Below are positions 1 through 64,000 of a DNA stretch of 64,000 bases, one piece after another. Each line of letters begins with the position of its first letter. Position 1 is the stretch's first letter. The position numbers were made by a program, and so were the translations under genes. The notes below the pieces were generated by a model that was not told the DNA's origin, made no database searches, and saw only the letters and a program-made list of their open reading frames with translations. The stretch lies in the NCBI GenBank assembly GCA_964036045.1, contig OZ038378.1:180352288-180416287 (forward strand), read 5' to 3'. This DNA comes from Eutreptiella sp. 'Long Island Sound 2002'. Its lineage: Eukaryota; Euglenozoa; Euglenophyceae; Eutreptiales; Eutreptiaceae.

Positions 1-1429
1 GCCACCCCCCCCCCCCCCCCTCCCGCAGGGGGGGGGAGCAGCGTTGAAGGAGAGCGGTCTGGGCGGTGTGACGGGCAGGACCATAGTTGGTCCCACTCGG
101 GCCACGAAGCGGTCCGGAAAGTTGTTTTTGTCCCCCAGCAGTGAGGACGAAGGACCAACACGTATTCAAAGTTGTTGTGCCTGACCCCCCCACCCCCCAC
201 GGCCCCCTAACCCCCCCCCCCCCCAAAACAGCCCCCCCCAGTGGCCCAGATAGCTGGGGGGCGTTTCGCAGCGGGACCGGTTTCGACTGCCGCCCCCCTC
301 CCCCCGTGCTACTGACTTTCGGGGGCGACAGGAGCGAGGGTTATGCAGTAGCACATGATGTGGGGCTGATTCCTGATAAAAGCCAGCTCCCCTGCCGGGC
401 ACTAGTGGCATGTCTTACCCTGACCCCCCCACTCCTCCACGTACCTTCCGCACCGTCGGGTTTGTTGCCGACCGCAGTCGCTGAGCCGCCACCGCCGTTG
501 GTCAATCGCCAACCGCCGTCGATTGGCAGCCCGTCCAGAAGGGATTGGGCTCTGAAGGACCCCCCTGTTGCTCCCTCCAATCGCAAGACCTCCCTACTGC
601 ATGGATGGCCTCAGGACTGTGTGGGCCGCAACACAGATGTAGAACACTGGGTGATCCGCAAACCCCTAGCCCTGTGTTACATCTCCCACGTGTGGTGGTG
701 GTTAGCACCCTCCAAACTTCGCTGTCTCAGGAAACTGCTGTGAAGCAACCTACCGGCACTTTGGGGGGGGGCGCCAAGGAAGTGAAGCAGCACCTGTGAG
801 ATGAGGGATAACTGTCCCACGCTCACCTACCGATATTGCTTTTCCCATTGTTTTTGGGCAAACACTGTACACAGTTTCCTCCTGAAAACCCAAACCCGTG
901 CTGCACCCGGAAGTACTGAGTGGTACACTGGACCTTCATGGCAAACCCCCCAAGTGCACCCAGCACTGACCACCGGAAGGTCTTTGTGTAGTTGTCGTTT
1001 GTGTGGCTGGGACGTTCGCAGTGATTGCTTTGCAAAGTAGTCGGGATCAATGGGGAAAAGCTCCAAGCATATCAACATATTGTGTGCATTGCCGTGGCAG
1101 TCAATTTGGATTGTGCCCTGGTCACTGTGGATTGCGTTGCTGCGAGTGCACTGTGCAGGAAGGACTGAGGTATGACCAGGTGGCATGTCGGGCGGGGAAT
1201 GGGCCAAGGAGAGTCGGGTGGTGGGGACCGGATCATGAGATGGAGCAGGCAGTGGGTCGGCCATTGAATCTGGACACCTCCCAAGGGAAGACGTCAGTCG
1301 GTAGGTCCTTCGGCGGATGTACATGCACTGGCATCTACCAGGCATCTGTGCCTACCATCTCTTCGCAGTGTATCCAAGGGTGACTGCAAACCTACCAATC
1401 CATTAGCGCCACGCCGCAGGAGCTCCGGG
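1..1429. other. low-complexity flank, no gene recognised
   Basis: Poly-C tracts (near 6-20 and 196-240), pyrimidine-rich runs and mixed ORFs with no recognisable domain. Around 489-530 there is a cluster of CCGCCGTTGG/CCAACCGCCG half-sites that recurs near 20.7, 57.35 and 58.15 kb. I see no convincing exon before 1430. Confidence 0.5.
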
Positions 1430-1709
1430 ATGTCTTCCTTTGGGGAGCGCAGGAGCGCAGGGGAGAGGCCCCGGCGTAGAAGCTCTGCAGTGTCGTGGAT
1501 GGATGGGTTGGACAAGGAGCCGCCGGACTTTGACGTGGTTGACGAGGGCAGGCAGGCGAAGGAGCGGCCATCTGCAGATATCCCCTTATCCCCACCAACA
1601 AAACGGCGTGCATCAGAAGTGGATTGGATGGGTCCTTTCGATAAGGATCCCGACGCGGAGCTCCTGGATGAACATGGACGGCCCATCACGGGCAGACCCG
1701 TGCGACCAG
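1430..1709 (+). CDS. module exon 1 (candidate initiating exon), two fused modules
   Basis: Unrecognised protein. The frame opens at ATG 1430 and runs 93 codons plus one base to a donor after CCAG at 1709/1710 (gtctga). It holds a diverged module (RRRSSAVSWMDGLDKEPP, roughly residues 15-32) followed by a typical one (KRRASEVDWMGPFDKDP ... GRPITGRPVRPG). The second half alone has a phase-1 acceptor (ctgcag, exon from 1578), so an intron could end there. The frame is also open upstream of 1430 (PRRRSSG...), so the true start is unsure. RRxS matches a basophilic kinase consensus. Belongs to the same module family as the exons from 20 to 44 kb. Confidence 0.55.
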
Positions 1710-2470
1710 GTCTGAGTGCGTCATGATATGATACGATATTCCTTCTGTGCTTGGCATACGTGATGTAGTGCTCCTGATTTGTACTGCGTTGCATCAGTGC
1801 CTCAAAGTGAACACATTCTACTGCCGTGTATTCCTGTGTGCTGATGATGTCGTGCCTGATAGTGTGTGCTGTCAATGCGCACTCCCAGCGTTACCACCGT
1901 GACCTGCTGTGCCCTGCTTCACACATTGTTGCGGTTCCCTGTTTTGCGATGCCCTCCAAGGACGTATGCGGATGAACTTGCATGTCGAACACCCAACCCA
2001 TGCCAAGGGGGAGGAGCAGTGTTTTCAATAGGCGGTTGTCACCACAAGACATGTTCTCTCTGGGCGTGGCCCCAAGACGGAAGGGGTTTTTCTCATTTTC
2101 GGTGTGGCCCTGATACGCCAGGGGACATGCAGCCACAATCCACACTGCCTTTAAGTGTGTCCCCGATGTGGCAGGTGCTCCTCCTGTCGCCCGGCCCCGT
2201 GAACGATGCTTTGGCTTGATGTCTTCGTGTGCCAGGTGCCCGTGGTGTGTCAGGCCCTTGTCTGTGGTTGTCAGTGGTTGAAGCCCCTGACTCCAGCCCC
2301 GAACAACGGCCTGCTAACAGTGTGAATTCATCATCATTTGCCCCATTTTGTTTTCACTCGTGGTGGATGGGGAACGGGTTTTGCCCCTGGGGCGCGCTGT
2401 TTGTACGCGATCAGTGTGGCGTGTCCATGGCACGTCTTTTGTGTCACCGGCCGTCCTGTTGTGCCCCCAG
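1710..2470. other. intron or spacer
   Basis: Between two module exons. A stretch near 1748-1775 (tacgtgatgtagtgctcctga) recurs with changes near 4191-4212, just before the next exon region. Nothing else recognised. Confidence 0.4.
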
Positions 2471-2541
2471 ATAAGAGGCGCCCATCAGAAGTGGATTGGA
2501 TGGATCGCGACAAAGACCCCACGGCCGCCACGCTGCTGGAT
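2471..2541 (+). CDS. module exon 2, truncated by assembly gap
   Basis: Acceptor tgcccccag at 2462-2470, phase 1. Reads KRRPSEVDWMDRDKDPTAATLLD and then enters the gap. Nearly identical at protein level to the exon at 4560. Both lack one residue (MDRDKDP instead of MGPFDKDP), so they are sister copies. The 3' half is missing from the assembly. Confidence 0.7.
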
Positions 2542-2741
2542 NNNNNNNNNNNNNNNNNNNNNNNNNNNNNNNNNNNNNNNNNNNNNNNNNNNNNNNNNNN
2601 NNNNNNNNNNNNNNNNNNNNNNNNNNNNNNNNNNNNNNNNNNNNNNNNNNNNNNNNNNNNNNNNNNNNNNNNNNNNNNNNNNNNNNNNNNNNNNNNNNNN
2701 NNNNNNNNNNNNNNNNNNNNNNNNNNNNNNNNNNNNNNNNN
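2542..2741. other. assembly gap (200 N)
   Basis: Exactly 200 N, a common placeholder for a gap of unknown length. It cuts module exon 2 and abuts the start of the telomere-tailed repeat, so true exon and intron order here is not known. Confidence 0.98.
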
Positions 2742-3724
2742 AGGGACATCAGAATGATTCACACATTGATGGCTCTTGACAAAAATGAAATTAGCTTGCA
2801 AGTGAACCCCATCACCACGAGGCCCACTTTCAAGGCTTTTTGGACTTCTGAGGGGCCAAAATGCCCCAAAATGGGTTCAAAATGGGCTCATTTCACCCGT
2901 TTGTGCACCCCAAATGGTCTCGGATGAGGTTTGGAAAAATGCGTTTTTGACCCATTTTTGACCCATTTTTGGTCCCAAAACAGCCCATTTTCAAGGCATT
3001 TTGGGATTTTCGGAGGACCAAAATGGGCCACCACAAGCTCAAAACGGTCCAAAAACACTTGTTTTAGCGTCGCACATGGTCTAGGATCATTTTTGAGAAA
3101 AGTCATCTTTTTGCCCCTACTGGACCCTGTTAACCCATTTGGGCTCCCACCTGTTTGGGCTTGAGCTTGCAGCTTGCAGCCTAGTGGGCCTAGGTATGGG
3201 GGTCTAGGCGTCCGTTTGGGCAGTTCTGAGGGGTGGAAACCACAACAAGTGGGGGGTTGTGGGTGGAGAAGGTGCCCTCGGAATTGCATTTTGAGCCATA
3301 TAGCCAAAGATATGGCCTATTCCTGGTTTGTGGCTGTCGGCATTTGGAGCTTCCAGGGGCCTTTTTGGGCCGTTTCCGGGACATATCATGGAGTTAGAGG
3401 GCCGCAAAGAGCTCGTTGACACGGGGAAGTCAAGCGGCACGTGGAGTGTACCCACCGTTTCCCTTCGCTTGGCCGTTTTGAATGTGTTCCAGGGCTTTTT
3501 TGGCCCAAAAATGGCTGTTTTTGGCCCTAAACTGCAGATTTTGAAACTGAGGTCCGCCACTTGCGAATCCCGTTCCCGGCCGCCACCGTTGAGTTTCTTG
3601 CTCAAACTTTGTGTGATTGTACTTCACACCCATAGGTATCATCCACCAAAATTTCACCCGAATCGGAAGCACCACGACGGAGTTCTAATTTTTACCCATT
3701 TCGCGCGTGCTGCTTGCTTGCTTT

Positions 3725-3761
<37 letters not shown>

Positions 3762-4074
3762 GCTAAACCTGGTAGGTCCACCCTAGACACTAAAAAGGGT
3801 TATAAAACCAAGACTGGTTCCACCAGCTCGGTGACCCTAACCCTAACCCTAATCCTACCCCTAACCCTAGCCCTAGCTCTCACCCATGAGGGAGGGCAAG
3901 GGGAGGTAACGGGAGCCTATGCCCCCCCCCCACTACCCCAAATTGCCCCACCTGGACCCCCCCCCCCAACCGACCCTCCCGACCCCCCCCCCATCGCCCC
4001 TCCCTGAACCCCCCCCCATCGCCCCTCCCTGAACCCCCCCCCCCCCATCGCCCCTCCCTGAACCCCCCCTCCAA

Positions 4075-4113
<39 letters not shown>

Positions 4114-4170
4114 GGGGCCTTCGGCCCACTTCTACTGGGGGGGGAGTCGCGTCTAAAAGCGAGGGGACGG
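2742..4170 (+). repeat. telomere-tailed dispersed repeat, copy A
   Basis: About 1.1 kb of unique-looking core with many AAAATGGGC words, then GCTT microsatellite (3713-3765), CCCTAA-type repeats (3833-3880), C-rich runs of CCCCTCCCTGAACC units, a poly-C tract (4077-4110) and a ggggccttcggccca end. The same order is seen at 34.87-36.09 and 36.09-37.74 kb. ORFs inside are disrupted between copies, so it is not read as coding. Confidence 0.85.
3833..3880. repeat. interstitial telomere-like CCCTAA repeats
   Basis: ccctaaccctaaccctaat followed by degenerate CCTA/CCCTAG units. Similar short tracts close copies B (36073-36092) and C (37220-37245) of the same repeat. Confidence 0.75.
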
Positions 4171-4559
4171 CCCACCCGTGGGCTCGGCGTACGGGATGTA
4201 GTGCTCCTGAGCGAGGGACAGATTTGCCATGGGAGAAGTTGGCGGTTGTGCTGCATTGTTCCCTTCGCATTGTGCAGTTGCATGTTTCTCTTGAACGCAC
4301 CGTGGCCCAAGACCCCCCCCCTCCGGATTTTCGACAAATAGTCGAGGGGATGTCGCAGCGGAACAGGGTCTGGTCGCCTCCTCCCGTGGGCACCAAGGGC
4401 TGTCAATGCTCATGTGGTGGTCCCTTGCCGGCGTTTTTGGCGCATGGGCTTTCCTGGAGTTTACCAATCAATGAATGCACCGGCGAGGGCTCTGCAATGG
4501 TGTGCCCGTGATGGATGCTCACCGCCTGTGCCACTGGTGTGCGCCGTTTGTTCACTCAG
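4171..4559. other. intron or spacer before exon 3
   Basis: No gene recognised. It carries the tacgggatgtagtgctcctga stretch shared with 1748-1775. Confidence 0.4.
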
Positions 4560-4679
4560 ATGGTCCACCAAAGAGGCGCCCATCAGAAGTGGAATGGATG
4601 GATCGCGACAAAGACCCCACGGCCGCCACGCTGCTGGATGAGGATGGACGGCCCATCACTGGAAGACCCGTGCGACCAG
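4560..4679 (+). CDS. module exon 3
   Basis: Bounded by ttcactcag at 4559 and CCAG/gtccga at 4679. 120 bp, phase 1 at both ends. Reads KRRPSEVEWMDRDKDP, then TLLDEDGRPITGRPVRPG. One residue shorter than most modules between WM and DKDP. Last module exon before the minisatellite block. Whether it joins the exons from 20 kb on, or belongs to a separate upstream paralogue, cannot be decided from DNA alone. Confidence 0.75.
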
Positions 4680-5176
4680 GTCCGACAGGAGGGTCGCCAA
4701 GGGGCGCACTGCGCTTTGCGTTGGACAGGCGCCCGTTGCAATGCCGGCCGACAAGGAAGGGCCGTGTGGTTGTTTGATCAGGCCCTCTGTCAGGGAATGT
4801 GTGGCAAGGCACGCACAAAGGGCATGCATCGCAGAACACAAACGTGGGATGAGTCATGGATCCCGGGTTCTTTGCAGGGCGCTCCATGGGGACTGAGTGG
4901 CTCTAAAGGAGCGCTTGCCAAGGTGCCGGGTTACCGGCCAACCAACGGCTGTATTGGGTGTGCGTGCTGATGACCGAGAGTTTTTTTTCAGTTGGGGAGA
5001 GCTCCATTTCTTTGTCTCCAATGCATTGGAAGCAGCGAGCCAGTTCATGCCGCATGGTGCTGCTCCGTCTTGTTTCATGTCCCCATAGCCAAAGAAAGAG
5101 GCACGAGGTGGCACTCAAAGCCTGTCCGTCCTTAGGAGTGCCTCGGCGCTGAGTACTGTTGTGCACGGTGTCGTTA
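4680..5176. other. spacer with unresolved ORFs
   Basis: Both strands are open across about 4897-5088. The + frame contains REFFFSWGELHFF. The - frame continues into the minisatellite and contains HELARCFQCIGDKEMEL. Either could be an exon; neither matches a family I know. No firm call. Confidence 0.25.
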
Positions 5177-8100
5177 TGCTGTATGCCACTGGGGATGTGC
5201 TGTGTGCCGCTGGGGATGTGCTGTATGCCACTGGGGATGTGCTGTATGCCACTGGGGATGTGCTGTATGCCACTGGGGTTGTGCTGTGTGCCACTGGGGT
5301 TGTGCTGTGTGCCACTGGGGTTGTGCTGTATGCCACTGGGGATGTGCTGTGTGCCACTGGGGTTGTGCTGTGTGCCACTGGGGTTGTGCTGTGTGCCACT
5401 GGGGTTGTGCTGTATGCCACTGGGGTTGTGCTGTGTGCCACTGGGGATGTGCTGTGTGCCACTGGGGTTGTGCTGTATGCCACTGGGGATGTGCTGTATG
5501 CCACTGGGGTTGTGCTGTGTGCCACTGGGGATGTGCTGTATGCCACTGGGGTTGTGCTGTATGCCACTGGGGTTGTGCTGTGTGCCACTGGGGTTGTGCT
5601 GTGTGCCACTGGGGATGTGCTGTGTGCCACTGGGGTTGTGCTGTATGCCGCTGGGGTTGTGCTGTGTGCCGCTGGGGATGTGCTGTATGCCACTGGGGAT
5701 GTGCTGTATGCCACTGGGGTTGTGCTGTGTGCCACTGGGGTTGTGCTGTGTGCCACTGGGGATGTGCTGTATGCCACTGGGGTTGTGCTGTGTGCCACTG
5801 GGGATGTGCTGTGTGCCACTGGGGTTGTGCTGTATGCCACTGGGGATGTGCTGTATGCCACTGGGGTTGTGCTGTGTGCCACTGGGGATGTGCTGTATGC
5901 CACTGGGGTTGTGCTGTATGCCACTGGGGTTGTGCTGTGTGCCACTGGGGTTGTGCTGTGTGCCACTGGGGATGTGCTGTGTGCCACTGGGGTTGTGCTG
6001 TATGCCACTGGGGATGTGCTGTATGCCGCTGGGGATGTGCTGTATGCCACTGGGGATGTGCTGTATGCCACTGGGGATGTGCTGTATGCCACTGGGGATG
6101 TGCTGTATGCCACTGGGGTTTTGCTGTATGCCACTGGGGTTGTGCTGTATGCCACTGGGGATGTGCTGTATGCCACTGGGGTTGTGCTGTGTGCCACTGG
6201 GGTTGTGCTGTGTGCCACTGGGGTTGTGCTGTATGCCACTGGGGATGTGCTGTATGCCGCTGGGGATGTGCTGTATGCCACTGGGGATGTGCTGTATGCC
6301 ACTGGGGTTGTGCTGTATGCCACTGGGGATGTGCTGTATGCCACTGGGGATGTGCTGTATGCCACTGGGGATGTGCTGTATGCCGCTGGGGATGTGCTGT
6401 ATGCCACTGGGGTTGTGCTGTGTGCCACTGGGGATGTGCTGTATGCCACTGGGGATGTGCTGTATGCCACTGGGGATGTGCTGTATGCCACTGGGGATGT
6501 GCTGTATGCCACTGGGGATGTGCTGTATGCCACTGGGGATGTGCTGTGTGCCGCTGGGGATGTGCTGTATGCCGCTGGGGATGTGCTGTATGCCACTGGG
6601 GTTGTGCTGTATGCCACTGGGGTTGTGCTGTGTGCCACTGGGGTTGTGCTGTGTGCCACTGGGGTTGTGCTGTGTGCCACTGGGGTTGTGCTGTATGCCA
6701 CTGGGGATGTGCTGTATGCCACCGGGGTTGTGCTGTATGCCACTGGGGATGTGCTGTATGCCACTGGGGATGTGCTGTATGCCACTGGGGATGTGCTGTA
6801 TGCCACTGGGGTTTTGCTGTATGCCACTGGGGTTGTGCTGTATGCCACTGGGGATGTGCTGTATGCCACTGGGGTTGTGCTGTGTGCCACTGGGGTTGTG
6901 CTGTGTGCCACTGGGGTTGTGCTGTATGCCACTGGGGATGTGCTGTATGCCGCTGGGGATGTGCTGTATGCCACTGGGGATGTGCTGTATGCCACTGGGG
7001 ATGTGCTGTATGCCGCTGGGGATGTGCTGTATGCCACTGGGGATGTGCTGTATGCCACTGGGGATGTGCTGTATGCCACTGGGGATGTGCTGTATGCCAC
7101 TGGGGTTGTGCTGTGTGCCACTGGGGATGTGCTGTATGCCACTGGGGATGTGCTGTATGCCACTGGGGATGTGCTGTATGCCACTGGGGATGTGCTGTAT
7201 GCCACTGGGGATGTGCTGTATGCCGCTGGGGTTGTGCTGTATGCCACTGGGGTTGTGCTGTATGCCGCTGGGGATGTGCTGTGTGCCACTGGGGTTGTGC
7301 TGTATGCCACTGGGGATGTGCTGTATGCCACTGGGGATGTGCTGTATGCCACTGGGGATGTGCTGTATGCCACTGGGGATGTGCTGTATGCCACTCGGGA
7401 TGTGCTGTATGCCACTGGGGTTGTGCTGTATGCCACTGGGGCTGTGCTGTATGCCGCTGGGGATGTGCTGTGTGCCACTGGGGATGTGCTGTATGCCAGT
7501 GGGGATGTGCTGTATGCCGCTGGGGATGTGCTGTATGCCACTGGGGTTGTGCTGTATGCCACTGGGGTTGTGCTGTGTGCCACTGGGGTTGTGCTGTATG
7601 CCACTGGGGATGTGCTGTATGCCACTGGGGATGTGCTGTATGCCACTGGGGATGTGCTGTATGCCGCTGGGGATGTGCTGTATGCCGCTGGGGATGTGCT
7701 GTATGCCACTGGGGATGTGCTGTATGCCACTGGGGTTGTGCTGTATGCCGCTGGGGTTGTGCTGTATGCCACTGGGGTTGTGCTGTATGCCACTGGGGTT
7801 GTGCTGTATGCCACTGGGGTTGTGCTGTATGCCACTGGGGTTGTGCTGTATGCCACTGGGGTTGTGCTGTATGCCACTGGGGTTGTGCTGTATGCCACTG
7901 GGGATGTGCTGTGTGCCACTGGGGTTGTGCTGTATGCCACTGGGGTTGTGCTGTATGCCACTGGGGTTGTGCTGTATGCCACTGGGGATGTGCTGTATGC
8001 CACTGGGGATGTGCTGTATGCCGCTGGGGATGTGCTGTGGGCCACTGGGGATGTGCTGTATGCCACTGGGGTTTTGCTGTATGCCACTGGGGTTGTGCTG

Positions 8101-11100
8101 TGTGCCACTGGGGTTGTGCTGTATGCCACTGGGGATGTGCTGTATGCCGCTGGGGATGTGCTGTATGCCACTGGGGTTGTGCTGTATGCCACTGGGGTTG
8201 TGCTGTGTGCCACTGGGGTTTTGCTGTATGCCACTGGGGTTTTGCTGTATGCCACTGGGGTTGTGCTGTATGCCACTGGGGTTGTGCTGTGTGCCACTGG
8301 GGTTGTGCTGTGTGCCACTGGGGATGTGCTGTGTGCCACTGGGGTTGTGCTGTATGCCACTGGGGATGTGCTGTATGCCACTGGGGTTGTGCTGTGTGCC
8401 ACTGGGGATGTGCTGTATGCCACTGGGGTTGTGCTGTATGCCACTGGGGTTGTGCTGTGTGCCACTGGGGTTGTGCTGTGTGCCACTGGGGATGTGCTGT
8501 GTGCCACTGGGGTTGTGCTGTATGCCACTGGGGTTGTGCTGTGTGCCACTGGGGTTGTGCTGTGTGCCACTGGGGTTGTGCTGTATGCCACTGGGGTTGT
8601 GCTGTGTGCCACTGGGGATGTGCTGTGTGCCACTGGGGTTGTGCTGTATGCCACTGGGGATGTGCTGTATGCCACTGGGGTTGTGCTGTGTGCCACTGGG
8701 GATGTGCTGTATGCCACTGGGGATGTGCTGTATGCCACTGGGGTTGTGCTGTGTGCCACTGGGGTTGTGCTGTGTGCCACTGGGGATGTGCTGTGTGCCA
8801 CTGGGGTTGTGCTGTATGCCACTGGGGATGTGCTGTATGCCGCTGGGGATGTGCTGTATGCCACTGGGGATGTGCTGTATGCCACTGGGGATGTGCTGTA
8901 TGCCACTGGGGATGTGCTGTATGCCACTGGGGTTTTGCTGTATGCCACTGGGGTTGTGCTGTATGCCACTGGGGATGTGCTGTATGCCACTGGGGTTGTG
9001 CTGTGTGCCACTGGGGTTGTGCTGTGTGCCACTGGGGTTGTGCTGTATGCCACTGGGGATGTGCTGTATGCCGCTGGGGATGTGCTGTATGCCACTGGGG
9101 ATGTGCTGTATGCCACTGGGGTTGTGCTGTATGCCACTGGGGATGTGCTGTATGCCACTGGGGATGTGCTGTATGCCACTGGGGATGTGCTGTATGCCGC
9201 TGGGGATGTGCTGTATGCCACTGGGGTTGTGCTGTGTGCCACTGGGGATGTGCTGTATGCCACTGGGGATGTGCTGTATGCCACTGGGGATGTGCTGTAT
9301 GCCACTGGGGATGTGCTGTATGCCACTGGGGATGTGCTGTATGCCACTGGGGATGTGCTGTGTGCCGCTGGGGATGTGCTGTATGCCGCTGGGGATGTGC
9401 TGTATGCCACTGGGGTTGTGCTGTATGCCACTGGGGTTGTGCTGTGTGCCACTGGGGTTGTGCTGTGTGCCACTGGGGTTGTGCTGTGTGCCACTGGGGT
9501 TGTGCTGTATGCCACTGGGGATGTGCTGTATGCCACCGGGGTTGTGCTGTATGCCACTGGGGATGTGCTGTATGCCACTGGGGATGTGCTGTATGCCACT
9601 GGGGATGTGCTGTATGCCACTGGGGTTTTGCTGTATGCCACTGGGGTTGTGCTGTATGCCACTGGGGATGTGCTGTATGCCACTGGGGTTGTGCTGTGTG
9701 CCACTGGGGTTGTGCTGTGTGCCACTGGGGTTGTGCTGTATGCCACTGGGGATGTGCTGTATGCCGCTGGGGATGTGCTGTATGCCACTGGGGATGTGCT
9801 GTATGCCACTGGGGATGTGCTGTATGCCGCTGGGGATGTGCTGTATGCCACTGGGGATGTGCTGTATGCCACTGGGGATGTGCTGTATGCCACTGGGGAT
9901 GTGCTGTATGCCACTGGGGTTGTGCTGTGTGCCACTGGGGATGTGCTGTATGCCGCTGGGGATGTGCTGTATGCCACTGGGGATGTGCTGTATGCCACTG
10001 GGGATGTGCTGTATGCCACTGGGGATGTGCTGTATGCCGCTGGGGTTGTGCTGTATGCCACTGGGGTTGTGCTGTATGCCGCTGGGGATGTGCTGTGTGC
10101 CACTGGGGTTGTGCTGTATGCCACTGGGGTTGTGCTGTATGCCACTGGGGTTGTGCTGTATGCCACTGGGGTTGTGCTGTATGCCACTGGGGATGTGCTG
10201 TATGCCACTGGGGTTGTGCTGTATGCCACTGGGGATGTGCTGTATGCCACTGGGGATGTGCTGTATGCCACTGGGGATGTGCTGTATGCCACTGGGGATG
10301 TGCTGTATGCCACTCGGGATGTGCTGTATGCCACTGGGGTTGTGCTGTATGCCACTGGGGCTGTGCTGTATGCCGCTGGGGATGTGCTGTGTGCCACTGG
10401 GGTTGTGCTGTATGCCAGTGGGGATGTGCTGTATGCCGCTGGGGATGTGCTGTATGCCACTGGGGTTGTGCTGTATGCCACTGGGGTTGTGCTGTGTGCC
10501 ACTGGGGTTGTGCTGTATGCCACTGGGGATGTGCTGTATGCCACTGGGGATGTGCTGTATGCCACTGGGGATGTGCTGTATGCCGCTGGGGATGTGCTGT
10601 ATGCCACTGGGGATGTGCTGTATGCCACTGGGGTTGTGCTGTATGCCGCTGGGGTTGTGCTGTATGCCACTGGGGTTGTGCTGTATGCCACTGGGGTTGT
10701 GCTGTATGCCACTGGGGTTGTGCTGTATCCCACTGGGGTTGTGCTGTATGCCACTGGGGTTGTGCTGTATGCCACTGGGGTTGTGCTGTATGCCACTGGG
10801 GATGTGCTGTGTGCCACTGGGGTTGTGCTGTATGCCACTGGGGTTGTGCTGTATGCCACTGGGGTTGTGCTGTATGCCACTGGGGATGTGCTGTATGCCA
10901 CTGGGGATGTGCTGTATGCCGCTGGGGATGTGCTGTATGCCACTGGGGATGTGCTGTATGCCACTGGGGTTTTGCTGTATGCCACTGGGGTTGTGCTGTG
11001 TGCCACTGGGGTTGTGCTGTATGCCACTGGGGATGTGCTGTATGCCGCTGGGGATGTGCTGTATGCCACTGGGGTTGTGCTGTATGCCACTGGGGTTGTG

Positions 11101-11468
11101 CTGTGTGCCACTGGGGTTGTGCTGTATGCCACTGGGGTTTTGCTGTATGCCACTGGGGTTGTGCTGTATGCCACTGGGGTTGTGCTGTGTGCCACTGGGG
11201 TTGTGCTGTATGCCACTGGGGTTGTGCTGTATGCCACTGGGGTTTTGCTGTATGCCACTGGGGTTGTGCTGTATGCCACTGGGGTTTTGCTGTATGCCAC
11301 TGGGGTTGTGCTGTATGCCACTGGGGTTGTGCTGTATGCCACTGGGGTTGTGCTGTATGCCACTGGGGTTGTGCTGTGTGCCACTGGGGTTGTGCTGTAT
11401 GCCACTGGGGTTGTGCTGTATGCCACTGGGGTTGTGCTGTATGCCACTGGGGTTGTGCTGTGTGCCAC
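5177..11468. repeat. 21-bp minisatellite, about 300 units
   Basis: Tandem unit tgtgctgtatgccactgggga with variation at a few positions (GAT/GTT, TAT/TGT, CAC/CGC, GTG/TTG). The 21-bp register never breaks across 6.3 kb, so frames on both strands stay open for about 2,100 codons. A higher-order duplication is visible: the variant pattern from about 6.0-8.2 kb recurs 2,814 bp (134 units) downstream, growing to 2,898 bp (138 units) later in the block. The heptapeptides produced (for example VLYATGV, STTPVAY) are by-products of the unit; I see no sign of a gene. Confidence 0.97.
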
Positions 11469-11848
11469 ACCCCCACTGCTGCCCAGGGGCGCGTGACCTC
11501 ACCGTGGTGTGGGGGTGAAACCGGGGGGGGTCCCCCCCGGGCTAACACGCAATCTGGGGGGTGCCCTGGTCCAGCCGCGGCGGCCAGGGCACGGGATCGC
11601 GCGCCCCACCCCCCGCCGGCCACCGTGGGAGAGCCACGATGGCACAGGGCGGGCTCCACCGGGGGGTGGCGGTATGCGGGAGTAACCCGGGTCCCCCTGT
11701 GACCCAGCCCTCTCCAGGGCTCGTGTGCGCTCCCCTACCCCAACCCACTGCACCTTGTGTTCTGCACAGGTACATCATGGGGTGGGGTTATCGTCCTATC
11801 CGACGCCCGTCCGGGCCTGGGGCACAACCACTATGGCCTTCGGCCAGG

Positions 11849-11917
11849 GGCCTGATGTCACGGGGGGCTACCGGTCCTGCCCTGCGATGCAATGCGGGGC
11901 AACCGTGACATCAGGCC
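11849..11917. other. long perfect hairpin
   Basis: GGCCTGATGTCACGG (11849-11863) pairs perfectly with CCGTGACATCAGGCC (11903-11917). The 39-nt loop can form a second stem (TGCCCTGC with GCGGGGCA) around gatgcaat. A structured RNA or a palindromic DNA site is possible. No known ribozyme core is seen. Confidence 0.7.
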
Positions 11918-12100
11918 TCACAGCCACGCGCCCTGTTGTACCCGGCGGGATGCCTGGACCGGAGCTGGGAGGTGGTGGAATAAAGGGGAGACAGCATCGG
12001 GGTGGAGGTAAGGGCCAGCGCCTGCCGCGACGGTGCTCACTGCGCCGGGGTAATGGCACCTGCCCGCACCCTCGACGTCTGGCTCCCCAGGAATTGCTGT

Positions 12101-12344
12101 GAAACAAGGGGAGGCCCCCCCGTTACTGTGTGTGACGAGTGAAAGTGGGAATAAAATCGAGAAAATTCTGAAATAAGGGGAGGCCCCCCCGTGCCCCCCA
12201 TGCCGGGAATCCCACGTGGGGCGGCCGGTCTGTTTACGATGGTTGAAATTGAACTAAGGGGAGGCCCCCCAAGCTCCTACCTCAGGTGACGCCCACAACG
12301 GCGCTGCCAACTGGAAGGAGATATGAACCAAGGGGAGGCCCCCC
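12101..12344 (+). repeat. four spaced copies of gaa-n-yaaggggaggcccccc
   Basis: Copies start at 12101, 12170, 12251 and 12325, 69-81 bp apart, in unrelated surroundings. The GGGG-AGG-CCCC core is self-complementary. Each is preceded by GAAAC, GAAAT, GAACT or GAACC. Confidence 0.75.
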
Positions 12345-12453
12345 GGTCGTTGTGCCGTGGAGGGGCGCCATCCCCTCCCGGCGAGGAGATTTGGCTGTTA
12401 TGGAATGCAGGGGGGCGCCATCCCCCCCAGGCCCCAGATGTTATGTTATGTTA

Positions 12454-13022
12454 GGACTCGGGTGTAACCGCCGCTGTGTGGGGGAAGGAAAAATACCTGA
12501 CGAACCCACGGGGCGTCCCTATCCCCCCGCGGCCCCGGCTGGACCGGAGGGACTCGGGTGTAACCGCCGCTGTGTGGGGGAAGGAGAAATACCTGACGAA
12601 CCCACGGGGCGTCCCTATCCCCCCGCGGCCCCGGCTGGACCGGAGGGACTCGGGTGTAACCGCCGCTGTGTGGGGGAAGGAAAAATACCTGACGAACCCA
12701 CGGGGCGTCCCTATCCCCCCGCGGCCCAGGCTGGACCGGAGGGACTCGGGTGTAACCGCCGCTGTGTGGGGGAAGGAAAAATACCTGACGAACCCACGGG
12801 GCGTCCCTATCCCTCCGCGGCCCAGGCTGGACCGGAGGGACTGGGGTGTAACCGCCGCTGTGTGGGGGTAGGAGAAATACCTGACGAACCCACGGGGCGT
12901 CCCTATCCCCCCGCGGCCCTGGCAGGACCGGAGGGACTCGGGTGTAACCGCCGCTGTGTGGGGGAAGGAAAAATACCTGTCGAACCCACGGGGCGTCCCT
13001 ATCCCCCGCGGCCCAGGCAGGA
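12454..13022 (+). repeat. 96-bp tandem repeat, forward array (about 6 units)
   Basis: Unit ggactcgggtgtaaccgccgctgtgtgggggaagg... repeats at 12454, 12550, 12646 and on, each 96 bp (32 codons), so ORFs stay open on both strands. The same unit lies in the opposite orientation at 14383-16963. Confidence 0.95.
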
Positions 13023-14382
13023 GACGCCCACGCGTAGCCCTTGCGGCCGCAGTGGGGGTCGCCCGGTGCCGTGGATGGCTGGGGGGGTTGGGTTGGGTTG
13101 GGTCAAGGCCTCGCCTGGTCACCTACCCACGGTCCGCGCCGCCTTCCCTGCCGGACCCGACTGGGCGGCCGTACCCGGGTGTCCGGTCACAAGGCCTACC
13201 GGACTGTTGACCGCCCCCAGACCCCGCGGTGGCGCTCGCGGGCGGGAGATGCCGCCGTGCCTGTGTGTATGTGCCCTTGTGTGTCTGGGGGGGGGGGGGG
13301 GGGGCTGTGGCACACCTGCTTGCTCCATTGTTGTTCGGCCGTGGCGCACATGGCACGGGGAAGTGTGTGCCTGGTGCTCCAGGCCCCGGCAGGGAGGCTG
13401 GAGAGCCTGACTCTGAGCCCGCCGGGGGAGATGTGGGCCTGGGCTCGCAACCTCCACGTCACAAGGACATACTACCCAACCACTCCACGACTGCCTATTG
13501 GCACGGGAAGGCGGTGGTACGTGGCACGACTGGGGTCAGACCCGCACTCCTTGACTGCCTTAGGCACAGGTGGTGCTGCCTCGCGGGCTGGGTCCGGCTC
13601 CCACGGCCGAGGGCGTACCCCGGGCAGGTGGAGGGGCACCAGGGCGCAGAGTGTGCTTCCCTGCCCTGGGTGCCGCCAGTGCTGGCTGCACTGGCTGCGG
13701 CGCTACAGCCCGCGTAGACGAGGGGGCCCAGAGGGCACCACACCCGAATGGCCTCTCCTTTGAGGAAGGGGGGGGGGGGCAGGGGTCGGCTGGTGGCTGT
13801 CTGGCCTCCAGGGGTCGCCCACAACTGCACTAGAGTGCACGGGGCTGTGCTGGCCTAGGCGTCTGTGATGAAGTTGGAGGGGCACGTGCACACCTGGAGG
13901 TTCCCTAGGCAGGCCGCTCAAGGGATACCCACAGCGGTCAAGCGGTGAGCCCTTCACAGCCTCCACTCTTTAGGCCCTGAGGGCGCCGACTCCGTGCACC
14001 CCTCCCGTCGGGGGCGCAGGCGGGGGGGGGGGGTCAGGGTGGTGGATGGGTCTACCTGTTCACTTGTGTGGGAGAGGAGGACCACCTGCTGGGTTACCAT
14101 GCGGGTCCCAGATCCCATCATACTCGTCGCTCGGCGTCCGCTCCCTGAGGGACCTCGATCACCATGTGACGGCCTGCAGTGAGGGTGCGAAGGCATGCTG
14201 GGGGGGGGGGGTGCTGGGCCTGCTTTCGGTCCGGCCCCATTTCTGTTGGGGGGGGGGTGGGGGCAGCAAAAGGTCTGCTCCCCTGTTTCCTGGTCCCCAA
14301 GGGGAACCAGCCCACGGCCTGCACCCTCGCTTTGTGGTGGCTGAAATTTGGGCCGACAGAGGCTGGGGGGGGGGGGGGGGGT
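13023..14382. other. G-rich spacer between opposed 96-bp arrays
   Basis: Contains poly-G runs and mixed ORFs without a recognisable domain. It would form the loop if the two 96-bp arrays paired. Confidence 0.5.
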
Positions 14383-16963
14383 CCCTCCGGTCCAGCCTGG
14401 GCCGCGGGGGGATAGGGACGCCCCGTGGGTTCGTCAGGTATTTTTCCTTCCCCCACACAGCGGCGGTTACACCCGAGTCCCTCCGGTCCAGCCTGGGCCG
14501 CGGGGGGATAGGGACGCCCTGTGGGTTCGTCAGGTATTTTTCCTTCCCCCACACAGCGGCGGTTACACCCGAGTCCCTCCGGTCCAGCCGGGGCCGCGGG
14601 GGGATAGGGACGCCCCGTGGGTTCGTTAGGTATTTTTCCTTCCCCCACACAGTGGCGGTTACACCCGAGTCCCTCCGGTCCAGCCTGGGCCGCGGAGGGA
14701 TAGGGACGCCCCGTGGGTTCGACAGGTATTTTTCCTTCCCCCACACAGCGGCGGTTACACCCGAGTCCCTCCGGGCCAGCCTGGGCCGCGGGGGGATAGG
14801 GACGCCCCGTGGGTTAGCCAGGTATTTTTCCTTCCCCCACACAGCGGCGGTTACACCCGAGTCCCTCCGGTCCAGCCTGGGCCGCGGGGGGATAGGGACG
14901 CCCCGTGGGTTCGTTAGGTATTTTTCCTTCCCCCACACAGCGGCGGTTACACCCGAGTCCCTCCGGTCCAGCCAGGGCCGCGGGGGGATAGGGACGCCCC
15001 GTGGGTTCGTCAGAAAATTTTTTCTCTCCCCCACACAGCGGCGGTTACACCCGAGTCCCTCCGGTCCAGCCAGGGCCGCGGGGGGATAGGGACGCCCCGT
15101 GGGTTCGTCAGGTATTTTTCCTTCCCCCACACAGCGGCGGTTACACCCGAGTCCCTCCGGTCCAGCCTGGGCCGCGGGGGGATAGGGACGCCCTGTGGGT
15201 TCGTCAGGTATTTTTCCTTCCCCCACACAGCGGCGGTTACACCCGAGTCCCTCCGGTCCAGCCGGGGCCGCGGGGGGATAGGGACGCCCCGTGGGTTCGT
15301 TAGGTATTTTTCCTTCCCCCACACAGTGGCGGTTACACCCGAGTCCCTCCGGTCCAGCCTGGGCCGCGGAGGGATAGGGACGCCCCGTGGGTTCGTCAGG
15401 TATTTTTCCTTCCCCCACACAGCGGCGGTTACACCCGAGTCCCTCCGGGCCAGCCTGGGCCGCGGGGGGATAGGGACGCCCCGTGGGTTAGCCAGGTATT
15501 TTTCCTTCCCCCACACAGCGGCGGTTACACCCGAGTCCCTCCGGTCCAGCCTGGGCCGCGGGGGGATAGGGACGCCCCGTGGGTTCGTTAGGTATTTTTC
15601 CTTCCCCCACACAGCGGCGGTTACACCCGAGTCCCTCCGGTCCAGCCTGGGCCGCGGGGGGATAGGGACGCCCCGTGGGTTTGTCAGAAAATTTTTTCTC
15701 TCCCCCACACAGCGGCGGTTACACCCGAGTCCCTCCGGTCCAGCCAGGGCCGCGGGGGGATAGGGACGCCCCGTGGGTTCGTCAGGTATTTTTCCTTCCC
15801 CCACACAGCGGCGGTTACACCCGAGTCCCTCCGGTCCAGCCTGGGCCGCGGAGGGATAGGGACGCCCCGTGGGTTCGTCAGGTATTTTTCCTTCCCCCAC
15901 ACAGCGGCGGTTACACCCGAGTCCCTCCGGTCCAGCCAGGGCCGCGGGGGGATAGGGACGCCCCGTGGGTTCGTTAGAAAACTTTTTCCTACCCCCACAC
16001 AGCGGCGGTTACACCCGAGTCCCTCCGGTCCAGCCTGGGCCGCGGAGGGATAGGGACGCCCCGTGGGTTCGTTAGGTATTTCTCCTTCCCCCACACAGCG
16101 GCGGTTACACCCGAGTCCCTCCGGTCCAGCCTGGGCCGCGGGGGGATAGGGACGCCCCGTGGGTTCGTTAGGTATTTTTCCTTCCCACACACAGCGGCGG
16201 TTACACCCGAGTCCCTCCGGTCCAGCCTGGGCCGCGGGGGGATAGGGACGCCCCGTGGGTTCGTTAGGTATTTTTCCTTCCCCCACACAGCGGCGGTTAC
16301 ACCCGAGTCCCTCCGGTCCAGCCTGGGCCGCGGAGGGATAGGGACGCCCCGTGGGTTCGTCAGGTATTTTTCCTTCCCCCACACAGCGGCGGTTACACCC
16401 GAGTTCCTCCGGTCCAGCCGGGGCCGCGGGGGGATAGGGACGCCCCGTGGGTTCGTCAGGTATTTTTCCTTCCCCCACACAGCGGCGGTTACACCCGAGT
16501 CCCTCCGGTCCAGCCGGGGCCGCGGAGGGATAGGGACGCCCCGTGGGTTCGTTAGGTATTTTTCCTTCCCCCACACAGCGGCGGTTACACCCGAGTCCCT
16601 CCGGTCCAGCCGGGGCCGCGGAGGGATAGGGACGCCACGTGGGTTCGTTAGGTATTTCTCCTTCCCCCACACAGCGGCGGTTACACCCGAGTCCCTCCGG
16701 TCCAGCCTGGGCCGCGGGGGGATAGGGACGCCCCGTGGGTTCGCCAGGTATTTTTCCTTCCCCCACACAGCGGCGGTGACACCCGAGTCCCTCCGGTCCT
16801 GCCAGGGCCGCGGGGGGATAGGGACGCCCCGTGGGTTCGTCAGAAAACTTTTTCCTACCCCCACACAGCGGCGGTTACACCCGAGTCCCTCCGGTCCAGC
16901 CTGGGCCGCGGGGGGATAGGGACGCCCCGTGGGTTCGTCAGGTATTTTTCCTTCCCCCACACT
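14383..16963 (-). repeat. 96-bp tandem repeat, reverse array (about 27 units)
   Basis: Reverse complement of the 12.45 kb unit. Most units read caggtatttttccttccccc at one end. Units at 15011, 15685, 15976 and 16841 instead carry a 98-bp variant (cagaaaattttttctctccccc or tagaaaactttttcctaccccc). The first two variants are 674 bp apart (seven units plus 2 bp) and their neighbours match, showing block duplication. Confidence 0.95.
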
Positions 16964-16969
16964 TGGCTT

Positions 16970-17866
16970 CCGGACCATCGAGGCCCCCTCTGCTGAGGCG
17001 AGGGGGCCTCCTTCGCTTTGGGACCACTGAGGCCCCCGCCGCTGAGGCGGGGGGGCCTCTTTGGCTTTGGGACCACCGAGGCCCCCGCCGCTGAGGCGAG
17101 GGGGCCTCCTTGGCTTTGGGACCACCGAGGTCCCCGCCGCTGAGGCGAGAGGGCCTCCTTGGCTTTGGGATCACCGAGGCCCCCGCCGCAGAGGCGAGGG
17201 TCCCTCCTTCGCTTTGGAACCACCGAGGCCCCCTCCGCTGAGGCGAGGGGGCCCCCTTCGCTCTGGGACCATCGAGGTCCCCTCCGCTGAGGCGAGGGGT
17301 CCTCCTTGGCTTTCGGATCATCGAGGCCCCCGCCGCTGAGGCAAGGGGGCCTCTTTCGCTTTGGGTTCACCGAGGCCCCCTCCGCTGAGGCGAGGGGGCC
17401 TTCTTCGCTTGGGGACCATCGAGGCCCCCGCTGCTGAGGCGGTGGGGGCCTCTTTGGCTTTCGGATCACCGAGGCCCCCACCGCTGAGGCGAGGGGGCCT
17501 CTTTCGTTTTGGGGACCATCGAGGCCCCCGCCGCTGAGGCGAGGGGGCCTCTTTGGCTTTGGGACCACCGAGGCCCCCGCCGCTGAGGCGAGGGGGCCTC
17601 CTGGGCTTTGGGACCACCGAGGCCCCCGCCGCTGAGGCGAGGGGGCCTCCTTCGCTTTGGGACCACCGAGGCCCCCGCCGCTGAGGCGAAGGGGCCTCCT
17701 TGGCTTTGGGACCACCGAGGCCCCCGCCGCTGAGGCGAGGGGGCCTCTTTCGCTTTCGGACACCGAGGCCCCCGCCGCTGAGGCGAGGGGGCCTCTTTCG
17801 CTGTGGGATCACCAAGGCCCCCGCCGCTGAGGCGAAGGGGCCTCTTTCGCTTTGGATTCACCGAGG
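16970..17866. repeat. 49-bp hairpin-forming tandem repeat (about 18 units)
   Basis: Unit contains gaggccccc-gccgctgaggcga-gggggcctc, an inverted repeat, joined by a ttcgctttgggaccacc linker. Unit length is about 49 bp, so frames rotate and the ORFs here are incidental. Sharp junction with the 96-bp array at about 16965. Confidence 0.93.
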
Positions 17867-18397
17867 CGGGGGTTTGCGTGTCCCCTCCGCAGACGTGCGA
17901 CACTGCGGATTGGGGGGACACGACCGGAGGGTTAGAGGATGGCCCCGCGCACGGGCACCTTCGGCAGAAGTGCCGCGCGTTGGGGGAGGGGGGGGGGACC
18001 AGGCCACGGACCAAGCCCCCGTGATCCGCCGGCCAAACGCCGCCCAGTCGGTAGTACCTGGCGGCTAAGGGCCCACACCCGTGAGACTGCGTCCCCCTTC
18101 CCTTGGGGGGGTGGTGGACCGTGCCGGAAGTGGAGCCGGCGCTCCGCCTTGCCCCCCATTCCGTGCCCCTGGGAGGGGATCCGGCTACGTGTAGGGCGGG
18201 TGCATGCACGTAGCGCGGGCCAGGGGACAAGGGGAGGAGACGAAGAGGAGAGCCGCCGCCATGATGCTTAGCCGGACGGGTTGGGGTGAAACCTCCCTCC
18301 CGGTCGCTTTCCAGACCGTGGAGGGCCGGCGGGCACCATGGGGATGTGCCGCGGGGGCGCCCTACCGGGGGACCGCATCTCCTCCTCCTCCTCCTCC
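17867..18397. other. spacer, no gene recognised
   Basis: GC-rich DNA between the 49-bp and second 21-bp arrays. It ends with a (CTC)n stretch (18381-18397) abutting the minisatellite. Confidence 0.5.
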
Positions 18398-19433
18398 ACT
18401 GGGGTTTTGCTGTATGCCACTGGGGATGTGCTGTATGCCACTGGGGTTGTGCTGTATGCCACTGGGGTTTTGCTGTATGCCACCGGGGTTGTGCTGTATG
18501 CCACTGGGGTTTTGCTGTATGCCACTGGGGTTGTGCTGTATGCCACTGGGGTTTTGCTGTATGCCACTGGGGTTGTGCTGTATGCCACTGGGGTTTTGCT
18601 GTATGCCACTGGGGATGTGCTGTATGCCACTGGGGTTGTGCTGTATGCCACTGGGGTTTTGCTGTATGCCACCGGGGTTGTGCTGTATGCCACTGGGGTT
18701 TTGCTGTATGCCACTGGGGTTGTGCTGTATGCCACTGGGGTTTTGCTGTATGCCACTGGGGTTGTGCTGTATGCCACTGGGGTTGTGCTGTATGCCACTG
18801 GGGTTGTGCTGTATGCCACTGGGGTTGTGCTGTGTGCCACTGGGGATGTGCTGTATGCCACTGGGGTTGTGCTGTATGCCACTGGGGTTGTGCTGTATGC
18901 CACTGGGGTTGTGCTGTGTGCCACTGGGGATGTGCTGTATGCCACTGGGGTTTTGCTGTATGCCACTGGGGATGTGCTGTATGCCACTGGGGATGTGCTG
19001 TATGCCACTGGTGTTGTGCTGTATGCCACTGGGGTTGTGCTGTATGCCACTGGGGCTGTGCTGTATGCCACTGGGGTTGTGCTGTGTGCCACTGGGGTTG
19101 TGCTGTATGCCACTGGGGTTGTGCTGTATGCCACTGGGGTTGTGCTGTATGCCACTGGGGTTGTGCTGTATGCCACTGGGGTTGTGCTGTATGCCACTGG
19201 GGTTGTGCTGTATGCCACTGGGGTTGTGCTTTGTGCCACTGGGGTTGTGCTGTATGCCACTGGGGTTGTGCTGTATGCCACTGGGGTTGTGCTGTATGCC
19301 ACTGGGGTTGTGCTGTGTGCCACTGGGGTTGTGCTGTATGCCACTGGGGTTGTGCTGTATGCCACTGGGGTTTTGCTGTATGCCACCGGGGTTTTGCTGT
19401 ATGCCACTGGGGTTGTGCTGTATGCCACTGGGA
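18398..19433. repeat. 21-bp minisatellite, second array (about 49 units)
   Basis: Same unit as the 5.2-11.5 kb array, but with many GGGGTTTTGCTG variants alternating with GGGGTTGTGCTG, a different variant mix. Ends in gggagggagatata followed by a GCGCGGTGC block. Confidence 0.95.
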
Positions 19434-19440
19434 GGGAGAT

Positions 19441-19486
19441 ATAAGCGCGGTGCGCGCGGTGCACCACGCGGTGCGCGCGCGGTGCA
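19441..19486. repeat. GCGCGGTGC block bordering the minisatellite
   Basis: Alternating gcgcggtgcgcgcggtgcaccacg units. A nearly identical block at 20114-20160 lies next to the third 21-bp array. In both places a gggagatata word sits between the block and the array, but the array side is reversed, so the pair is partly inverted. Confidence 0.75.
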
Positions 19487-19850
19487 TTGATTTTCCACGT
19501 GCGCGTACAACCTTTTCTTTCCCCTTGTGCTGTTTTCTGCACCTCACCACTATTTGCCCCTCCCTTGTGGTGAGCCCGTGTGCCGTGGCTGCGGGATAGG
19601 GCGCCAAGCCAGGTTGCGATGGCTGTCGCGATGGCGGACAATTGCCACGGGTGCCTCGCCCCTCCCTCTATAGAGAACAAATGAAAAATCAGAGGCACAA
19701 AATGTTTTCCGCTGAAGTACGCGCGTTTTTCGTAGCGAGTCTGTGCGTCCACTGTTAGTCACCTTGTTCTTGTTTATTTTCCATCTGGTTCCTCCTCTTG
19801 TTCTTCCCGTTGTGCAGACCTGAAAGTGTTTTTCTCATTTGGTTTTTGTC
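19487..19850 (+). promoter_or_regulatory. possible promoter region of the module gene
   Basis: About 360 bp between the second minisatellite with its GC block and the candidate first exon. No clear TATA box apart from ctatagag (19670-19677). Assigned only by position. Confidence 0.2.
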
Positions 19851-19977
19851 ATGGCAGCCCGCGTGAATCAAAAAGCCCGGCGGGAACGCCTTCGTCTCAT
19901 CAAGCTCACCATGACGGCCGTACCGGAGAGTTCTACATCCTCTTCTTCCTCTTCCTACGGCCCTCCCCTGGCAGGGG
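19851..19977 (+). CDS. candidate first exon of the module gene
   Basis: ATG at 19851 in good context (gtcATGG). The frame reads MAARVNQKARRERLRLIKLT, then a Ser run and YGPPLAG. A gtgtgg donor at 19978 ends it in phase 1, matching the phase-1 acceptor of the next module exon at 20282. The encoded N-terminus is basic and probably helical, then Ser-rich, with no signal peptide. An alternative frame from a phase-1 acceptor at about 19817 is also open. Too short to stand out as an ORF; supported by start context and phase agreement only. Confidence 0.4.
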
Positions 19978-20113
19978 GTGTGGGCGGCCACAACCACCAT
20001 TGGTGAGGAGGATGGAGTGGAGGCCTCCGTTGTTGTGTGCTTACCCCTTAGGCCACCGCGTCCTTGCCACCCTGAAAAAATGTGAAAAATGCAGGAAAGG
20101 GTTGGTAGAAATC

Positions 20114-20270
20114 TAAGCGCGGTGCGCGCGCGGTGCACCACGCGGTGCGCGCGGTGCGTATATCTCCCTCTGGGGTTGTGCTTTGTGCCACTGGGGTTGT
20201 GCTGTATGCCACTGGGGTTGTGCTTTGTGCCACTGGGGTTGTGCTGTATGCCACTGGGGTGGTGCTGTAT
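20114..20270. repeat. GCGCGGTGC block and third 21-bp minisatellite (about 5 units)
   Basis: The GC block (20114-20160) is followed by tatctccctc and then about five 21-bp units with TTTGTG and TATG variants alternating. The array stops 12 bp before the acceptor of the exon at 20282, so if the first exon call is right it lies inside intron 1. Confidence 0.85.
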
Positions 20271-20281
20271 CTCTGTTTTAG

Positions 20282-20404
20282 CTGCACTGCAAAAAAGGCG
20301 TCCCTCAGACGTGGATTGGATGGGTCCTTTCGACAAAGATCCCAGTGGCGCAACGCTGTTCGATGAAGCTGGAAGGCCCATCACAGGCCGACCCGTGCGA
20401 CCAG
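20282..20404 (+). CDS. module exon 4
   Basis: Acceptor ctctgttttag, donor CCAG/gtgagc (the strongest donor of the set). 123 bp, phase 1 at both ends. Reads ALQKRRPSDVDWMGPFDKDP, then SGATLFDEAGRPITGRPVRPG. RRPS is a basophilic kinase-type site. Confidence 0.8.
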
Positions 20405-21137
20405 GTGAGCGTGCATCACGTTATGTGACCGTCGTACGCAAATGTGCAGACGTGTCTCCAGATGCGCATGGTCCACCGCAATGCATGCAAAACGCTGCGC
20501 ACGGCATATTTACCATTTTTGTGGGCAAGAAAAAGGCCCACAGACGTCAGCAGGGTTCTTGAGAACGAGCTCATGTGGCTCAGTTGTCATAGCTCATGAT
20601 CGCTGACCAGCATGTCCCGGGCTCGAGCACCATGTGGTAAGTGGACAAATGTTTTTCAGTTTTTTGTTCCTGTTAGAGAACGTGCTGTCGGTTACTCTAC
20701 CACCGCCGTTGGTTCCCCTCCAACCGTCATTCGATATTCTCCAACCACCGTTGGTTGCCCTTCAAGTGCCGTCCTATTGTGTACTCAAATGCTGAGCTAG
20801 CTACTGGACGGCCCGAGTTTTCTTTTCTGTCTGGGGTGGCACGCAGGAGCGCACAGCTTGTTCGCGGGCTGGTGAGCTGGCGCTGCGAGTGATCAAGGGT
20901 AGTGTTATGATGGTGTCGACTGGCACTTTGCCTCCACCTCTTTCTCCTCCGGGTTACGGGGTCTTCGGGATTCTTGTTGAGGACTGTCCGGATTTGGGGC
21001 TTTTGAGGACTGGCCAGAGACGTGGAAAAGTGGAGAGGATTGTTGCGTGCTGCGGACATGTGTGGCCTGTTTATGTACATTTGCTCGGGAGGTCTTTCAT
21101 GTATGTCGCCCACCGATGTGCGCCTGCGGACACTCAG
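20405..21137. other. intron
   Basis: Contains a cluster of ccgccgttggt-type half-sites (20700-20770). No other feature recognised. Confidence 0.5.
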
Positions 21138-21260
21138 ATGCGCCCACGAAACGTCGTCCATCAGAAGTGGACTGGATGGGTCCATTTGACAAAGACCCAA
21201 ACAACGCAACGCTCTTCGATGAATACGCAAGGCCCATCACCGGTCGTCCAGTGCAACCAG
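21138..21260 (+). CDS. module exon 5
   Basis: Acceptor cactcag, donor CCAG/gtagga. 123 bp, phase 1. Reads APTKRRPSEVDWMGPFDKDP, then NNATLFDEYARPITGRPVQPG. The usual Gly in EYGRP is Ala here. Confidence 0.8.
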
Positions 21261-22215
21261 GTAGGACCCGCCATGCCGCTCCCCCATCCTTTGTGCAAAC
21301 AGTAGTAAAAGGGAACAAGGAGTAGCGGAAACAGCAGTTCAGGTTGATACCTGGATGAGTATAGCTTCGTCAGGAGCATGAAACAGGACCAGTTGTAGAT
21401 CCAACCAGTTGTGTGCGTGTGACACGCAGGTCACATTTTGCGGGCTGGGATCCAGCTGTTTGAGCAAATTACCTATGTCAGAGCCATATTTTTATTTCCA
21501 AAATGTGAGTCGGAAAGGTACAGAACCCCTGCCGTGTGCGGATTCTTAGAGCGGGGAGGAATGAAAAGCTGCATGACCCCTGCCGTCTCAGGTCACCAGG
21601 GAGGGCAGGAGTCCAAAAGGCTACATAACCCCTGCCATCTCAGGGACCCCCAAAGCGTTGAGGAATACACAACCCTCCATAACCCTTGCCGTCTCGGGGT
21701 TCCTATAGCGGAAAGGAATCAAAAAGGGTACATAACCCCCACCATCTCGGGGTCCCCGGATCGGCAAGGAGTCCTCCAGAGTGTCGCTTGTGTTTGGGAA
21801 CAATTACTCTGGGTATTAAAAGCCCAAATACATTTGGATCTTGACATCCCATCACAGTTGGGGGTTCATGGGTCTGGGTCCGTGCGATGTTGCGACGTGG
21901 TATGTGGTGGGTGGTCCTTGCCGATGATACAATCCAGGCAAGGATGTAATTAGAACGGCTGACAACCATACATGCCTGAATCCAGGGCCCGCAAAATCCA
22001 TTGGTAGAACGCTGTTTTGGCTCCAGATATTCAGGTGGGCTGGTGCTTATGAGGAACCCAATGCCCACATATGGTTTGTCGGCCATGACATTGGATGGCA
22101 CAGTGAAGTTATAAGCAGTCCAGGGTTGCACCCACAGCACACAACATTGCCACTAGTGTGTATGGCATGTATTGATTGTGTTGTTGCTGTTGGTGTTGTT
22201 ATGCTTTTGGTCCAG
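21261..22215. other. intron with degenerate tandem repeat
   Basis: 21520-21776 holds about five loose copies of a ~55-60 bp unit around ctacataacccctgccatctcggg. The reverse complement of this family is found at 56.15-56.33 and 58.48-58.82 kb. On the - strand 21960-22140 is open and reads like protein (SNVMADKPYVGIGFLI), unassigned. Confidence 0.5.
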
Positions 22216-22332
22216 TGCTCAAACGTCAGCCATCGCTTGTGGATTTTATGGATGATTTGGACAAGGATCCGACTGACGCCATGTTGTTGGATGAACATGG
22301 AAGGCCCATCACTGGTCGACCAGTGCAGCCAG
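22216..22332 (+). CDS. module exon 6 (type B, shortened 5' end)
   Basis: Reads VLKRQPSLVDFMDDLDKDP, then TDAMLLDEHGRPITGRPVQPG. The acceptor used by other B copies (ttcag/GTCCAG) is mutated to ttttg here. The AG six bases further in (tccag) keeps phase 1 and drops two residues, giving 117 bp. Carries DLD where others have DFD. Donor gtgtga. Confidence 0.75.
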
Positions 22333-23096
22333 GTGTGATGCGGCATTGGGCTGCTGATGTATTCTGAAGCTGGGGCTGGACTCGTTTGCGACTGCTCTCG
22401 GATCACGTGTACCATGCATATTTGGGATGTGGCATTGGGCAACGTTGTACAGAAATACGTTACTGATGTTTAGCAAACGATTGCGGATGGGGGATGCGGC
22501 ATTGGGGCCGGACGTTTGGGTGTGATGGATGCGCCAAGCTCTCGGGGGGATGCTGTTGGGGGTTACCTTACCGCAGGCGCTTGTTGCAGGCGGCTCCTGG
22601 TGCCATAGCGGGGCCTAATCAGTGACTGTGGCTGGACAAGAGGGTGATTGGACACACAAAACGGACGTGGACGCCTGAGCTGGATGTCCCGTCTGGTGAT
22701 GGGCACCAGGGCGAGTCGGATTGCGGAAACAGGGGAAAGGCAGAAGGGGTTAACAGACAGGGCCATGCATCGGCCACTCTAAGGGCTGGAGCCACATTTG
22801 CGAAAACGAAAGTGTGTGGGGTCTCCGTGTTGCGCCATTCGACGTCCAGGTGGTGCTGAGGACGAATATGATAAGGATTGGATGTCGAGAATGGGTATGC
22901 CCGACGTGCCTGATGGTGGTGATATGATGTCTCCCCTGGAACACATTGTGTTGTGCGAGACGTGCCGGGTCCTCCACACCGGGATAGCATTGCAGTTGTG
23001 ATGCAGAACGTAGCCGTTGCTCCGCTTTTTATGGGAACACACCACCCAATGTTATGTCATAGCACTCTTTTTTTATTTTTTGTGCTTTGCATTTAG
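22333..23096. other. intron with duplicated segment
   Basis: 22475-22735 recurs at 27535-27775. 22735-22925 recurs inverted at 27826-28190 and contains a readable AEDEYDKDWMS stretch. The 22930-23090 part recurs at 28465-28620 directly upstream of another A exon. Confidence 0.7.
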
Positions 23097-23222
23097 GTGA
23101 TCCACGCAAACGGCAGCCATCACTGTTGGTGGATTTTATGGATGACTTTGATAAGGATCCGAATGACGCCACCATGTTGGATGAGTATGGAAGACCCGTC
23201 ACGGGTAGACCAATGCGACCAG
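23097..23222 (+). CDS. module exon 7 (type A)
   Basis: Acceptor gcatttag, donor CCAG/gtgtgg. 126 bp, phase 1. Reads GDPRKRQPSLLVDFMDDFDKDP, then NDATMLDEYGRPVTGRPMRPG. Type A modules carry one more residue than type B (SLLVDF versus SLVDF). Confidence 0.82.
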
Positions 23223-23360
23223 GTGTGGTGCACGGTGTGTTAGTGTTGGGGATTTTTGGAGGTATTTCATGGTCGTTTCATGTGGATGACCGTTGTGACG
23301 TATGATGTGCAATGATATTGGGTTTTTGTTAGCGGATGCCGCTTGATGCAGGCTGGGTCC

Positions 23361-23547
23361 GTGGCAAAAGTTAGCAAAATTTTTTTTAAAACTTTTTTTC
23401 TAAGTTTCAAAAACATTTCGTTGCTAACTTTTTCCTCTGTGGGTGGATGTTTTACTAAGTATTTTACTTTGCACAAAAATTTTTTTCTACTAGTAATTTA
23501 CTGAGTAAAATTTATTTTCTACTCAGTAAACAACTGAGTAGAAAATT
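23361..23547. repeat. TTTTACTAAG/CTCAGTAAA hairpin region, left border of element 1
   Basis: T-rich and A-rich runs with TTTTACTAAG words. 23514-23546 is a perfect 14-bp hairpin (ATTTTCTACTCAGT, loop aaaca). Equivalent DNA lies at 24292-24435, 58262-58430, 61405-61506 and 62158-62237. Confidence 0.75.
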
Positions 23548-23582
23548 TGGGAGTTGGCTCAGATGTACACTGAACCCAAATC

Positions 23583-23990
23583 TGCTTTTTTTTTTGTGAT
23601 GGCACACCTCACATAACGTGCCACGAATGTAAGGTTCTTTATTGTACCTTGTATGTGTCTATCCTGTGTCAATGGGAGATGTGTGTTGGATTCCGCCAAA
23701 TCTAGGTGGCCAACCTTGCTGCTGCTTTTGCTGTTGTTGCTACTACTGATGTGAACACCCGTCCCGCTGTGTAGATGTGATGCAAATGGTATGCGGTGCC
23801 TCCCCAATACCCCGAAAATGCCAATGGTCGACTGAGAAATAACCAAGAGTTTTGCACCAAGCAACAAGGTGAACTGAAAAAAGTTACCTTTGGGATGTGC
23901 ACAATGAATCCCATAGAGGCAGGCAAACCGAGCCATACAGATACCAAGGCCGACTTGATCTTCAAGCGTGTCTTTTGTAATTACTTGGAA
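23583..23990 (+). pseudogene. decayed C-terminal part of the TTTTACTAGG-element protein
   Basis: One frame (with three stops) reads FFFCDGTPHITCHECKVLYC, then TLYVSILCQWEMC, a linker with TTDVNTRPAV, VPPQYPENANG and TKADLIFKRVFCNY. It matches, block by block, the ORF pair at 60.0-61.16 kb (FFCDDTAHITCPEC, VRPKVV, VPKHYPKDASG, KKADLIYKRVFCDF). The Cys pattern recalls the C-terminal zinc domain of piggyBac transposases. The N-terminal part is absent here. Dead, since stops interrupt the frame. It lies in an intron of the module gene. Confidence 0.7.
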
Positions 23991-24435
23991 GTAGTTGGCA
24001 CTAATGTTGGTTGTGACCCTACCGTGTTCTCTTTTTTAATACATGTGTGTTCGTGGCGCCCCACCCGGGCCAAACCATCATGTACACCAATTAGTCGGCA
24101 CTCGGCCAATATAACATGATATAATTGGGATTGGGCACTACAAAATCAGGCTCAAGAAAAGAGAGCCTGACAGGGCCATGGCCAACATCAGTGCAGCGGC
24201 ACTGGGAACAAAACTGGGGGCTTTGTGCCCTTCAACAAAAGTACCACCTACCATTGAAGTGTTGAGTTCCTGAGTAAAAATGGGGGGGGGGTTGGTAAAA
24301 TCTAAGAAAGTAGTTTCTATTTTCACTGAAAAAATTTCAAAAATTTTCAATTTTTTTGTATACTAAGTTTTGCCTCATTTCTACCAAAGCCTTACCACAT
24401 TTTACTAAGTTTTACCTCGTCTGGTACGAAGTCTT
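23991..24435. mobile_element. 3' region and right border of element 1
   Basis: 24054-24172 matches 61222-61302 in reverse orientation (gtggcgccccacccgggcc), while taccacctaccattga (24241) matches 61356 in direct orientation. A hairpin, tcaggctc-n9-gagcctga, lies at 24146-24170. The border has tttaccacatttt-type words, then actaagttttacc (24388-24418). Confidence 0.6.
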
Positions 24436-25027
24436 ACCGAATATCGTGAAAGATGCACCTATTCATGGCTGCTGCTAATTGCCCTCCCCCCCCCTCTCAA
24501 TTCTTGCCAAGCGAGAGGCCTTCACGTTCATGCAACCTACGCATATATTCAACCTAATAAGCAAGAAGTGAATGTGTAGTGTGCGAAAGGCTTCGTGTAC
24601 ATTTTGCAATGTTCCCTTGCCCATTGCCCATGCTCGGTCCAAACACCGAGTCCTGGTTGGGGTTAGGGACCCCAGGAACCTGGACCCTGGCCAACTTTAG
24701 GAATCAGTGTGGAGAGGTGCTTGCCCCCAGCCAAAAGAACCAACCGTTTCCTCCTCTAACCCCTCCCCCCTCCGGCCTGAGCCCCGGCCCCCCCAGCCTC
24801 ACCCCTCCGCTCTCTGACGGCCGGCGCCCTCCCCTGAGCCCAGGGGCCTTCCGTCAATTTTAGTGCGGAGGCGAGTCACGTCATAAACCCAGGATGCGAG
24901 GCACCCCCACGACAAGTTTCATTGCGATGCTGATGCAAAAGGTAGCCGTGCCCCCTTTTTTTGTGGGAGCAGCAACCGTTCTGGAGATGCCGTACAACCC
25001 TGGTGTACTTTGGTGCTGTGCGTTTAG
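24436..25027. other. intron
   Basis: C-rich tract (24483-24495, 24760-24850). The last 140 bp (cgatgctgatgcaaaaggtagccgtgccccc) belongs to the intron segment that precedes every type A exon. Nothing else recognised. Confidence 0.5.
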
Positions 25028-25153
25028 GTCCCGCACGCAAACGGCAGCCATCACTGTTGGCGGATTTTATGGATGACTTTGATAAGGATCCGAATGACGC
25101 CACCATGTTGGATGAGCATGGAAGACCCGTCACGGGTAGACCAATCCAATCAG
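25028..25153 (+). CDS. module exon 8 (type A)
   Basis: Acceptor cgtttag, 126 bp, phase 1, donor CAG/gtgtgg. Reads GPARKRQPSLLADFMDDFDK, ends GRPVTGRPIQSG: the final Pro is Ser, as in exons at 28629, 30369 and 31088. Confidence 0.82.
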
Positions 25154-25252
25154 GTGTGGTGCCCGGTGTGGGAACTCCCCAACTATTGGAATATCTGATG
25201 GCCGCTGTGGATGATCGTCGTTGATGTGTGATTTGTGTCGCTTTGCATTCAG

Positions 25253-25375
25253 GTCCAGTGCTCAAACGTCAGCCATCGCTTGTGGATTTTATGGATGATT
25301 TCGACAAGGATCCGACTGACGCCACGTTGTTGGATGAACATGGAAGGCCCATCACTGGTCGACCAGTGCAGCCAG
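25253..25375 (+). CDS. module exon 9 (type B)
   Basis: Only 99 bp after exon 8, so a very short intron (25154-25252). Acceptor gcattcag, donor CCAG/gtgtga, 123 bp, phase 1. Reads GPVLKRQPSLVDFMDDFDKD, then TDATLLDEHGRPITGRPVQPG. Has DATLL where other B copies have DAMLL. Confidence 0.82.
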
Positions 25376-26461
25376 GTGTGATGCGGCATTGGGCTGCTGA
25401 TGTATTGTGAATTCGTTCGCTGATTTCTTTTTATTGTATGCATATTTGGGATGCGGCGTTGGGCAATGTTGTGGAGCAATGCATTATTTATGTGCAGGGC
25501 ACGTTGGAAATGGGCTTGGGGGGGGGTGGAGCGTCGAGCCCCCGAAGGAGGATGGGGTGGGTGGGGGGGATCTGGCAAAGCGGCTCTCGTGACAGGCCAG
25601 TCCAAAGACGCTAGCCTAAACACCAAGAGGGAGCGCCTGAGAGGGCGCGCCACGGCGCAGCTATTTTGGCGACATCTGCGCGAAAGGTGTTGTGTTGTCA
25701 TTTGAATTTCTCCTCGCATGCCGGGCACCTCTGCGGATGTATATTTGTACATACACTTGTTTATTCATTGGGACCACTACAATGGGCCAAGGGCCATTTC
25801 CAAGATCATGAAGTGGGTGCCAATTGTATCATGCTCTTGATTGTGCCATGTTTGAGGGAAGGAGGGGGGTTTCGACAATTTGTGTGGCCTAAGCGTCAGC
25901 TCTCCTCAGGGGCCGTTTTTGGAGGGATCAGCAGACAGGGCGTTCCGGGTGTATTCACTGCAAAAGTAGGCGCGGTGCATGCGTGGCGCAAGTACTCCCC
26001 CAAATGATGACTCACCACCTGCGCCGCAAAGCGGTCCGGAAGAAAGTTGTTTCAAAAATATTTCCCCCATGATACAAACTCAAAGAGATCAGTGGGGACC
26101 ATTTTGAGCCGTACATATTGGGGTACCTCAGGACCCCCCAGCCCCCCCAGCCCCCATCAGCCAGTCGGGGGGTCACCGTCACGTGAGCCCTGAAGGGAGG
26201 GGGTTGGCCTGGAAAAGGGGTTCGAACCTCCGCCTGCGCAAGCTTATTTCTCCTCACCCCAGTGAACTATCACGGATAGCGGGGAGAGAGCATGACGCTC
26301 CCAACAGGGCATATGATTCAAGAAAGTGGTGTAAACACTACTGATGCCATTGCAATTTGATGCAAACGATAGCAGTTGTCCCGGTTTTTGGAGGGACCAG
26401 TGACACCGCCATTTCTCGAGATGCCGTACAACTGTTCTTAATTTTGGTGCTGTGCATTTAG
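25376..26461. other. intron
   Basis: Includes a poly-G/C segment (25510-25560) and, at 26205-26275 on the - strand, a tRNA-like stretch. The end (26300-26460) is the conserved intron segment that precedes type A exons. Confidence 0.5.
26205..26275 (-). tRNA. tRNA-like sequence (possible SINE head or tRNA pseudogene)
   Basis: On the - strand gatagttcactggggtgagg resembles an A box and, about 35 nt on, ggaggttcgaaccccttt contains a good B box (GGTTCGAACCC). The anticodon arm does not fold cleanly and the acceptor arm is not closed, so it is not called as a functional tRNA. Confidence 0.35.
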
Positions 26462-26587
26462 GTCCCACACGCAAACGACAGCCATCGCTGTTGGTGGATT
26501 TTATGGATGACTTTGATCAGGATCCGAATGACGCCACCATGTTGGATGAGCATGGAAGACCCGTCACGGGTAGACCAATGCGACCAG
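26462..26587 (+). CDS. module exon 10 (type A)
   Basis: Acceptor gcatttag, 126 bp, phase 1, donor gtgtgg. Reads GPTRKRQPSLLVDFMDDFDQ: the Lys of FDKDP is Gln here (FDQDP). Ends GRPMRPG. Confidence 0.82.
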
Positions 26588-26725
26588 GTGTGGTGCCCGG
26601 CGTGTTAGTGTTGGGGAATATTTCATGGTCGATGTGGATGACCGTCGTGGCGCATGATGTGCAATGATACTGGGTTGTTGTTAGCAGCTTCCATTGATGC
26701 ATCATGTGTGTCGCTTTGCATTCAG

Positions 26726-26848
26726 GTCCAGTGCTCAAACGTCAGCCATCGCTTGTGGATTTTATGGATGATTTCGACAAGGATCCGACTGACGCCATGT
26801 TGTTGGATGAACATGGAAGGCCCATCACTGGTCGACCAGTGCAGCCAG
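26726..26848 (+). CDS. module exon 11 (type B)
   Basis: Acceptor gcattcag, donor gtgtga, 123 bp, phase 1. GPVLKRQPSLVDFMDDFDKD, then TDAMLLDEHGRPITGRPVQPG, the standard B sequence. It pairs with exon 10 as an A-B doublet separated by a 138-bp intron. Confidence 0.84.
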
Positions 26849-27207
26849 GTGTGACGCGGCATTGGGCTGCTGATGTATTCTGAAGCTGGGGCTGGACTCG
26901 TTTGTGACTGCTCTCGGATCACGTGTACCATGCATATTTGGGATGCGGCGTTGGACAATGTTGTACAGAAATACGTTACTGATGTTTAGCAAACGATTGC
27001 GGATGAGGGATATTGATGCCCATGGAAACACGTTGTGCGAGATGTGCCGGACCCTCCACATCGGAGGGCACATGATGCAAGGAAGTGGTGTAAACCCCAC
27101 TGATGCCATTGCAATGTTGATGCAAACGGTGATACTGCCCCCCCTTTTTTTTTGTGGGAGCAGCGACACCGCCCATTGTGTTGTCAATTTTGGTGCTGTG
27201 CATTCAG

Positions 27208-27333
27208 GTCCAGCACGTAAACGGCAGCCATCGCTGTTGGCGGATTTTATGGATGACTTTGATCAGGATCCGGATGACGCCACCATGTTGGATGAGCATG
27301 GAAGGCCCGTCACGGGTAGACCAATGCGACCAG
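27208..27333 (+). CDS. module exon 12 (type A)
   Basis: Acceptor gcattcag, 126 bp, phase 1, donor gtgtgg. FDQDPDDATMLDEHGRPVTG: Asn of DPND is Asp here. Ends GRPMRPG. Confidence 0.82.
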
Positions 27334-28628
27334 GTGTGGTGCCCGGCGTGTTAGTGTTGGGGATTTCTGGAGGTTTTTCATTGTCGATGTGTATGATTGT
27401 CGTGGCGCATGATGCGCCCTGATACTTACGGCATCCATTTGCGACTGCTCTCGGATCACGTGTACCATGCATATTTGGGATGCGGCATTGGGCAATGTTG
27501 TACAGAAATACGTTCTGATGTAGCGAACAATTACGGATGGGGGATGCGGCGTTGGGGCCGGACGTTTGGGTGTGATGGATGTGCCAAGCTCTCGGGGGAT
27601 GCTTTTGGGGGTTACCTTACCGCAGGCGCTTGTTGCAGGCGGCTCCTGGTGCCATAGCGGGGCCCAATCAGTGACTGTGGCTGGACAAGAGGGTGATTGG
27701 ACACACAAAACGGACGTGGACGGCCTGAGCTGGATGTCCCGTCTGGTGATGGGCACCAGGGCGAGTCGGACTGGGCACACACGTGAACGGTCTGGCTGCG
27801 ATTTGTACACCTCAGATTCGCAAATTCAAGGTGAGAAGTGCGCTGACATACACAGATGGCGTCTTTCAGGGGTCTGAATCTTAGATGAGCCGTAAAAGCG
27901 AAAGGGTGGTCTAGTGAGCGCACCACGAGCAATATCCATCAAATCCGCAGCAGGAGGCCTACCGAATGCAGACATCATATCACCACCATCAGGCACGTCG
28001 GGCATACCCATTCTCATGTTGCGCATCTGTGACATCCAATCCTCATCATATTCGTCCTCAGCACCACCTGGATGTCGAATGGCGCAACACGGAGACCCCA
28101 CACAAGTTCGTTTTCGCAAATGTGGCTCCAGCCCTTAGAGTGGCCGATGCATGGCCCTGTCTGTTAACCCTTTCTGCCTTTCCCCAGTGCAACTAGGCCC
28201 TCCATACCTTAGAATGACCACCAGATGATGTTTTGAGGTTTTGATCATTGGGGCAAAGAAGTGTGTCCACAAAAAGCTCCAATACACCAGCATCAGCCCT
28301 CAACTCGTCCACACAAAGATGCAATGAGTCACAAACATGACATTAACACGCACGCACACACACATACACACCCTCCCCCCCCCCCTCTCTCTCTCTCAGA
28401 CATACACATAGGAAGCATTAGTTTACATGCAGTGAAGCATCGCGGATTGGGGGACATTGGTCCTCCCCTGGAACACATTGTGTTGTGCGAGACGTGCCGG
28501 GTCCTCCACACCGGGATAGCATTGCAGTTGTGATGCAGAACGTAGCCGTTGCTCCGCTTTTTATGGGAACACACCACCCAATGTTATGTCATAGCACTCT
28601 TTTTTTATTTTTTGTGCTGTGCATTTAG
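27334..28628. other. long intron with rearranged segments
   Basis: 27535-27775 duplicates 22475-22735. 27826-28190 is an inverted copy of DNA at 22735-22925, with extra sequence. 28330-28400 holds an AC-rich stretch followed by C and CT runs. 28465-28620 matches the pre-A-exon intron at 22930-23090. The junctions show that this intron is a patchwork. Confidence 0.7.
27826..28119 (-). CDS. antisense coding-like segment, unrecognised
   Basis: Open - strand frame containing GGAEDEYDEDWMSQMRNMRM, then DVPDGGDMM, FGRPPAADLMDIARGAL and RFYGSS. Possible splice sites flank the acidic part (catccag acceptor, TTCG/gtaggc donor on the - strand). A forward, shortened relative is at 22800-22925. The order acidic, DWM, FGRP loosely recalls the module (DFDKDP, WMD, YGRP). 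May be an exon from a related gene inserted backwards. Confidence 0.35.
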   Translation of the reverse strand: MRKRTCVGSPCCAIRHPGGAEDEYDEDWMSQMRNMRMGMPDVPDGGDMMSAFGRPPAADLMDIARGALTRPPFRFYGSSKIQTPERRHLCMSAHFSP

Positions 28629-28754
28629 GTGATCCACGCAAACGGCAGCCATCACTGTTGGTGGATTTTATGGATGACTTTGATAAGGATCCGAATGACG
28701 CCACCATGTTGGATGAGCATGGAAGACCCGTCACGGGTAGACCAATCCAATCAG
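28629..28754 (+). CDS. module exon 13 (type A)
   Basis: Acceptor gcatttag, 126 bp, phase 1, donor gtgtgg. GDPRKRQPSLLVDF as in exon 7, but EHGRPVTGRPIQSG at the end as in exon 8, so it is a mosaic of the two. Confidence 0.82.
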
Positions 28755-28839
28755 GTGTGGTGCACGGTGTGTTAGTGTTGGGGATTTTTGGAGGTATTTC
28801 ATGGTCGATGTGGATGACCGTTGTGGCGCATGATGTGCA

Positions 28840-29107
28840 CCGATATGGTATTCCTGATCCTCTCCCTCGTACTCCTGATTTACGGTTTCCCATGCACCGT
28901 CCTCGTCCTCCCACTGGTCTCCCAGTCCCTCTTCGCCCAGATTCCGTTCGTCAATCGGAGCATCTTCCGTCTCCGTCGACGCATTATTATACTAATCCTT
29001 GTCGTAACCTGAAACCTGGTGCACTGGTGCACCACGACCTGAATGGGAGGGTCTCTGACCTGATGATCCCTTGCCCCTTGCGCCTTTCGTGCCCTGGCTG
29101 CCGTTAA
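28840..29107 (-). other. antisense acidic coding-like segment
   Basis: On the - strand one frame reads GSQGTKGARGKGSSGQRPSH and a later part reads TETEDAPIDERNLGEEGLGD, then QWEDEDGAWE, with one stop between them. The + strand frame running on from exon 13 is also open (HRYGIPDPLPRTPDLRFPMH), ending in a stop at 29107. This segment is absent from the other A-B introns, so it is an insertion. Function unknown. Confidence 0.3.
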
Positions 29108-29135
29108 TGCATCATTTGTGTCGCTTTGCATTCAG

Positions 29136-29258
29136 ATCCAGTGCTCAAACGTCAGCCATCGCTTGTGGATTTTATGGATGATTTCGACAAGGATCCGACT
29201 GACGCCATGTTGTTGGATGAACATGGAAGGCCCATCACTGGTCGACCAGTGCAGCCAG
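29136..29258 (+). CDS. module exon 14 (type B)
   Basis: Acceptor gcattcag, 123 bp, phase 1, donor gtgtga. Starts AT instead of GT, giving Asp in place of the usual Gly at the junction codon (DPVLKRQPS). Otherwise standard B. Confidence 0.82.
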
Positions 29259-29616
29259 GTGTGATGCGGCATTGGGCTGCTGATGTATTCTGAAGCTGGG
29301 GCTGGACTCGTTTGTGACTGCTCTCGGATCACGTGTACCATGCATATTTGGGATGCGGCGTTGGACAATGTTGTACAGAAATACGTTACTGATGTTTAGC
29401 AAACAATTGCGGATGAGGGATATTGATGCCCATGGAAACACGTTGTGCGAGATGTGCCGGACCCTCCACATCGGAGGGCACATGATGCAAGGAAGTGGTG
29501 TAAACCCCACTGATGCCATTGCAATGTTGATGCAAACGGTGATACTGCCCCCCCTTTTTTTTGTGGGAGCAGCGACACCGCCCATTGTGTTGTCAATTTT
29601 GGTGCTGTGCATTCAG

Positions 29617-29742
29617 GTCCAGCACGTAAACGGCAGCCATCACTGTTGGCGGATTTTATGGATGACTTTGATAAGGATCCGAATGACGCCACCATGTTGG
29701 ATGAGTATGGAAGGCCCGTCACGGGCAGACCAATGCGACCAG
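29617..29742 (+). CDS. module exon 15 (type A)
   Basis: Acceptor gcattcag, 126 bp, phase 1, donor gtgtgg. GPARKRQPSLLADFMDDFDK, EYGRPVTGRPMRPG. First A exon of the freshest block of duplications. Confidence 0.83.
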
Positions 29743-29897
29743 GTGTGGTGCCCGGTGTGTTAGTGTTGGGCAACTCCGGAAGCATTAAAATGTCTCATGG
29801 TCGATGTGGATGACCGTTATGGCGCATGATGTGCAATGATACTGGGTTGTCGTTAGCGGCTTCCATTGATGCATCATGTGTGTCGCTTTGCATTCAG

Positions 29898-30020
29898 GTC
29901 CAGTGCTCAAACGTCAGCCATCGCTTGTGGATTTTATGGATGATTTCGACAAGGATCCGACTGACGCCATGTTGTTGGATGAACATGGAAGGCCCATCAC
30001 TGGTCGACCAGTGCAGCCAG
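29898..30020 (+). CDS. module exon 16 (type B)
   Basis: Identical in protein to exon 11. 123 bp, phase 1, donor gtgtga. 719 bp before exon 18, with which it shares its whole surroundings. Confidence 0.84.
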
Positions 30021-30368
30021 GTGTGACGCGGCATTGGGCTGCTGATGTATTCTGAAGCTGGGGCTGGACTCGTTTGCGACTGCTCTCGGATCACGTGTAC
30101 CATGCATATTTGGGATGCGGCGTTGGACAATGTTGTACAGAAATACGTTACTGATGTTTAGCAAACAATTGCGGATGAGGGATATTGATGCCCATGGAAA
30201 CACGTTGTGCGAGATGTGCCGGACCCTCCACATCGGAGGGCATATGATGCAAGGAAGTGGTGTAAACCCCACTGATGCCATTGCAATGTTGATGCAAACC
30301 CCCCCCTTTTTTTTGTGGGAGCAGCGACACCGCCCATTGTGTTGTCAATTTTGGTGCTGTGCATTCAG

Positions 30369-30494
30369 GTCCAGCACGTAAACGGCAGCCATCACTGTTG
30401 GCGGATTTTATGGATGACTTTGATCAGGATCCGAATGACGCCACCATGTTGGATGAGTATGGAAGGCCCGTCACGGGCAGACCAATCCAATCAG
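30369..30494 (+). CDS. module exon 17 (type A)
   Basis: 126 bp, phase 1. FDQDPNDATMLDEYGRPVTG, then RPIQSG at the end. Identical in protein to exon 19. Confidence 0.84.
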
Positions 30495-30616
30495 GTGTGG
30501 TGCCCGGTGTGTCTCATGGTCGATGTGGATGACCGTTATGGCGCATGATGTGCAATGATACTGGGTTGTCGTTAGCGGCTTCCATTGATGCATCATGTGT
30601 GTCGCTTTGCATTCAG

Positions 30617-30739
30617 GTCCAGTGCTCAAACGTCAGCCATCGCTTGTGGATTTTATGGATGATTTCGACAAGGATCCGACTGACGCCATGTTGTTGGATG
30701 AACATGGAAGGCCCATCACTGGTCGACCAGTGCAGCCAG
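30617..30739 (+). CDS. module exon 18 (type B)
   Basis: Identical in protein to exons 11 and 16. 123 bp, phase 1, gcattcag acceptor, gtgtga donor. Confidence 0.84.
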
Positions 30740-31087
30740 GTGTGACGCGGCATTGGGCTGCTGATGTATTCTGAAGCTGGGGCTGGACTCGTTTGCGACT
30801 GCTCTCGGATCACGTGTACCATGCATATTTGGGATGCGGCGTTGGACAATGTTGTACAGAAATACGTTACTGATGTTTAGCAAACGATTGCGGATGAGGG
30901 ATATTGATGCCCATGGAAACACGTTGTGCGAGATGTGCCGGACCCTCCACATCGGAGGGCATATGATGCAAGGAAGTGGTGTAAACCCCACTGATGCCAT
31001 TGCAATGTTGATGCAAACCCCCCCCTTTTTTTTGTGGGAGCAGCGACACCGCCCATTGTGTTGTCAATTTTGGTGCTGTGCATTCAG

Positions 31088-31213
31088 GTCCAGCACGTAA
31101 ACGGCAGCCATCACTGTTGGCGGATTTTATGGATGACTTTGATCAGGATCCGAATGACGCCACCATGTTGGATGAGTATGGAAGGCCCGTCACGGGCAGA
31201 CCAATCCAATCAG
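31088..31213 (+). CDS. module exon 19 (type A)
   Basis: Identical in protein to exon 17, lying 719 bp after it. Last copy of the alternating A/B block. Confidence 0.84.
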
Positions 31214-31260
31214 GTGTGGTGCCCGGTGTGTCTCATGGTCGATGTGGATGACCGTTGTGG

Positions 31261-32513
31261 CGTCTGATATGCACTGATACTGGGTTTTTGTTAGCAGCTG
31301 CCGTTGATGCATCATTTGTGTCGTTTCTGCCAACTGCCCACCGGCCACATGCAAGCATCCAAAAGGGTTTCATTGCCCCCTGCCCATGTGCAATACAGCA
31401 CCACACACCAGGACTCCACTGCCCACTGCTCACATACAGTATGGCAGTGTGCTAACGGGTGCGCCACCCGTTTCCCATTATGCACAACCCCCCCACCCCA
31501 ATACCCGTCTCCATTGACCCCCCTGCGTTCAGGACGGGCGGGCCTCGGACCCCATGTGTGATATTTGGCATTATCAGCGCACCGGTCAGCGACGAAACGA
31601 GTTTCACATTGTGTTTCTTCACTTACCTCTGAACGCAACATTTTCTGCTGCAGTCAGTTTATGGGCTGCCCACCAGGCACGGGACACCGGGCGGCTTTGT
31701 GGCGTTTGGATAGCTTCAACAGGGCCATTTCCGAGAGCCCTCACCCCTCCAACCCTCCCTTCCCCTCCAAACTGTACAACAATTAAGTGCCTCCGAGTGG
31801 ATCGATTCCACTGATGGCTCTGTAAAACAGGGCCAGCCTGCCCAAGGCTCCGGCCGCACTGTTGGTCTGCCAGCCAGACCTGTTCATCATTGGAACCGTT
31901 CGTCTTCCAATCCCAGCCCACTCGTCTTCCACGTGCTTCCACTCGTCCACACTTGTCTTCCAGCTGAACACTATTCCATTTGCCCAACACTTGTGTTTCA
32001 CTAGTCCACCACTAGTGCACTGGTTTTCGATTTTTCCAACACCCGTTTTCCATAGTCATGCCCCCAATCATGCCACCAGAGAAAGAAGCTCAACCGCTGG
32101 AGTAGTCTCTAGTTCCGTTCTAGCTCAGTGTGTATTTCGGATAGTGATTTAAGTTTCAACTCTTCCAGTGGGTATAGCTCATCTAGCTCTACTTGGAACA
32201 CAAGTATTGCCACCAAAGCCACATACGCCAAAGACTGACAGAAGAGCCCCACCCCCAGCGGGGGGTGTTTGGGTCTTGAAAAATGGCTCATCCTCCCTCC
32301 CCCCTCGCGCATGAGGCAACTGTCTCCCTCGCCTCACGACAAGGGTATCTCAGTGATATTTGGTGCCCAATTGTTGCAAGATCTGTGGGTTTTGTTCTGC
32401 TTTTCTTGGTGGTACTTCCAAAATTTTATGGATTGTGTCAGGCTATCTTCCACTGTGAAATGGATGATCGGTGCTGTGCCATGGCTGTCAAATTTCCATG
32501 TCTGATCTTTCAG
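31261..32513. other. intron, unique sequence
   Basis: No repeat of the A/B block. Mixed ORFs, a ccactagtcc-rich stretch near 31990-32010 and nothing I can assign. Confidence 0.45.
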
Positions 32514-32639
32514 CCGGGGCCCGCAAACGGCAGCCATCTCTTGTGCCGGATTGGATGGATTCCTTCGATAAGGATCCGACAGACGCCATGATGCTGGATG
32601 AATATGGAAGGCCAGTTACTGCTCAACCCCGACGTCCAG
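32514..32639 (+). CDS. module exon 20 (intermediate type)
   Basis: Acceptor gatctttcag, donor CCAG/gtatat, 126 bp, phase 1. Reads GARKRQPSLVPDWMDSFDKD, then TDAMMLDEYGRPVTAQPRRPG. It has the KRQPS start of A/B types but the WMD core of exons 1-5, linking the two groups. Confidence 0.8.
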
Positions 32640-33445
32640 GTATATTCTTGCACCTCCCCGCCATTGCTTTTCTCCCTTCATTCGGTCGCCTCCTGCCACT
32701 CCCTCACTCAGGCATTTAGGCACGATTTGCAACGGAAAATCTTCATGGAAGAGTACCTCCCGATCACAACAGATTCCTTTGCGGTCCTATTGCCTCAACA
32801 GTCCCAGAGCACCCACAGCGAGGTGGAGCTGCTATGGTCCTGACTGCCAACTGCCTACCGGACTCCTCCCACCCAAAGCCCAAGGCCGTCCTGAGCGGGG
32901 GGTCGTGGAGGGCGGTAAGGGGGGGCAGGGAAAGAGAAATCCCGCAATCCTCCAGGACAGCCCCGATGCCGTCCAGTTGCGCAAGCAGCCGGGACTGTGG
33001 CCCGTGTCATCCGAAATCCGGGCCCGACCAGTCATCATGTTGGCTGCGTGATGCATTACAGTGAAGGCACAGTGCGTCAAACTGTGCAGTCTATGCGAGC
33101 GGTCTTACCCCTGGTATAGGCCGTGTGGCCAGCTGGCCCTCCTCCTCCTGCCTCCTTTTCGACTGACAGTTTGTGGGTGGGTCGCAGCAGAAGTGGTCCA
33201 GCCCCCCCTTCAGCCCCCGGATCATGCCCTCTGCTGACGAATGGCATGGCACCCTTGCGGTGATAATCAAGAACGCAGAATCACATCAATAAATATGGAT
33301 CAGGGGTCTACATTGCCGCTGGCCATGGCATCAAGAACTGCCTGATGCGGGCTTCCGCAGTTGCATCATCGTTTGATTCGTCCTCCTCACCACACCCCTG
33401 TGGTGCATGGTTGAGGGGCTGCCACGCTGTGCTGTGCCCTCGCAG
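32640..33445. other. intron
   Basis: Unique sequence with no recognised feature apart from short G runs. Confidence 0.45.
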
Positions 33446-33568
33446 ATCAACGTGCGCCCCGGAAGCAGCATCCGACGGATTTCGAGTGGATGGATGGCTT
33501 CGACAAAGGCCCTGGTGATGCCATGATGCTGGACATGTATGGCAGGCCCGTCCTGCCAATGCACGCAG
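33446..33568 (+). CDS. module exon 21 (diverged)
   Basis: Acceptor cctcgcag, donor GCAG/gtgtcg, 123 bp, phase 1. Reads QRAPRKQHPTDFEWMDGFDK, then GPGDAMMLDMYGRPVLPMHAG. The kinase-type Ser is Thr (RKQHPT). The TGRP end is lost but length and phase are kept. Confidence 0.75.
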
Positions 33569-34872
33569 GTGTCGTGCACGTGCGTTGGGGCATTGTTGGG
33601 GCCGTCGATTTTGCGCTCCCGTTTTTCGGTTGGAATAGGCACGGCTGTGCTTTGGGTGTTATGTTGCTGATTGGGAAGGGGATTTGTTGGCTTTGCTGTG
33701 TATTTGGGCTGGCCAAAGGTCCGTGATATGCACTGACCCCAATTGTCTGTTCTTGGGTGCCATGTTCTGGGCATTTGTGTCAGCCTGTCGTCCCTTGTCC
33801 ACACAACACTGGGTGTTGTGCCTTGGTGCCTCTGCCGTTGTTTGCGCAGGGGTGGGGGCGAGGGGCATTCCACAGACTCGGCATCATCAGAAGAATGATG
33901 GACTTCCGCAATCACGTCTGTCTAAGCAAATGGCGAGTTTGCAAGCACATTTCACAAGCCTCCACAAGCCCCCTCTGATTCCAACGGCCCAGGCAGATCC
34001 AGCAGCACGTGGTGCCTTCAGGCAGACCCGGGCAAAGGAAAAGGGCATATCGAAGCCGACCCGGGCGGGCGGGTCTAAGGCAGAAGGGGAAGCTGCAATT
34101 TGCTTGCTCCCATACACCAACTTTCTGCTTAAACCTTTTTGTATCCCTATCCCATCTCGCTCCATTTTTTTGACCCCCCGTGACCCCCGCCTTGCAGGCA
34201 GTCTGAGTACCCTGAAACATGATGGAAATATGGTGCAATGTTTGGAGTAAACAGGTCGAAATGCGTTCAGCGCAATGTGCATTCAGTTTTGATGAGAAAT
34301 CGCAAGTATTGGGCCCTCCTGTATCATAATGTTCGCGCTTTTTGTCTCGTTTTTTTTTTTTGCTTTGCTACACACATGTAAATGCTTGCACGCACAGCAA
34401 CAACAGTGCTCTGCAGGTGAGTTTCAACATAGTCTGGGAGGCGATTTCTGACATTGGGGGTCTGGAACGATTTGCTGGAAAGAGAGGGGCATTCCACCTT
34501 AGATCCTAAGGCTGTAAGGGGGGTCCAACCGCTAATCTATTGTGTAATGGAGGGTGTCATGGCCTCCTTACCCCACCCATAAGCAAGTTGGAGCGGGCCA
34601 AGCCCCGGGGGGGGGGGGGGCGACTCCGCGGGTCCTAGGACGCCAACTACCCCTGCCCCCCCCCCCCCCCCCTAGGGGCCTTCGGCCAACAATTAGTTGC
34701 CAAAGGTGTCGCCCCCAGGCGTCCATGGGCGCCTAAGGCGCCCGATGCTCCATGAACACCAAAGGTGCCCTAAGGAAAATTTTGTCCAATTTGCACCCCA
34801 ACAGTATCCTTAAACCCAACCTTGACTCTAACACCCACCCCCAACCCTCAGCCTACTCCTATCCCTACACCT
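33569..34872. other. intron or spacer
   Basis: Unassigned ORFs (33684-34250 + strand has no recognisable domain). 34585-34740 resembles, in inverted form, the G/C-rich tail of the telomere-tailed repeat (ccaactacccctgccccc, ggggccttcggccaaca). 34800-34870 has degenerate CCCTA words. Confidence 0.45.
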
Positions 34873-36089
34873 AATCAAGACTGAATATTGGGACCGAGCT
34901 GGTGGGGGAGGAAACATCAGCTATGACTGGTGAGGGACATCAAGAATGATTCACACATTGATGGCTCTTGACAAAGTGAAATCAGCTTGCAAGTGAACCC
35001 CATCACCACGAGGCCCACTTTCAAGGCTTTTTGGACTTCTGAGGGGCCAAAATACCCCAAAATGGACTTCTGAGGGGCCAAAATACCCCAAAATGGGCTC
35101 AAAATGGGCTCAAAGTGGGCTCATTTCACCCGTTTGTGCACCCCAAATGGTCTAGGATGAGGTTTGGAAAAATGCGTTTTTGACCCATTTTTGACCCATT
35201 TTTGGTCCCAAAACAGCCCATTTTCAAGGCATTTTGGGATTTTCGGAGGACCAAAATGGGCCACCACCACCTGAAAACGGTCCAAAAACACTTGTTTTTA
35301 GCGTCGCACATGGTCTAGGATCATTTTTGAGAAAAGTCATCTTTTTGCCCCTACTGGACCCTATTGACCCATTTGGGCACCCACCTGTTTGGGCTTGAGC
35401 TTGCAGCTTGCCGCAGCCTAGTGGGCCTGGGTACGGGGGATCTAGGCGTCCGTTTGGGCAATTTTGAGGGGTGGAAACCCCAAAAAGTGGGGGGTTGCGG
35501 GTGGAGTAGGTGCCCTCGGAATCGCATTTTGAGCCATGTAGCCAAAGATATGGCCTATTCTTGGTTTGAGGCTGTCGGCATTTGGAGCTTCCAGGGGCCT
35601 TTTTGGGCCGTTTCCCGGACATATCATTGAGTTAGAGGGCCGCAAAGAGCTCGTTGACACGGGGAAGTCAAGCCGCACGTGGGGTGTACCCACCGTTTCC
35701 CTTCGTTTGGCCGTTTTGAATGTGTTCCAGGGCTTTTTTGGCCCAAAAATGGCTATTTTTGGCCCTAAACTGCAGTTTTTGAAACTGAGGTCTGCCACTT
35801 GCGAAGCCCGTTCCTGGCCGCCACCGTTGAGTTTCTTGCTCAAACTTTGTGTGATTGTACTTCACACCCATAGGTATCATCCACCAAAATTTCACCTGAA
35901 TCTGAAGCACCACGACGGATTTCTGATTTTTAGCCATTTCGTGCGTGCTGCTTGCTTGCTGCTTGCTGCTTGCTGCTTGCTGCTTGCTTGCTTGCTTGCT
36001 GCTAAACCTAGTAGGTCCACCCTAGACACTAAAAAGGGTTATAAAACCAAGACTGGTTCCACCAGCTCGGTGACCCTAACCCTAACCCT
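34873..36089 (+). repeat. telomere-tailed repeat, copy B
   Basis: Starts aatcaagactgaatattggg, runs through the AAAATGGGC-rich core and GCTT microsatellite (35946-36000) and ends in ccctaaccctaa, directly joined to copy C. Contains a local ~40-bp duplication (35030-35100, aaaatgg...ggggccaaaatacccc). Confidence 0.9.
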
Positions 36090-37625
36090 AATCAAGACTG
36101 AATATTGGGACCGAGCTGGTGGGGGAGGGAACATCAGCTATGACTGGTGAGGGACATCAAGAATGATTCACATATTGATGGCTCTTGACAAAGTGAAATC
36201 AGCTTGCAAGTGAACCCCATCACCACAAGGCCCACTTTCAAGGCTTTTTGGACTTCTGAGGGGCCAAAATGCCCCAAAATGGGCTCAAAATGGGCTCATT
36301 TCACCTGTTTGTGCACCCCAAATGGTCTAGGATGAGGTTTGGAAAAATGTGTTTGTGACCCATTTTTGACCCATTTTTGGTCCCAAAACAGCCCAATTTC
36401 AAGGCATTTTGGGATTTTCGGAGGACCAAAATGGGCCACCACAAGCTCAAAACGGTCCAAAAACACTTGTTTTAGCGTCGCACATGGTCTAGGATCATTT
36501 TTGAGAAAAGTCATCTTTTTGCCCCTACTGGACCCTGTTGACCCATTTGGGCACCCACCTACATGTTTGGGCTTGAGCTTGCAGCTTGCCGCAGCCTACT
36601 GGGCCTAGGTATTGGGGTCTAGGCGTCCGTTTGGGCAATTTTGAGGGGTGGAAACCACAAAAAGTGGGGGGTTGCGGGTGGAGTAGGTGCCCTCGGAATC
36701 GCATTTTGAGCCATGTAGCCAAAGATATGGCCTATTCTTGGTTTGAGGCTGTCGGCATTTGGAGCTTCTGCGGGCTTTTTGGGCCGTTTCCGGGACATAT
36801 CATGGAGTTAGAGGGCCGCAAAGGGCTCGTTGACATGGGGAAGTCAAGCCGCGCGTGGAGTGTACCCACCGTTCCCCTTCATTTGGCCGTTTTGAATGGG
36901 TTCCAGGGCTTTTTTGGCCCAAAAATGGCTGTTTTTGGCCCTAAACTGCAGTTTTTGAAACCGAGGTCCGCCACTTGCGAAGCCCGTTCCTGGCCGCCAC
37001 CGTTGAGTTTCTTGCTCAAACTTTGTGTGATTGTACTTCACACCCATAGGTATCATCCACCAAAATTTCACCCGAATCCGAAGCACCACGACGGAGTTGT
37101 GATTTTTAGCCATTTCGTGCGTGCTGCTTGCTGCTTGCTTGCTTGCTGCTAAACCTGGTAGGTCCACCCTAGACACTAAAAAGGGTTATAAAACCAAGAC
37201 TGGTTCCACCAGCTCGGTGACCCTAGCCCTAACCCTAACCCTGGCTCTCACCCTAGGCTAGGGTCAGAGTGAGTGTTGGGGTCCAAAATAGAGCAATGAT
37301 GTGGCAAAAGCAGCCATGAACGAAATTGGGGGGATCTTGTTCAGCCCAATCAACATGGCTGGCATGGCCAAACCAACTGGCTGCAAAGGTTAGGGTTAGG
37401 TTTATGGTGATGGTATGGTTAGAGGGAGGGCAAGGGGAGGTAAGGGGCGCCTGTGCCCCCCTCCCCCCCCCCCCAAACACCCCAAATCGCCCCACCTGGA
37501 CCCCCCCCCCCCCACCGACCCTCCCGGACCCCCCTCCCCCCCCAACCGACCCTCCCGGAGCCCCCCCCCCCCAAGCCCCTCCTAGACCCCCCCCCCCAAT
37601 CGCCCCTCCCTGAACCCCCCTCCAA

Positions 37626-37661
<36 letters not shown>

Positions 37662-37740
37662 GGGGCCTCCGGCCAACAGTTAGTTGGGGGGGTAGTTGGC
37701 GTCCAGAACCGAGGGGTTGCCCCCCCCGGGGGCCAAGCCT
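36090..37740 (+). repeat. telomere-tailed repeat, copy C with C-rich tail
   Basis: Same core as A and B. The CCCTAA tract (37220-37245) ends in the palindrome accctaggctagggt. A ttagggttagg tract in the opposite sense lies at 37388-37400. Then CCCCCCCACCGACCCTCC units, poly-C (37628-37659) and aaggggcctccggccaacagttagttg. Confidence 0.9.
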
Positions 37741-37881
37741 GGCTGTGTTGGTTGCTTCTATGTAGTTTAGTCCACTTGTTGCTTGGATCTGCTTCTCCTT
37801 GTTGTTGCAAGAGCACAATTGAGGTTGCTGATCTTTTCACATTCATAGAAATTGCCGTCATCCCGCCGACACAACGGACAG

Positions 37882-37950
37882 CGCGGCGTGCATCAGAGGA
37901 CGACTGGGATGCAGCTGCAAGGCCCGTCACTGGTCAACGCCTGCAACCAC
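37882..37950 (+). CDS. module exon 22 (internally deleted)
   Basis: Acceptor acggacag, donor CCAC/gtatga, 69 bp, phase 1 at both ends. Reads RRASEDDWDAAARPVTGQRLQP. It keeps the RRAS start and the ARPVTGQ end but lacks about 17 central codons (the FDKDP and LDE part). A deletion in an exact multiple of three with intact sites suggests it may still be used. Confidence 0.55.
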
Positions 37951-38559
37951 GTATGACTGCATGTTGATGCTGCTGTGCTGCTGAGTACCAAAGACGCATG
38001 AAGTGGGGACAGAGCCTCTGGAATGCTGACCCTGTGTAACAGAGCCGTCAACGAGGAACTTCTGGAACCGGTCCCCTCAGAGGATAGCTCGCATCCATTG
38101 CTGTGCTTCTTTCTATTGTATGTACTACGCGGTAACCAGCGAGCATTTATGGAACACCGCTCCACGGTGCACCTCCTCTGTGTTAGGGGCGTGGCCGTGG
38201 GTTCAACCGCATCGCATTGACAAAGTGGTTAGCATTTTTCTGCACGCACTTGTTACAATAAGATACGTGTGGAGTTGCAAGTTGGTGAATGCGTAAGTGC
38301 CTGCCCTTCGGAGCAGAAGGCCCTTTTGGGCCCCCAAAACGGGTCACCATGGGTGACAGACGGGTCAACAAGGTGTCGAAGAGGTGAGGAAAAGGGTCTT
38401 TTCATCCTGTTTGTGGGGTTGATTGCATCTCCCGCAAAAATGTGTGCCCATTTCAATCAAGTTCACGGTCTATGGTATCATCCATCACCATCCGGGCGGA
38501 ATGCGAGCCATTAGAACCGATATCTGATTTTCATCCATCTCACACGTGCTTGCTTCTTG

Positions 38560-38601
<42 letters not shown>

Positions 38602-38660
38602 GCTGCTGTTATTAATGCTGCCACGGTTGTTGCCACTGCTTGCTAGAAACCTTTTGTCCA
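37951..38660. other. intron with decayed telomere-tailed repeat and CTG run
   Basis: 38440-38560 (tatggtatcatccatcacc ... cacacgtgcttgctt) matches the 3' core of copies A-C, heavily diverged. It ends in a (CTG/TGC)n microsatellite at 38556-38602, where the others have GCTT. Confidence 0.6.
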
Positions 38661-38827
38661 TCCCAGACACACTCAAGGTGATACAACCTTTCTGTGTACA
38701 GTAGCTCGGTGCCGAACTGACGACACCAGCTCGATGCATCATATCCGATGCAGCGAGAAGATTTGGTTGCATTAGCCTTGCCATTGTGCAGTCCCCAAAA
38801 CAAGGAGTGGACCCATGGTGACGCATT

Positions 38828-39223
38828 TCACCACACTGCTCGGTTTGCATCCAATTCTGAAAATTGCAAGTATCCTGAAGTGGGGAGTTGATTCACTCTT
38901 GACCTCCACACCTGCTTGATGTTCATGCATGAGGTCATAACCTCTGTTTGTCCAACTGTCATGACCTGGCCTCGAAAGGCGCATGCAATGACCCCAAAAA
39001 ACTGAATTTTCCACATTTGCCTACTTTGGATGGGTTTGAACACAATGCATTGCCTCAACGGCCCCCCTTTTGGAGTGGCCTCTTGCACAACACATAGCCC
39101 TTTCAACACACTATTGGCAATTGAAAGTGGTGCATTAGGGCCATTGTGCGCACGCCAGGGTAGGGTTGCGATCAAAAAGGGGTCAAAAATGTGGCAACAA
39201 GCCCCAGCCCCTATAACACCCAT
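38828..39223 (-). CDS. open - strand ORF, unrecognised
   Basis: 131 codons without a stop, with protein-like composition: IFDPFLIATLPWRAHNGPNA, GGPLRQCIVFKPIQSRQMWK, IQFFGVIACAFRGQVMTVGQ. It continues open beyond the listed start on the 5' side only briefly. No domain recognised. Could be part of a transposon lying in an intron of the module gene. Confidence 0.35.
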   Translation of the reverse strand: MGVIGAGACCHIFDPFLIATLPWRAHNGPNAPLSIANSVLKGLCVVQEATPKGGPLRQCIVFKPIQSRQMWKIQFFGVIACAFRGQVMTVGQTEVMTSCMNIKQVWRSRVNQLPTSGYLQFSELDANRAVW

Positions 39224-39706
39224 TCATTTTGACTCACGAACGGGTTGCTGTGGCTGTCGATGGGGAATATGCAGCGGCATTTGGCCAGTGGCTTTCCTAG
39301 AGATTGCCTGTGCGCACTGCTTACGGTCCTGATGGTTGGATGTGAGGCGGGGCATCAAGGTCCGCCAGAGAAGCCACGCCGTGACCATCCCCTGACCAAG
39401 ATGGTTCGGGGTTGTCCGTGCCGTGAGCCCTCCTCTTCCCTCTGCTGGCTCCCTTTGTGGCCAAGAGCACAAGATGACATGTTTGTGAGGCGGTTTTCGC
39501 GGGAACGAGGAGCTGGGGCCACGCCCACTGCCACCCGTTTTGATGTGATTTCACTCCGATGTTGTGGGAACGAGGAACAAATTCCCAACCAACCACCTGT
39601 TTGTGGGTCTGTCCACGTTTGCCCCCGTCGGACCGACATTGTCCACGACTTCGGCCATGCTTCTGCAAAGGCCGGGTTCCGGATCACCTTTTCTCTTGGC
39701 ACTGGG

Positions 39707-40022
39707 ACGTACCGTAACCCCCCCCCCCCCTGTCCAAGCAACACATTGGTTTCGTCATTTTTCTCATTGTGGATTTTGGCCGTGTTTTTTTTTATTGGTC
39801 CTACTGTGTGCTGTGTGTGCTGTCTGATACCTGGGCTTTGAGGTGCATGATGTCCATATTTTGTTTCAAGGAAGCTGATTTGGGCATGATGGCCCTTGTA
39901 GCATATTTTGCCCCTTGGTTTTCAAAATAGTACACCATTTTCTTGTCCAAGCAACACGTTGGTTCCGTCAATTTCTGGTCATTTACCGTTGCTTGGACAA
40001 AATGGGGGGGGGGGCGGTACGT
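39707..40022. mobile_element. MITE-like element with ~36-bp inverted ends
   Basis: Left end acgtaccgtaac(C)ntgtccaagcaac, right end the complement of gttgcttggacaaaat(G)ncggtacgt. Within it, gtccaagcaacacgttggtt (39944) directly repeats 39731. No ORF of note. It ends about 90 bp before the acceptor of exon 23. Confidence 0.7.
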
Positions 40023-40111
40023 TGGCTCCGCAAACCTTGCTTCACCTTCCCTCGCAACCCCATTCACTGTGCACTCGGTGAGGCATGCACTGCCGTGGCA
40101 CCCCCTCGCAG

Positions 40112-40225
40112 CCGGACGTGCGCACCACAAGCGGCATCCGTCGGATTTCGAGTGGATGGACGGCTTCGAGGATGGCCCCGGGGATGCCATGATGCTGGAC
40201 GCGTATGGCCGGCGAATGCCTGCAG
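40112..40225 (+). CDS. module exon 23 (diverged)
   Basis: Acceptor cccctcgcag, donor GCAG/gtgtcg, 114 bp, phase 1. Reads GRAHHKRHPSDFEWMDGFED, then GPGDAMMLDAYGRRMPAG. Closest to exon 21 (shared GPGDAMMLD and DFEWMDGF). Confidence 0.75.
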
Positions 40226-41269
<1,044 letters not shown>

Positions 41270-41416
41270 GTGGGAGTGCGGCCACCTCTCCATCGAAGGT
41301 GCAATGGATGAACTTGCGCGATGGCAGCCGCACCCCAGCCGAGGCCTGTATGCTGTCCCAGATCCGACTGGACATGCGCAATGCAGGTCAGATGCGACTG
41401 GACATGCGCAACGCAG
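41270..41416 (+). CDS. module exon 24 (type C)
   Basis: Acceptor aattgttgcag, phase 1. Reads SPSKVQWMNLRDGSRTPAEA, then CMLSQIRLDMRNAG. Two phase-1 donors are available: GCAG/gtcaga at 41386 or GCAG/gtgtct at 41416, because 27-30 bp (actggacatgcgcaaygcag) are duplicated, giving 117 or 147 bp. S-x-V-x-WM and PxxAxxL keep the module outline, but DKDP and GRP are gone. Confidence 0.6.
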
Positions 41417-42070
41417 GTGTCTGCACCCTGTGCCCCCTCATGTCCTGCCGAGCAGGTGTCCACCCTTTTTCAAGGCACGCCCACGCATCGGATTGTGTGT
41501 GTGTCAACAACCCTCGTCTCCGCGTCAATCACCTTTCCGTTCACATGTCATTGCCTCTCACGCATGTTGGGACTGCATACAAGCCATCGCGCGTCCCAAT
41601 GCCGAGTCGCCCTGGCCATTGTGTGTTGCTGTTAGTGGCATCATTGCGTATGCCTATTGTGTCAGATAATATGTCTGCCCCGAACTCCAGCTGGAATTGG
41701 TCTCAGACCTTACTACTCAGCCATGCATTAGAACGGGAGACAGCCATAGGAGGAGAATTCCCCCCCTACCCCCCCTCCCACATTGGAGGCCCCCCCATGC
41801 TGACCCAGATTTTGTGGTGGCAAAAGATGCAATTCTACTGAATGACATCATACATATATTGGGGTATGCACGCGAACACACACCAAAATGTGGGTATGTG
41901 GATCTCACACGTGAGCTTGATCCAACAACCTCTCTGAGGTGATTTTATGTACTACAAATGAAATCAGTTTTCCTGATGTCTAACCCTTTGTAAATTCATC
42001 AACTTCGGAGACAAAATTATCCCCCAATGAATTTTTCGATTTTGACCTCCCCCCCCCCCTGTACCTAGGG
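41417..42070. other. intron
   Basis: No recognised feature. C runs near 41760-41800 and 42040-42060. Confidence 0.4.
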
Positions 42071-42445
42071 GGGGATTCAAAACTTGATTGTGTGTTGGTT
42101 CAGACCCAGGTCCCAGGTCCGAGAGAACTTTTTTCTTCCATATGGACCCCTAACCAATGGTGGGGATCCGGGCTCTATCTCCTGGTTTCCAATTTCAGCG
42201 CCCTAATGGGGCCACTAGTATGGACTACACCGTTTTTGGGCCGTTTTTGGGTCGTTTCACTGCGGTGTGCACAACTTGGCCGGCCTATAGCCGACACTGT
42301 GTGTCGCTCTAGACCCAGGTCCTGGAGATTTTTTTTCTTCTGTATGTCTCCTAACCAATGGCAGGGGTCCCGGGTTCCAGCTCCTAGTTTCCAATTTTGG
42401 CCCCCTCTATGTGGCCCCACTGGATTTTCAGACCGCCATAGATTA
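42071..42445 (+). repeat. diverged ~210-bp tandem duplication
   Basis: Two halves share acccaggtcc, ttttttcttc, cctaaccaatgg-ggggatccggg and cctggtttccaatttc words in the same order (42098-42210 and 42310-42420). Confidence 0.65.
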
Positions 42446-43547
42446 GTTGATAGATTGCAATTTCTGGGTGACCTCCGCCAACCCCCAAGGACCGCCTGCA
42501 TAAGTGGTTTTTGTAAGTTGGTTCAGTTTCAGCATCTTCGATTTTTCGGATCATCCATCATCATCATCCATCATCCAATCACAAGAGGGATCACGATTTT
42601 AGATTCTCTGGCCAGAACCCACTTTCACACCAAACCAACGTCAAAACAGGTCCACTCTACACCATTACAGACACCCTAAGTTGGCAGCATTTTGGACTTC
42701 ATTTTGAGTTCTTTATGCGTCAGACTGATGAAGACGGTATGGTGATTGTCGTCATTTTGGGTTCTCTCCACTTGGAGTTCCTGAGACGGCAGGATATACA
42801 CAGCCATTGCATGTTCACTCTGCTTGGAGTCCTCAAGACGGCAGACCTCCTCGAGATGCCAAGCCGAAGGCAATAGAATTTTGGTTCCAGACCTCCTCCC
42901 CACCCCCACCCCCTCCTCCCTTCAAAATGTAATGTAACATTGTTACTACTCCTGTCTGACCCTTCTCGTTCCTCCGTAGTCCCTTCCTGTTGCTGACACG
43001 TGATAACCGTCGAACGTGTATTTAAAAGGTGTTGCTTGGAGGCACAATCTCTACAGTAGCGGACGAGCGGCCGAAATGGCTTTTGATTTTCATGAGGGCA
43101 GAGTTGCACTTGAGAGCAAAGCCCTTGTAGACCCTTCTGCTGCCGTGGCTGCAGGGTCAGGTGCCTGTTGCAATGGTGGACAGTAGGCCCAGTGCGTCAG
43201 CCCCACCCCCCAGCAGCCCTTAGCCTTTATGGCAACCCCCAACCCCCCAACATGACACTCTGGAGGGTGCAAGACACATAAAATGATGCCCAGACCCTGC
43301 TCAGAAACCAAAGTACGATTCTGCGGATCATGTGCTTGGCAAAAAACGCCGTACTCAGCCCTGAAGAGAAATGATGACAGAAATTGCACTGCAAAGCGGC
43401 ATTTTCGATGACTCAAAGAAAACAGAAATGTATTTTGTTCCATGACAGTTGGTGCGTCAACTGTCACCGTCGCATGCGATGCACCCGGGGACATGTGGTG
43501 TGTTGTGGGCCGCGTCTACTGCGGCATGCGGTTTATTTGTGTTGCAG
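42446..43547. other. intron with inverted-repeat element at its end
   Basis: 42535-42600 has atcatccatc repeats. 43308-43466 is one arm of a dispersed element described separately. Nothing else assigned. Confidence 0.4.
43308..43466 (+). repeat. dispersed ~160-bp element, copy 1
   Basis: Matches 47494-47654 in reverse orientation along its full length. It ends in tgacagttg-gtgcgt-caactgtca, itself nearly palindromic. Two opposed copies 4 kb apart. Confidence 0.8.
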
Positions 43548-43676
43548 ACCCGATGTATGTCGATGAGGTCCAATGGATGAACAGGAGTGTGGAATGGACT
43601 GGCAGTAGGACACCGGCAGAGGCGCAAATGTTGTCCCAGATCCGGCCCGACATGTTGTCGCAGTACCGATTTGGAG
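43548..43676 (+). CDS. module exon 25 (type C)
   Basis: Acceptor tgtgttgcag, donor GGAG/gtcctc, 129 bp, phase 1. Reads DPMYVDEVQWMNRSVEWTGS, then RTPAEAQMLSQIRPDMLSQY. Shares VQWMN, GSRTPAEA and MLSQIR with exon 24 and no other protein I know. Confidence 0.6.
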
Positions 43677-44469
43677 GTCCTCACAGTCTCTCCTTCCAAG
43701 CCTCAGTGTGCTTATGTGTCCCCTCTCAGGCCAGGGCATTCCTCATTGCGTTGAGTTGTGGTTTCCGGTCTTTTCCAGAAGGACCCACATTCCCCCCTCC
43801 CGCATTTTTCCAAAATTGATCCCAGACTGCCTGGGATGCTCAAGCAAATGAAACTGATTTGAGTTGTCAAACACCAACTGCCATCAGGTGAGTATCCATG
43901 TCAACTGATTGGCCAACTGCTGTTGCCCACTGGCCTTGCGCTGTTGACTGCTGTCCCCCGCAAAATCTTGTGGGAGAGGGGCAGCAGAACAACACCTGTT
44001 TTGTGCCTTAAGGGCGGTGCCGTTCGTTGCATTTTGCCAAGATCTTCCGATGACTGACCTTTTGGATAAATGGTTTCAGTGGTTGACTAACGATGACCAA
44101 CAGCCTATTGATCGTTTTTGGCCCTCAATTGACGGCCGTGGGTGATCGAGTGCCGGCAGACAGTGGGAATGTGTCGTGCTACTCGCAAATGATTGCAGAA
44201 TGAACGTGACAGTCACCGTAGCTTGCCGACGTGTTGAGGGGGAGATACCCGTGGGGTGCATGCACGGAACACGCGGAACGCATTCCCATCACACAAAAAG
44301 ACTTATGTGCGTTGTGCGGTGCATTTTTCGGCGCAATTTGTGTGGGATTTATACCTCTAATCTACAACCCTCTCCCCATCTCTAGATGGATCCGCAGCAC
44401 AGCTCTAGGGTGTGCCACAGGCAGACAAGGTGGGAATGGCCCTGAAGAATGTTTGGGTCAAGGCTTGGG
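43677..44469. other. spacer, no gene recognised
   Basis: Unique sequence. Poor ORFs. Confidence 0.4.
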
Positions 44470-45405
44470 TTTGGTGGGCCATGATGGGTCCAAATGGGCT
44501 CAAAATGGGCTAGCCGTTGCCAGTAATAAGACAGCAGTTGGAGCTGAATCAGCAGAATTCCTTCATTACTTGCCTTTAGTTCGCGGATGACCGCCGGCCT
44601 AAGGGTGTCTGACCCATTTCTGACCCATTTTAGTCCCAAAGGCCCATTTTCAAGGCTTTGTGGCAGCTTTGGCTAGCCAGAACAGGCCCAAAACTAAGCT
44701 TAGACCACTTATTTCGTCTGGGATCTTTTTGCAAAAACTTATTTTTTCCCCTGGGGTACCAAGTGGACCCTTTTTGGCTCCAACAGGTTTAGACTCAAGC
44801 TCACTGTTTGCTGGAGCCAAGTGGGCGCATGGGGATCTAGGCGTCTGTTTGGGCGATTTACAGGGTGTAAAAGCCGCAAAAAGTGGGGGGTGGGGAGTGG
44901 TCTAGGTGCCCTCAGAAATCAGTTTTTGAGCCACATAGCCCAAGATGCAGCCCATTCTTGGTTTTGGGGCTGTGCAGCCAGCACTGCGCAGGCGCAGCCA
45001 ACACTGCACAGATTTTAGGCTGTTTTGGGCCATTTTTTGGATGTTTCTCCGACACATAATGGAGTTAGAGTCCACCACGAGGCTCATTGATGTGAAACCA
45101 AGCCGGTTGCGGCACATGCCACCCGTTTTCCTTCGTTTGGGTGTTTTGAACGGGTTTCAAGGCTGTTTTGAGTGAAAAATGGCTGTTTCGGCCCAAAACT
45201 GTGCAGATTCGGGAGGGCAACTCTCGAGTTGGTGTGCATGCCTCGGGCCGCCACTAATGAGTTGGGGGCTCATGATTCAGGAAGGCTATGTGTTGATTCA
45301 AAGGATGGCTGCAGTAGAACAGAGCTCCAAGCGTTGGTCCAGAGTAATGGCCAAAATGGAAAGGAGACGTGCTGCTTGCTTGTTTTTGTTGCTAGCTCGC
45401 TAGAT
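44470..45405 (+). repeat. telomere-tailed repeat, old copy D
   Basis: gggctcaaaatgggc, ctgacccattttagtccc, gtgggcgcatggggatctaggcgtctgtttggg and cacataatggagttagag match the core of copies A-C in order, with many changes. Lacks the CCCTAA and poly-C tail. Confidence 0.75.
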
Positions 45406-47493
45406 TTAAGGGGAAAGGGGTGTAGTATAATTTGAACTTTCTTGACCCCCCCCCCCCCCACGAAAATCACGCAAGGTGCATTCGGTGGGATTACATGGTG
45501 CGCCCCAGGATCATGGATGTCACTCGTCCAGGTCAAAGCCATGCACAGTCACACACAGTCACACGCACCCACATACAGCTACGCACAGCCACGCACAGCC
45601 ACACGCAGCTGCAGCTGCACAGTTGCCCTGACCTGCGATTGGGAGTAATTACTCAATGAGTCTTAAACATTGATGCTTCTGCATTACGCCTGGTGGGACC
45701 GATGCCCACATGTATGGGGCAGCGCGTGTTGCACATGTGTCGACGTTGACGTCCATTCCTGCATCAAGTTCTTCATCCGTTTGCTTGCAGATGTGGCCCT
45801 TGATATTCCGTACCTTGAATCAGGTATTTGATGTCCTTGTCCTTGCCTCCTGTGTGCGAGTCTGCTTCCTCCCGGTCCATTTTTGATCCCCGGTCTGCCT
45901 TCCTCCATGTCTGCCTGGCGAAGCCGGGGGGTAAACTTGAGTTGCGCCGTTGGGAGAGGGTGCTTGAGCGCGGCGATTGTTTCGAGGTACATGTGGTGTG
46001 CCCCCCCCCCCCCCACACACTACCACGGAAAGTTGGTGAATGGGGCGCAAGCGCAGCTGGTCGGGCTGTTCTGCCCGTACTTGTGGGTATCGCGTGTGTC
46101 ATAAAGGTCACGTTTGGAAGGTGGTGGCACGTGGCAGACATCACGTGGACGTCTTGCGATCAGGGGCAGGCGTGAGCGAACCATACCGCCCCATTTTCGG
46201 TGGTGTTTGCGGAGGAGCCGCTGCGCGGTGCGCGTGCGACCGCATTGGCCCAACTATTTGACTGCAGTCAGCAGTTTCGCCGGTCCGTGGTTTGGTTTGG
46301 CAACTCCGGAAAGGGGTACCGTGCATCTGGACTCAGGTTTCTGGTTCCACTACGCCAGTGGTGCCGGTCACTGAATAACCAGAGTTGCATCTGGCTGGCG
46401 AGCCCATTGTAGAGCCATCAGATTGGGAGAGGATGACGCCCCTATGACTTCTGGATTTGCCCCCCCCCCCCCCGGCCACACCAATTTGCACCGTCTCTCT
46501 TTCCCACTCCTATTTGCAGTTACCTGCCTTTGGGTGGCTGCCAAATTCCTAAATGACTCTCACCCCCCCCCCCCCCCGCCCCGAAAAACAAATACTTGCG
46601 AAGCATGTTGTACACCCTCGTTCAAGCCAAGGGGGTGGTCAGAGGCCTAAAAAAAGTTTGTGTACCTAAAATCAACCTCCAATGTCCGGCCCCTTCGATG
46701 GATTTCATTTTTTTCAGGAAAAATTTTCTGATGTGGGTGGGTGCGTGGGTGGGTGGGTCAGGCGGAGGAGCCCAGGCTGTCATTCTGCCGCCCACCCCAA
46801 CGGGAACGGTAAGCCGTGGCTTGCCCTCGTTGTGTGTTCACCACCCCATTGTGTGCCGGGCGGTTTCCAGCGTCAAGGGCCGGTGCACAAACTGAAGCAC
46901 TTTTCAGATTCAGCAGCTCAAAATCAAAAGTTTCAGAACCCATTTTTTCAGCATGTTGTGACCGCCCACACAATCAAATCCCACCTCTGAGGCATGCTTT
47001 GCATCCCCTTTTTGTGGTGTTGACCCCGCGAGGTTCCTTGCCCAGAGTGCCGCACGCCCGCAAGGCCCGCGGTAGCGCTCCAGCCCAAGGCCACTGCCAC
47101 TGTCAACTACAGATCTCAAGGAAGGGGGCACTCCGTTTCGCTCCCCCGCCCTGTCGCCGTGCTACAGCCCCAAAGAGCCTGCGGGGGCGCAGCTCTCGGC
47201 AGGTGTGCGGCTGCCCCTGTGTCTGTGCCTGCGTGACACTGCCATCCCCCCCCCCCCCCTTTCCCCCTTGCAATGACTCTGTCTGCCCCCCCCCGCCCCT
47301 GTCCCCGACCTGGCGTTGCCGGCCCCGACGGCCCCGGCTCCCAACAGGACGGGGGGGCCCACAACAAGGGGGGCCCGCCGGCTGCGGCCATGTGCACTGC
47401 CTCTCGGAGAGAGTGTAAGGCACAGTGCACCGGTCCCGGGAGCGTCGTCGTGACCCCCCCCCCCCCATTCAGCTTTTTTCAGTGGTCAACCCA
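45406..47493. other. spacer, no gene recognised
   Basis: Poly-C tracts (45447-45461, 46001-46014, 46460-46475, 46564-46578), a short CACAGC-rich stretch (45545-45610), TGGG repeats (46735-46757) and many short ORFs without a domain. Confidence 0.4.
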
Positions 47494-47654
47494 TGACAGT
47501 TGACGCACCAACTGTCATGCAACAAAAGACGTTTTTTGTTTTTGTTGAGTCATCGAAAGTGCTGCTTTGCAGTGCAATTTCTGTCATCGTTTCTCTTCAG
47601 GGCTGAGTATGGCGTTTTTTCCAAAGCACATGTTCCGCGGAATCGTATTTTGCA
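47494..47654 (-). repeat. dispersed ~160-bp element, copy 2
   Basis: Inverted copy of 43308-43466, ending in the same tgacagttg/caactgtca palindrome. Confidence 0.8.
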
Positions 47655-47702
47655 TCCGCCGCCGCATGTGCAGCCATGTGCCTGCGGCTGTGGGGACCCG
47701 GT

Positions 47703-47890
47703 ACCAGGGATGCATTAGAAGGGAAGGCACCTCAGAGGCGGCCCCAGAAGCGGTCAGACGGGCGGTTGGAGGAGGTTGCCAAAGCCGTTGGGGGCGGTTA
47801 CTGTCGGTTACAAATGCCATTCAAGCTGGCAGTTGCCGTCAGGGAGACAGTAGCTGGGCGTAGGCTGGGCGCCCTGGAGGAAGGGGGGGG
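47703..47890 (+). CDS. conserved reading frame with VAKAVGGGYCRLQ motif
   Basis: The + frame reads RDALEGKAPQRRPQKR, then RLEEVAKAVGGGYCRLQMPF and KLAVAVRETVAGRRLGALEE. The second part recurs, inverted, at 56930-57075 with the same frame open (RLNEVAKAVGGGYCRLQIPF). The first part recurs directly at 57207-57257. Conservation of the frame in both places suggests a coding origin or a repeat family with a fixed frame. Function unknown. Confidence 0.35.
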
Positions 47891-49490
47891 GTATCTCCCC
47901 CTCTTCCAATGCATCTCTGCCCGGTACGCTGTCGCAACCCGGTGGACCGGCGGCGCTTTGCAGAGGAATGCTGCGGGGCCGGTCTACACAGGACCCGCCG
48001 TCTGCCCCCGCGGTCATTGACCTGGTCCTCATGACGGACCGCGCTTGGCGCCGCTTCGCAATGTGTGTGGCACAGAGGATGCGATGCCCCGGGGGATTCA
48101 TCCTGCCATCGGCGGACCGGAGGCGGGCGGGGGGGGGGGCGCGGCAGAGAGGACGCAGACAAGAGCGGACCCGATGATGGGGCCACGGCCCAGTGAACAA
48201 CCCCCGCGGGACGCGATATCACACGAGTGGGGCCCGTAGACTTGCGCGACGACTCGTGGGCCTCTGGGTCTGCCGACTTGAGGCGTGGGTTGTGGGTTGT
48301 CCACAACATCCCCCAAAGCGTTGGATGCATCTGTAGACCCAAGGTGTCGCTCCTGCCAACCCCTGGGCACCGCCGCGTGCGGAGGCATGGATCAGAGGGG
48401 GCAGTGAAAGCCCCACAGTTTCTTCCGCCCCAACCGCTTCTGTTCGCTCCAACTGCCGCACAACCGATTTGTAACTGTCATTTGCAACCATCCCCTTCAG
48501 CTTCCGACCCCATCAAGTACACCCTTGAGGTAGGGCTTGGGGAGGTTGGGTTTTCAATGGGGGGGGGGTCAATAGAGCCCCCCGAAACTAGGGGGGGGGG
48601 GTCGGGAAAAGGGCTCAATTGACAGGACCATTAATCAGTCATTATGAACTCTGGCGCTGAACGCGCCGAAATTTTTTTTGAGGGTTGCAAATTTCTGAAC
48701 CTCCTCGACACGCTGATCCCAAAAAACCCATTTTCATTTTTTGCCGAATTTTGGGTCCGGGTCACCTCTGGGGCCCGGGGGTCAGTGTTCGATTTTGCGG
48801 GGGCCGTCAATTGTGGTCTTTTTTTTGGGGAGGGGCGGATCTAGCCAGAGCGTTGTATCGACCCCCCCCCCCCCGAAGTTGAAAGCACGCCCACCTTGGA
48901 GGAAGTGCGAAAAGGAGCGTACTCTAAGCACCATCTGCCCCTTATCATGTCTTGTTCTTTGTCCCATGTGCCGTGCTGCAGGCTGGAGGCCGCGTTCCCA
49001 GTCTCTCGCCCGGCCCATGAGCCCTATGCAGCGCAGAGTTGGATCTCGGCGGGTGTCTGCGGTGGAGCCACGCGATGACGCGGAGGTGTGCTGGTCGGGG
49101 TATTGGGGAGTGTACTGGCATGCACAGGTCGGCACACTCTGCAAAACAGCGCCAGATCTGTTTCATTTGCATGAATGTCAATCAAGGAATCTGCACTTGA
49201 CAGGGCCATGGCGAAGGAATTGTGTGTCAAAGTGTTTTGTTCTTGTTATTTCACACAGACGCAGCGTGCTGCATGCTTCTGTCCAGAATGCAGTGGGTCA
49301 GGGTCTGAGATCGAAACTGCAGCGCAGTCTGCTCTTCATAATTGGGGATTCTTGTCCCCTGGACAGAAATTCCCAAGTTGACAACCGGAGGGGGTTGTCC
49401 CATGACCCTCTTGCTACACCCAGCATCAATTTGCTGAGGTGTGGCGACAAAATCCGTCATTTGAAAACCGGACAGGATGCTTCATACAGG
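47891..49490. other. spacer, no firm gene
   Basis: 47999-48150 is open and protein-like on the + strand (VIDLVLMTDRAWRRFAMCVA) after a plausible acceptor (ctacacag), unassigned. Poly-G near 48560-48600, poly-C near 48862-48873. Confidence 0.35.
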
Positions 49491-50540
49491 GGGGTGCGGG
49501 GTAATTTCGTGCGGGGATTATTTCGCTGGGGAAACTTTCGGAGGGGGGAAATTTCGCCACCTTTGCAAATCCCGAAGCTCACACTGCCTCACGCACAAGA
49601 ACCAACGGTTGAAGCATGCCACAGCATGCCACAGCACCGGATTCTGGGGTATATTGGTGGGGGGTGTGAAGCATGCCGCAGCATGCTGCAGCATACTGCA
49701 GCACACTGTCTGTAATCTTGACGGTTTTGTGTACTTGATGTACTTGTGTACTTTTTTTGTTGCTCCTCCTCCCTTGACAGGGCATCTTTTCCCTCACTTT
49801 GTCTTTGGATGTCCACTGTTGAACCCACTGAGGAGGGGACAACACAACCCAAGAGGAACAGGCAGACAACCAGCATTACTGCAGACTGTTTACAGTGGGC
49901 AATAGGAGAAGGCACTGGGCAGTATGTACAAACAGCCAAGGATTATCCCAAAATGGGAAATTGTACTGTACTTGACATGCAGTTTGGCTGTCAACTAAGG
50001 GTGCCATCTTGAAGGACCATGTTTTGGGGAAAAACAAGAAACAACCAGATGATTCTTTTTCTTATTGAACGCCCTCAGTCTTCATGTCACATTGAAAGAG
50101 CATCCAGTCTGATGGGCCGCATTTTGACGCATGATCGCCTGCATGTGAATAGTGAGACATTGTGCCATTTGGCAATTATGTATGTGAACAAAACCGAGAA
50201 AAAGCGGAAGCGAGAGGAGATGGAGGACCAACAAGCAGAGCTGCCGATTGTTTGCATTGTGTTGGGTGTTTGCAGGTGGTTGTTGGTGCTTTGGGGAGGA
50301 GTCGGCCATGGTTTTTGGTGCACATGCACTTCTGGACTTGTGACCTACACCCCCACCAACGTCTTGAAGCATGCCGCAGCATGCCGCAGCACAGCAAAAT
50401 TTTCTTGGGGACCATTGGTGCTTGCTCACGCACACACTGCACTGCCAAAGCCCCCAGTTTCGCTAGGGGAAAATTTCGCCACCTTCCTTACAGACGAAAG
50501 TTTCCCACGAAATTATCCCCGCCTGAAATTATCCCCCCCC
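49491..50540 (+). mobile_element. hAT-type DNA transposon relic with inverted ends
   Basis: Left end (49498-49540: gggtaatttcgtgcggggattatttcgctgggg) is the inverse of the right end (50495-50540: cccacgaaattatccccgcctgaaattatcccc). gaagcatgccgcagcatg stretches lie inside both ends. It encloses a fragment of a hAT transposase C-terminal domain. Too short (1.05 kb) to be autonomous. Confidence 0.55.
50019..50250 (+). pseudogene. hAT transposase dimerisation-domain remnant
   Basis: Reads LIERPQSSCHIERASSLMGR, ILTHDRLHVNSETLCHLAIM, YVNKTEKKRKRE. The pattern SSxxxERxxSxxGxIxTxxRxxxxxETxxxLxxM is that of the C-terminal dimerisation domain of hAT transposases. No catalytic or BED-finger part is seen upstream: 49746-50012 is a different frame (VEPTEEGTTQPKRNRQ) that ends in a stop. 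So this is a remnant or an internally deleted copy. Confidence 0.5.
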
Positions 50541-50548
50541 CCCCTCTG

Positions 50549-50656
50549 TATGGTAGTGTGTCCGTTTGCCGTTAACTGGCAGCACTGATGCACCAATACA
50601 TGTATGGTAGTGTGTCCGTTTGCCGTTAACTGGCAGCACTGATGCACCAATACAGA
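50549..50656 (+). repeat. perfect 54-bp tandem duplication
   Basis: tatggtagtgtgtccgtttg...ccaataca occurs at 50549 and again at 50603 with no visible change until the last bases. It lies directly next to the right end of the hAT relic. Confidence 0.9.
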
Positions 50657-52574
50657 GATGCACACCCATTTCATGGCGCATGAAGGTCCCTAGATTCGTG
50701 GTTCAGGGCCAAGCCTATTTGCAAAGCGCCCACAACCCTCAATATATGGCCCTTGGCAACGGCCACACCTCTCGATTGCTGCTGAATTATCGGAGGACAG
50801 TTCTGCCATACAAGCGGATGCAGCAGATGCCAGTGGCATTGCAATTGGGGGACAATGCAACCGCTGCAAAAACAGTGCAAGATGATTGGGTTTCACAGTC
50901 GTACTGGCGGCTGCCTTCGTTGTGCAAATATGGGCAGTGCTCAGAGAGCAGTGTTATACGTGAACCGCAACTGCCTGAGCACTCCCGCAAACAGCCTTGG
51001 CAAGCCTCGAACCTGTGGTTGCTGTTTGGCTCATCGCGGAGTGGCCCAACCTCTGAAATTTGGCCAGGGCACAATTTGGTCTATTTGGCCTTGATGACCA
51101 AATTTCCCCCGGCAACCCTTGCCGCCCTGTGCAGATGTTGGATGTTGTTTTCATTGTGTGTGCGTGTGTGTGTGTGCATGGGTGCGTGCGTGTGTTCATT
51201 TGTATCCGCACGTGTTCTGCTGTATTTCTGCACATGGGACACTCTTGTGTTACAGCTGCTCTGTACCGCAATTTTCATGGTGGGAGAGGGTTTGGAATGG
51301 TGTTTGCAATTTCTGAAGGAGGACAGAGAAGGAATGCAGGAGAATGTGACTGTGGGGGTTGTCAAGCTGGGGGGCTTTAGGGGTGGTGAAATTGTCCCCT
51401 AGCAATTTTCCATGGTGAATTAGTCCCTGTGCAAATCCCCCACCCCCTCCATGTGCCAAATCCAACGGCTTGTGTTTAAGGATTTCGCACAGTGGTGGAG
51501 CTTGAGACTTCTCCTCCGCCTACAATAATCTCGGGGAAGCTCATGCGCACTTTCCACCGTCAGTAGTCGCACGATCAGGATGGCGCAAGGCTTCTGCAGA
51601 GACCCAGGGGCCTTCAGAGTTGCCACTTCAGAGGCTGCCACTGCCACCAGACCACCACTTCAGCCAGTCAGCCACTGCTGCGACCACCAGCACTGACCAA
51701 AAAAGGGAGGTGGGTTCCCAACCTGGGGCTTTTTGTCCCAGGGACAGAAGGTTTGGATTTCAGACCTGGACAGGGGGGTCCCCCATGGAAATGAGTTGCT
51801 AGTGGAAGTTGATCGTTTGGACCGCAAGGACGGGGCCTTTTTTGGAGAGGTTCTTGCACAGTAAGACGCGGTGGTTGTGCATGGGGGAGGTTCAATTCCC
51901 ATCGGTGTGTAACAGCGCGCAGCTGCCGCGCATATAACACACAGCTGCAGCGGGCACCTACCCAAGCAGAAAGAAGGCGAAAGTGGTTTGGAGAAAGCAG
52001 CCCGCAGATAGCAGGGTGCCTAGCAGGCAGCTTGACATGACCATCATGAGCCGGCGGTCTGGTCCCCCCAGGTGTCTCACAGGCTGCGTCAGGATCCTCT
52101 GCCACTGCAGTTGGTTGGTGTGGGGTGTCGGCTTGTCTTAGCTTTGTGCGTCCCGCAGCAGGCAACAATGTGCAAGCTGCATGCAGTAGGATGGAAGAAG
52201 ATAAGTGAGGTATTGGGGCGGCTGTACAAACCAGCGCAACAAAAACGGTAAAAAAAAAGAGGAGCAACCAAAGGGCTTTTTGGGGGGCACCGCATTCATC
52301 ATTCCATTTGAGGGCCATTCCTGCCGTTGGCTAAATGTAAATGAAATATCATTGGGGACCCCCCCCCCCCAAGGAGCATTGTACTCTTTTTCTTCACCAA
52401 AGCTGGTGCGGCATGTATCCTTGGTTTTTCTTGCTGTTGACTTCAGGGCCCTACCAGCAGCAATGACCATGTCCCATTCTCAGCCTTCCTACTGCTGGTG
52501 CCCCATCCAAGTCTCATCCAACCATCCCAAACCCCCGTGAAATAGAAAAGCCGGGGGGGGAGGGGGGGGGCAGA
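50657..52574. other. spacer with unassigned ORFs
   Basis: 50855-51090 + strand reads RTGGCLRCANMGSAQRAVLY, then NRNCLSTPANSLGKPRTCGC, Cys-rich and protein-like but not recognised. An overlapping frame is open for 260 codons. Nothing I can name. Confidence 0.3.
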
Positions 52575-53405
52575 CTCACCACACAGGCTGTTCACCCACG
52601 CACAGCCACCACCTCCCGCAAACAAGGCACGCGCGCAAGCCTCAAAGGCAGGCCCCGGGGGCTCGGACTCGGCCCCGCCAATGGGTGGGCGGCCCTAAGC
52701 GCTTCGGAGGTTACCCGAACTCGGCCCCAATGGGGGAAGCGGCCCTGCCCGGGTAGCCGCGGCCGCCACACCTCACGGAGGCAGCGTAGCGCACAACGCG
52801 GAGGCAGCGTAGCACACAACGCAGCGCAGCAGACCAAAGCCGGCAGAGGCACACAATGAAACGCGCCAGCACGCGACAACACACAGCCCACATTACACAT
52901 TACAACAGAGCAAAGCAAAATAGTGTACCGCAACAACAACGGCGGACAGCCACACCACCCGCTGCGAGCACCAACACCAGCCCAACACCCAACACCCAGG
53001 GTGGGGGCCAGACCCACCACACAGGCACTTCACCCACACACAGCCACTGCCGCCCACAAACATGGCACACAGGTGGAGCATCACCAAGGGCCCACAACCC
53101 CACTCCCCAACGCCAACACGGCGCCCACCAGACACGCAACAACAAAGGCCACACTTACACACAACATAGAAGGGATGCTTCCCTGATGCACTCCGGGGAG
53201 CCATCACCATCCCGACCACACCGGGAGGAGAAAGCAACCCAAACCTAAGTAAGGGGGTCGCCCCTGCGGGGGGTTGGCAACCGGCTACGCGGTTGTCTAT
53301 TGGGCGGCGACCTAAAACATGTACTGCCCGCTAGTAGCTAAGTTCTGTCACCAGGGCCTAGTGCAGGGGCCTTGGGCACGCTTATGAGACACATCGTCCA
53401 AACCA
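52575..53405. other. C/A-rich low-complexity DNA
   Basis: agactcaccacacaggctgttcacccacgcacagccac (52571) recurs diverged at 53010. The long His/Thr/Pro-rich frames (HTGGASPRAHNPTPQRQH) reflect composition. Confidence 0.4.
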
Positions 53406-54026
53406 TTGGTGGTCACTGCACACGACCAACCAGGGGGTGGACTCACACGTGTCCCTAGCTCCGAGGCGTCGACAGCCCGGAGTGAAGTCCTCAAACGGGG
53501 AGACCCTCAGCAGCCCAGAAAGCAAAAGAGCAACAGTGCACCACATTCACCCCAGAACAACCCCAACAAACACCAGTCAGTTTGTAGATTTGGAGACATG
53601 TGCAAAAGTGCCCGGTGCCAATGGTACCACCCAACTGCAAGTGGGACAACCCGACAGCCACAAGGGGATGCAGGGAGCGACATGCTGCCCCCCCGGCGCC
53701 GCACACGAGCAGCAGTGAGCGTGCCAGCAGAAAAAGAAAGAGCCCGAAATTGGGAGGAACGCAAGCAGCAAAGCATTTGGGCACAGAGCCGCCCCACACA
53801 TGGCAGTGAGACGAGCCCCAAAAGGACACACAACAATACACAAGGGAACCATGAGGTGCGAGCACTGCAGCAACCACCAAATCCGGCGCACGCCGAGCGA
53901 GCCATCGGCAACCCCCCCCCCCCCCTCCCTCTACAAGGTGCCCACGTACTCCACAAGGGCGAACGGCGGGAGCCGTGCCCCGCGCGCCGGGAGGTGCCCG
54001 CCACAGGGGTGGCAACAGGGCCTTGA
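53406..54026 (+). CDS. CCCH zinc-finger ORF, retroelement ORF1/Gag-like
   Basis: 206-codon open frame; the first in-frame ATG is later than the listed start. Residues near 58-76 read CRFGDMCKSARCQWYHPTA, spacing C-x5-C-x4-C-x3-H, a CCCH RNA-binding finger. Flanked by low-complexity, basic, Gln/Arg-rich sequence. Such single fingers occur in Gag or ORF1 proteins of retroelements and in host RNA-binding proteins. No reverse transcriptase is found nearby, so the retroelement reading is an inference from the repeat-rich setting. Confidence 0.4.
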   Translation: MVVTAHDQPGGGLTRVPSSEASTARSEVLKRGDPQQPRKQKSNSAPHSPQNNPNKHQSVCRFGDMCKSARCQWYHPTASGTTRQPQGDAGSDMLPPRRRTRAAVSVPAEKERARNWEERKQQSIWAQSRPTHGSETSPKRTHNNTQGNHEVRALQQPPNPAHAERAIGNPPPPLPLQGAHVLHKGERREPCPARREVPATGVATGP

Positions 54027-55115
54027 CCAGCCAACCGGGACAGTCCATGTCGTACAGAGATGTGAAATCCACGTACGGGGGGGCAGGCGGGTGGGACAGG
54101 AGGGGGTGCGCGACAGGGGCACCTAGGAGCGCCAACAGACAGGGGGAGGAGCAACACAGACACACAGAACGCGGGAGCCACACCAGGAGGGACAAGGGCG
54201 AGCATAGCAGACAAGGAGGAGGGGCACAGCAAGGCAGGAGAGGCAACCAGAACAGGGAACCAGAATGGAGCGGATGGGAGAGCATGCGCATGGGAGGCAG
54301 CGACAATAAAGCGGATGGCTTGGCCAGCTAACCCCGTCGCTACCGGGTGCCAGGGCAACCCCTGCTCAACCGGCATCAGGTGGGGGGTGTCTCCCGCAGC
54401 CGAGATGGGCTGTTTGCGCAATGGGAGCGGGAGCCCATCAGGAGCAGACCAGCCGTGAGGGGGAAAAAGACATATGGTGGACAGCCGGGACAGGGCGTGG
54501 ACAAACAGGGCACCTGGGCCTCATGCACACAGAAACACAACGAGGCAGGCTACAGACGGCGTGTGGACAGAGGCGCATGGGCAGCAAAAACAGTCAAACG
54601 ACCCCGGCAGCAACCAGCACATCCTCAATATGCCAATTATTGGGCGCAGCTGACACGCAAACAGCACACCATGCCACATTCAGCACAGCCGCAACACACC
54701 AACTACTGGGCTCTGCGAACGTGGAAACGACACCAGCAAGAGCACCGGCCGCAGCGGCCGACAGAAAGCAGCAACCCGACGCAACATGCGAAGGGAAGAA
54801 CAGGTGACTGTCCAGGGCCCCCGTAAAGGAGCAACAACCAGACGGAATGTCACACAGGGGGGGGCGCCCCCTTTCTAGAGGACGTGCACCTGGGAAGGGA
54901 TGGGAAGCGACAGGCCAGAAAGTAAACAACCGCATGAAATTCATGTTCCCCTCCCTCCATCCCGCAAAAACCGCAACAAAACTGACGCACTGCTCGCATC
55001 AATTACCCCAACTGCAGCACCCCCCCTATCCACAGCCTCCACACCCTGACCTAAGGGCGCACCGCCCTGCCCAACATGGGTCATACCTGTGCTGCCCCGT
55101 TGCAGGTCCCTGCAG
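54027..55115. other. spacer with short duplicated ORF
   Basis: 54347-54826 + strand is open and holds an internal repeat (PQYANYWAQLTRKQH and PQHTNYWALRTWKRH). Not recognised. May belong with the CCCH ORF. Confidence 0.35.
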
Positions 55116-55235
55116 ACGCAGGGTTGCAGAGGAGGTCCCGCACTGTACAGTTCAATATGGATGTGACGGACTCGTCCAACAGTATGGCGACCTCCGCTTC
55201 TTCCGGCCATCCCACACCGTCAAGCGGGCACAGGC
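55116..55235 (+). CDS. possible module exon 26
   Basis: Acceptor tccctgcag, donor C/gtgagg, 120 bp, phase 1 at both ends. Reads AGLQRRSRTVQFNMDVTDSS, then a Ser-rich end. RRSxxV followed by an aromatic and MD recalls RRxSxVxWMD of the module, and length and phases fit. Sequence similarity is weak; other acceptors (55105, 55136) are possible. Confidence 0.35.
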
Positions 55236-56149
55236 GTGAGGAACGGTATGCCTGGGTCTCTGGCTCAGACCTTCTGGGTACCCTCTGCTCATGAGATATG
55301 GGTTGGTTCGTGAGTGCTGGTCGTTTTTCGCCGTTGTTGTCCCCCCATGGGAACTGCAGCACGGTCGACTGACAACCACAGGAGGAGCCCCCCTCTCCGT
55401 CCCGAAGACCAAAGTGACCTCAGTGGGAAAAACCAAATTTACCATCGGGGTAATCTTGTTCGGCCATTTTTGGTACACAGACTTTTGGGTCCCAGACCCC
55501 CGCCCCTTTCCTCTCTTCTAATACATCCTTGCTGCAGCACCTCACCCGATGGGTGGGTGAATCACATTGAAGATGTTCCATTAACTCAAGTCGGTGTGTA
55601 TCTTCTGGGGGAGTAGGATAAACAAAGCCTGGGTGGGGGAGAAGATTTAGGTAGGGGCGTAGGGAATGACATCATTCTGAGCAGGACCGTAATAGCAGCA
55701 CGACAGTACAAATGTGGCACCGGGAGCAAGACCCGCAGAAGGAAGGTGGAAAGCTGTTGGGTCACAGGCTCTCAGTCTCAGAGGTGCCCTGTCTGATGCT
55801 GGCACAAATGGCAGCAGATGAATGTTCCATTCCACACAAGTTGGTGTTCCGTTGTTTTGTGGTGGCATGGCTTCCCGGGGGGGGGGGGGGGCTTTGTATG
55901 CGAACCCCCCAGCCCCCCATCCTCTTTTTTGACGGATAGCGCCCCAAGGGTGGCCGCCGTCGAGGGCCGGAAAATGAGTCCGGTCCAATTTTTTTCCTTC
56001 ACACCATGTGTGTATACTCAGAATGCTCAGAATGTCATGGCAACTTCAAGTATGTATGAGAAAAATGAAAAAAAGATTGACCCCCCACCACTGCTCCCTT
56101 TCCGGGGGCCCCTCTTTGGCAGTAAAAGCCTTTTTTTGTTGTTTGCGAG

Positions 56150-56325
56150 ATGGCAGGGTTTATGTGACCATTGTGCCCACACGTGGGCCCCGGAGACAGC
56201 AGGGGTTAAGTAGCCACTTCTGACTTTGTCCTTGTGCTGGGCGTTGGGGACCCCCGAGATGGCAGGGGTTATGTAGCCACGTTGCCCACATTTGGGCTCC
56301 CGAGACGGCAGAGGTGGGTCGCCAC
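56150..56325 (-). repeat. cctgccatctcggg repeat family
   Basis: Three loose ~55-bp units of ccccgaga-ggcaggggttatgtagccac. Inverse of the array at 21520-21776 and related to 58480-58820. Confidence 0.6.
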
Positions 56326-56446
56326 AGCTCCCCGATGTTTTTTGTGCTACGCATTTTTGCCTCAGGGGTTTCTAGTAATGGAGTGTGGCGTGGTGTCGTG
56401 TGGTGTGGTGTGTTCCGCCGCCAAGGCCCGCGGCTTCTTGTGCTGC

Positions 56447-56474
56447 ACGTGTGTGTGTGTGTGTGTGTGTGTGT
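56447..56474. repeat. (GT)n microsatellite
   Basis: Uninterrupted gtgtgt run. Confidence 0.95.
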
Positions 56475-56929
56475 TGCGGAACGGTGTGAGCAAGTTCACG
56501 ATGCCGTGAGTCACGTAGTGCAATTCGTTGATCTTGTCCTTCGAAACTGCCCGAAGCCTGGTGCCTGCAAACCCCTGCACTCAACGCATCCCTTTCACTT
56601 CGCAGTGGCCCCAGCCCGCGTGCCGCAATGTCCAAGAGAACGCGGATGATGGCCGCGATCCGTGGCCTGTTCAAGCGTGGGACGACCTAAACCCCGCCTT
56701 CCGTGATCGGGTTGGGTGGGCTCCCTCCTGCCGGCCCCCCATGCCGCAGAGCCAGTCTCACGCCTGCCTCCCTCTGTAGCTGACCCACACCCCCCCCCCC
56801 GTCCCAGCGGCGTCACTGCCCCCCGACGTCCGTGTCGGGGGTGCGTGTGTCCCGGGACTGACCGGAGACCCATGCTGCCCCCCACCCACCCCCCCCGCCA
56901 TCAGAGGCTTGGCCATCCCCCCCCCCCCC

Positions 56930-57258
56930 CGTCCAGGGATGCATTGGGTGCCCTCTAGGGCACCCAGCATATGCCCAGCTACTGCCTCCCTGACGGCAGA
57001 TGCCAGCTTGAATGGTATTTGTAACCGACAGTAACCGCCCCCAACGGCTTTGGCAACCTCGTTCAACCGCCTGTCTAACCCTGAGGGAGGAACAAAAGGG
57101 AAGAAAGGGCTCCTAAAGGAACCCCCACGGAGGACGGTGGACTGCCTGGGGGTAGCCAAGGCCCAAGGGCAGGGTCAGGTGCATGGGCGCACATGGAAGG
57201 AGGGGGCCAGGGATGCATTAGAAGGAAAGGCACCTCAGAGGCGGCCCCAGAAGCGCCC
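56930..57258 (-). repeat. rearranged copy of the 47.7 kb conserved segment
   Basis: 56930-57075 is the inverse of 47755-47895. 57207-57257 is a direct copy of 47703-47752. The two halves of one unit are therefore in opposite orientation and swapped order here. Confidence 0.75.
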
Positions 57259-58261
57259 ATGCCAACCCCCCCCCCCCCCCGCCCCATCCCCCACGGCACC
57301 TCGTGCCTCGTGGGGTGTTACGCCGGGGGTTCATCCGCGACTGCCGTCGGTGAACACACCGCTGTCGGTCAACCGCCGACCGCAATCGATGGGCCGGCAG
57401 TCGAGAGACCACAAGCCCCGGAGGCTATTTTTTTTTGGTTTTTCTGATCTCAAGGACCCCCCCCCCCCCCACCTCCCCTGCCCCCTCCTGCGCCGACTGA
57501 CCCTCTGCCTTTCGCCACGCCTGCCGTGCGGGGCTGCCCACGCCCGCTGACCCTCTGCTGGGGATCTTCAGCAAACCCCCGCCAACGCTAACGGAGGTTA
57601 ATCGGGAGGCACCACCCCCTCCCCCAGAGCCCCTGTTTCGGAGGGACATCTTCCACGACCTCCGCCTCCCCGCCCCCCACCTGAGCCCCTATTTTGGAGA
57701 GACACCTCCCACGACCTCCGACAAGAAACATGAGCAAAGGTCAAGGGGTTATGTAGGTCTTGTTCTACCCCCGGAAGCGGAAGTGCTGACAACATACCAA
57801 GGGCAGTCGTGGGAGACCAAAGCCCGTATGCATCACGTGCCTTGATCTTTGCTGATGTTGTGACCGTGGCCATGCTGCCGCCGCCGAGGGCAACTGTTAG
57901 GCCTTTGGCCGCACCCCTTTGCATTCGCAGCGTTTCTACACTAATTGCGTACAGTTACATGCTTATTTCCTTTTACCTCTGGCCCAACTTTCCCATTTGT
58001 ACGACTGTTGTATCCACGGATTCCCGGATTCGAAGTGCGGTGTCTTATCCATTCGGCCACGAGAGCGCTATGTCACCTGAAATTAGTCTGTTTCTTCTCT
58101 ACCCTTTCAAGTCAGGTGTGCCAAGTAAGTGCCAAGTAATGACAAATGGCAGCCCACGGACGGCGGTTGGTGAGGAGCCGACAGCGTTCCGCCATCGATT
58201 AGCAGCCGCTGGTCGACCAAGGTGCTGACATGACTGAGATTGGGGAGGGTGGTTGGGTCTG
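57259..58261. other. spacer with tRNA-like fragment
   Basis: Poly-C (57268-57282, 57459-57470), CCGCCGACCG half-site clusters (57335-57400 and, inverted, 58150-58225). No gene recognised. Confidence 0.4.
58005..58069 (-). tRNA. tRNA-Arg(TCG)-like 5' fragment, probably pseudogene or SINE head
   Basis: On the - strand gcgctctcgtggccgaatgg is followed by ataagacaccgcacttcgaa and tccggg. Acceptor strand, D arm and an anticodon loop cttcgaa (anticodon TCG) are tRNA-Arg-like. One mismatch in the anticodon stem, and the T arm (GGTTCGA) is missing, so it is not functional as written. Confidence 0.45.
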
Positions 58262-58430
58262 TAGTAAAACCTGGTAAAATTTTTTTTTGAAAATTTTTTT
58301 TTTACTAGGTAACAGTTTATTAGGTTCGCTAGTGTTTACTAGGTATTGGGAGCCTAGTAAAAAAAAGTTTTTGTTTACTAGGTATTGGGAGCCTAGTAAA
58401 AAAAAAGTTTTTGTTTTTACTAGGTTTCAG
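58262..58430. repeat. TTTTACTAGG hairpin region, left border of element 2
   Basis: acctggtaaaattttt...tttttactaggt forms a hairpin, followed by three ttactaggt words and cctagtaaaaaaaagtttttg repeats. Same words as at 23.4, 24.4, 61.4 and 62.2 kb. Confidence 0.75.
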
Positions 58431-58479
58431 AACCTCCAAAAACGAAAGAACTACTTCCGCCCACTTGTGGGCCACCTTT

Positions 58480-58861
58480 GACTTTGTCCCCTTGTTTGGG
58501 GACCCCGAGAACACAAGGGTGGCGTAGCACTTCCGCCCTTTTGTGGGCCACTTTTGTTTCTGTCCCCTGCTTTAGGGGACCCCCGAGCATGCAGGGGTGA
58601 CGTAGCACTTCCGCCCTCTTTCGGGCCCCCGAGAAGGTAGGGGTGGGGCATCCACTTCTGATTTTGTTCCCCTATGTTGGGGATCCCCGAGAATGCAGGG
58701 GTGATGTAGCATTTCCGCCCTCTTTTGGGCCCCCGAGAGGCAGCCACTTCTGATTTTGTTCCCCTTTGTTGGGGAACACTTCTGATTTTCCTCCCCTTTG
58801 TTGGGGATCCCCGAGAGTGCAATTTTGCCTCCCACTTTCTTTCCTTTTTTTTTTTACTCCC
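58480..58861. repeat. ccccgagaatgcaggggtga repeat family
   Basis: Five to six ~55-65 bp units of tttggggaccccgagaayrcaggggtgayGTAGCacttccgccc. A further unit lies at 59280-59360. Related to 21.5 and 56.2 kb. Confidence 0.75.
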
Positions 58862-59273
58862 ACGCTTTGGGGTTAGGGACTCACAATCCACGCTTTGTTG
58901 CGTGGCCCCTCGAGTTGGGGTTGGGGACTCACAATCCACGCTTTGTTGTGTGGCCCCTTGAGTTGGGGTTAGGGACTCACAATCCACGCTTTGTTACGTG
59001 GCCCCTCGAATTGGGGTTAGGGACTCACAATCCACGTTGTGTTGCGTGGCCCCTCGAGTTGGGGTTAGGGAGTCACAATCCACGCTTTGTTGCGTGGCCC
59101 CTGGAGTTGGGGTTAGGGACTCACAATCCACGCTTTGTTGCGTGGCCCCTCGAGTTGGGGTTAGGGACTCACAATCCACGCTGTGTTGTGTGGTCCCTCG
59201 AGTTGGGGTTAGGGACTCACAATCCACGCTTTGTTGCGTGGCCCCTTGAGTTGGGGTCAGGGACTCACAATCC
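58862..59273 (+). repeat. 48-bp tandem repeat, 8 full units plus a part
   Basis: gactcacaatccacgctttg... starts at 58878, 58926, 58974, 59022, 59070, 59118, 59166 and 59214, exactly 48 bp apart (16 codons), which opens all frames and yields a false 352-codon ORF. Confidence 0.95.
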
Positions 59274-59390
59274 ACTTTTGATTTTGCTCCCCGCGCTTGG
59301 CATTGGGGACCCCCGAGAATGTAGGGGTGATGTAGCAATTCTGCCCTCTTTTGGGCCCCCCTTTTTCCTTTTGCCCTTCGTGTTTGCAAC

Positions 59391-59910
59391 AGTGTCCTCC
59401 AAGCAAAGCTCTGCGGAAGGCACTGAGGCACGCACGAAGAAATCGGCGACAATGAGTCCCGTGGGCCCTTGCACCCCTTGTGAAGCGGGAATTGGACAGT
59501 GGAAGCAAGTGGTGGCATTCCATGCACTTGTACCCCCCCCCCCTTCACTTGTGGGCAGTGCTATCGGAAAGTTTTCTTATGGTGCGTCTATTGCGAGGGG
59601 TGCATGTGGTGTTTGGAAGGTGAGGAGTGCGTTCCTCGCAAGTTTAAAGACAGAGATGAGTCGCGATGGGTCTTGCAAAAGTGGGAGGAGGAGGTTGAGG
59701 TTGGGAAGATCTTGCATCCCACGCAATCCCATGCTGAAACTACCCCCCTCCTCCCTGTGTGCTTTGTCCCCCCCCTCCCCACACCCGGATGGTGACAGTA
59801 GCCTCCCCGCGATTACGTCCGCAAATACCTCTCCTACAAGCCCGCCTCTACTCTAGCCATGGAGGAATTGGACGACCATCCCATTGCTCCGTGACGAATG
59901 GGAATGACCA
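59391..59910 (+). pseudogene. Cys-rich ORF of element 2 (zinc-binding?), frameshifted
   Basis: Frame 1 reads KKSATMSPVGPCTPCEAGIG, then at a poly-C run (59531-59542) the coding-like sequence moves to another frame: FTCGQCYRKVFLWCVYCEGC, MWCLEGEECVPRKF, WVLQKWEEEVEVGK. Three CxxC pairs suggest a zinc-binding domain. A third open stretch (YVRKYLSYKPASTLAMEELD) ends at 59894. Not matched to a family. Immediately upstream of the larger ORF, so probably part of the same element. Confidence 0.4.
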
Positions 59911-60030
59911 CTTGACGTGATCATTCCAAGTTCCGGGTCTCAACAATATAGGCTAGAGGCATGCCATTTGAGGGATGTTTACTCAAAATCTTACGTCACA
60001 GATAGTGCCGAGATTGTTGTGTATTACTAG

Positions 60031-61159
60031 TGGCTCACTCGGACAGCTTTGAGTGTGGACTGGGATGTTATGGGTGTGGCTCGGGTTGTGCGTGACTCAT
60101 TGTGGAATGGGTCATCTGTGCCGTTGGGTCGTAGGTTGGTGTTGGCTGAGTCATGGGCGCTGCGTACTTTGAAAGCAGCGTCCATTGATATGGTCCATGC
60201 GCCTCCCTTGCTTGCGGCGCAAAGATATAACTTGCGTAATGAACATTGGGTGCTGCGCTTGTTGTTGGTTTCCCCAACACGCACGTTCTTGTGCCTCATG
60301 TTCGATCCGCTGTGTAACAAGCCGTACATAGCGGGTGCAAACACCGAGGAGTTGGCCATAGTCAACCTCATTACCGAACAAGAAGGCATTGAGCCAAGGC
60401 CGCAGAAGAGGTGGGAGAGGTTTTTGGGTGAGTTTGGCAGTGTAGCTTTTGCTATAGCCCCCCTCTACTCCACCTTCCTACATCAAGAAGACGGTGTGAG
60501 CCGCCATCCTGCCTGCCTTCTGATGCTACATTGCCTTTTGTCTAGGCGTGTTGTCAACGGTAGCATCCAACTTCCACAAGACAGATTGTGGTTGTTGCGT
60601 GAGATTGCACAGGCAGCTTTGCACTATCACAATTCTCCGCATGCCCCCCCTATTGAGACCACACCTAGTTGGGCCTTGGCACGGATGTATGCTAGGCCCT
60701 ATTGTTCACCTAGCCGTTCGTCGTACTTTTTTTGCGACGACACAGCCCACATCACGTGCCCTGAATGTGGAGTTTATCAGTGTGCCCTGCATGCTTCCGG
60801 TTTGTGTCCCTCGGAGATATGTGTGGCGCAACTGGAGAGTGCAATTTACTGCCACAGTGGCATGCATTGTGTTGGCATTCGCCTTGGGTGACCGGCTTGT
60901 GGTTGACAAGCCGCCTTCTGTAGATGAGGTCCGTCCAAAGGTGGTGATCCGTGGTAAGGAATTTTTTGTTCCAAAGCATTACCCCAAAGATGCCTCTGGG
61001 AAATTGGAGTATGACAAAAATCTAATTGAAGAGTTGGATACAAAGACCATGGGCGTGCTTCGCAACATGTGCAAGCACAACCCTACCTCTGCGCAACCCG
61101 CATACAAAGATAAGAAGGCGGACCTCATCTACAAGCGCGTGTTTTGCGACTTCACATAA
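60031..61159 (+). pseudogene. element 2 protein with piggyBac-like zinc domain, frameshifted
   Basis: Open from 60031 (first ATG 60067) to a stop at 60891. The end of this part reads FFCDDTAHITCPECGVYQC, then ALHASGLCPSEIC: spacing C-x2-C-x4-C-x2-H-x4-C-x4-C, like the C-terminal cross-brace zinc domain of piggyBac transposases. The remaining residues move to the next frame (about 60870): VRPKVVIRGKEFFVPKHYPK, EELDTKTMGVLRNMC, KKADLIYKRVFCDF, stop 61159; the last part resembles a SAP-like helix pair. A 55-nt intron (60866-60923) could also restore the frame, but the relative at 23.6 kb is continuous there, favouring a frameshift. The N-terminal 200 residues match nothing I recognise and no DDD triad is evident. 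Confidence 0.5.
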
Positions 61160-61180
61160 AGCACACGTGTGTGCACCTCA

Positions 61181-61181
<1 letters not shown>

Positions 61182-61219
<38 letters not shown>
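61182..61219. repeat. (TA)n microsatellite
   Basis: Uninterrupted tatata run just after the element 2 ORF. Confidence 0.95.
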
Positions 61220-61221
<2 letters not shown>

Positions 61222-61506
61222 GATATAAAAGCTCCTTTTCTTGAGCCTCATTTTGTTTCTGCTGACCTTGCAATACACGGTTTGGCCCGGGTGGGGCGCC
61301 ACTGACACAAGTGGCCTGGAATAGACCAGGGGGCACCATGCTCTTAAACACAAATACCACCTACCGTTGACCCCCTCCCCCATAAACTTTGTGTTTTTTG
61401 TTCAAATCCAACCTAGTAAGGAAATTTTTTTAAAATTTTTGCTTTTTTCACCTAGTAAAATTTTTTAAACAAAATTTTTTTACTTGGTTTTACCACATTT
61501 TACTAG
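61220..61506. mobile_element. 3' region and right border of element 2
   Basis: cttttcttgagcctcatttt and ggtttggcccgggtggggcg match 24.05-24.17 kb inverted; ataccacctaccgttga matches 24241 directly. The border (61405-61506) has cacctagtaaaa...tttttacttggt and ttttaccacattttactagg. Confidence 0.65.
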
Positions 61507-61662
61507 GGGAATGCCATGCACGCAGTGCGAAGTTTTGGATGTCGGCAAATACTCGAACCCTAGTTTTGGCCCCTTTTCACAAGTTTTTGGTTCCGTACCA
61601 GGGTTTTTTTGGCTTCCCAAGCATTTAGGATGTGGCATATTTGAATTGTCAACCATTTCCCC

Positions 61663-62037
61663 CTAGAAGAGGCCCATCGATAAAGTGTACACAGTCAACA
61701 CGGCCCGGATCTCGACGTCGTCATTGCCGACACTGCAGCGAGCCTGGTATCCGTAGAGGCGGTTCAATTCGCCCTGCAGAGTACTCTTCCCGACAGATAG
61801 TACGTGCACCAAAACCTTGGTCGACTTCAAGGTGATTCTCGAACCGAGATGCTCAAGGTCATCGACCGGTATGGCCACGTCCACAACTGCAGAGAAGTCA
61901 AAGTGGTCATCGTCGCTCGAAGGCTCTCGATCGCCGATACTCAATGGTGGCGAGTCGACACCAAGACCGGACAGTTCTTCTTCGACGATGCTGTTGGTTA
62001 TAACTACAACCAGAAGTATCGATGGACACCTAGCCAA
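61663..62037 (-). CDS. open - strand ORF, unrecognised
   Basis: 124 codons open on the - strand (VVVITNSIVEEELSGLGVDS, FSAVVDVAIPVDDLEHLGSR, VSVGK-like stretch). The + strand is also nearly open with one stop (DLDVVIADTAASLVSVEAVQ; WWRVDTKTGQFFFDDAVGYN). GC-richer at third positions than its surroundings on either reading, and flanked on both sides by TTTTACTAGG words, so it may be cargo of an element. I cannot choose the strand. Confidence 0.3.
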   Translation of the reverse strand: MARCPSILLVVVITNSIVEEELSGLGVDSPPLSIGDREPSSDDDHFDFSAVVDVAIPVDDLEHLGSRITLKSTKVLVHVLSVGKSTLQGELNRLYGYQARCSVGNDDVEIRAVLTVYTLSMGLF

Positions 62038-62157
62038 CCCTATGGTATTGACACCTTTCAGTCTTCCCTCTAGTAAACAGGTGACAGGTATTCTTGGGTG
62101 AGTATCCTAGCCTCTGCGTGCGCAATATGCACGCAGTGCGCACGCAGTGCGCAAACA

Positions 62158-62237
62158 CTTAGCCTAGGTTTTACTACATTTTACTAGGTTTTACTACATT
62201 TTACTAGGTTTTACTACGGCGCATACTAGGTTTCACC
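62158..62237 (+). repeat. ttttactacattttactagg direct repeats
   Basis: About three 20-bp units, then ggcgcatactaggtttcacc. Same vocabulary as the element borders but in direct order. Confidence 0.85.
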
Positions 62238-62883
62238 AAATGCCCAGGCTGGTTGCAGGGCTGCAGAGGGTTGTGGAATAGCACTGCGTTGTTTCCGCCA
62301 TCACAATTGTTGTCTGATGCCCTACATCGTAGGGTGCCCTGTCCCATGACATGGTCAGTTTGTTGCCCCATTCCGGAGAGTGATGGCCATTGTCGGTGTT
62401 CGGGCATTGACGGATCACGTGACAAGGCAGGGGCTTCCATATTTCACTTTCTGTTTTGGGGAGGGGGGGCAGAGCCCCCAGCCAACTCCCCCAAGAGCTC
62501 CATTGACCACCACCCCTGAATGCCCCTCGGGTCGGCCCAGGTGTGACCTCGACCCCTGCCTTTGGTGCCAGATTTCGTCATGACTGAATAATGGCCCCGG
62601 TCAAATAAGCTCGCCCCAGACCCCAACCCCACTTCTTGGGGAAACATGCTTTTGGGACGGCGCTGTCGTGGGTTTTGTACAGGGAGGGGGCGGGCTTCCA
62701 CTGAGGAGGGGTGGCCTGAATTTTGGGCGCTGTCCAAGCCCAGTCAGGTGGTAGGGCGCAGACTTGACTCACCAGAGCAACCACAGCATGTGCCCGTTGA
62801 AGTACATGTTACTGGTACATGCCCATGTGCTCTGCTGATTGTCAGTCTGCACGACCCGCTCGGTGACAGCGATGTGACGAAGT
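62238..62883. other. spacer, no gene recognised
   Basis: Unique sequence, short ORFs only. Confidence 0.4.
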
Positions 62884-63131
62884 TTGGCGCTCCAAACAGT
62901 GCGTCTGCTGCTGCAATCACGGCCGGTCGTCTATAAGAGAAGGCAAACGTGGAAACGTGGCACTGTGTACATTCGTAATGAGCCATGGTCACATGAAGGG
63001 ATTCCATGCGACCATGTCATCATTCTTTTCCGTCCCGTGTCTTGGTCACTTGTGCCCATGGCCCAGCACATCTTTCTTCGGAAAGCTGCCCGGCCATTGC
63101 CGGTACGTGCCGCAGTACCGCAGATGAGGTA
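62884..63131 (+). CDS. possible exon with SWIM-like motif
   Basis: Open frame reading YKRRQTWKRGTVYIRNEPWS, HEGIPCDHVIILFRPV, ending near a textbook donor CAGATGAG/gtaagt (63128/63129). GIPCxHVI is the second half of a SWIM zinc finger as found in MULE transposases; the first CxC half is not present. So it is either a decayed MULE fragment or an unrelated exon. Confidence 0.3.
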
Positions 63132-63172
63132 AGTATCGACGCCCTTGTGCTTTCCCCCTGAACGTTCTGCAT

Positions 63173-63736
63173 GTGTACACGGGGGGCACTACGGTCTTTA
63201 GAGTGTCGATTTGCCCGCGGGTTGACACTTTCACTCAAGAGACAGAGCTGACGTCCTACCGAAGGCGGTTGGCGGGTACCCGGCTGCATGCCGCTCGTGC
63301 AGGCGGATCCGGCCCAACTGCCGGCGTTGGTGGTGCTAGTGGCATGCCCCACTTTTTCGCGCCGGCATCCATCGGCTGTCCTCTGCTGTATGTCCTTCGC
63401 CTGTCCGATCTGCAGGCGTCCTTCCCAGGGTTAGCGACCCCCGCGAAACGGATGTATGTCCTGACGCTCCCTATGTATCTCCAACGCGGCCTGCGCTGCC
63501 CGGCGCACTCCATCAGACCTGCCACTAGCGTCCGCCAGGCGATTCCTGCGGAATTAGGCACTGGACTGTTTTCTGTGTCTGAACAGAGCAATGATTTGTG
63601 GACGATGCAGATGAACACCGGCGCCCGCAACTGCCAGTCACATCACTTGAGAGGCACTTCGATCCCTCTCTGGGAGCCAACGGGCCCCAGCAGCTGCAGC
63701 ATGCAATGCCCCACTGCAGTCCTGCTGCACCTGTGA
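63173..63736 (+). CDS. open ORF, unrecognised
   Basis: 187 codons open on the + strand (YVLRLSDLQASFPGLATPAK, LPMYLQRGLRCPAHSI); the - strand is also open over 63525-63965. No domain recognised. If the donor at 63129 is real, this would be intron and not coding. Confidence 0.2.
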   Translation: MYTGGTTVFRVSICPRVDTFTQETELTSYRRRLAGTRLHAARAGGSGPTAGVGGASGMPHFFAPASIGCPLLYVLRLSDLQASFPGLATPAKRMYVLTLPMYLQRGLRCPAHSIRPATSVRQAIPAELGTGLFSVSEQSNDLWTMQMNTGARNCQSHHLRGTSIPLWEPTGPSSCSMQCPTAVLLHL

Positions 63737-64000
63737 AATCTACTTTTTGTTGCATTGCCGGGCCGAAGACCACTGTCTCCGGCTCACGCACAGAGGGCAC
63801 AAAGGGGTAGCTCCCCGCATCTATATGATACCGCCCGACCACCCTCTCCACTGCAATGTGTCGATCATGTGTGTGCCGCGCCCTCCTCTGCTCCGCTGCA
63901 CGCTGTGCTCTCCTCGAGTGGCCTGCCGATGGGTCACGATGTGCAGTTGTTTGCGCTGGAAGCAACGCCGCGCTTGACCCTGCAACTGTTTTATAACATT
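63737..64000. other. window end, nothing assigned
   Basis: Short overlapping frames on both strands; a Cys-rich + frame (CNVSIMCVPRPPLLRCTLCS) is noted but not assigned. Confidence 0.3.

Follow-up and report, generated by a model that had tools for sequence, protein, structure and literature searches.

Organization of the module array

The 64,000-nucleotide stretch of Eutreptiella DNA analysed here (the window) carries on its + strand 26 copies of a short protein module between positions 1472 and 43676, including one cut by a run of N (m3) and one that has decayed (E19). Profile searches of the window in six frames confined the clear copies to this strand and interval; the module profile was trained on the window copies themselves, and its own E-values are no independent test. 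With a later, wider profile, whose seeds include modules from C15, C11 and C10 (C-numbers denote contigs of the same genome, C1 being that of the window), 25 of the 26 copies score above 8 bits. An earlier note, made from the letters of this DNA, had described at least 22 exons on one strand, nearly all of 114-129 bp, bordered by AG and GT and in phase 1 on either side, and the segment 19851-43676 indeed holds 22 modules on the + strand (E1-E22). All 22 are readable with an AG acceptor, a GT donor and phase 1 at both ends, although several have candidate sites in other phases nearby, the phase-1 sites having been chosen by their shared register and CAG^GT form. Exon length is 114-129 bp in 21 of them and 102 bp in the decayed E19, and E3 has lost its usual acceptor AG to a replacement 6 nt further in that keeps phase 1. 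The proposed layout of one module per symmetric cassette exon, with the same phase at both ends and a length that is a multiple of 3, can be read in 22 of 22, and its origin by tandem duplication is supported. The copies assigned to 19851-43676 stand, but not the bounds of the array, as four more (m1-m4) lie outside these coordinates, all within 1472-4678, the first two in one exon with a phase-2 acceptor, for a total of 26 (Table 1). A module-length, stop-free open frame is present in 24 of the 25 fully readable copies.

The locus is rich in minisatellites, as is the 15.6-kb intron that would separate m4 from E1. Scans of the window with Rfam and for tRNAs gave no match, and neither did a Pfam scan of 44-64 kb on the + strand in three frames at E up to 0.01.

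Table 1. Features of the locus in window coordinates; those marked possible or candidate are predicted from sequence only.
Feature	Position	Strand	Remarks
m1+m2 exon	1369..1709	+	Opens the tail, next to the transmembrane exon; starts in phase 2, ends in phase 1
m1; m2	1472-1570; 1598-1708	+	Modules within exon 1369..1709
m3 exon	2471..2541	+	Phase-1 acceptor; N run 2542-2741 cuts the exon
m4 exon	4560..4679	+	Phase 1-1, 120 bp
Possible alternative first exon	19818..19977	+	Acceptor-like site 19818, ATG 19851, phase-1 donor 19977; in frame with E1
E1 module exon	20282..20404	+	
E2 module exon	21138..21260	+	
E3 module exon, type B	22216..22332	+	Acceptor shifted 6 nt
E4 module exon, type A	23097..23222	+	
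E5 module exon, type A	25028..25153	+	
E6 module exon, type B	25253..25375	+	
E7 module exon, type A	26462..26587	+	
E8 module exon, type B	26726..26848	+	
E9 module exon, type A	27208..27333	+	
E10 module exon, type A	28629..28754	+	
E11 module exon, type B	29136..29258	+	
E12 module exon, type A	29617..29742	+	
E13 module exon, type B	29898..30020	+	
E14 module exon, type A	30369..30494	+	
E15 module exon, type B	30617..30739	+	
E16 module exon, type A	31088..31213	+	
E17 module exon	32514..32639	+	
E18 module exon	33446..33568	+	
E19 decayed module exon	37849..37950	+	102 bp; phase 1-1 reading possible
E20 module exon	40112..40225	+	
E21 module exon, type D	41270..41386	+	VQWMN...RTPAEAxMLSQI
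E22 module exon, type D	43548..43676	+	
Possible microexon (weak)	45791..45823	+	33 bp, phase 1-1
Candidate penultimate exon	55116..55245	+	Phase 1 to phase 2
Candidate last exon	56606..56690	+	Stop at 56690, ending MAAIRGLFKRGTT; similar, by motif and by eye, to the C10 paralog's C-terminus

Features of the module

The core of the module reads VxWM[DN]...PxDAxMLD and is bipartite, a VxWM[DN] patch being followed by [DT]PxDAxML[DS] and then, in most copies, by a GRPxTGRPxxPG linker. In front of the first patch there is often a basic site of the kinase type, RxxS, or acidic residues. Among 48 modules listed by hand and aligned by hand at the aromatic residue, Val stands two residues before the aromatic in 36, Asp, Glu or Gln directly before it in 39, and Ser, Thr, Asp or Glu three to four residues before it in 43. 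The strict form [RK][RK]x[ST] occurs in 12 of the 48, and the Ser site is absent from type D, from the C10 modules and from others. The [DT]P.DA.ML[DS] half probably folds, to judge from its residues, into a short N-capped amphipathic helix.

The module had been said to match no known family, and this agrees with the searches. Every Pfam match to it stayed below cut-off (best Big_1, E 0.0013, 19.2 of 34.9 bits), and no match among PDB sequences was better than 0.77. Protein searches (about 8000 candidates scored in each, length-restricted), a check that the earlier note had proposed, returned only frames of this same genome, namely P0001 (C15), P0002-P0004 (the window) and P0005 (C10); P0001 was rejected as a relative from another species, its frame being C15. 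The C-terminal domain of TFIIE alpha (PF11521) matches P0001 with 25.8 bits against a cut-off of 22, over a best stretch of 27 residues within the repeat, and although above cut-off this is taken as a probable chance match in a repeat; Pfam scans did not list PF11521 for the window modules. An EF-hand reading of FDKDPNDATMLDE was also rejected, as the C10 and type D modules are without the loop, the look-alike FDKDPxDAxxLDE leaves little space for both EF-hand helices, and the Pfam scan, at a maximum E of 10 and with filters that drop most weak matches, listed no EF-hand family. The PP1 motif RVxF can be matched to E21 (KVQW) and to the candidate exon that starts at 55116 (RTVQF), but not to the array. 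No relative was found among viral contigs for a two-module query or for one ectodomain exon.

Continuation of the gene upstream of the window

In the 20 kb upstream, the C11 and C10 paralog proteins match six exons (tblastn, best 2e-47), the ectodomain exons lying on the same strand, in the order of those paralogs and at distances of as much as 12 kb from the window. A transmembrane exon ends in phase 2 at C1:180351642, 0.65 kb before the window, and is joined in frame by the phase-2 start of the exon holding m1 and m2. A match to the module locus on C15 (41%, 39 residues, 1.8e-4) is present immediately inside the membrane as well. The shared strand, the exon order and the in-frame phase-2 join together indicate that the array forms the portion of this gene behind the membrane segment. 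Since the gene continues upstream of the window, the ATG at 19851 is unlikely to be its only start and was rejected as such. The self-contained tandem-exon gene envisaged earlier gives way to a different picture, in which, most likely, a giant membrane protein starts outside the window and has the array as its cytoplasmic tail, with a candidate tail stop at 56690. The connection of m4 to E1 across the long intron would follow from strand, phase and homology.

A hydropathy scan (threshold 1.7) of C10 and C11 reveals one strong hydrophobic segment after the ectodomain, along with a further, borderline segment (1.73) inside the ectodomain of C11 and one at the N-terminus of C10; a single transmembrane helix, and not seven, is predicted after the ectodomain in both. 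The ectodomain alignment profile had no match among PDB sequences, and the best Pfam match to its 11 members was 0.11. A single EGF match passed the Pfam cut-off on C10 and four fell short of it, with none on the scanned part of C11, and a comparison of C10 with PDB sequences gave just one weak match, to a circumsporozoite repeat (0.022). In the six alignment rows that reach the membrane, the membrane-proximal end is LGWV, DGWV or DGWI. Further out, HLS is present in the C10 and C1 rows and HLA in C11, the comparison with the GPS being by motif.

A family of paralogs within one genome

A module search of the genome that contains the window (2.28 Gb, 2205 contigs) gave clear matches outside C1 on C15, C11, C27, C4 and C23 (E 0.008 or better), the best on another chromosome reaching 8.5e-11. 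For C14 (E 0.78) and C10 (E 2.0) this first search gave weak matches, and both were retained because the wider profile scores them at up to 29 and 33 bits, respectively; C5:54.80M, C17 and two places on C2 (E 3.5-6.1) were set aside as chance. The last ectodomain stretch, used as a query against the genome, gave 57 hits (E up to 1), and module and ectodomain are co-located (same strand, about 100 kb) at seven of the eight kept places (C1, C15, C4, C11, C23, C14 and C10), no ectodomain match being listed near C27. The modules of C11 and C10 terminate very long open frames, behind a hydrophobic segment; the C11 frame comprises 4235 codons including an N run, with 3385 residues after it.

Counted at more than 8 bits with the wider profile in the 10-30 kb fetched per locus, the tails hold at least 12 modules in C15, at least 11 in C10, at least 5 in C14, at least 3 each in C27 and C4, and at least 2 each in C11 and C23. 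The pattern WM[DNGKQ] occurs 16 times in the C10 tail versus none in 2200 ectodomain residues, twice in the C11 tail versus none in 3180, and six times in the tail of C5 versus none in the 650 residues before it (a locus fetched in part). That C5 tail, at 25.28M, repeats QWMDGFETDPND and contains no instance of the helix-half pattern. The tail at C11:68.37M lacks a WM core and carries repeats of DDAQMLSAFGADPN, which corresponds to the second module half; the helix half occurs 8 times in its 516 residues and not in the 650 before (partly fetched). The tail at C13:14.70M did not give one continuous frame. When this second half was used as a query and 150 of 538 candidates were scored, at least 174 matches (E up to 0.1) came back, often in tandem on C11, C13 and C6; many others are single weak matches with no listed ectodomain neighbour. 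On C10, at least 14 second-half places lie at 23.049-23.062 Mb in steps of 909-910 bp, one step being double. The matches there run over a TGA, and in both units that were read this stop lies behind a phase-1 donor, the module exon being 102 bp from phase 1 to phase 1 and the two units agreeing in 907 of 909 bases. The modules that C10 carries near 23.05M and 6.16M are preceded on the same strand by ectodomain matches, at distances of about 15-66 kb and 18-28 kb, respectively.

Phase-1 borders are readable for single-module copies in C14 (5/5), C23 (2/2) and C27 (3/3), and in two of the three profile hits of C4, the third being unread, while several copies in these four also have candidate sites in other phases. 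Single-module phase-1 exons can be read at C10:23.05M as well, and several modules share an exon or frame in C15, C10, C11 and C5. These loci indicate a family of such giant membrane proteins with the same tail core, or half of it, in one genome, and single-module phase-1 exons expanded separately in the C14 and C10 paralogs. No description of such a receptor family was found in literature searches, and the giant surface protein is apparently new to description. The same genome also contains a paraflagellar rod family (39 matches, best 1e-105), which was found in 0 of 14 control genomes and marks the genome as euglenozoan; genome size and the presence of introns point to a probable euglenid.

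Duplication and selection

Exons E3-E16 arose by duplication several times over, in the later rounds of two exons as a unit. The most recent such unit, E15 through E16, shares 596 of 597 bases with E13 through E14, its introns being conserved as much as its exons, and from this near-identity, together with that of the two C10 units, the exon expansion looks recent or ongoing. Type A copies (E4-E16) display 9 replacement and 5 silent variable codons, where about 78% of possible changes are replacements, and these recent copies seem to lie near the expectation without selection. All four pairwise combinations are found among their codons 19, 30 and 39, a pattern suggestive of recombination between copies or of gene conversion. 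When 10 diverged copies were compared with 200-bp flanks, 18 of 45 pairs matched at E up to 1e-3, the likeness in all 18 being confined to the exon or to no more than 30 bp from it, and no shared intronic sequence, such as the conserved pairing elements of mutually exclusive exon clusters (Dscam type), was seen beyond 30 bp within these flanks. Eight diverged modules, compared as 28 pairs, give a pS of 0.63 and a pN of 0.25; the diverged copies are under purifying selection.

A probable multivalent docking tail and its alternatives

In a fairly likely reading, the exons specify the cytoplasmic tail of a giant membrane protein, probably single-pass, in which each copy of the module probably docks the same cytosolic partner. 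Two fixed patches joined by a variable linker are a common design of docking motifs. With the predicted topology, some 26 short bipartite modules would be strung along the tail on the cytosolic side, every copy would bind one and the same partner, and the number of copies would set how many partners the receptor gathers. An arrangement of one module per phase-1 exon would permit copies to be gained by duplication, or perhaps skipped, with the frame intact; the mutually exclusive or modular splicing to which the earlier note likened the array would be possible in such a layout. The frequency of RxxS before the first patch, and its replacement elsewhere by acidic residues, suggests that docking may be under kinase control. 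In E. gracilis, flagellar behaviour is influenced by cAMP and by a protein kinase A (PMC13024336); a link of these to the present gene is speculation. A bolder proposal is possible but doubtful, namely that lineage-specific, GAIN-like euglenid receptors use exon number as an analogue dial of phosphorylation-gated docking sites, with duplication and skipping giving rise to very many valency isoforms per cell.

The array might instead be a flexible spacer or a charge-rich, low-complexity tail, its repeats persisting through easy DNA duplication and not through binding. The near-neutral pattern of the newest copies, the equal conservation of introns and exons in the newest unit and the abundance of minisatellites all speak for this, but it is unlikely in view of the diverged copies, which retain the protein core at the pS and pN given above and whose introns show no detectable likeness past 30 bp, and of the recurrence of that core in paralogs on other chromosomes. 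Quite unlikely, too, is a separate, soluble protein made of modules only and read from the ATG at 19851, the upstream receptor then ending near m4. Euglenozoan mRNAs undergo spliced-leader addition, which could begin mRNAs near 19818, and the acceptor-like site, ATG and phase-1 donor of the possible alternative first exon are in frame with E1; yet the paralog arrays sit directly behind a transmembrane segment, and m4 and E1 are alike in type, strand and phase. A module-only form may exist alongside the receptor form.

Decay of the whole array, as a dying gene or pseudogene, is very improbable. The state of E19, the missing acceptor AG of E3 and the interruption of the locus by an N gap and repeats would suit such a history, but nearly all readable copies keep their open frame, as counted above, every single-module exon can be read in phase 1 and the older copies bear the mark of purifying selection.

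Read as a docking tail, the array offers a testable system in which the number of motifs in the tail can be related to signalling strength, and a handle for finding the partner of a new motif. Euglenozoan surface receptors are little known, and the array adds a case there, with separate expansions of single-module exons in three paralogs (C1, C14 and C10:23.05M).

Comparison with known systems

The familiar role of tandem symmetric exons is to vary the parts of a protein that bind ligands; here expansion recurs on the side of a receptor that faces inward and probably signals. In Dscam, the PEVK region of titin and nebulin, repeated exons keep the reading frame when used singly, and the array is alike in this respect, whereas phase, content and cellular place differ. 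ITAM, DPF and FP4 arrays present many copies of a short linear motif in the cytosolic part of a protein, a likeness that extends to the multiplied motif in a cytosolic part, but the motif itself, the large copy number and the exon-per-motif layout are different here. Adhesion receptors with a GAIN domain bear a GPS cleavage triad, HL^T or HL^S, of which no conserved counterpart was seen near the membrane in the rows that reach it, and they possess seven transmembrane helices (ADGRB2, structure 8oek) where C10 and C11 have one predicted. The brown-algal LRR-ROCO genes (PMC11378527) have one repeat per exon, tandem exons and exon shuffling, with alternative splicing reported. The first three of these are common to those genes and this array, but the LRR-ROCO repeats are LRRs in a GTPase, whereas the unit multiplied here is an unrelated short module in what is most likely a receptor tail.

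Paralogous loci in the source genome

At a paralog on contig C11, the ectodomain match lies inside an open frame of 16232 codons (length as output by the tool), behind which at least dozens of tail repeats follow in steps of ~111 bp among the matches listed. Behind another paralog, on contig C10, the matches listed include at least 14 tandem places spaced ~909 bp apart, each with a single module match; units were read at 2 of the 14 places listed.

Features of the window and of the paralogous loci
Feature	Location	Strand	Details
Dispersed repeat, ~1.2 kb	window 2742-3900, 34930-36070, 36140-37260		by eye
Minisatellite arrays, m4-E1 intron	window 5173-19432		21 bp x 300; 96 bp x 6; 96 bp x 27; 49 bp x 18; 21 bp x 49
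Element common to window and C27 module locus	window 54407-54875
Two overlapping open frames	window 60049-61159		Cys-rich end
Possible start of next gene	window 63058-63128	+	ATG then GTAAGT donor
Paralog	G000:C11:68359039-68368494		ectodomain match and tail-repeat matches
Tandem module places behind another paralog	G000:C10:23048993-23061722

Repeats and other elements of the window

Minisatellites make up most of the intron between the module exons m4 and E1, and the first 21-bp array there is without a stop in all six frames for ~2100 codons. The dispersed repeat contains short CCCTAA runs, as judged by eye, and its later copies have, over part of their length, matches at the C15 locus as well.

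Toward the 3' end, the element common to the window and the C27 module locus shows ~40-94% protein identity between the two, varying by stretch, and the ATG and donor further downstream suggest a possible start of the next gene. The overlapping open frames, for which Pfam gave no match, resemble by eye a transposon remnant.
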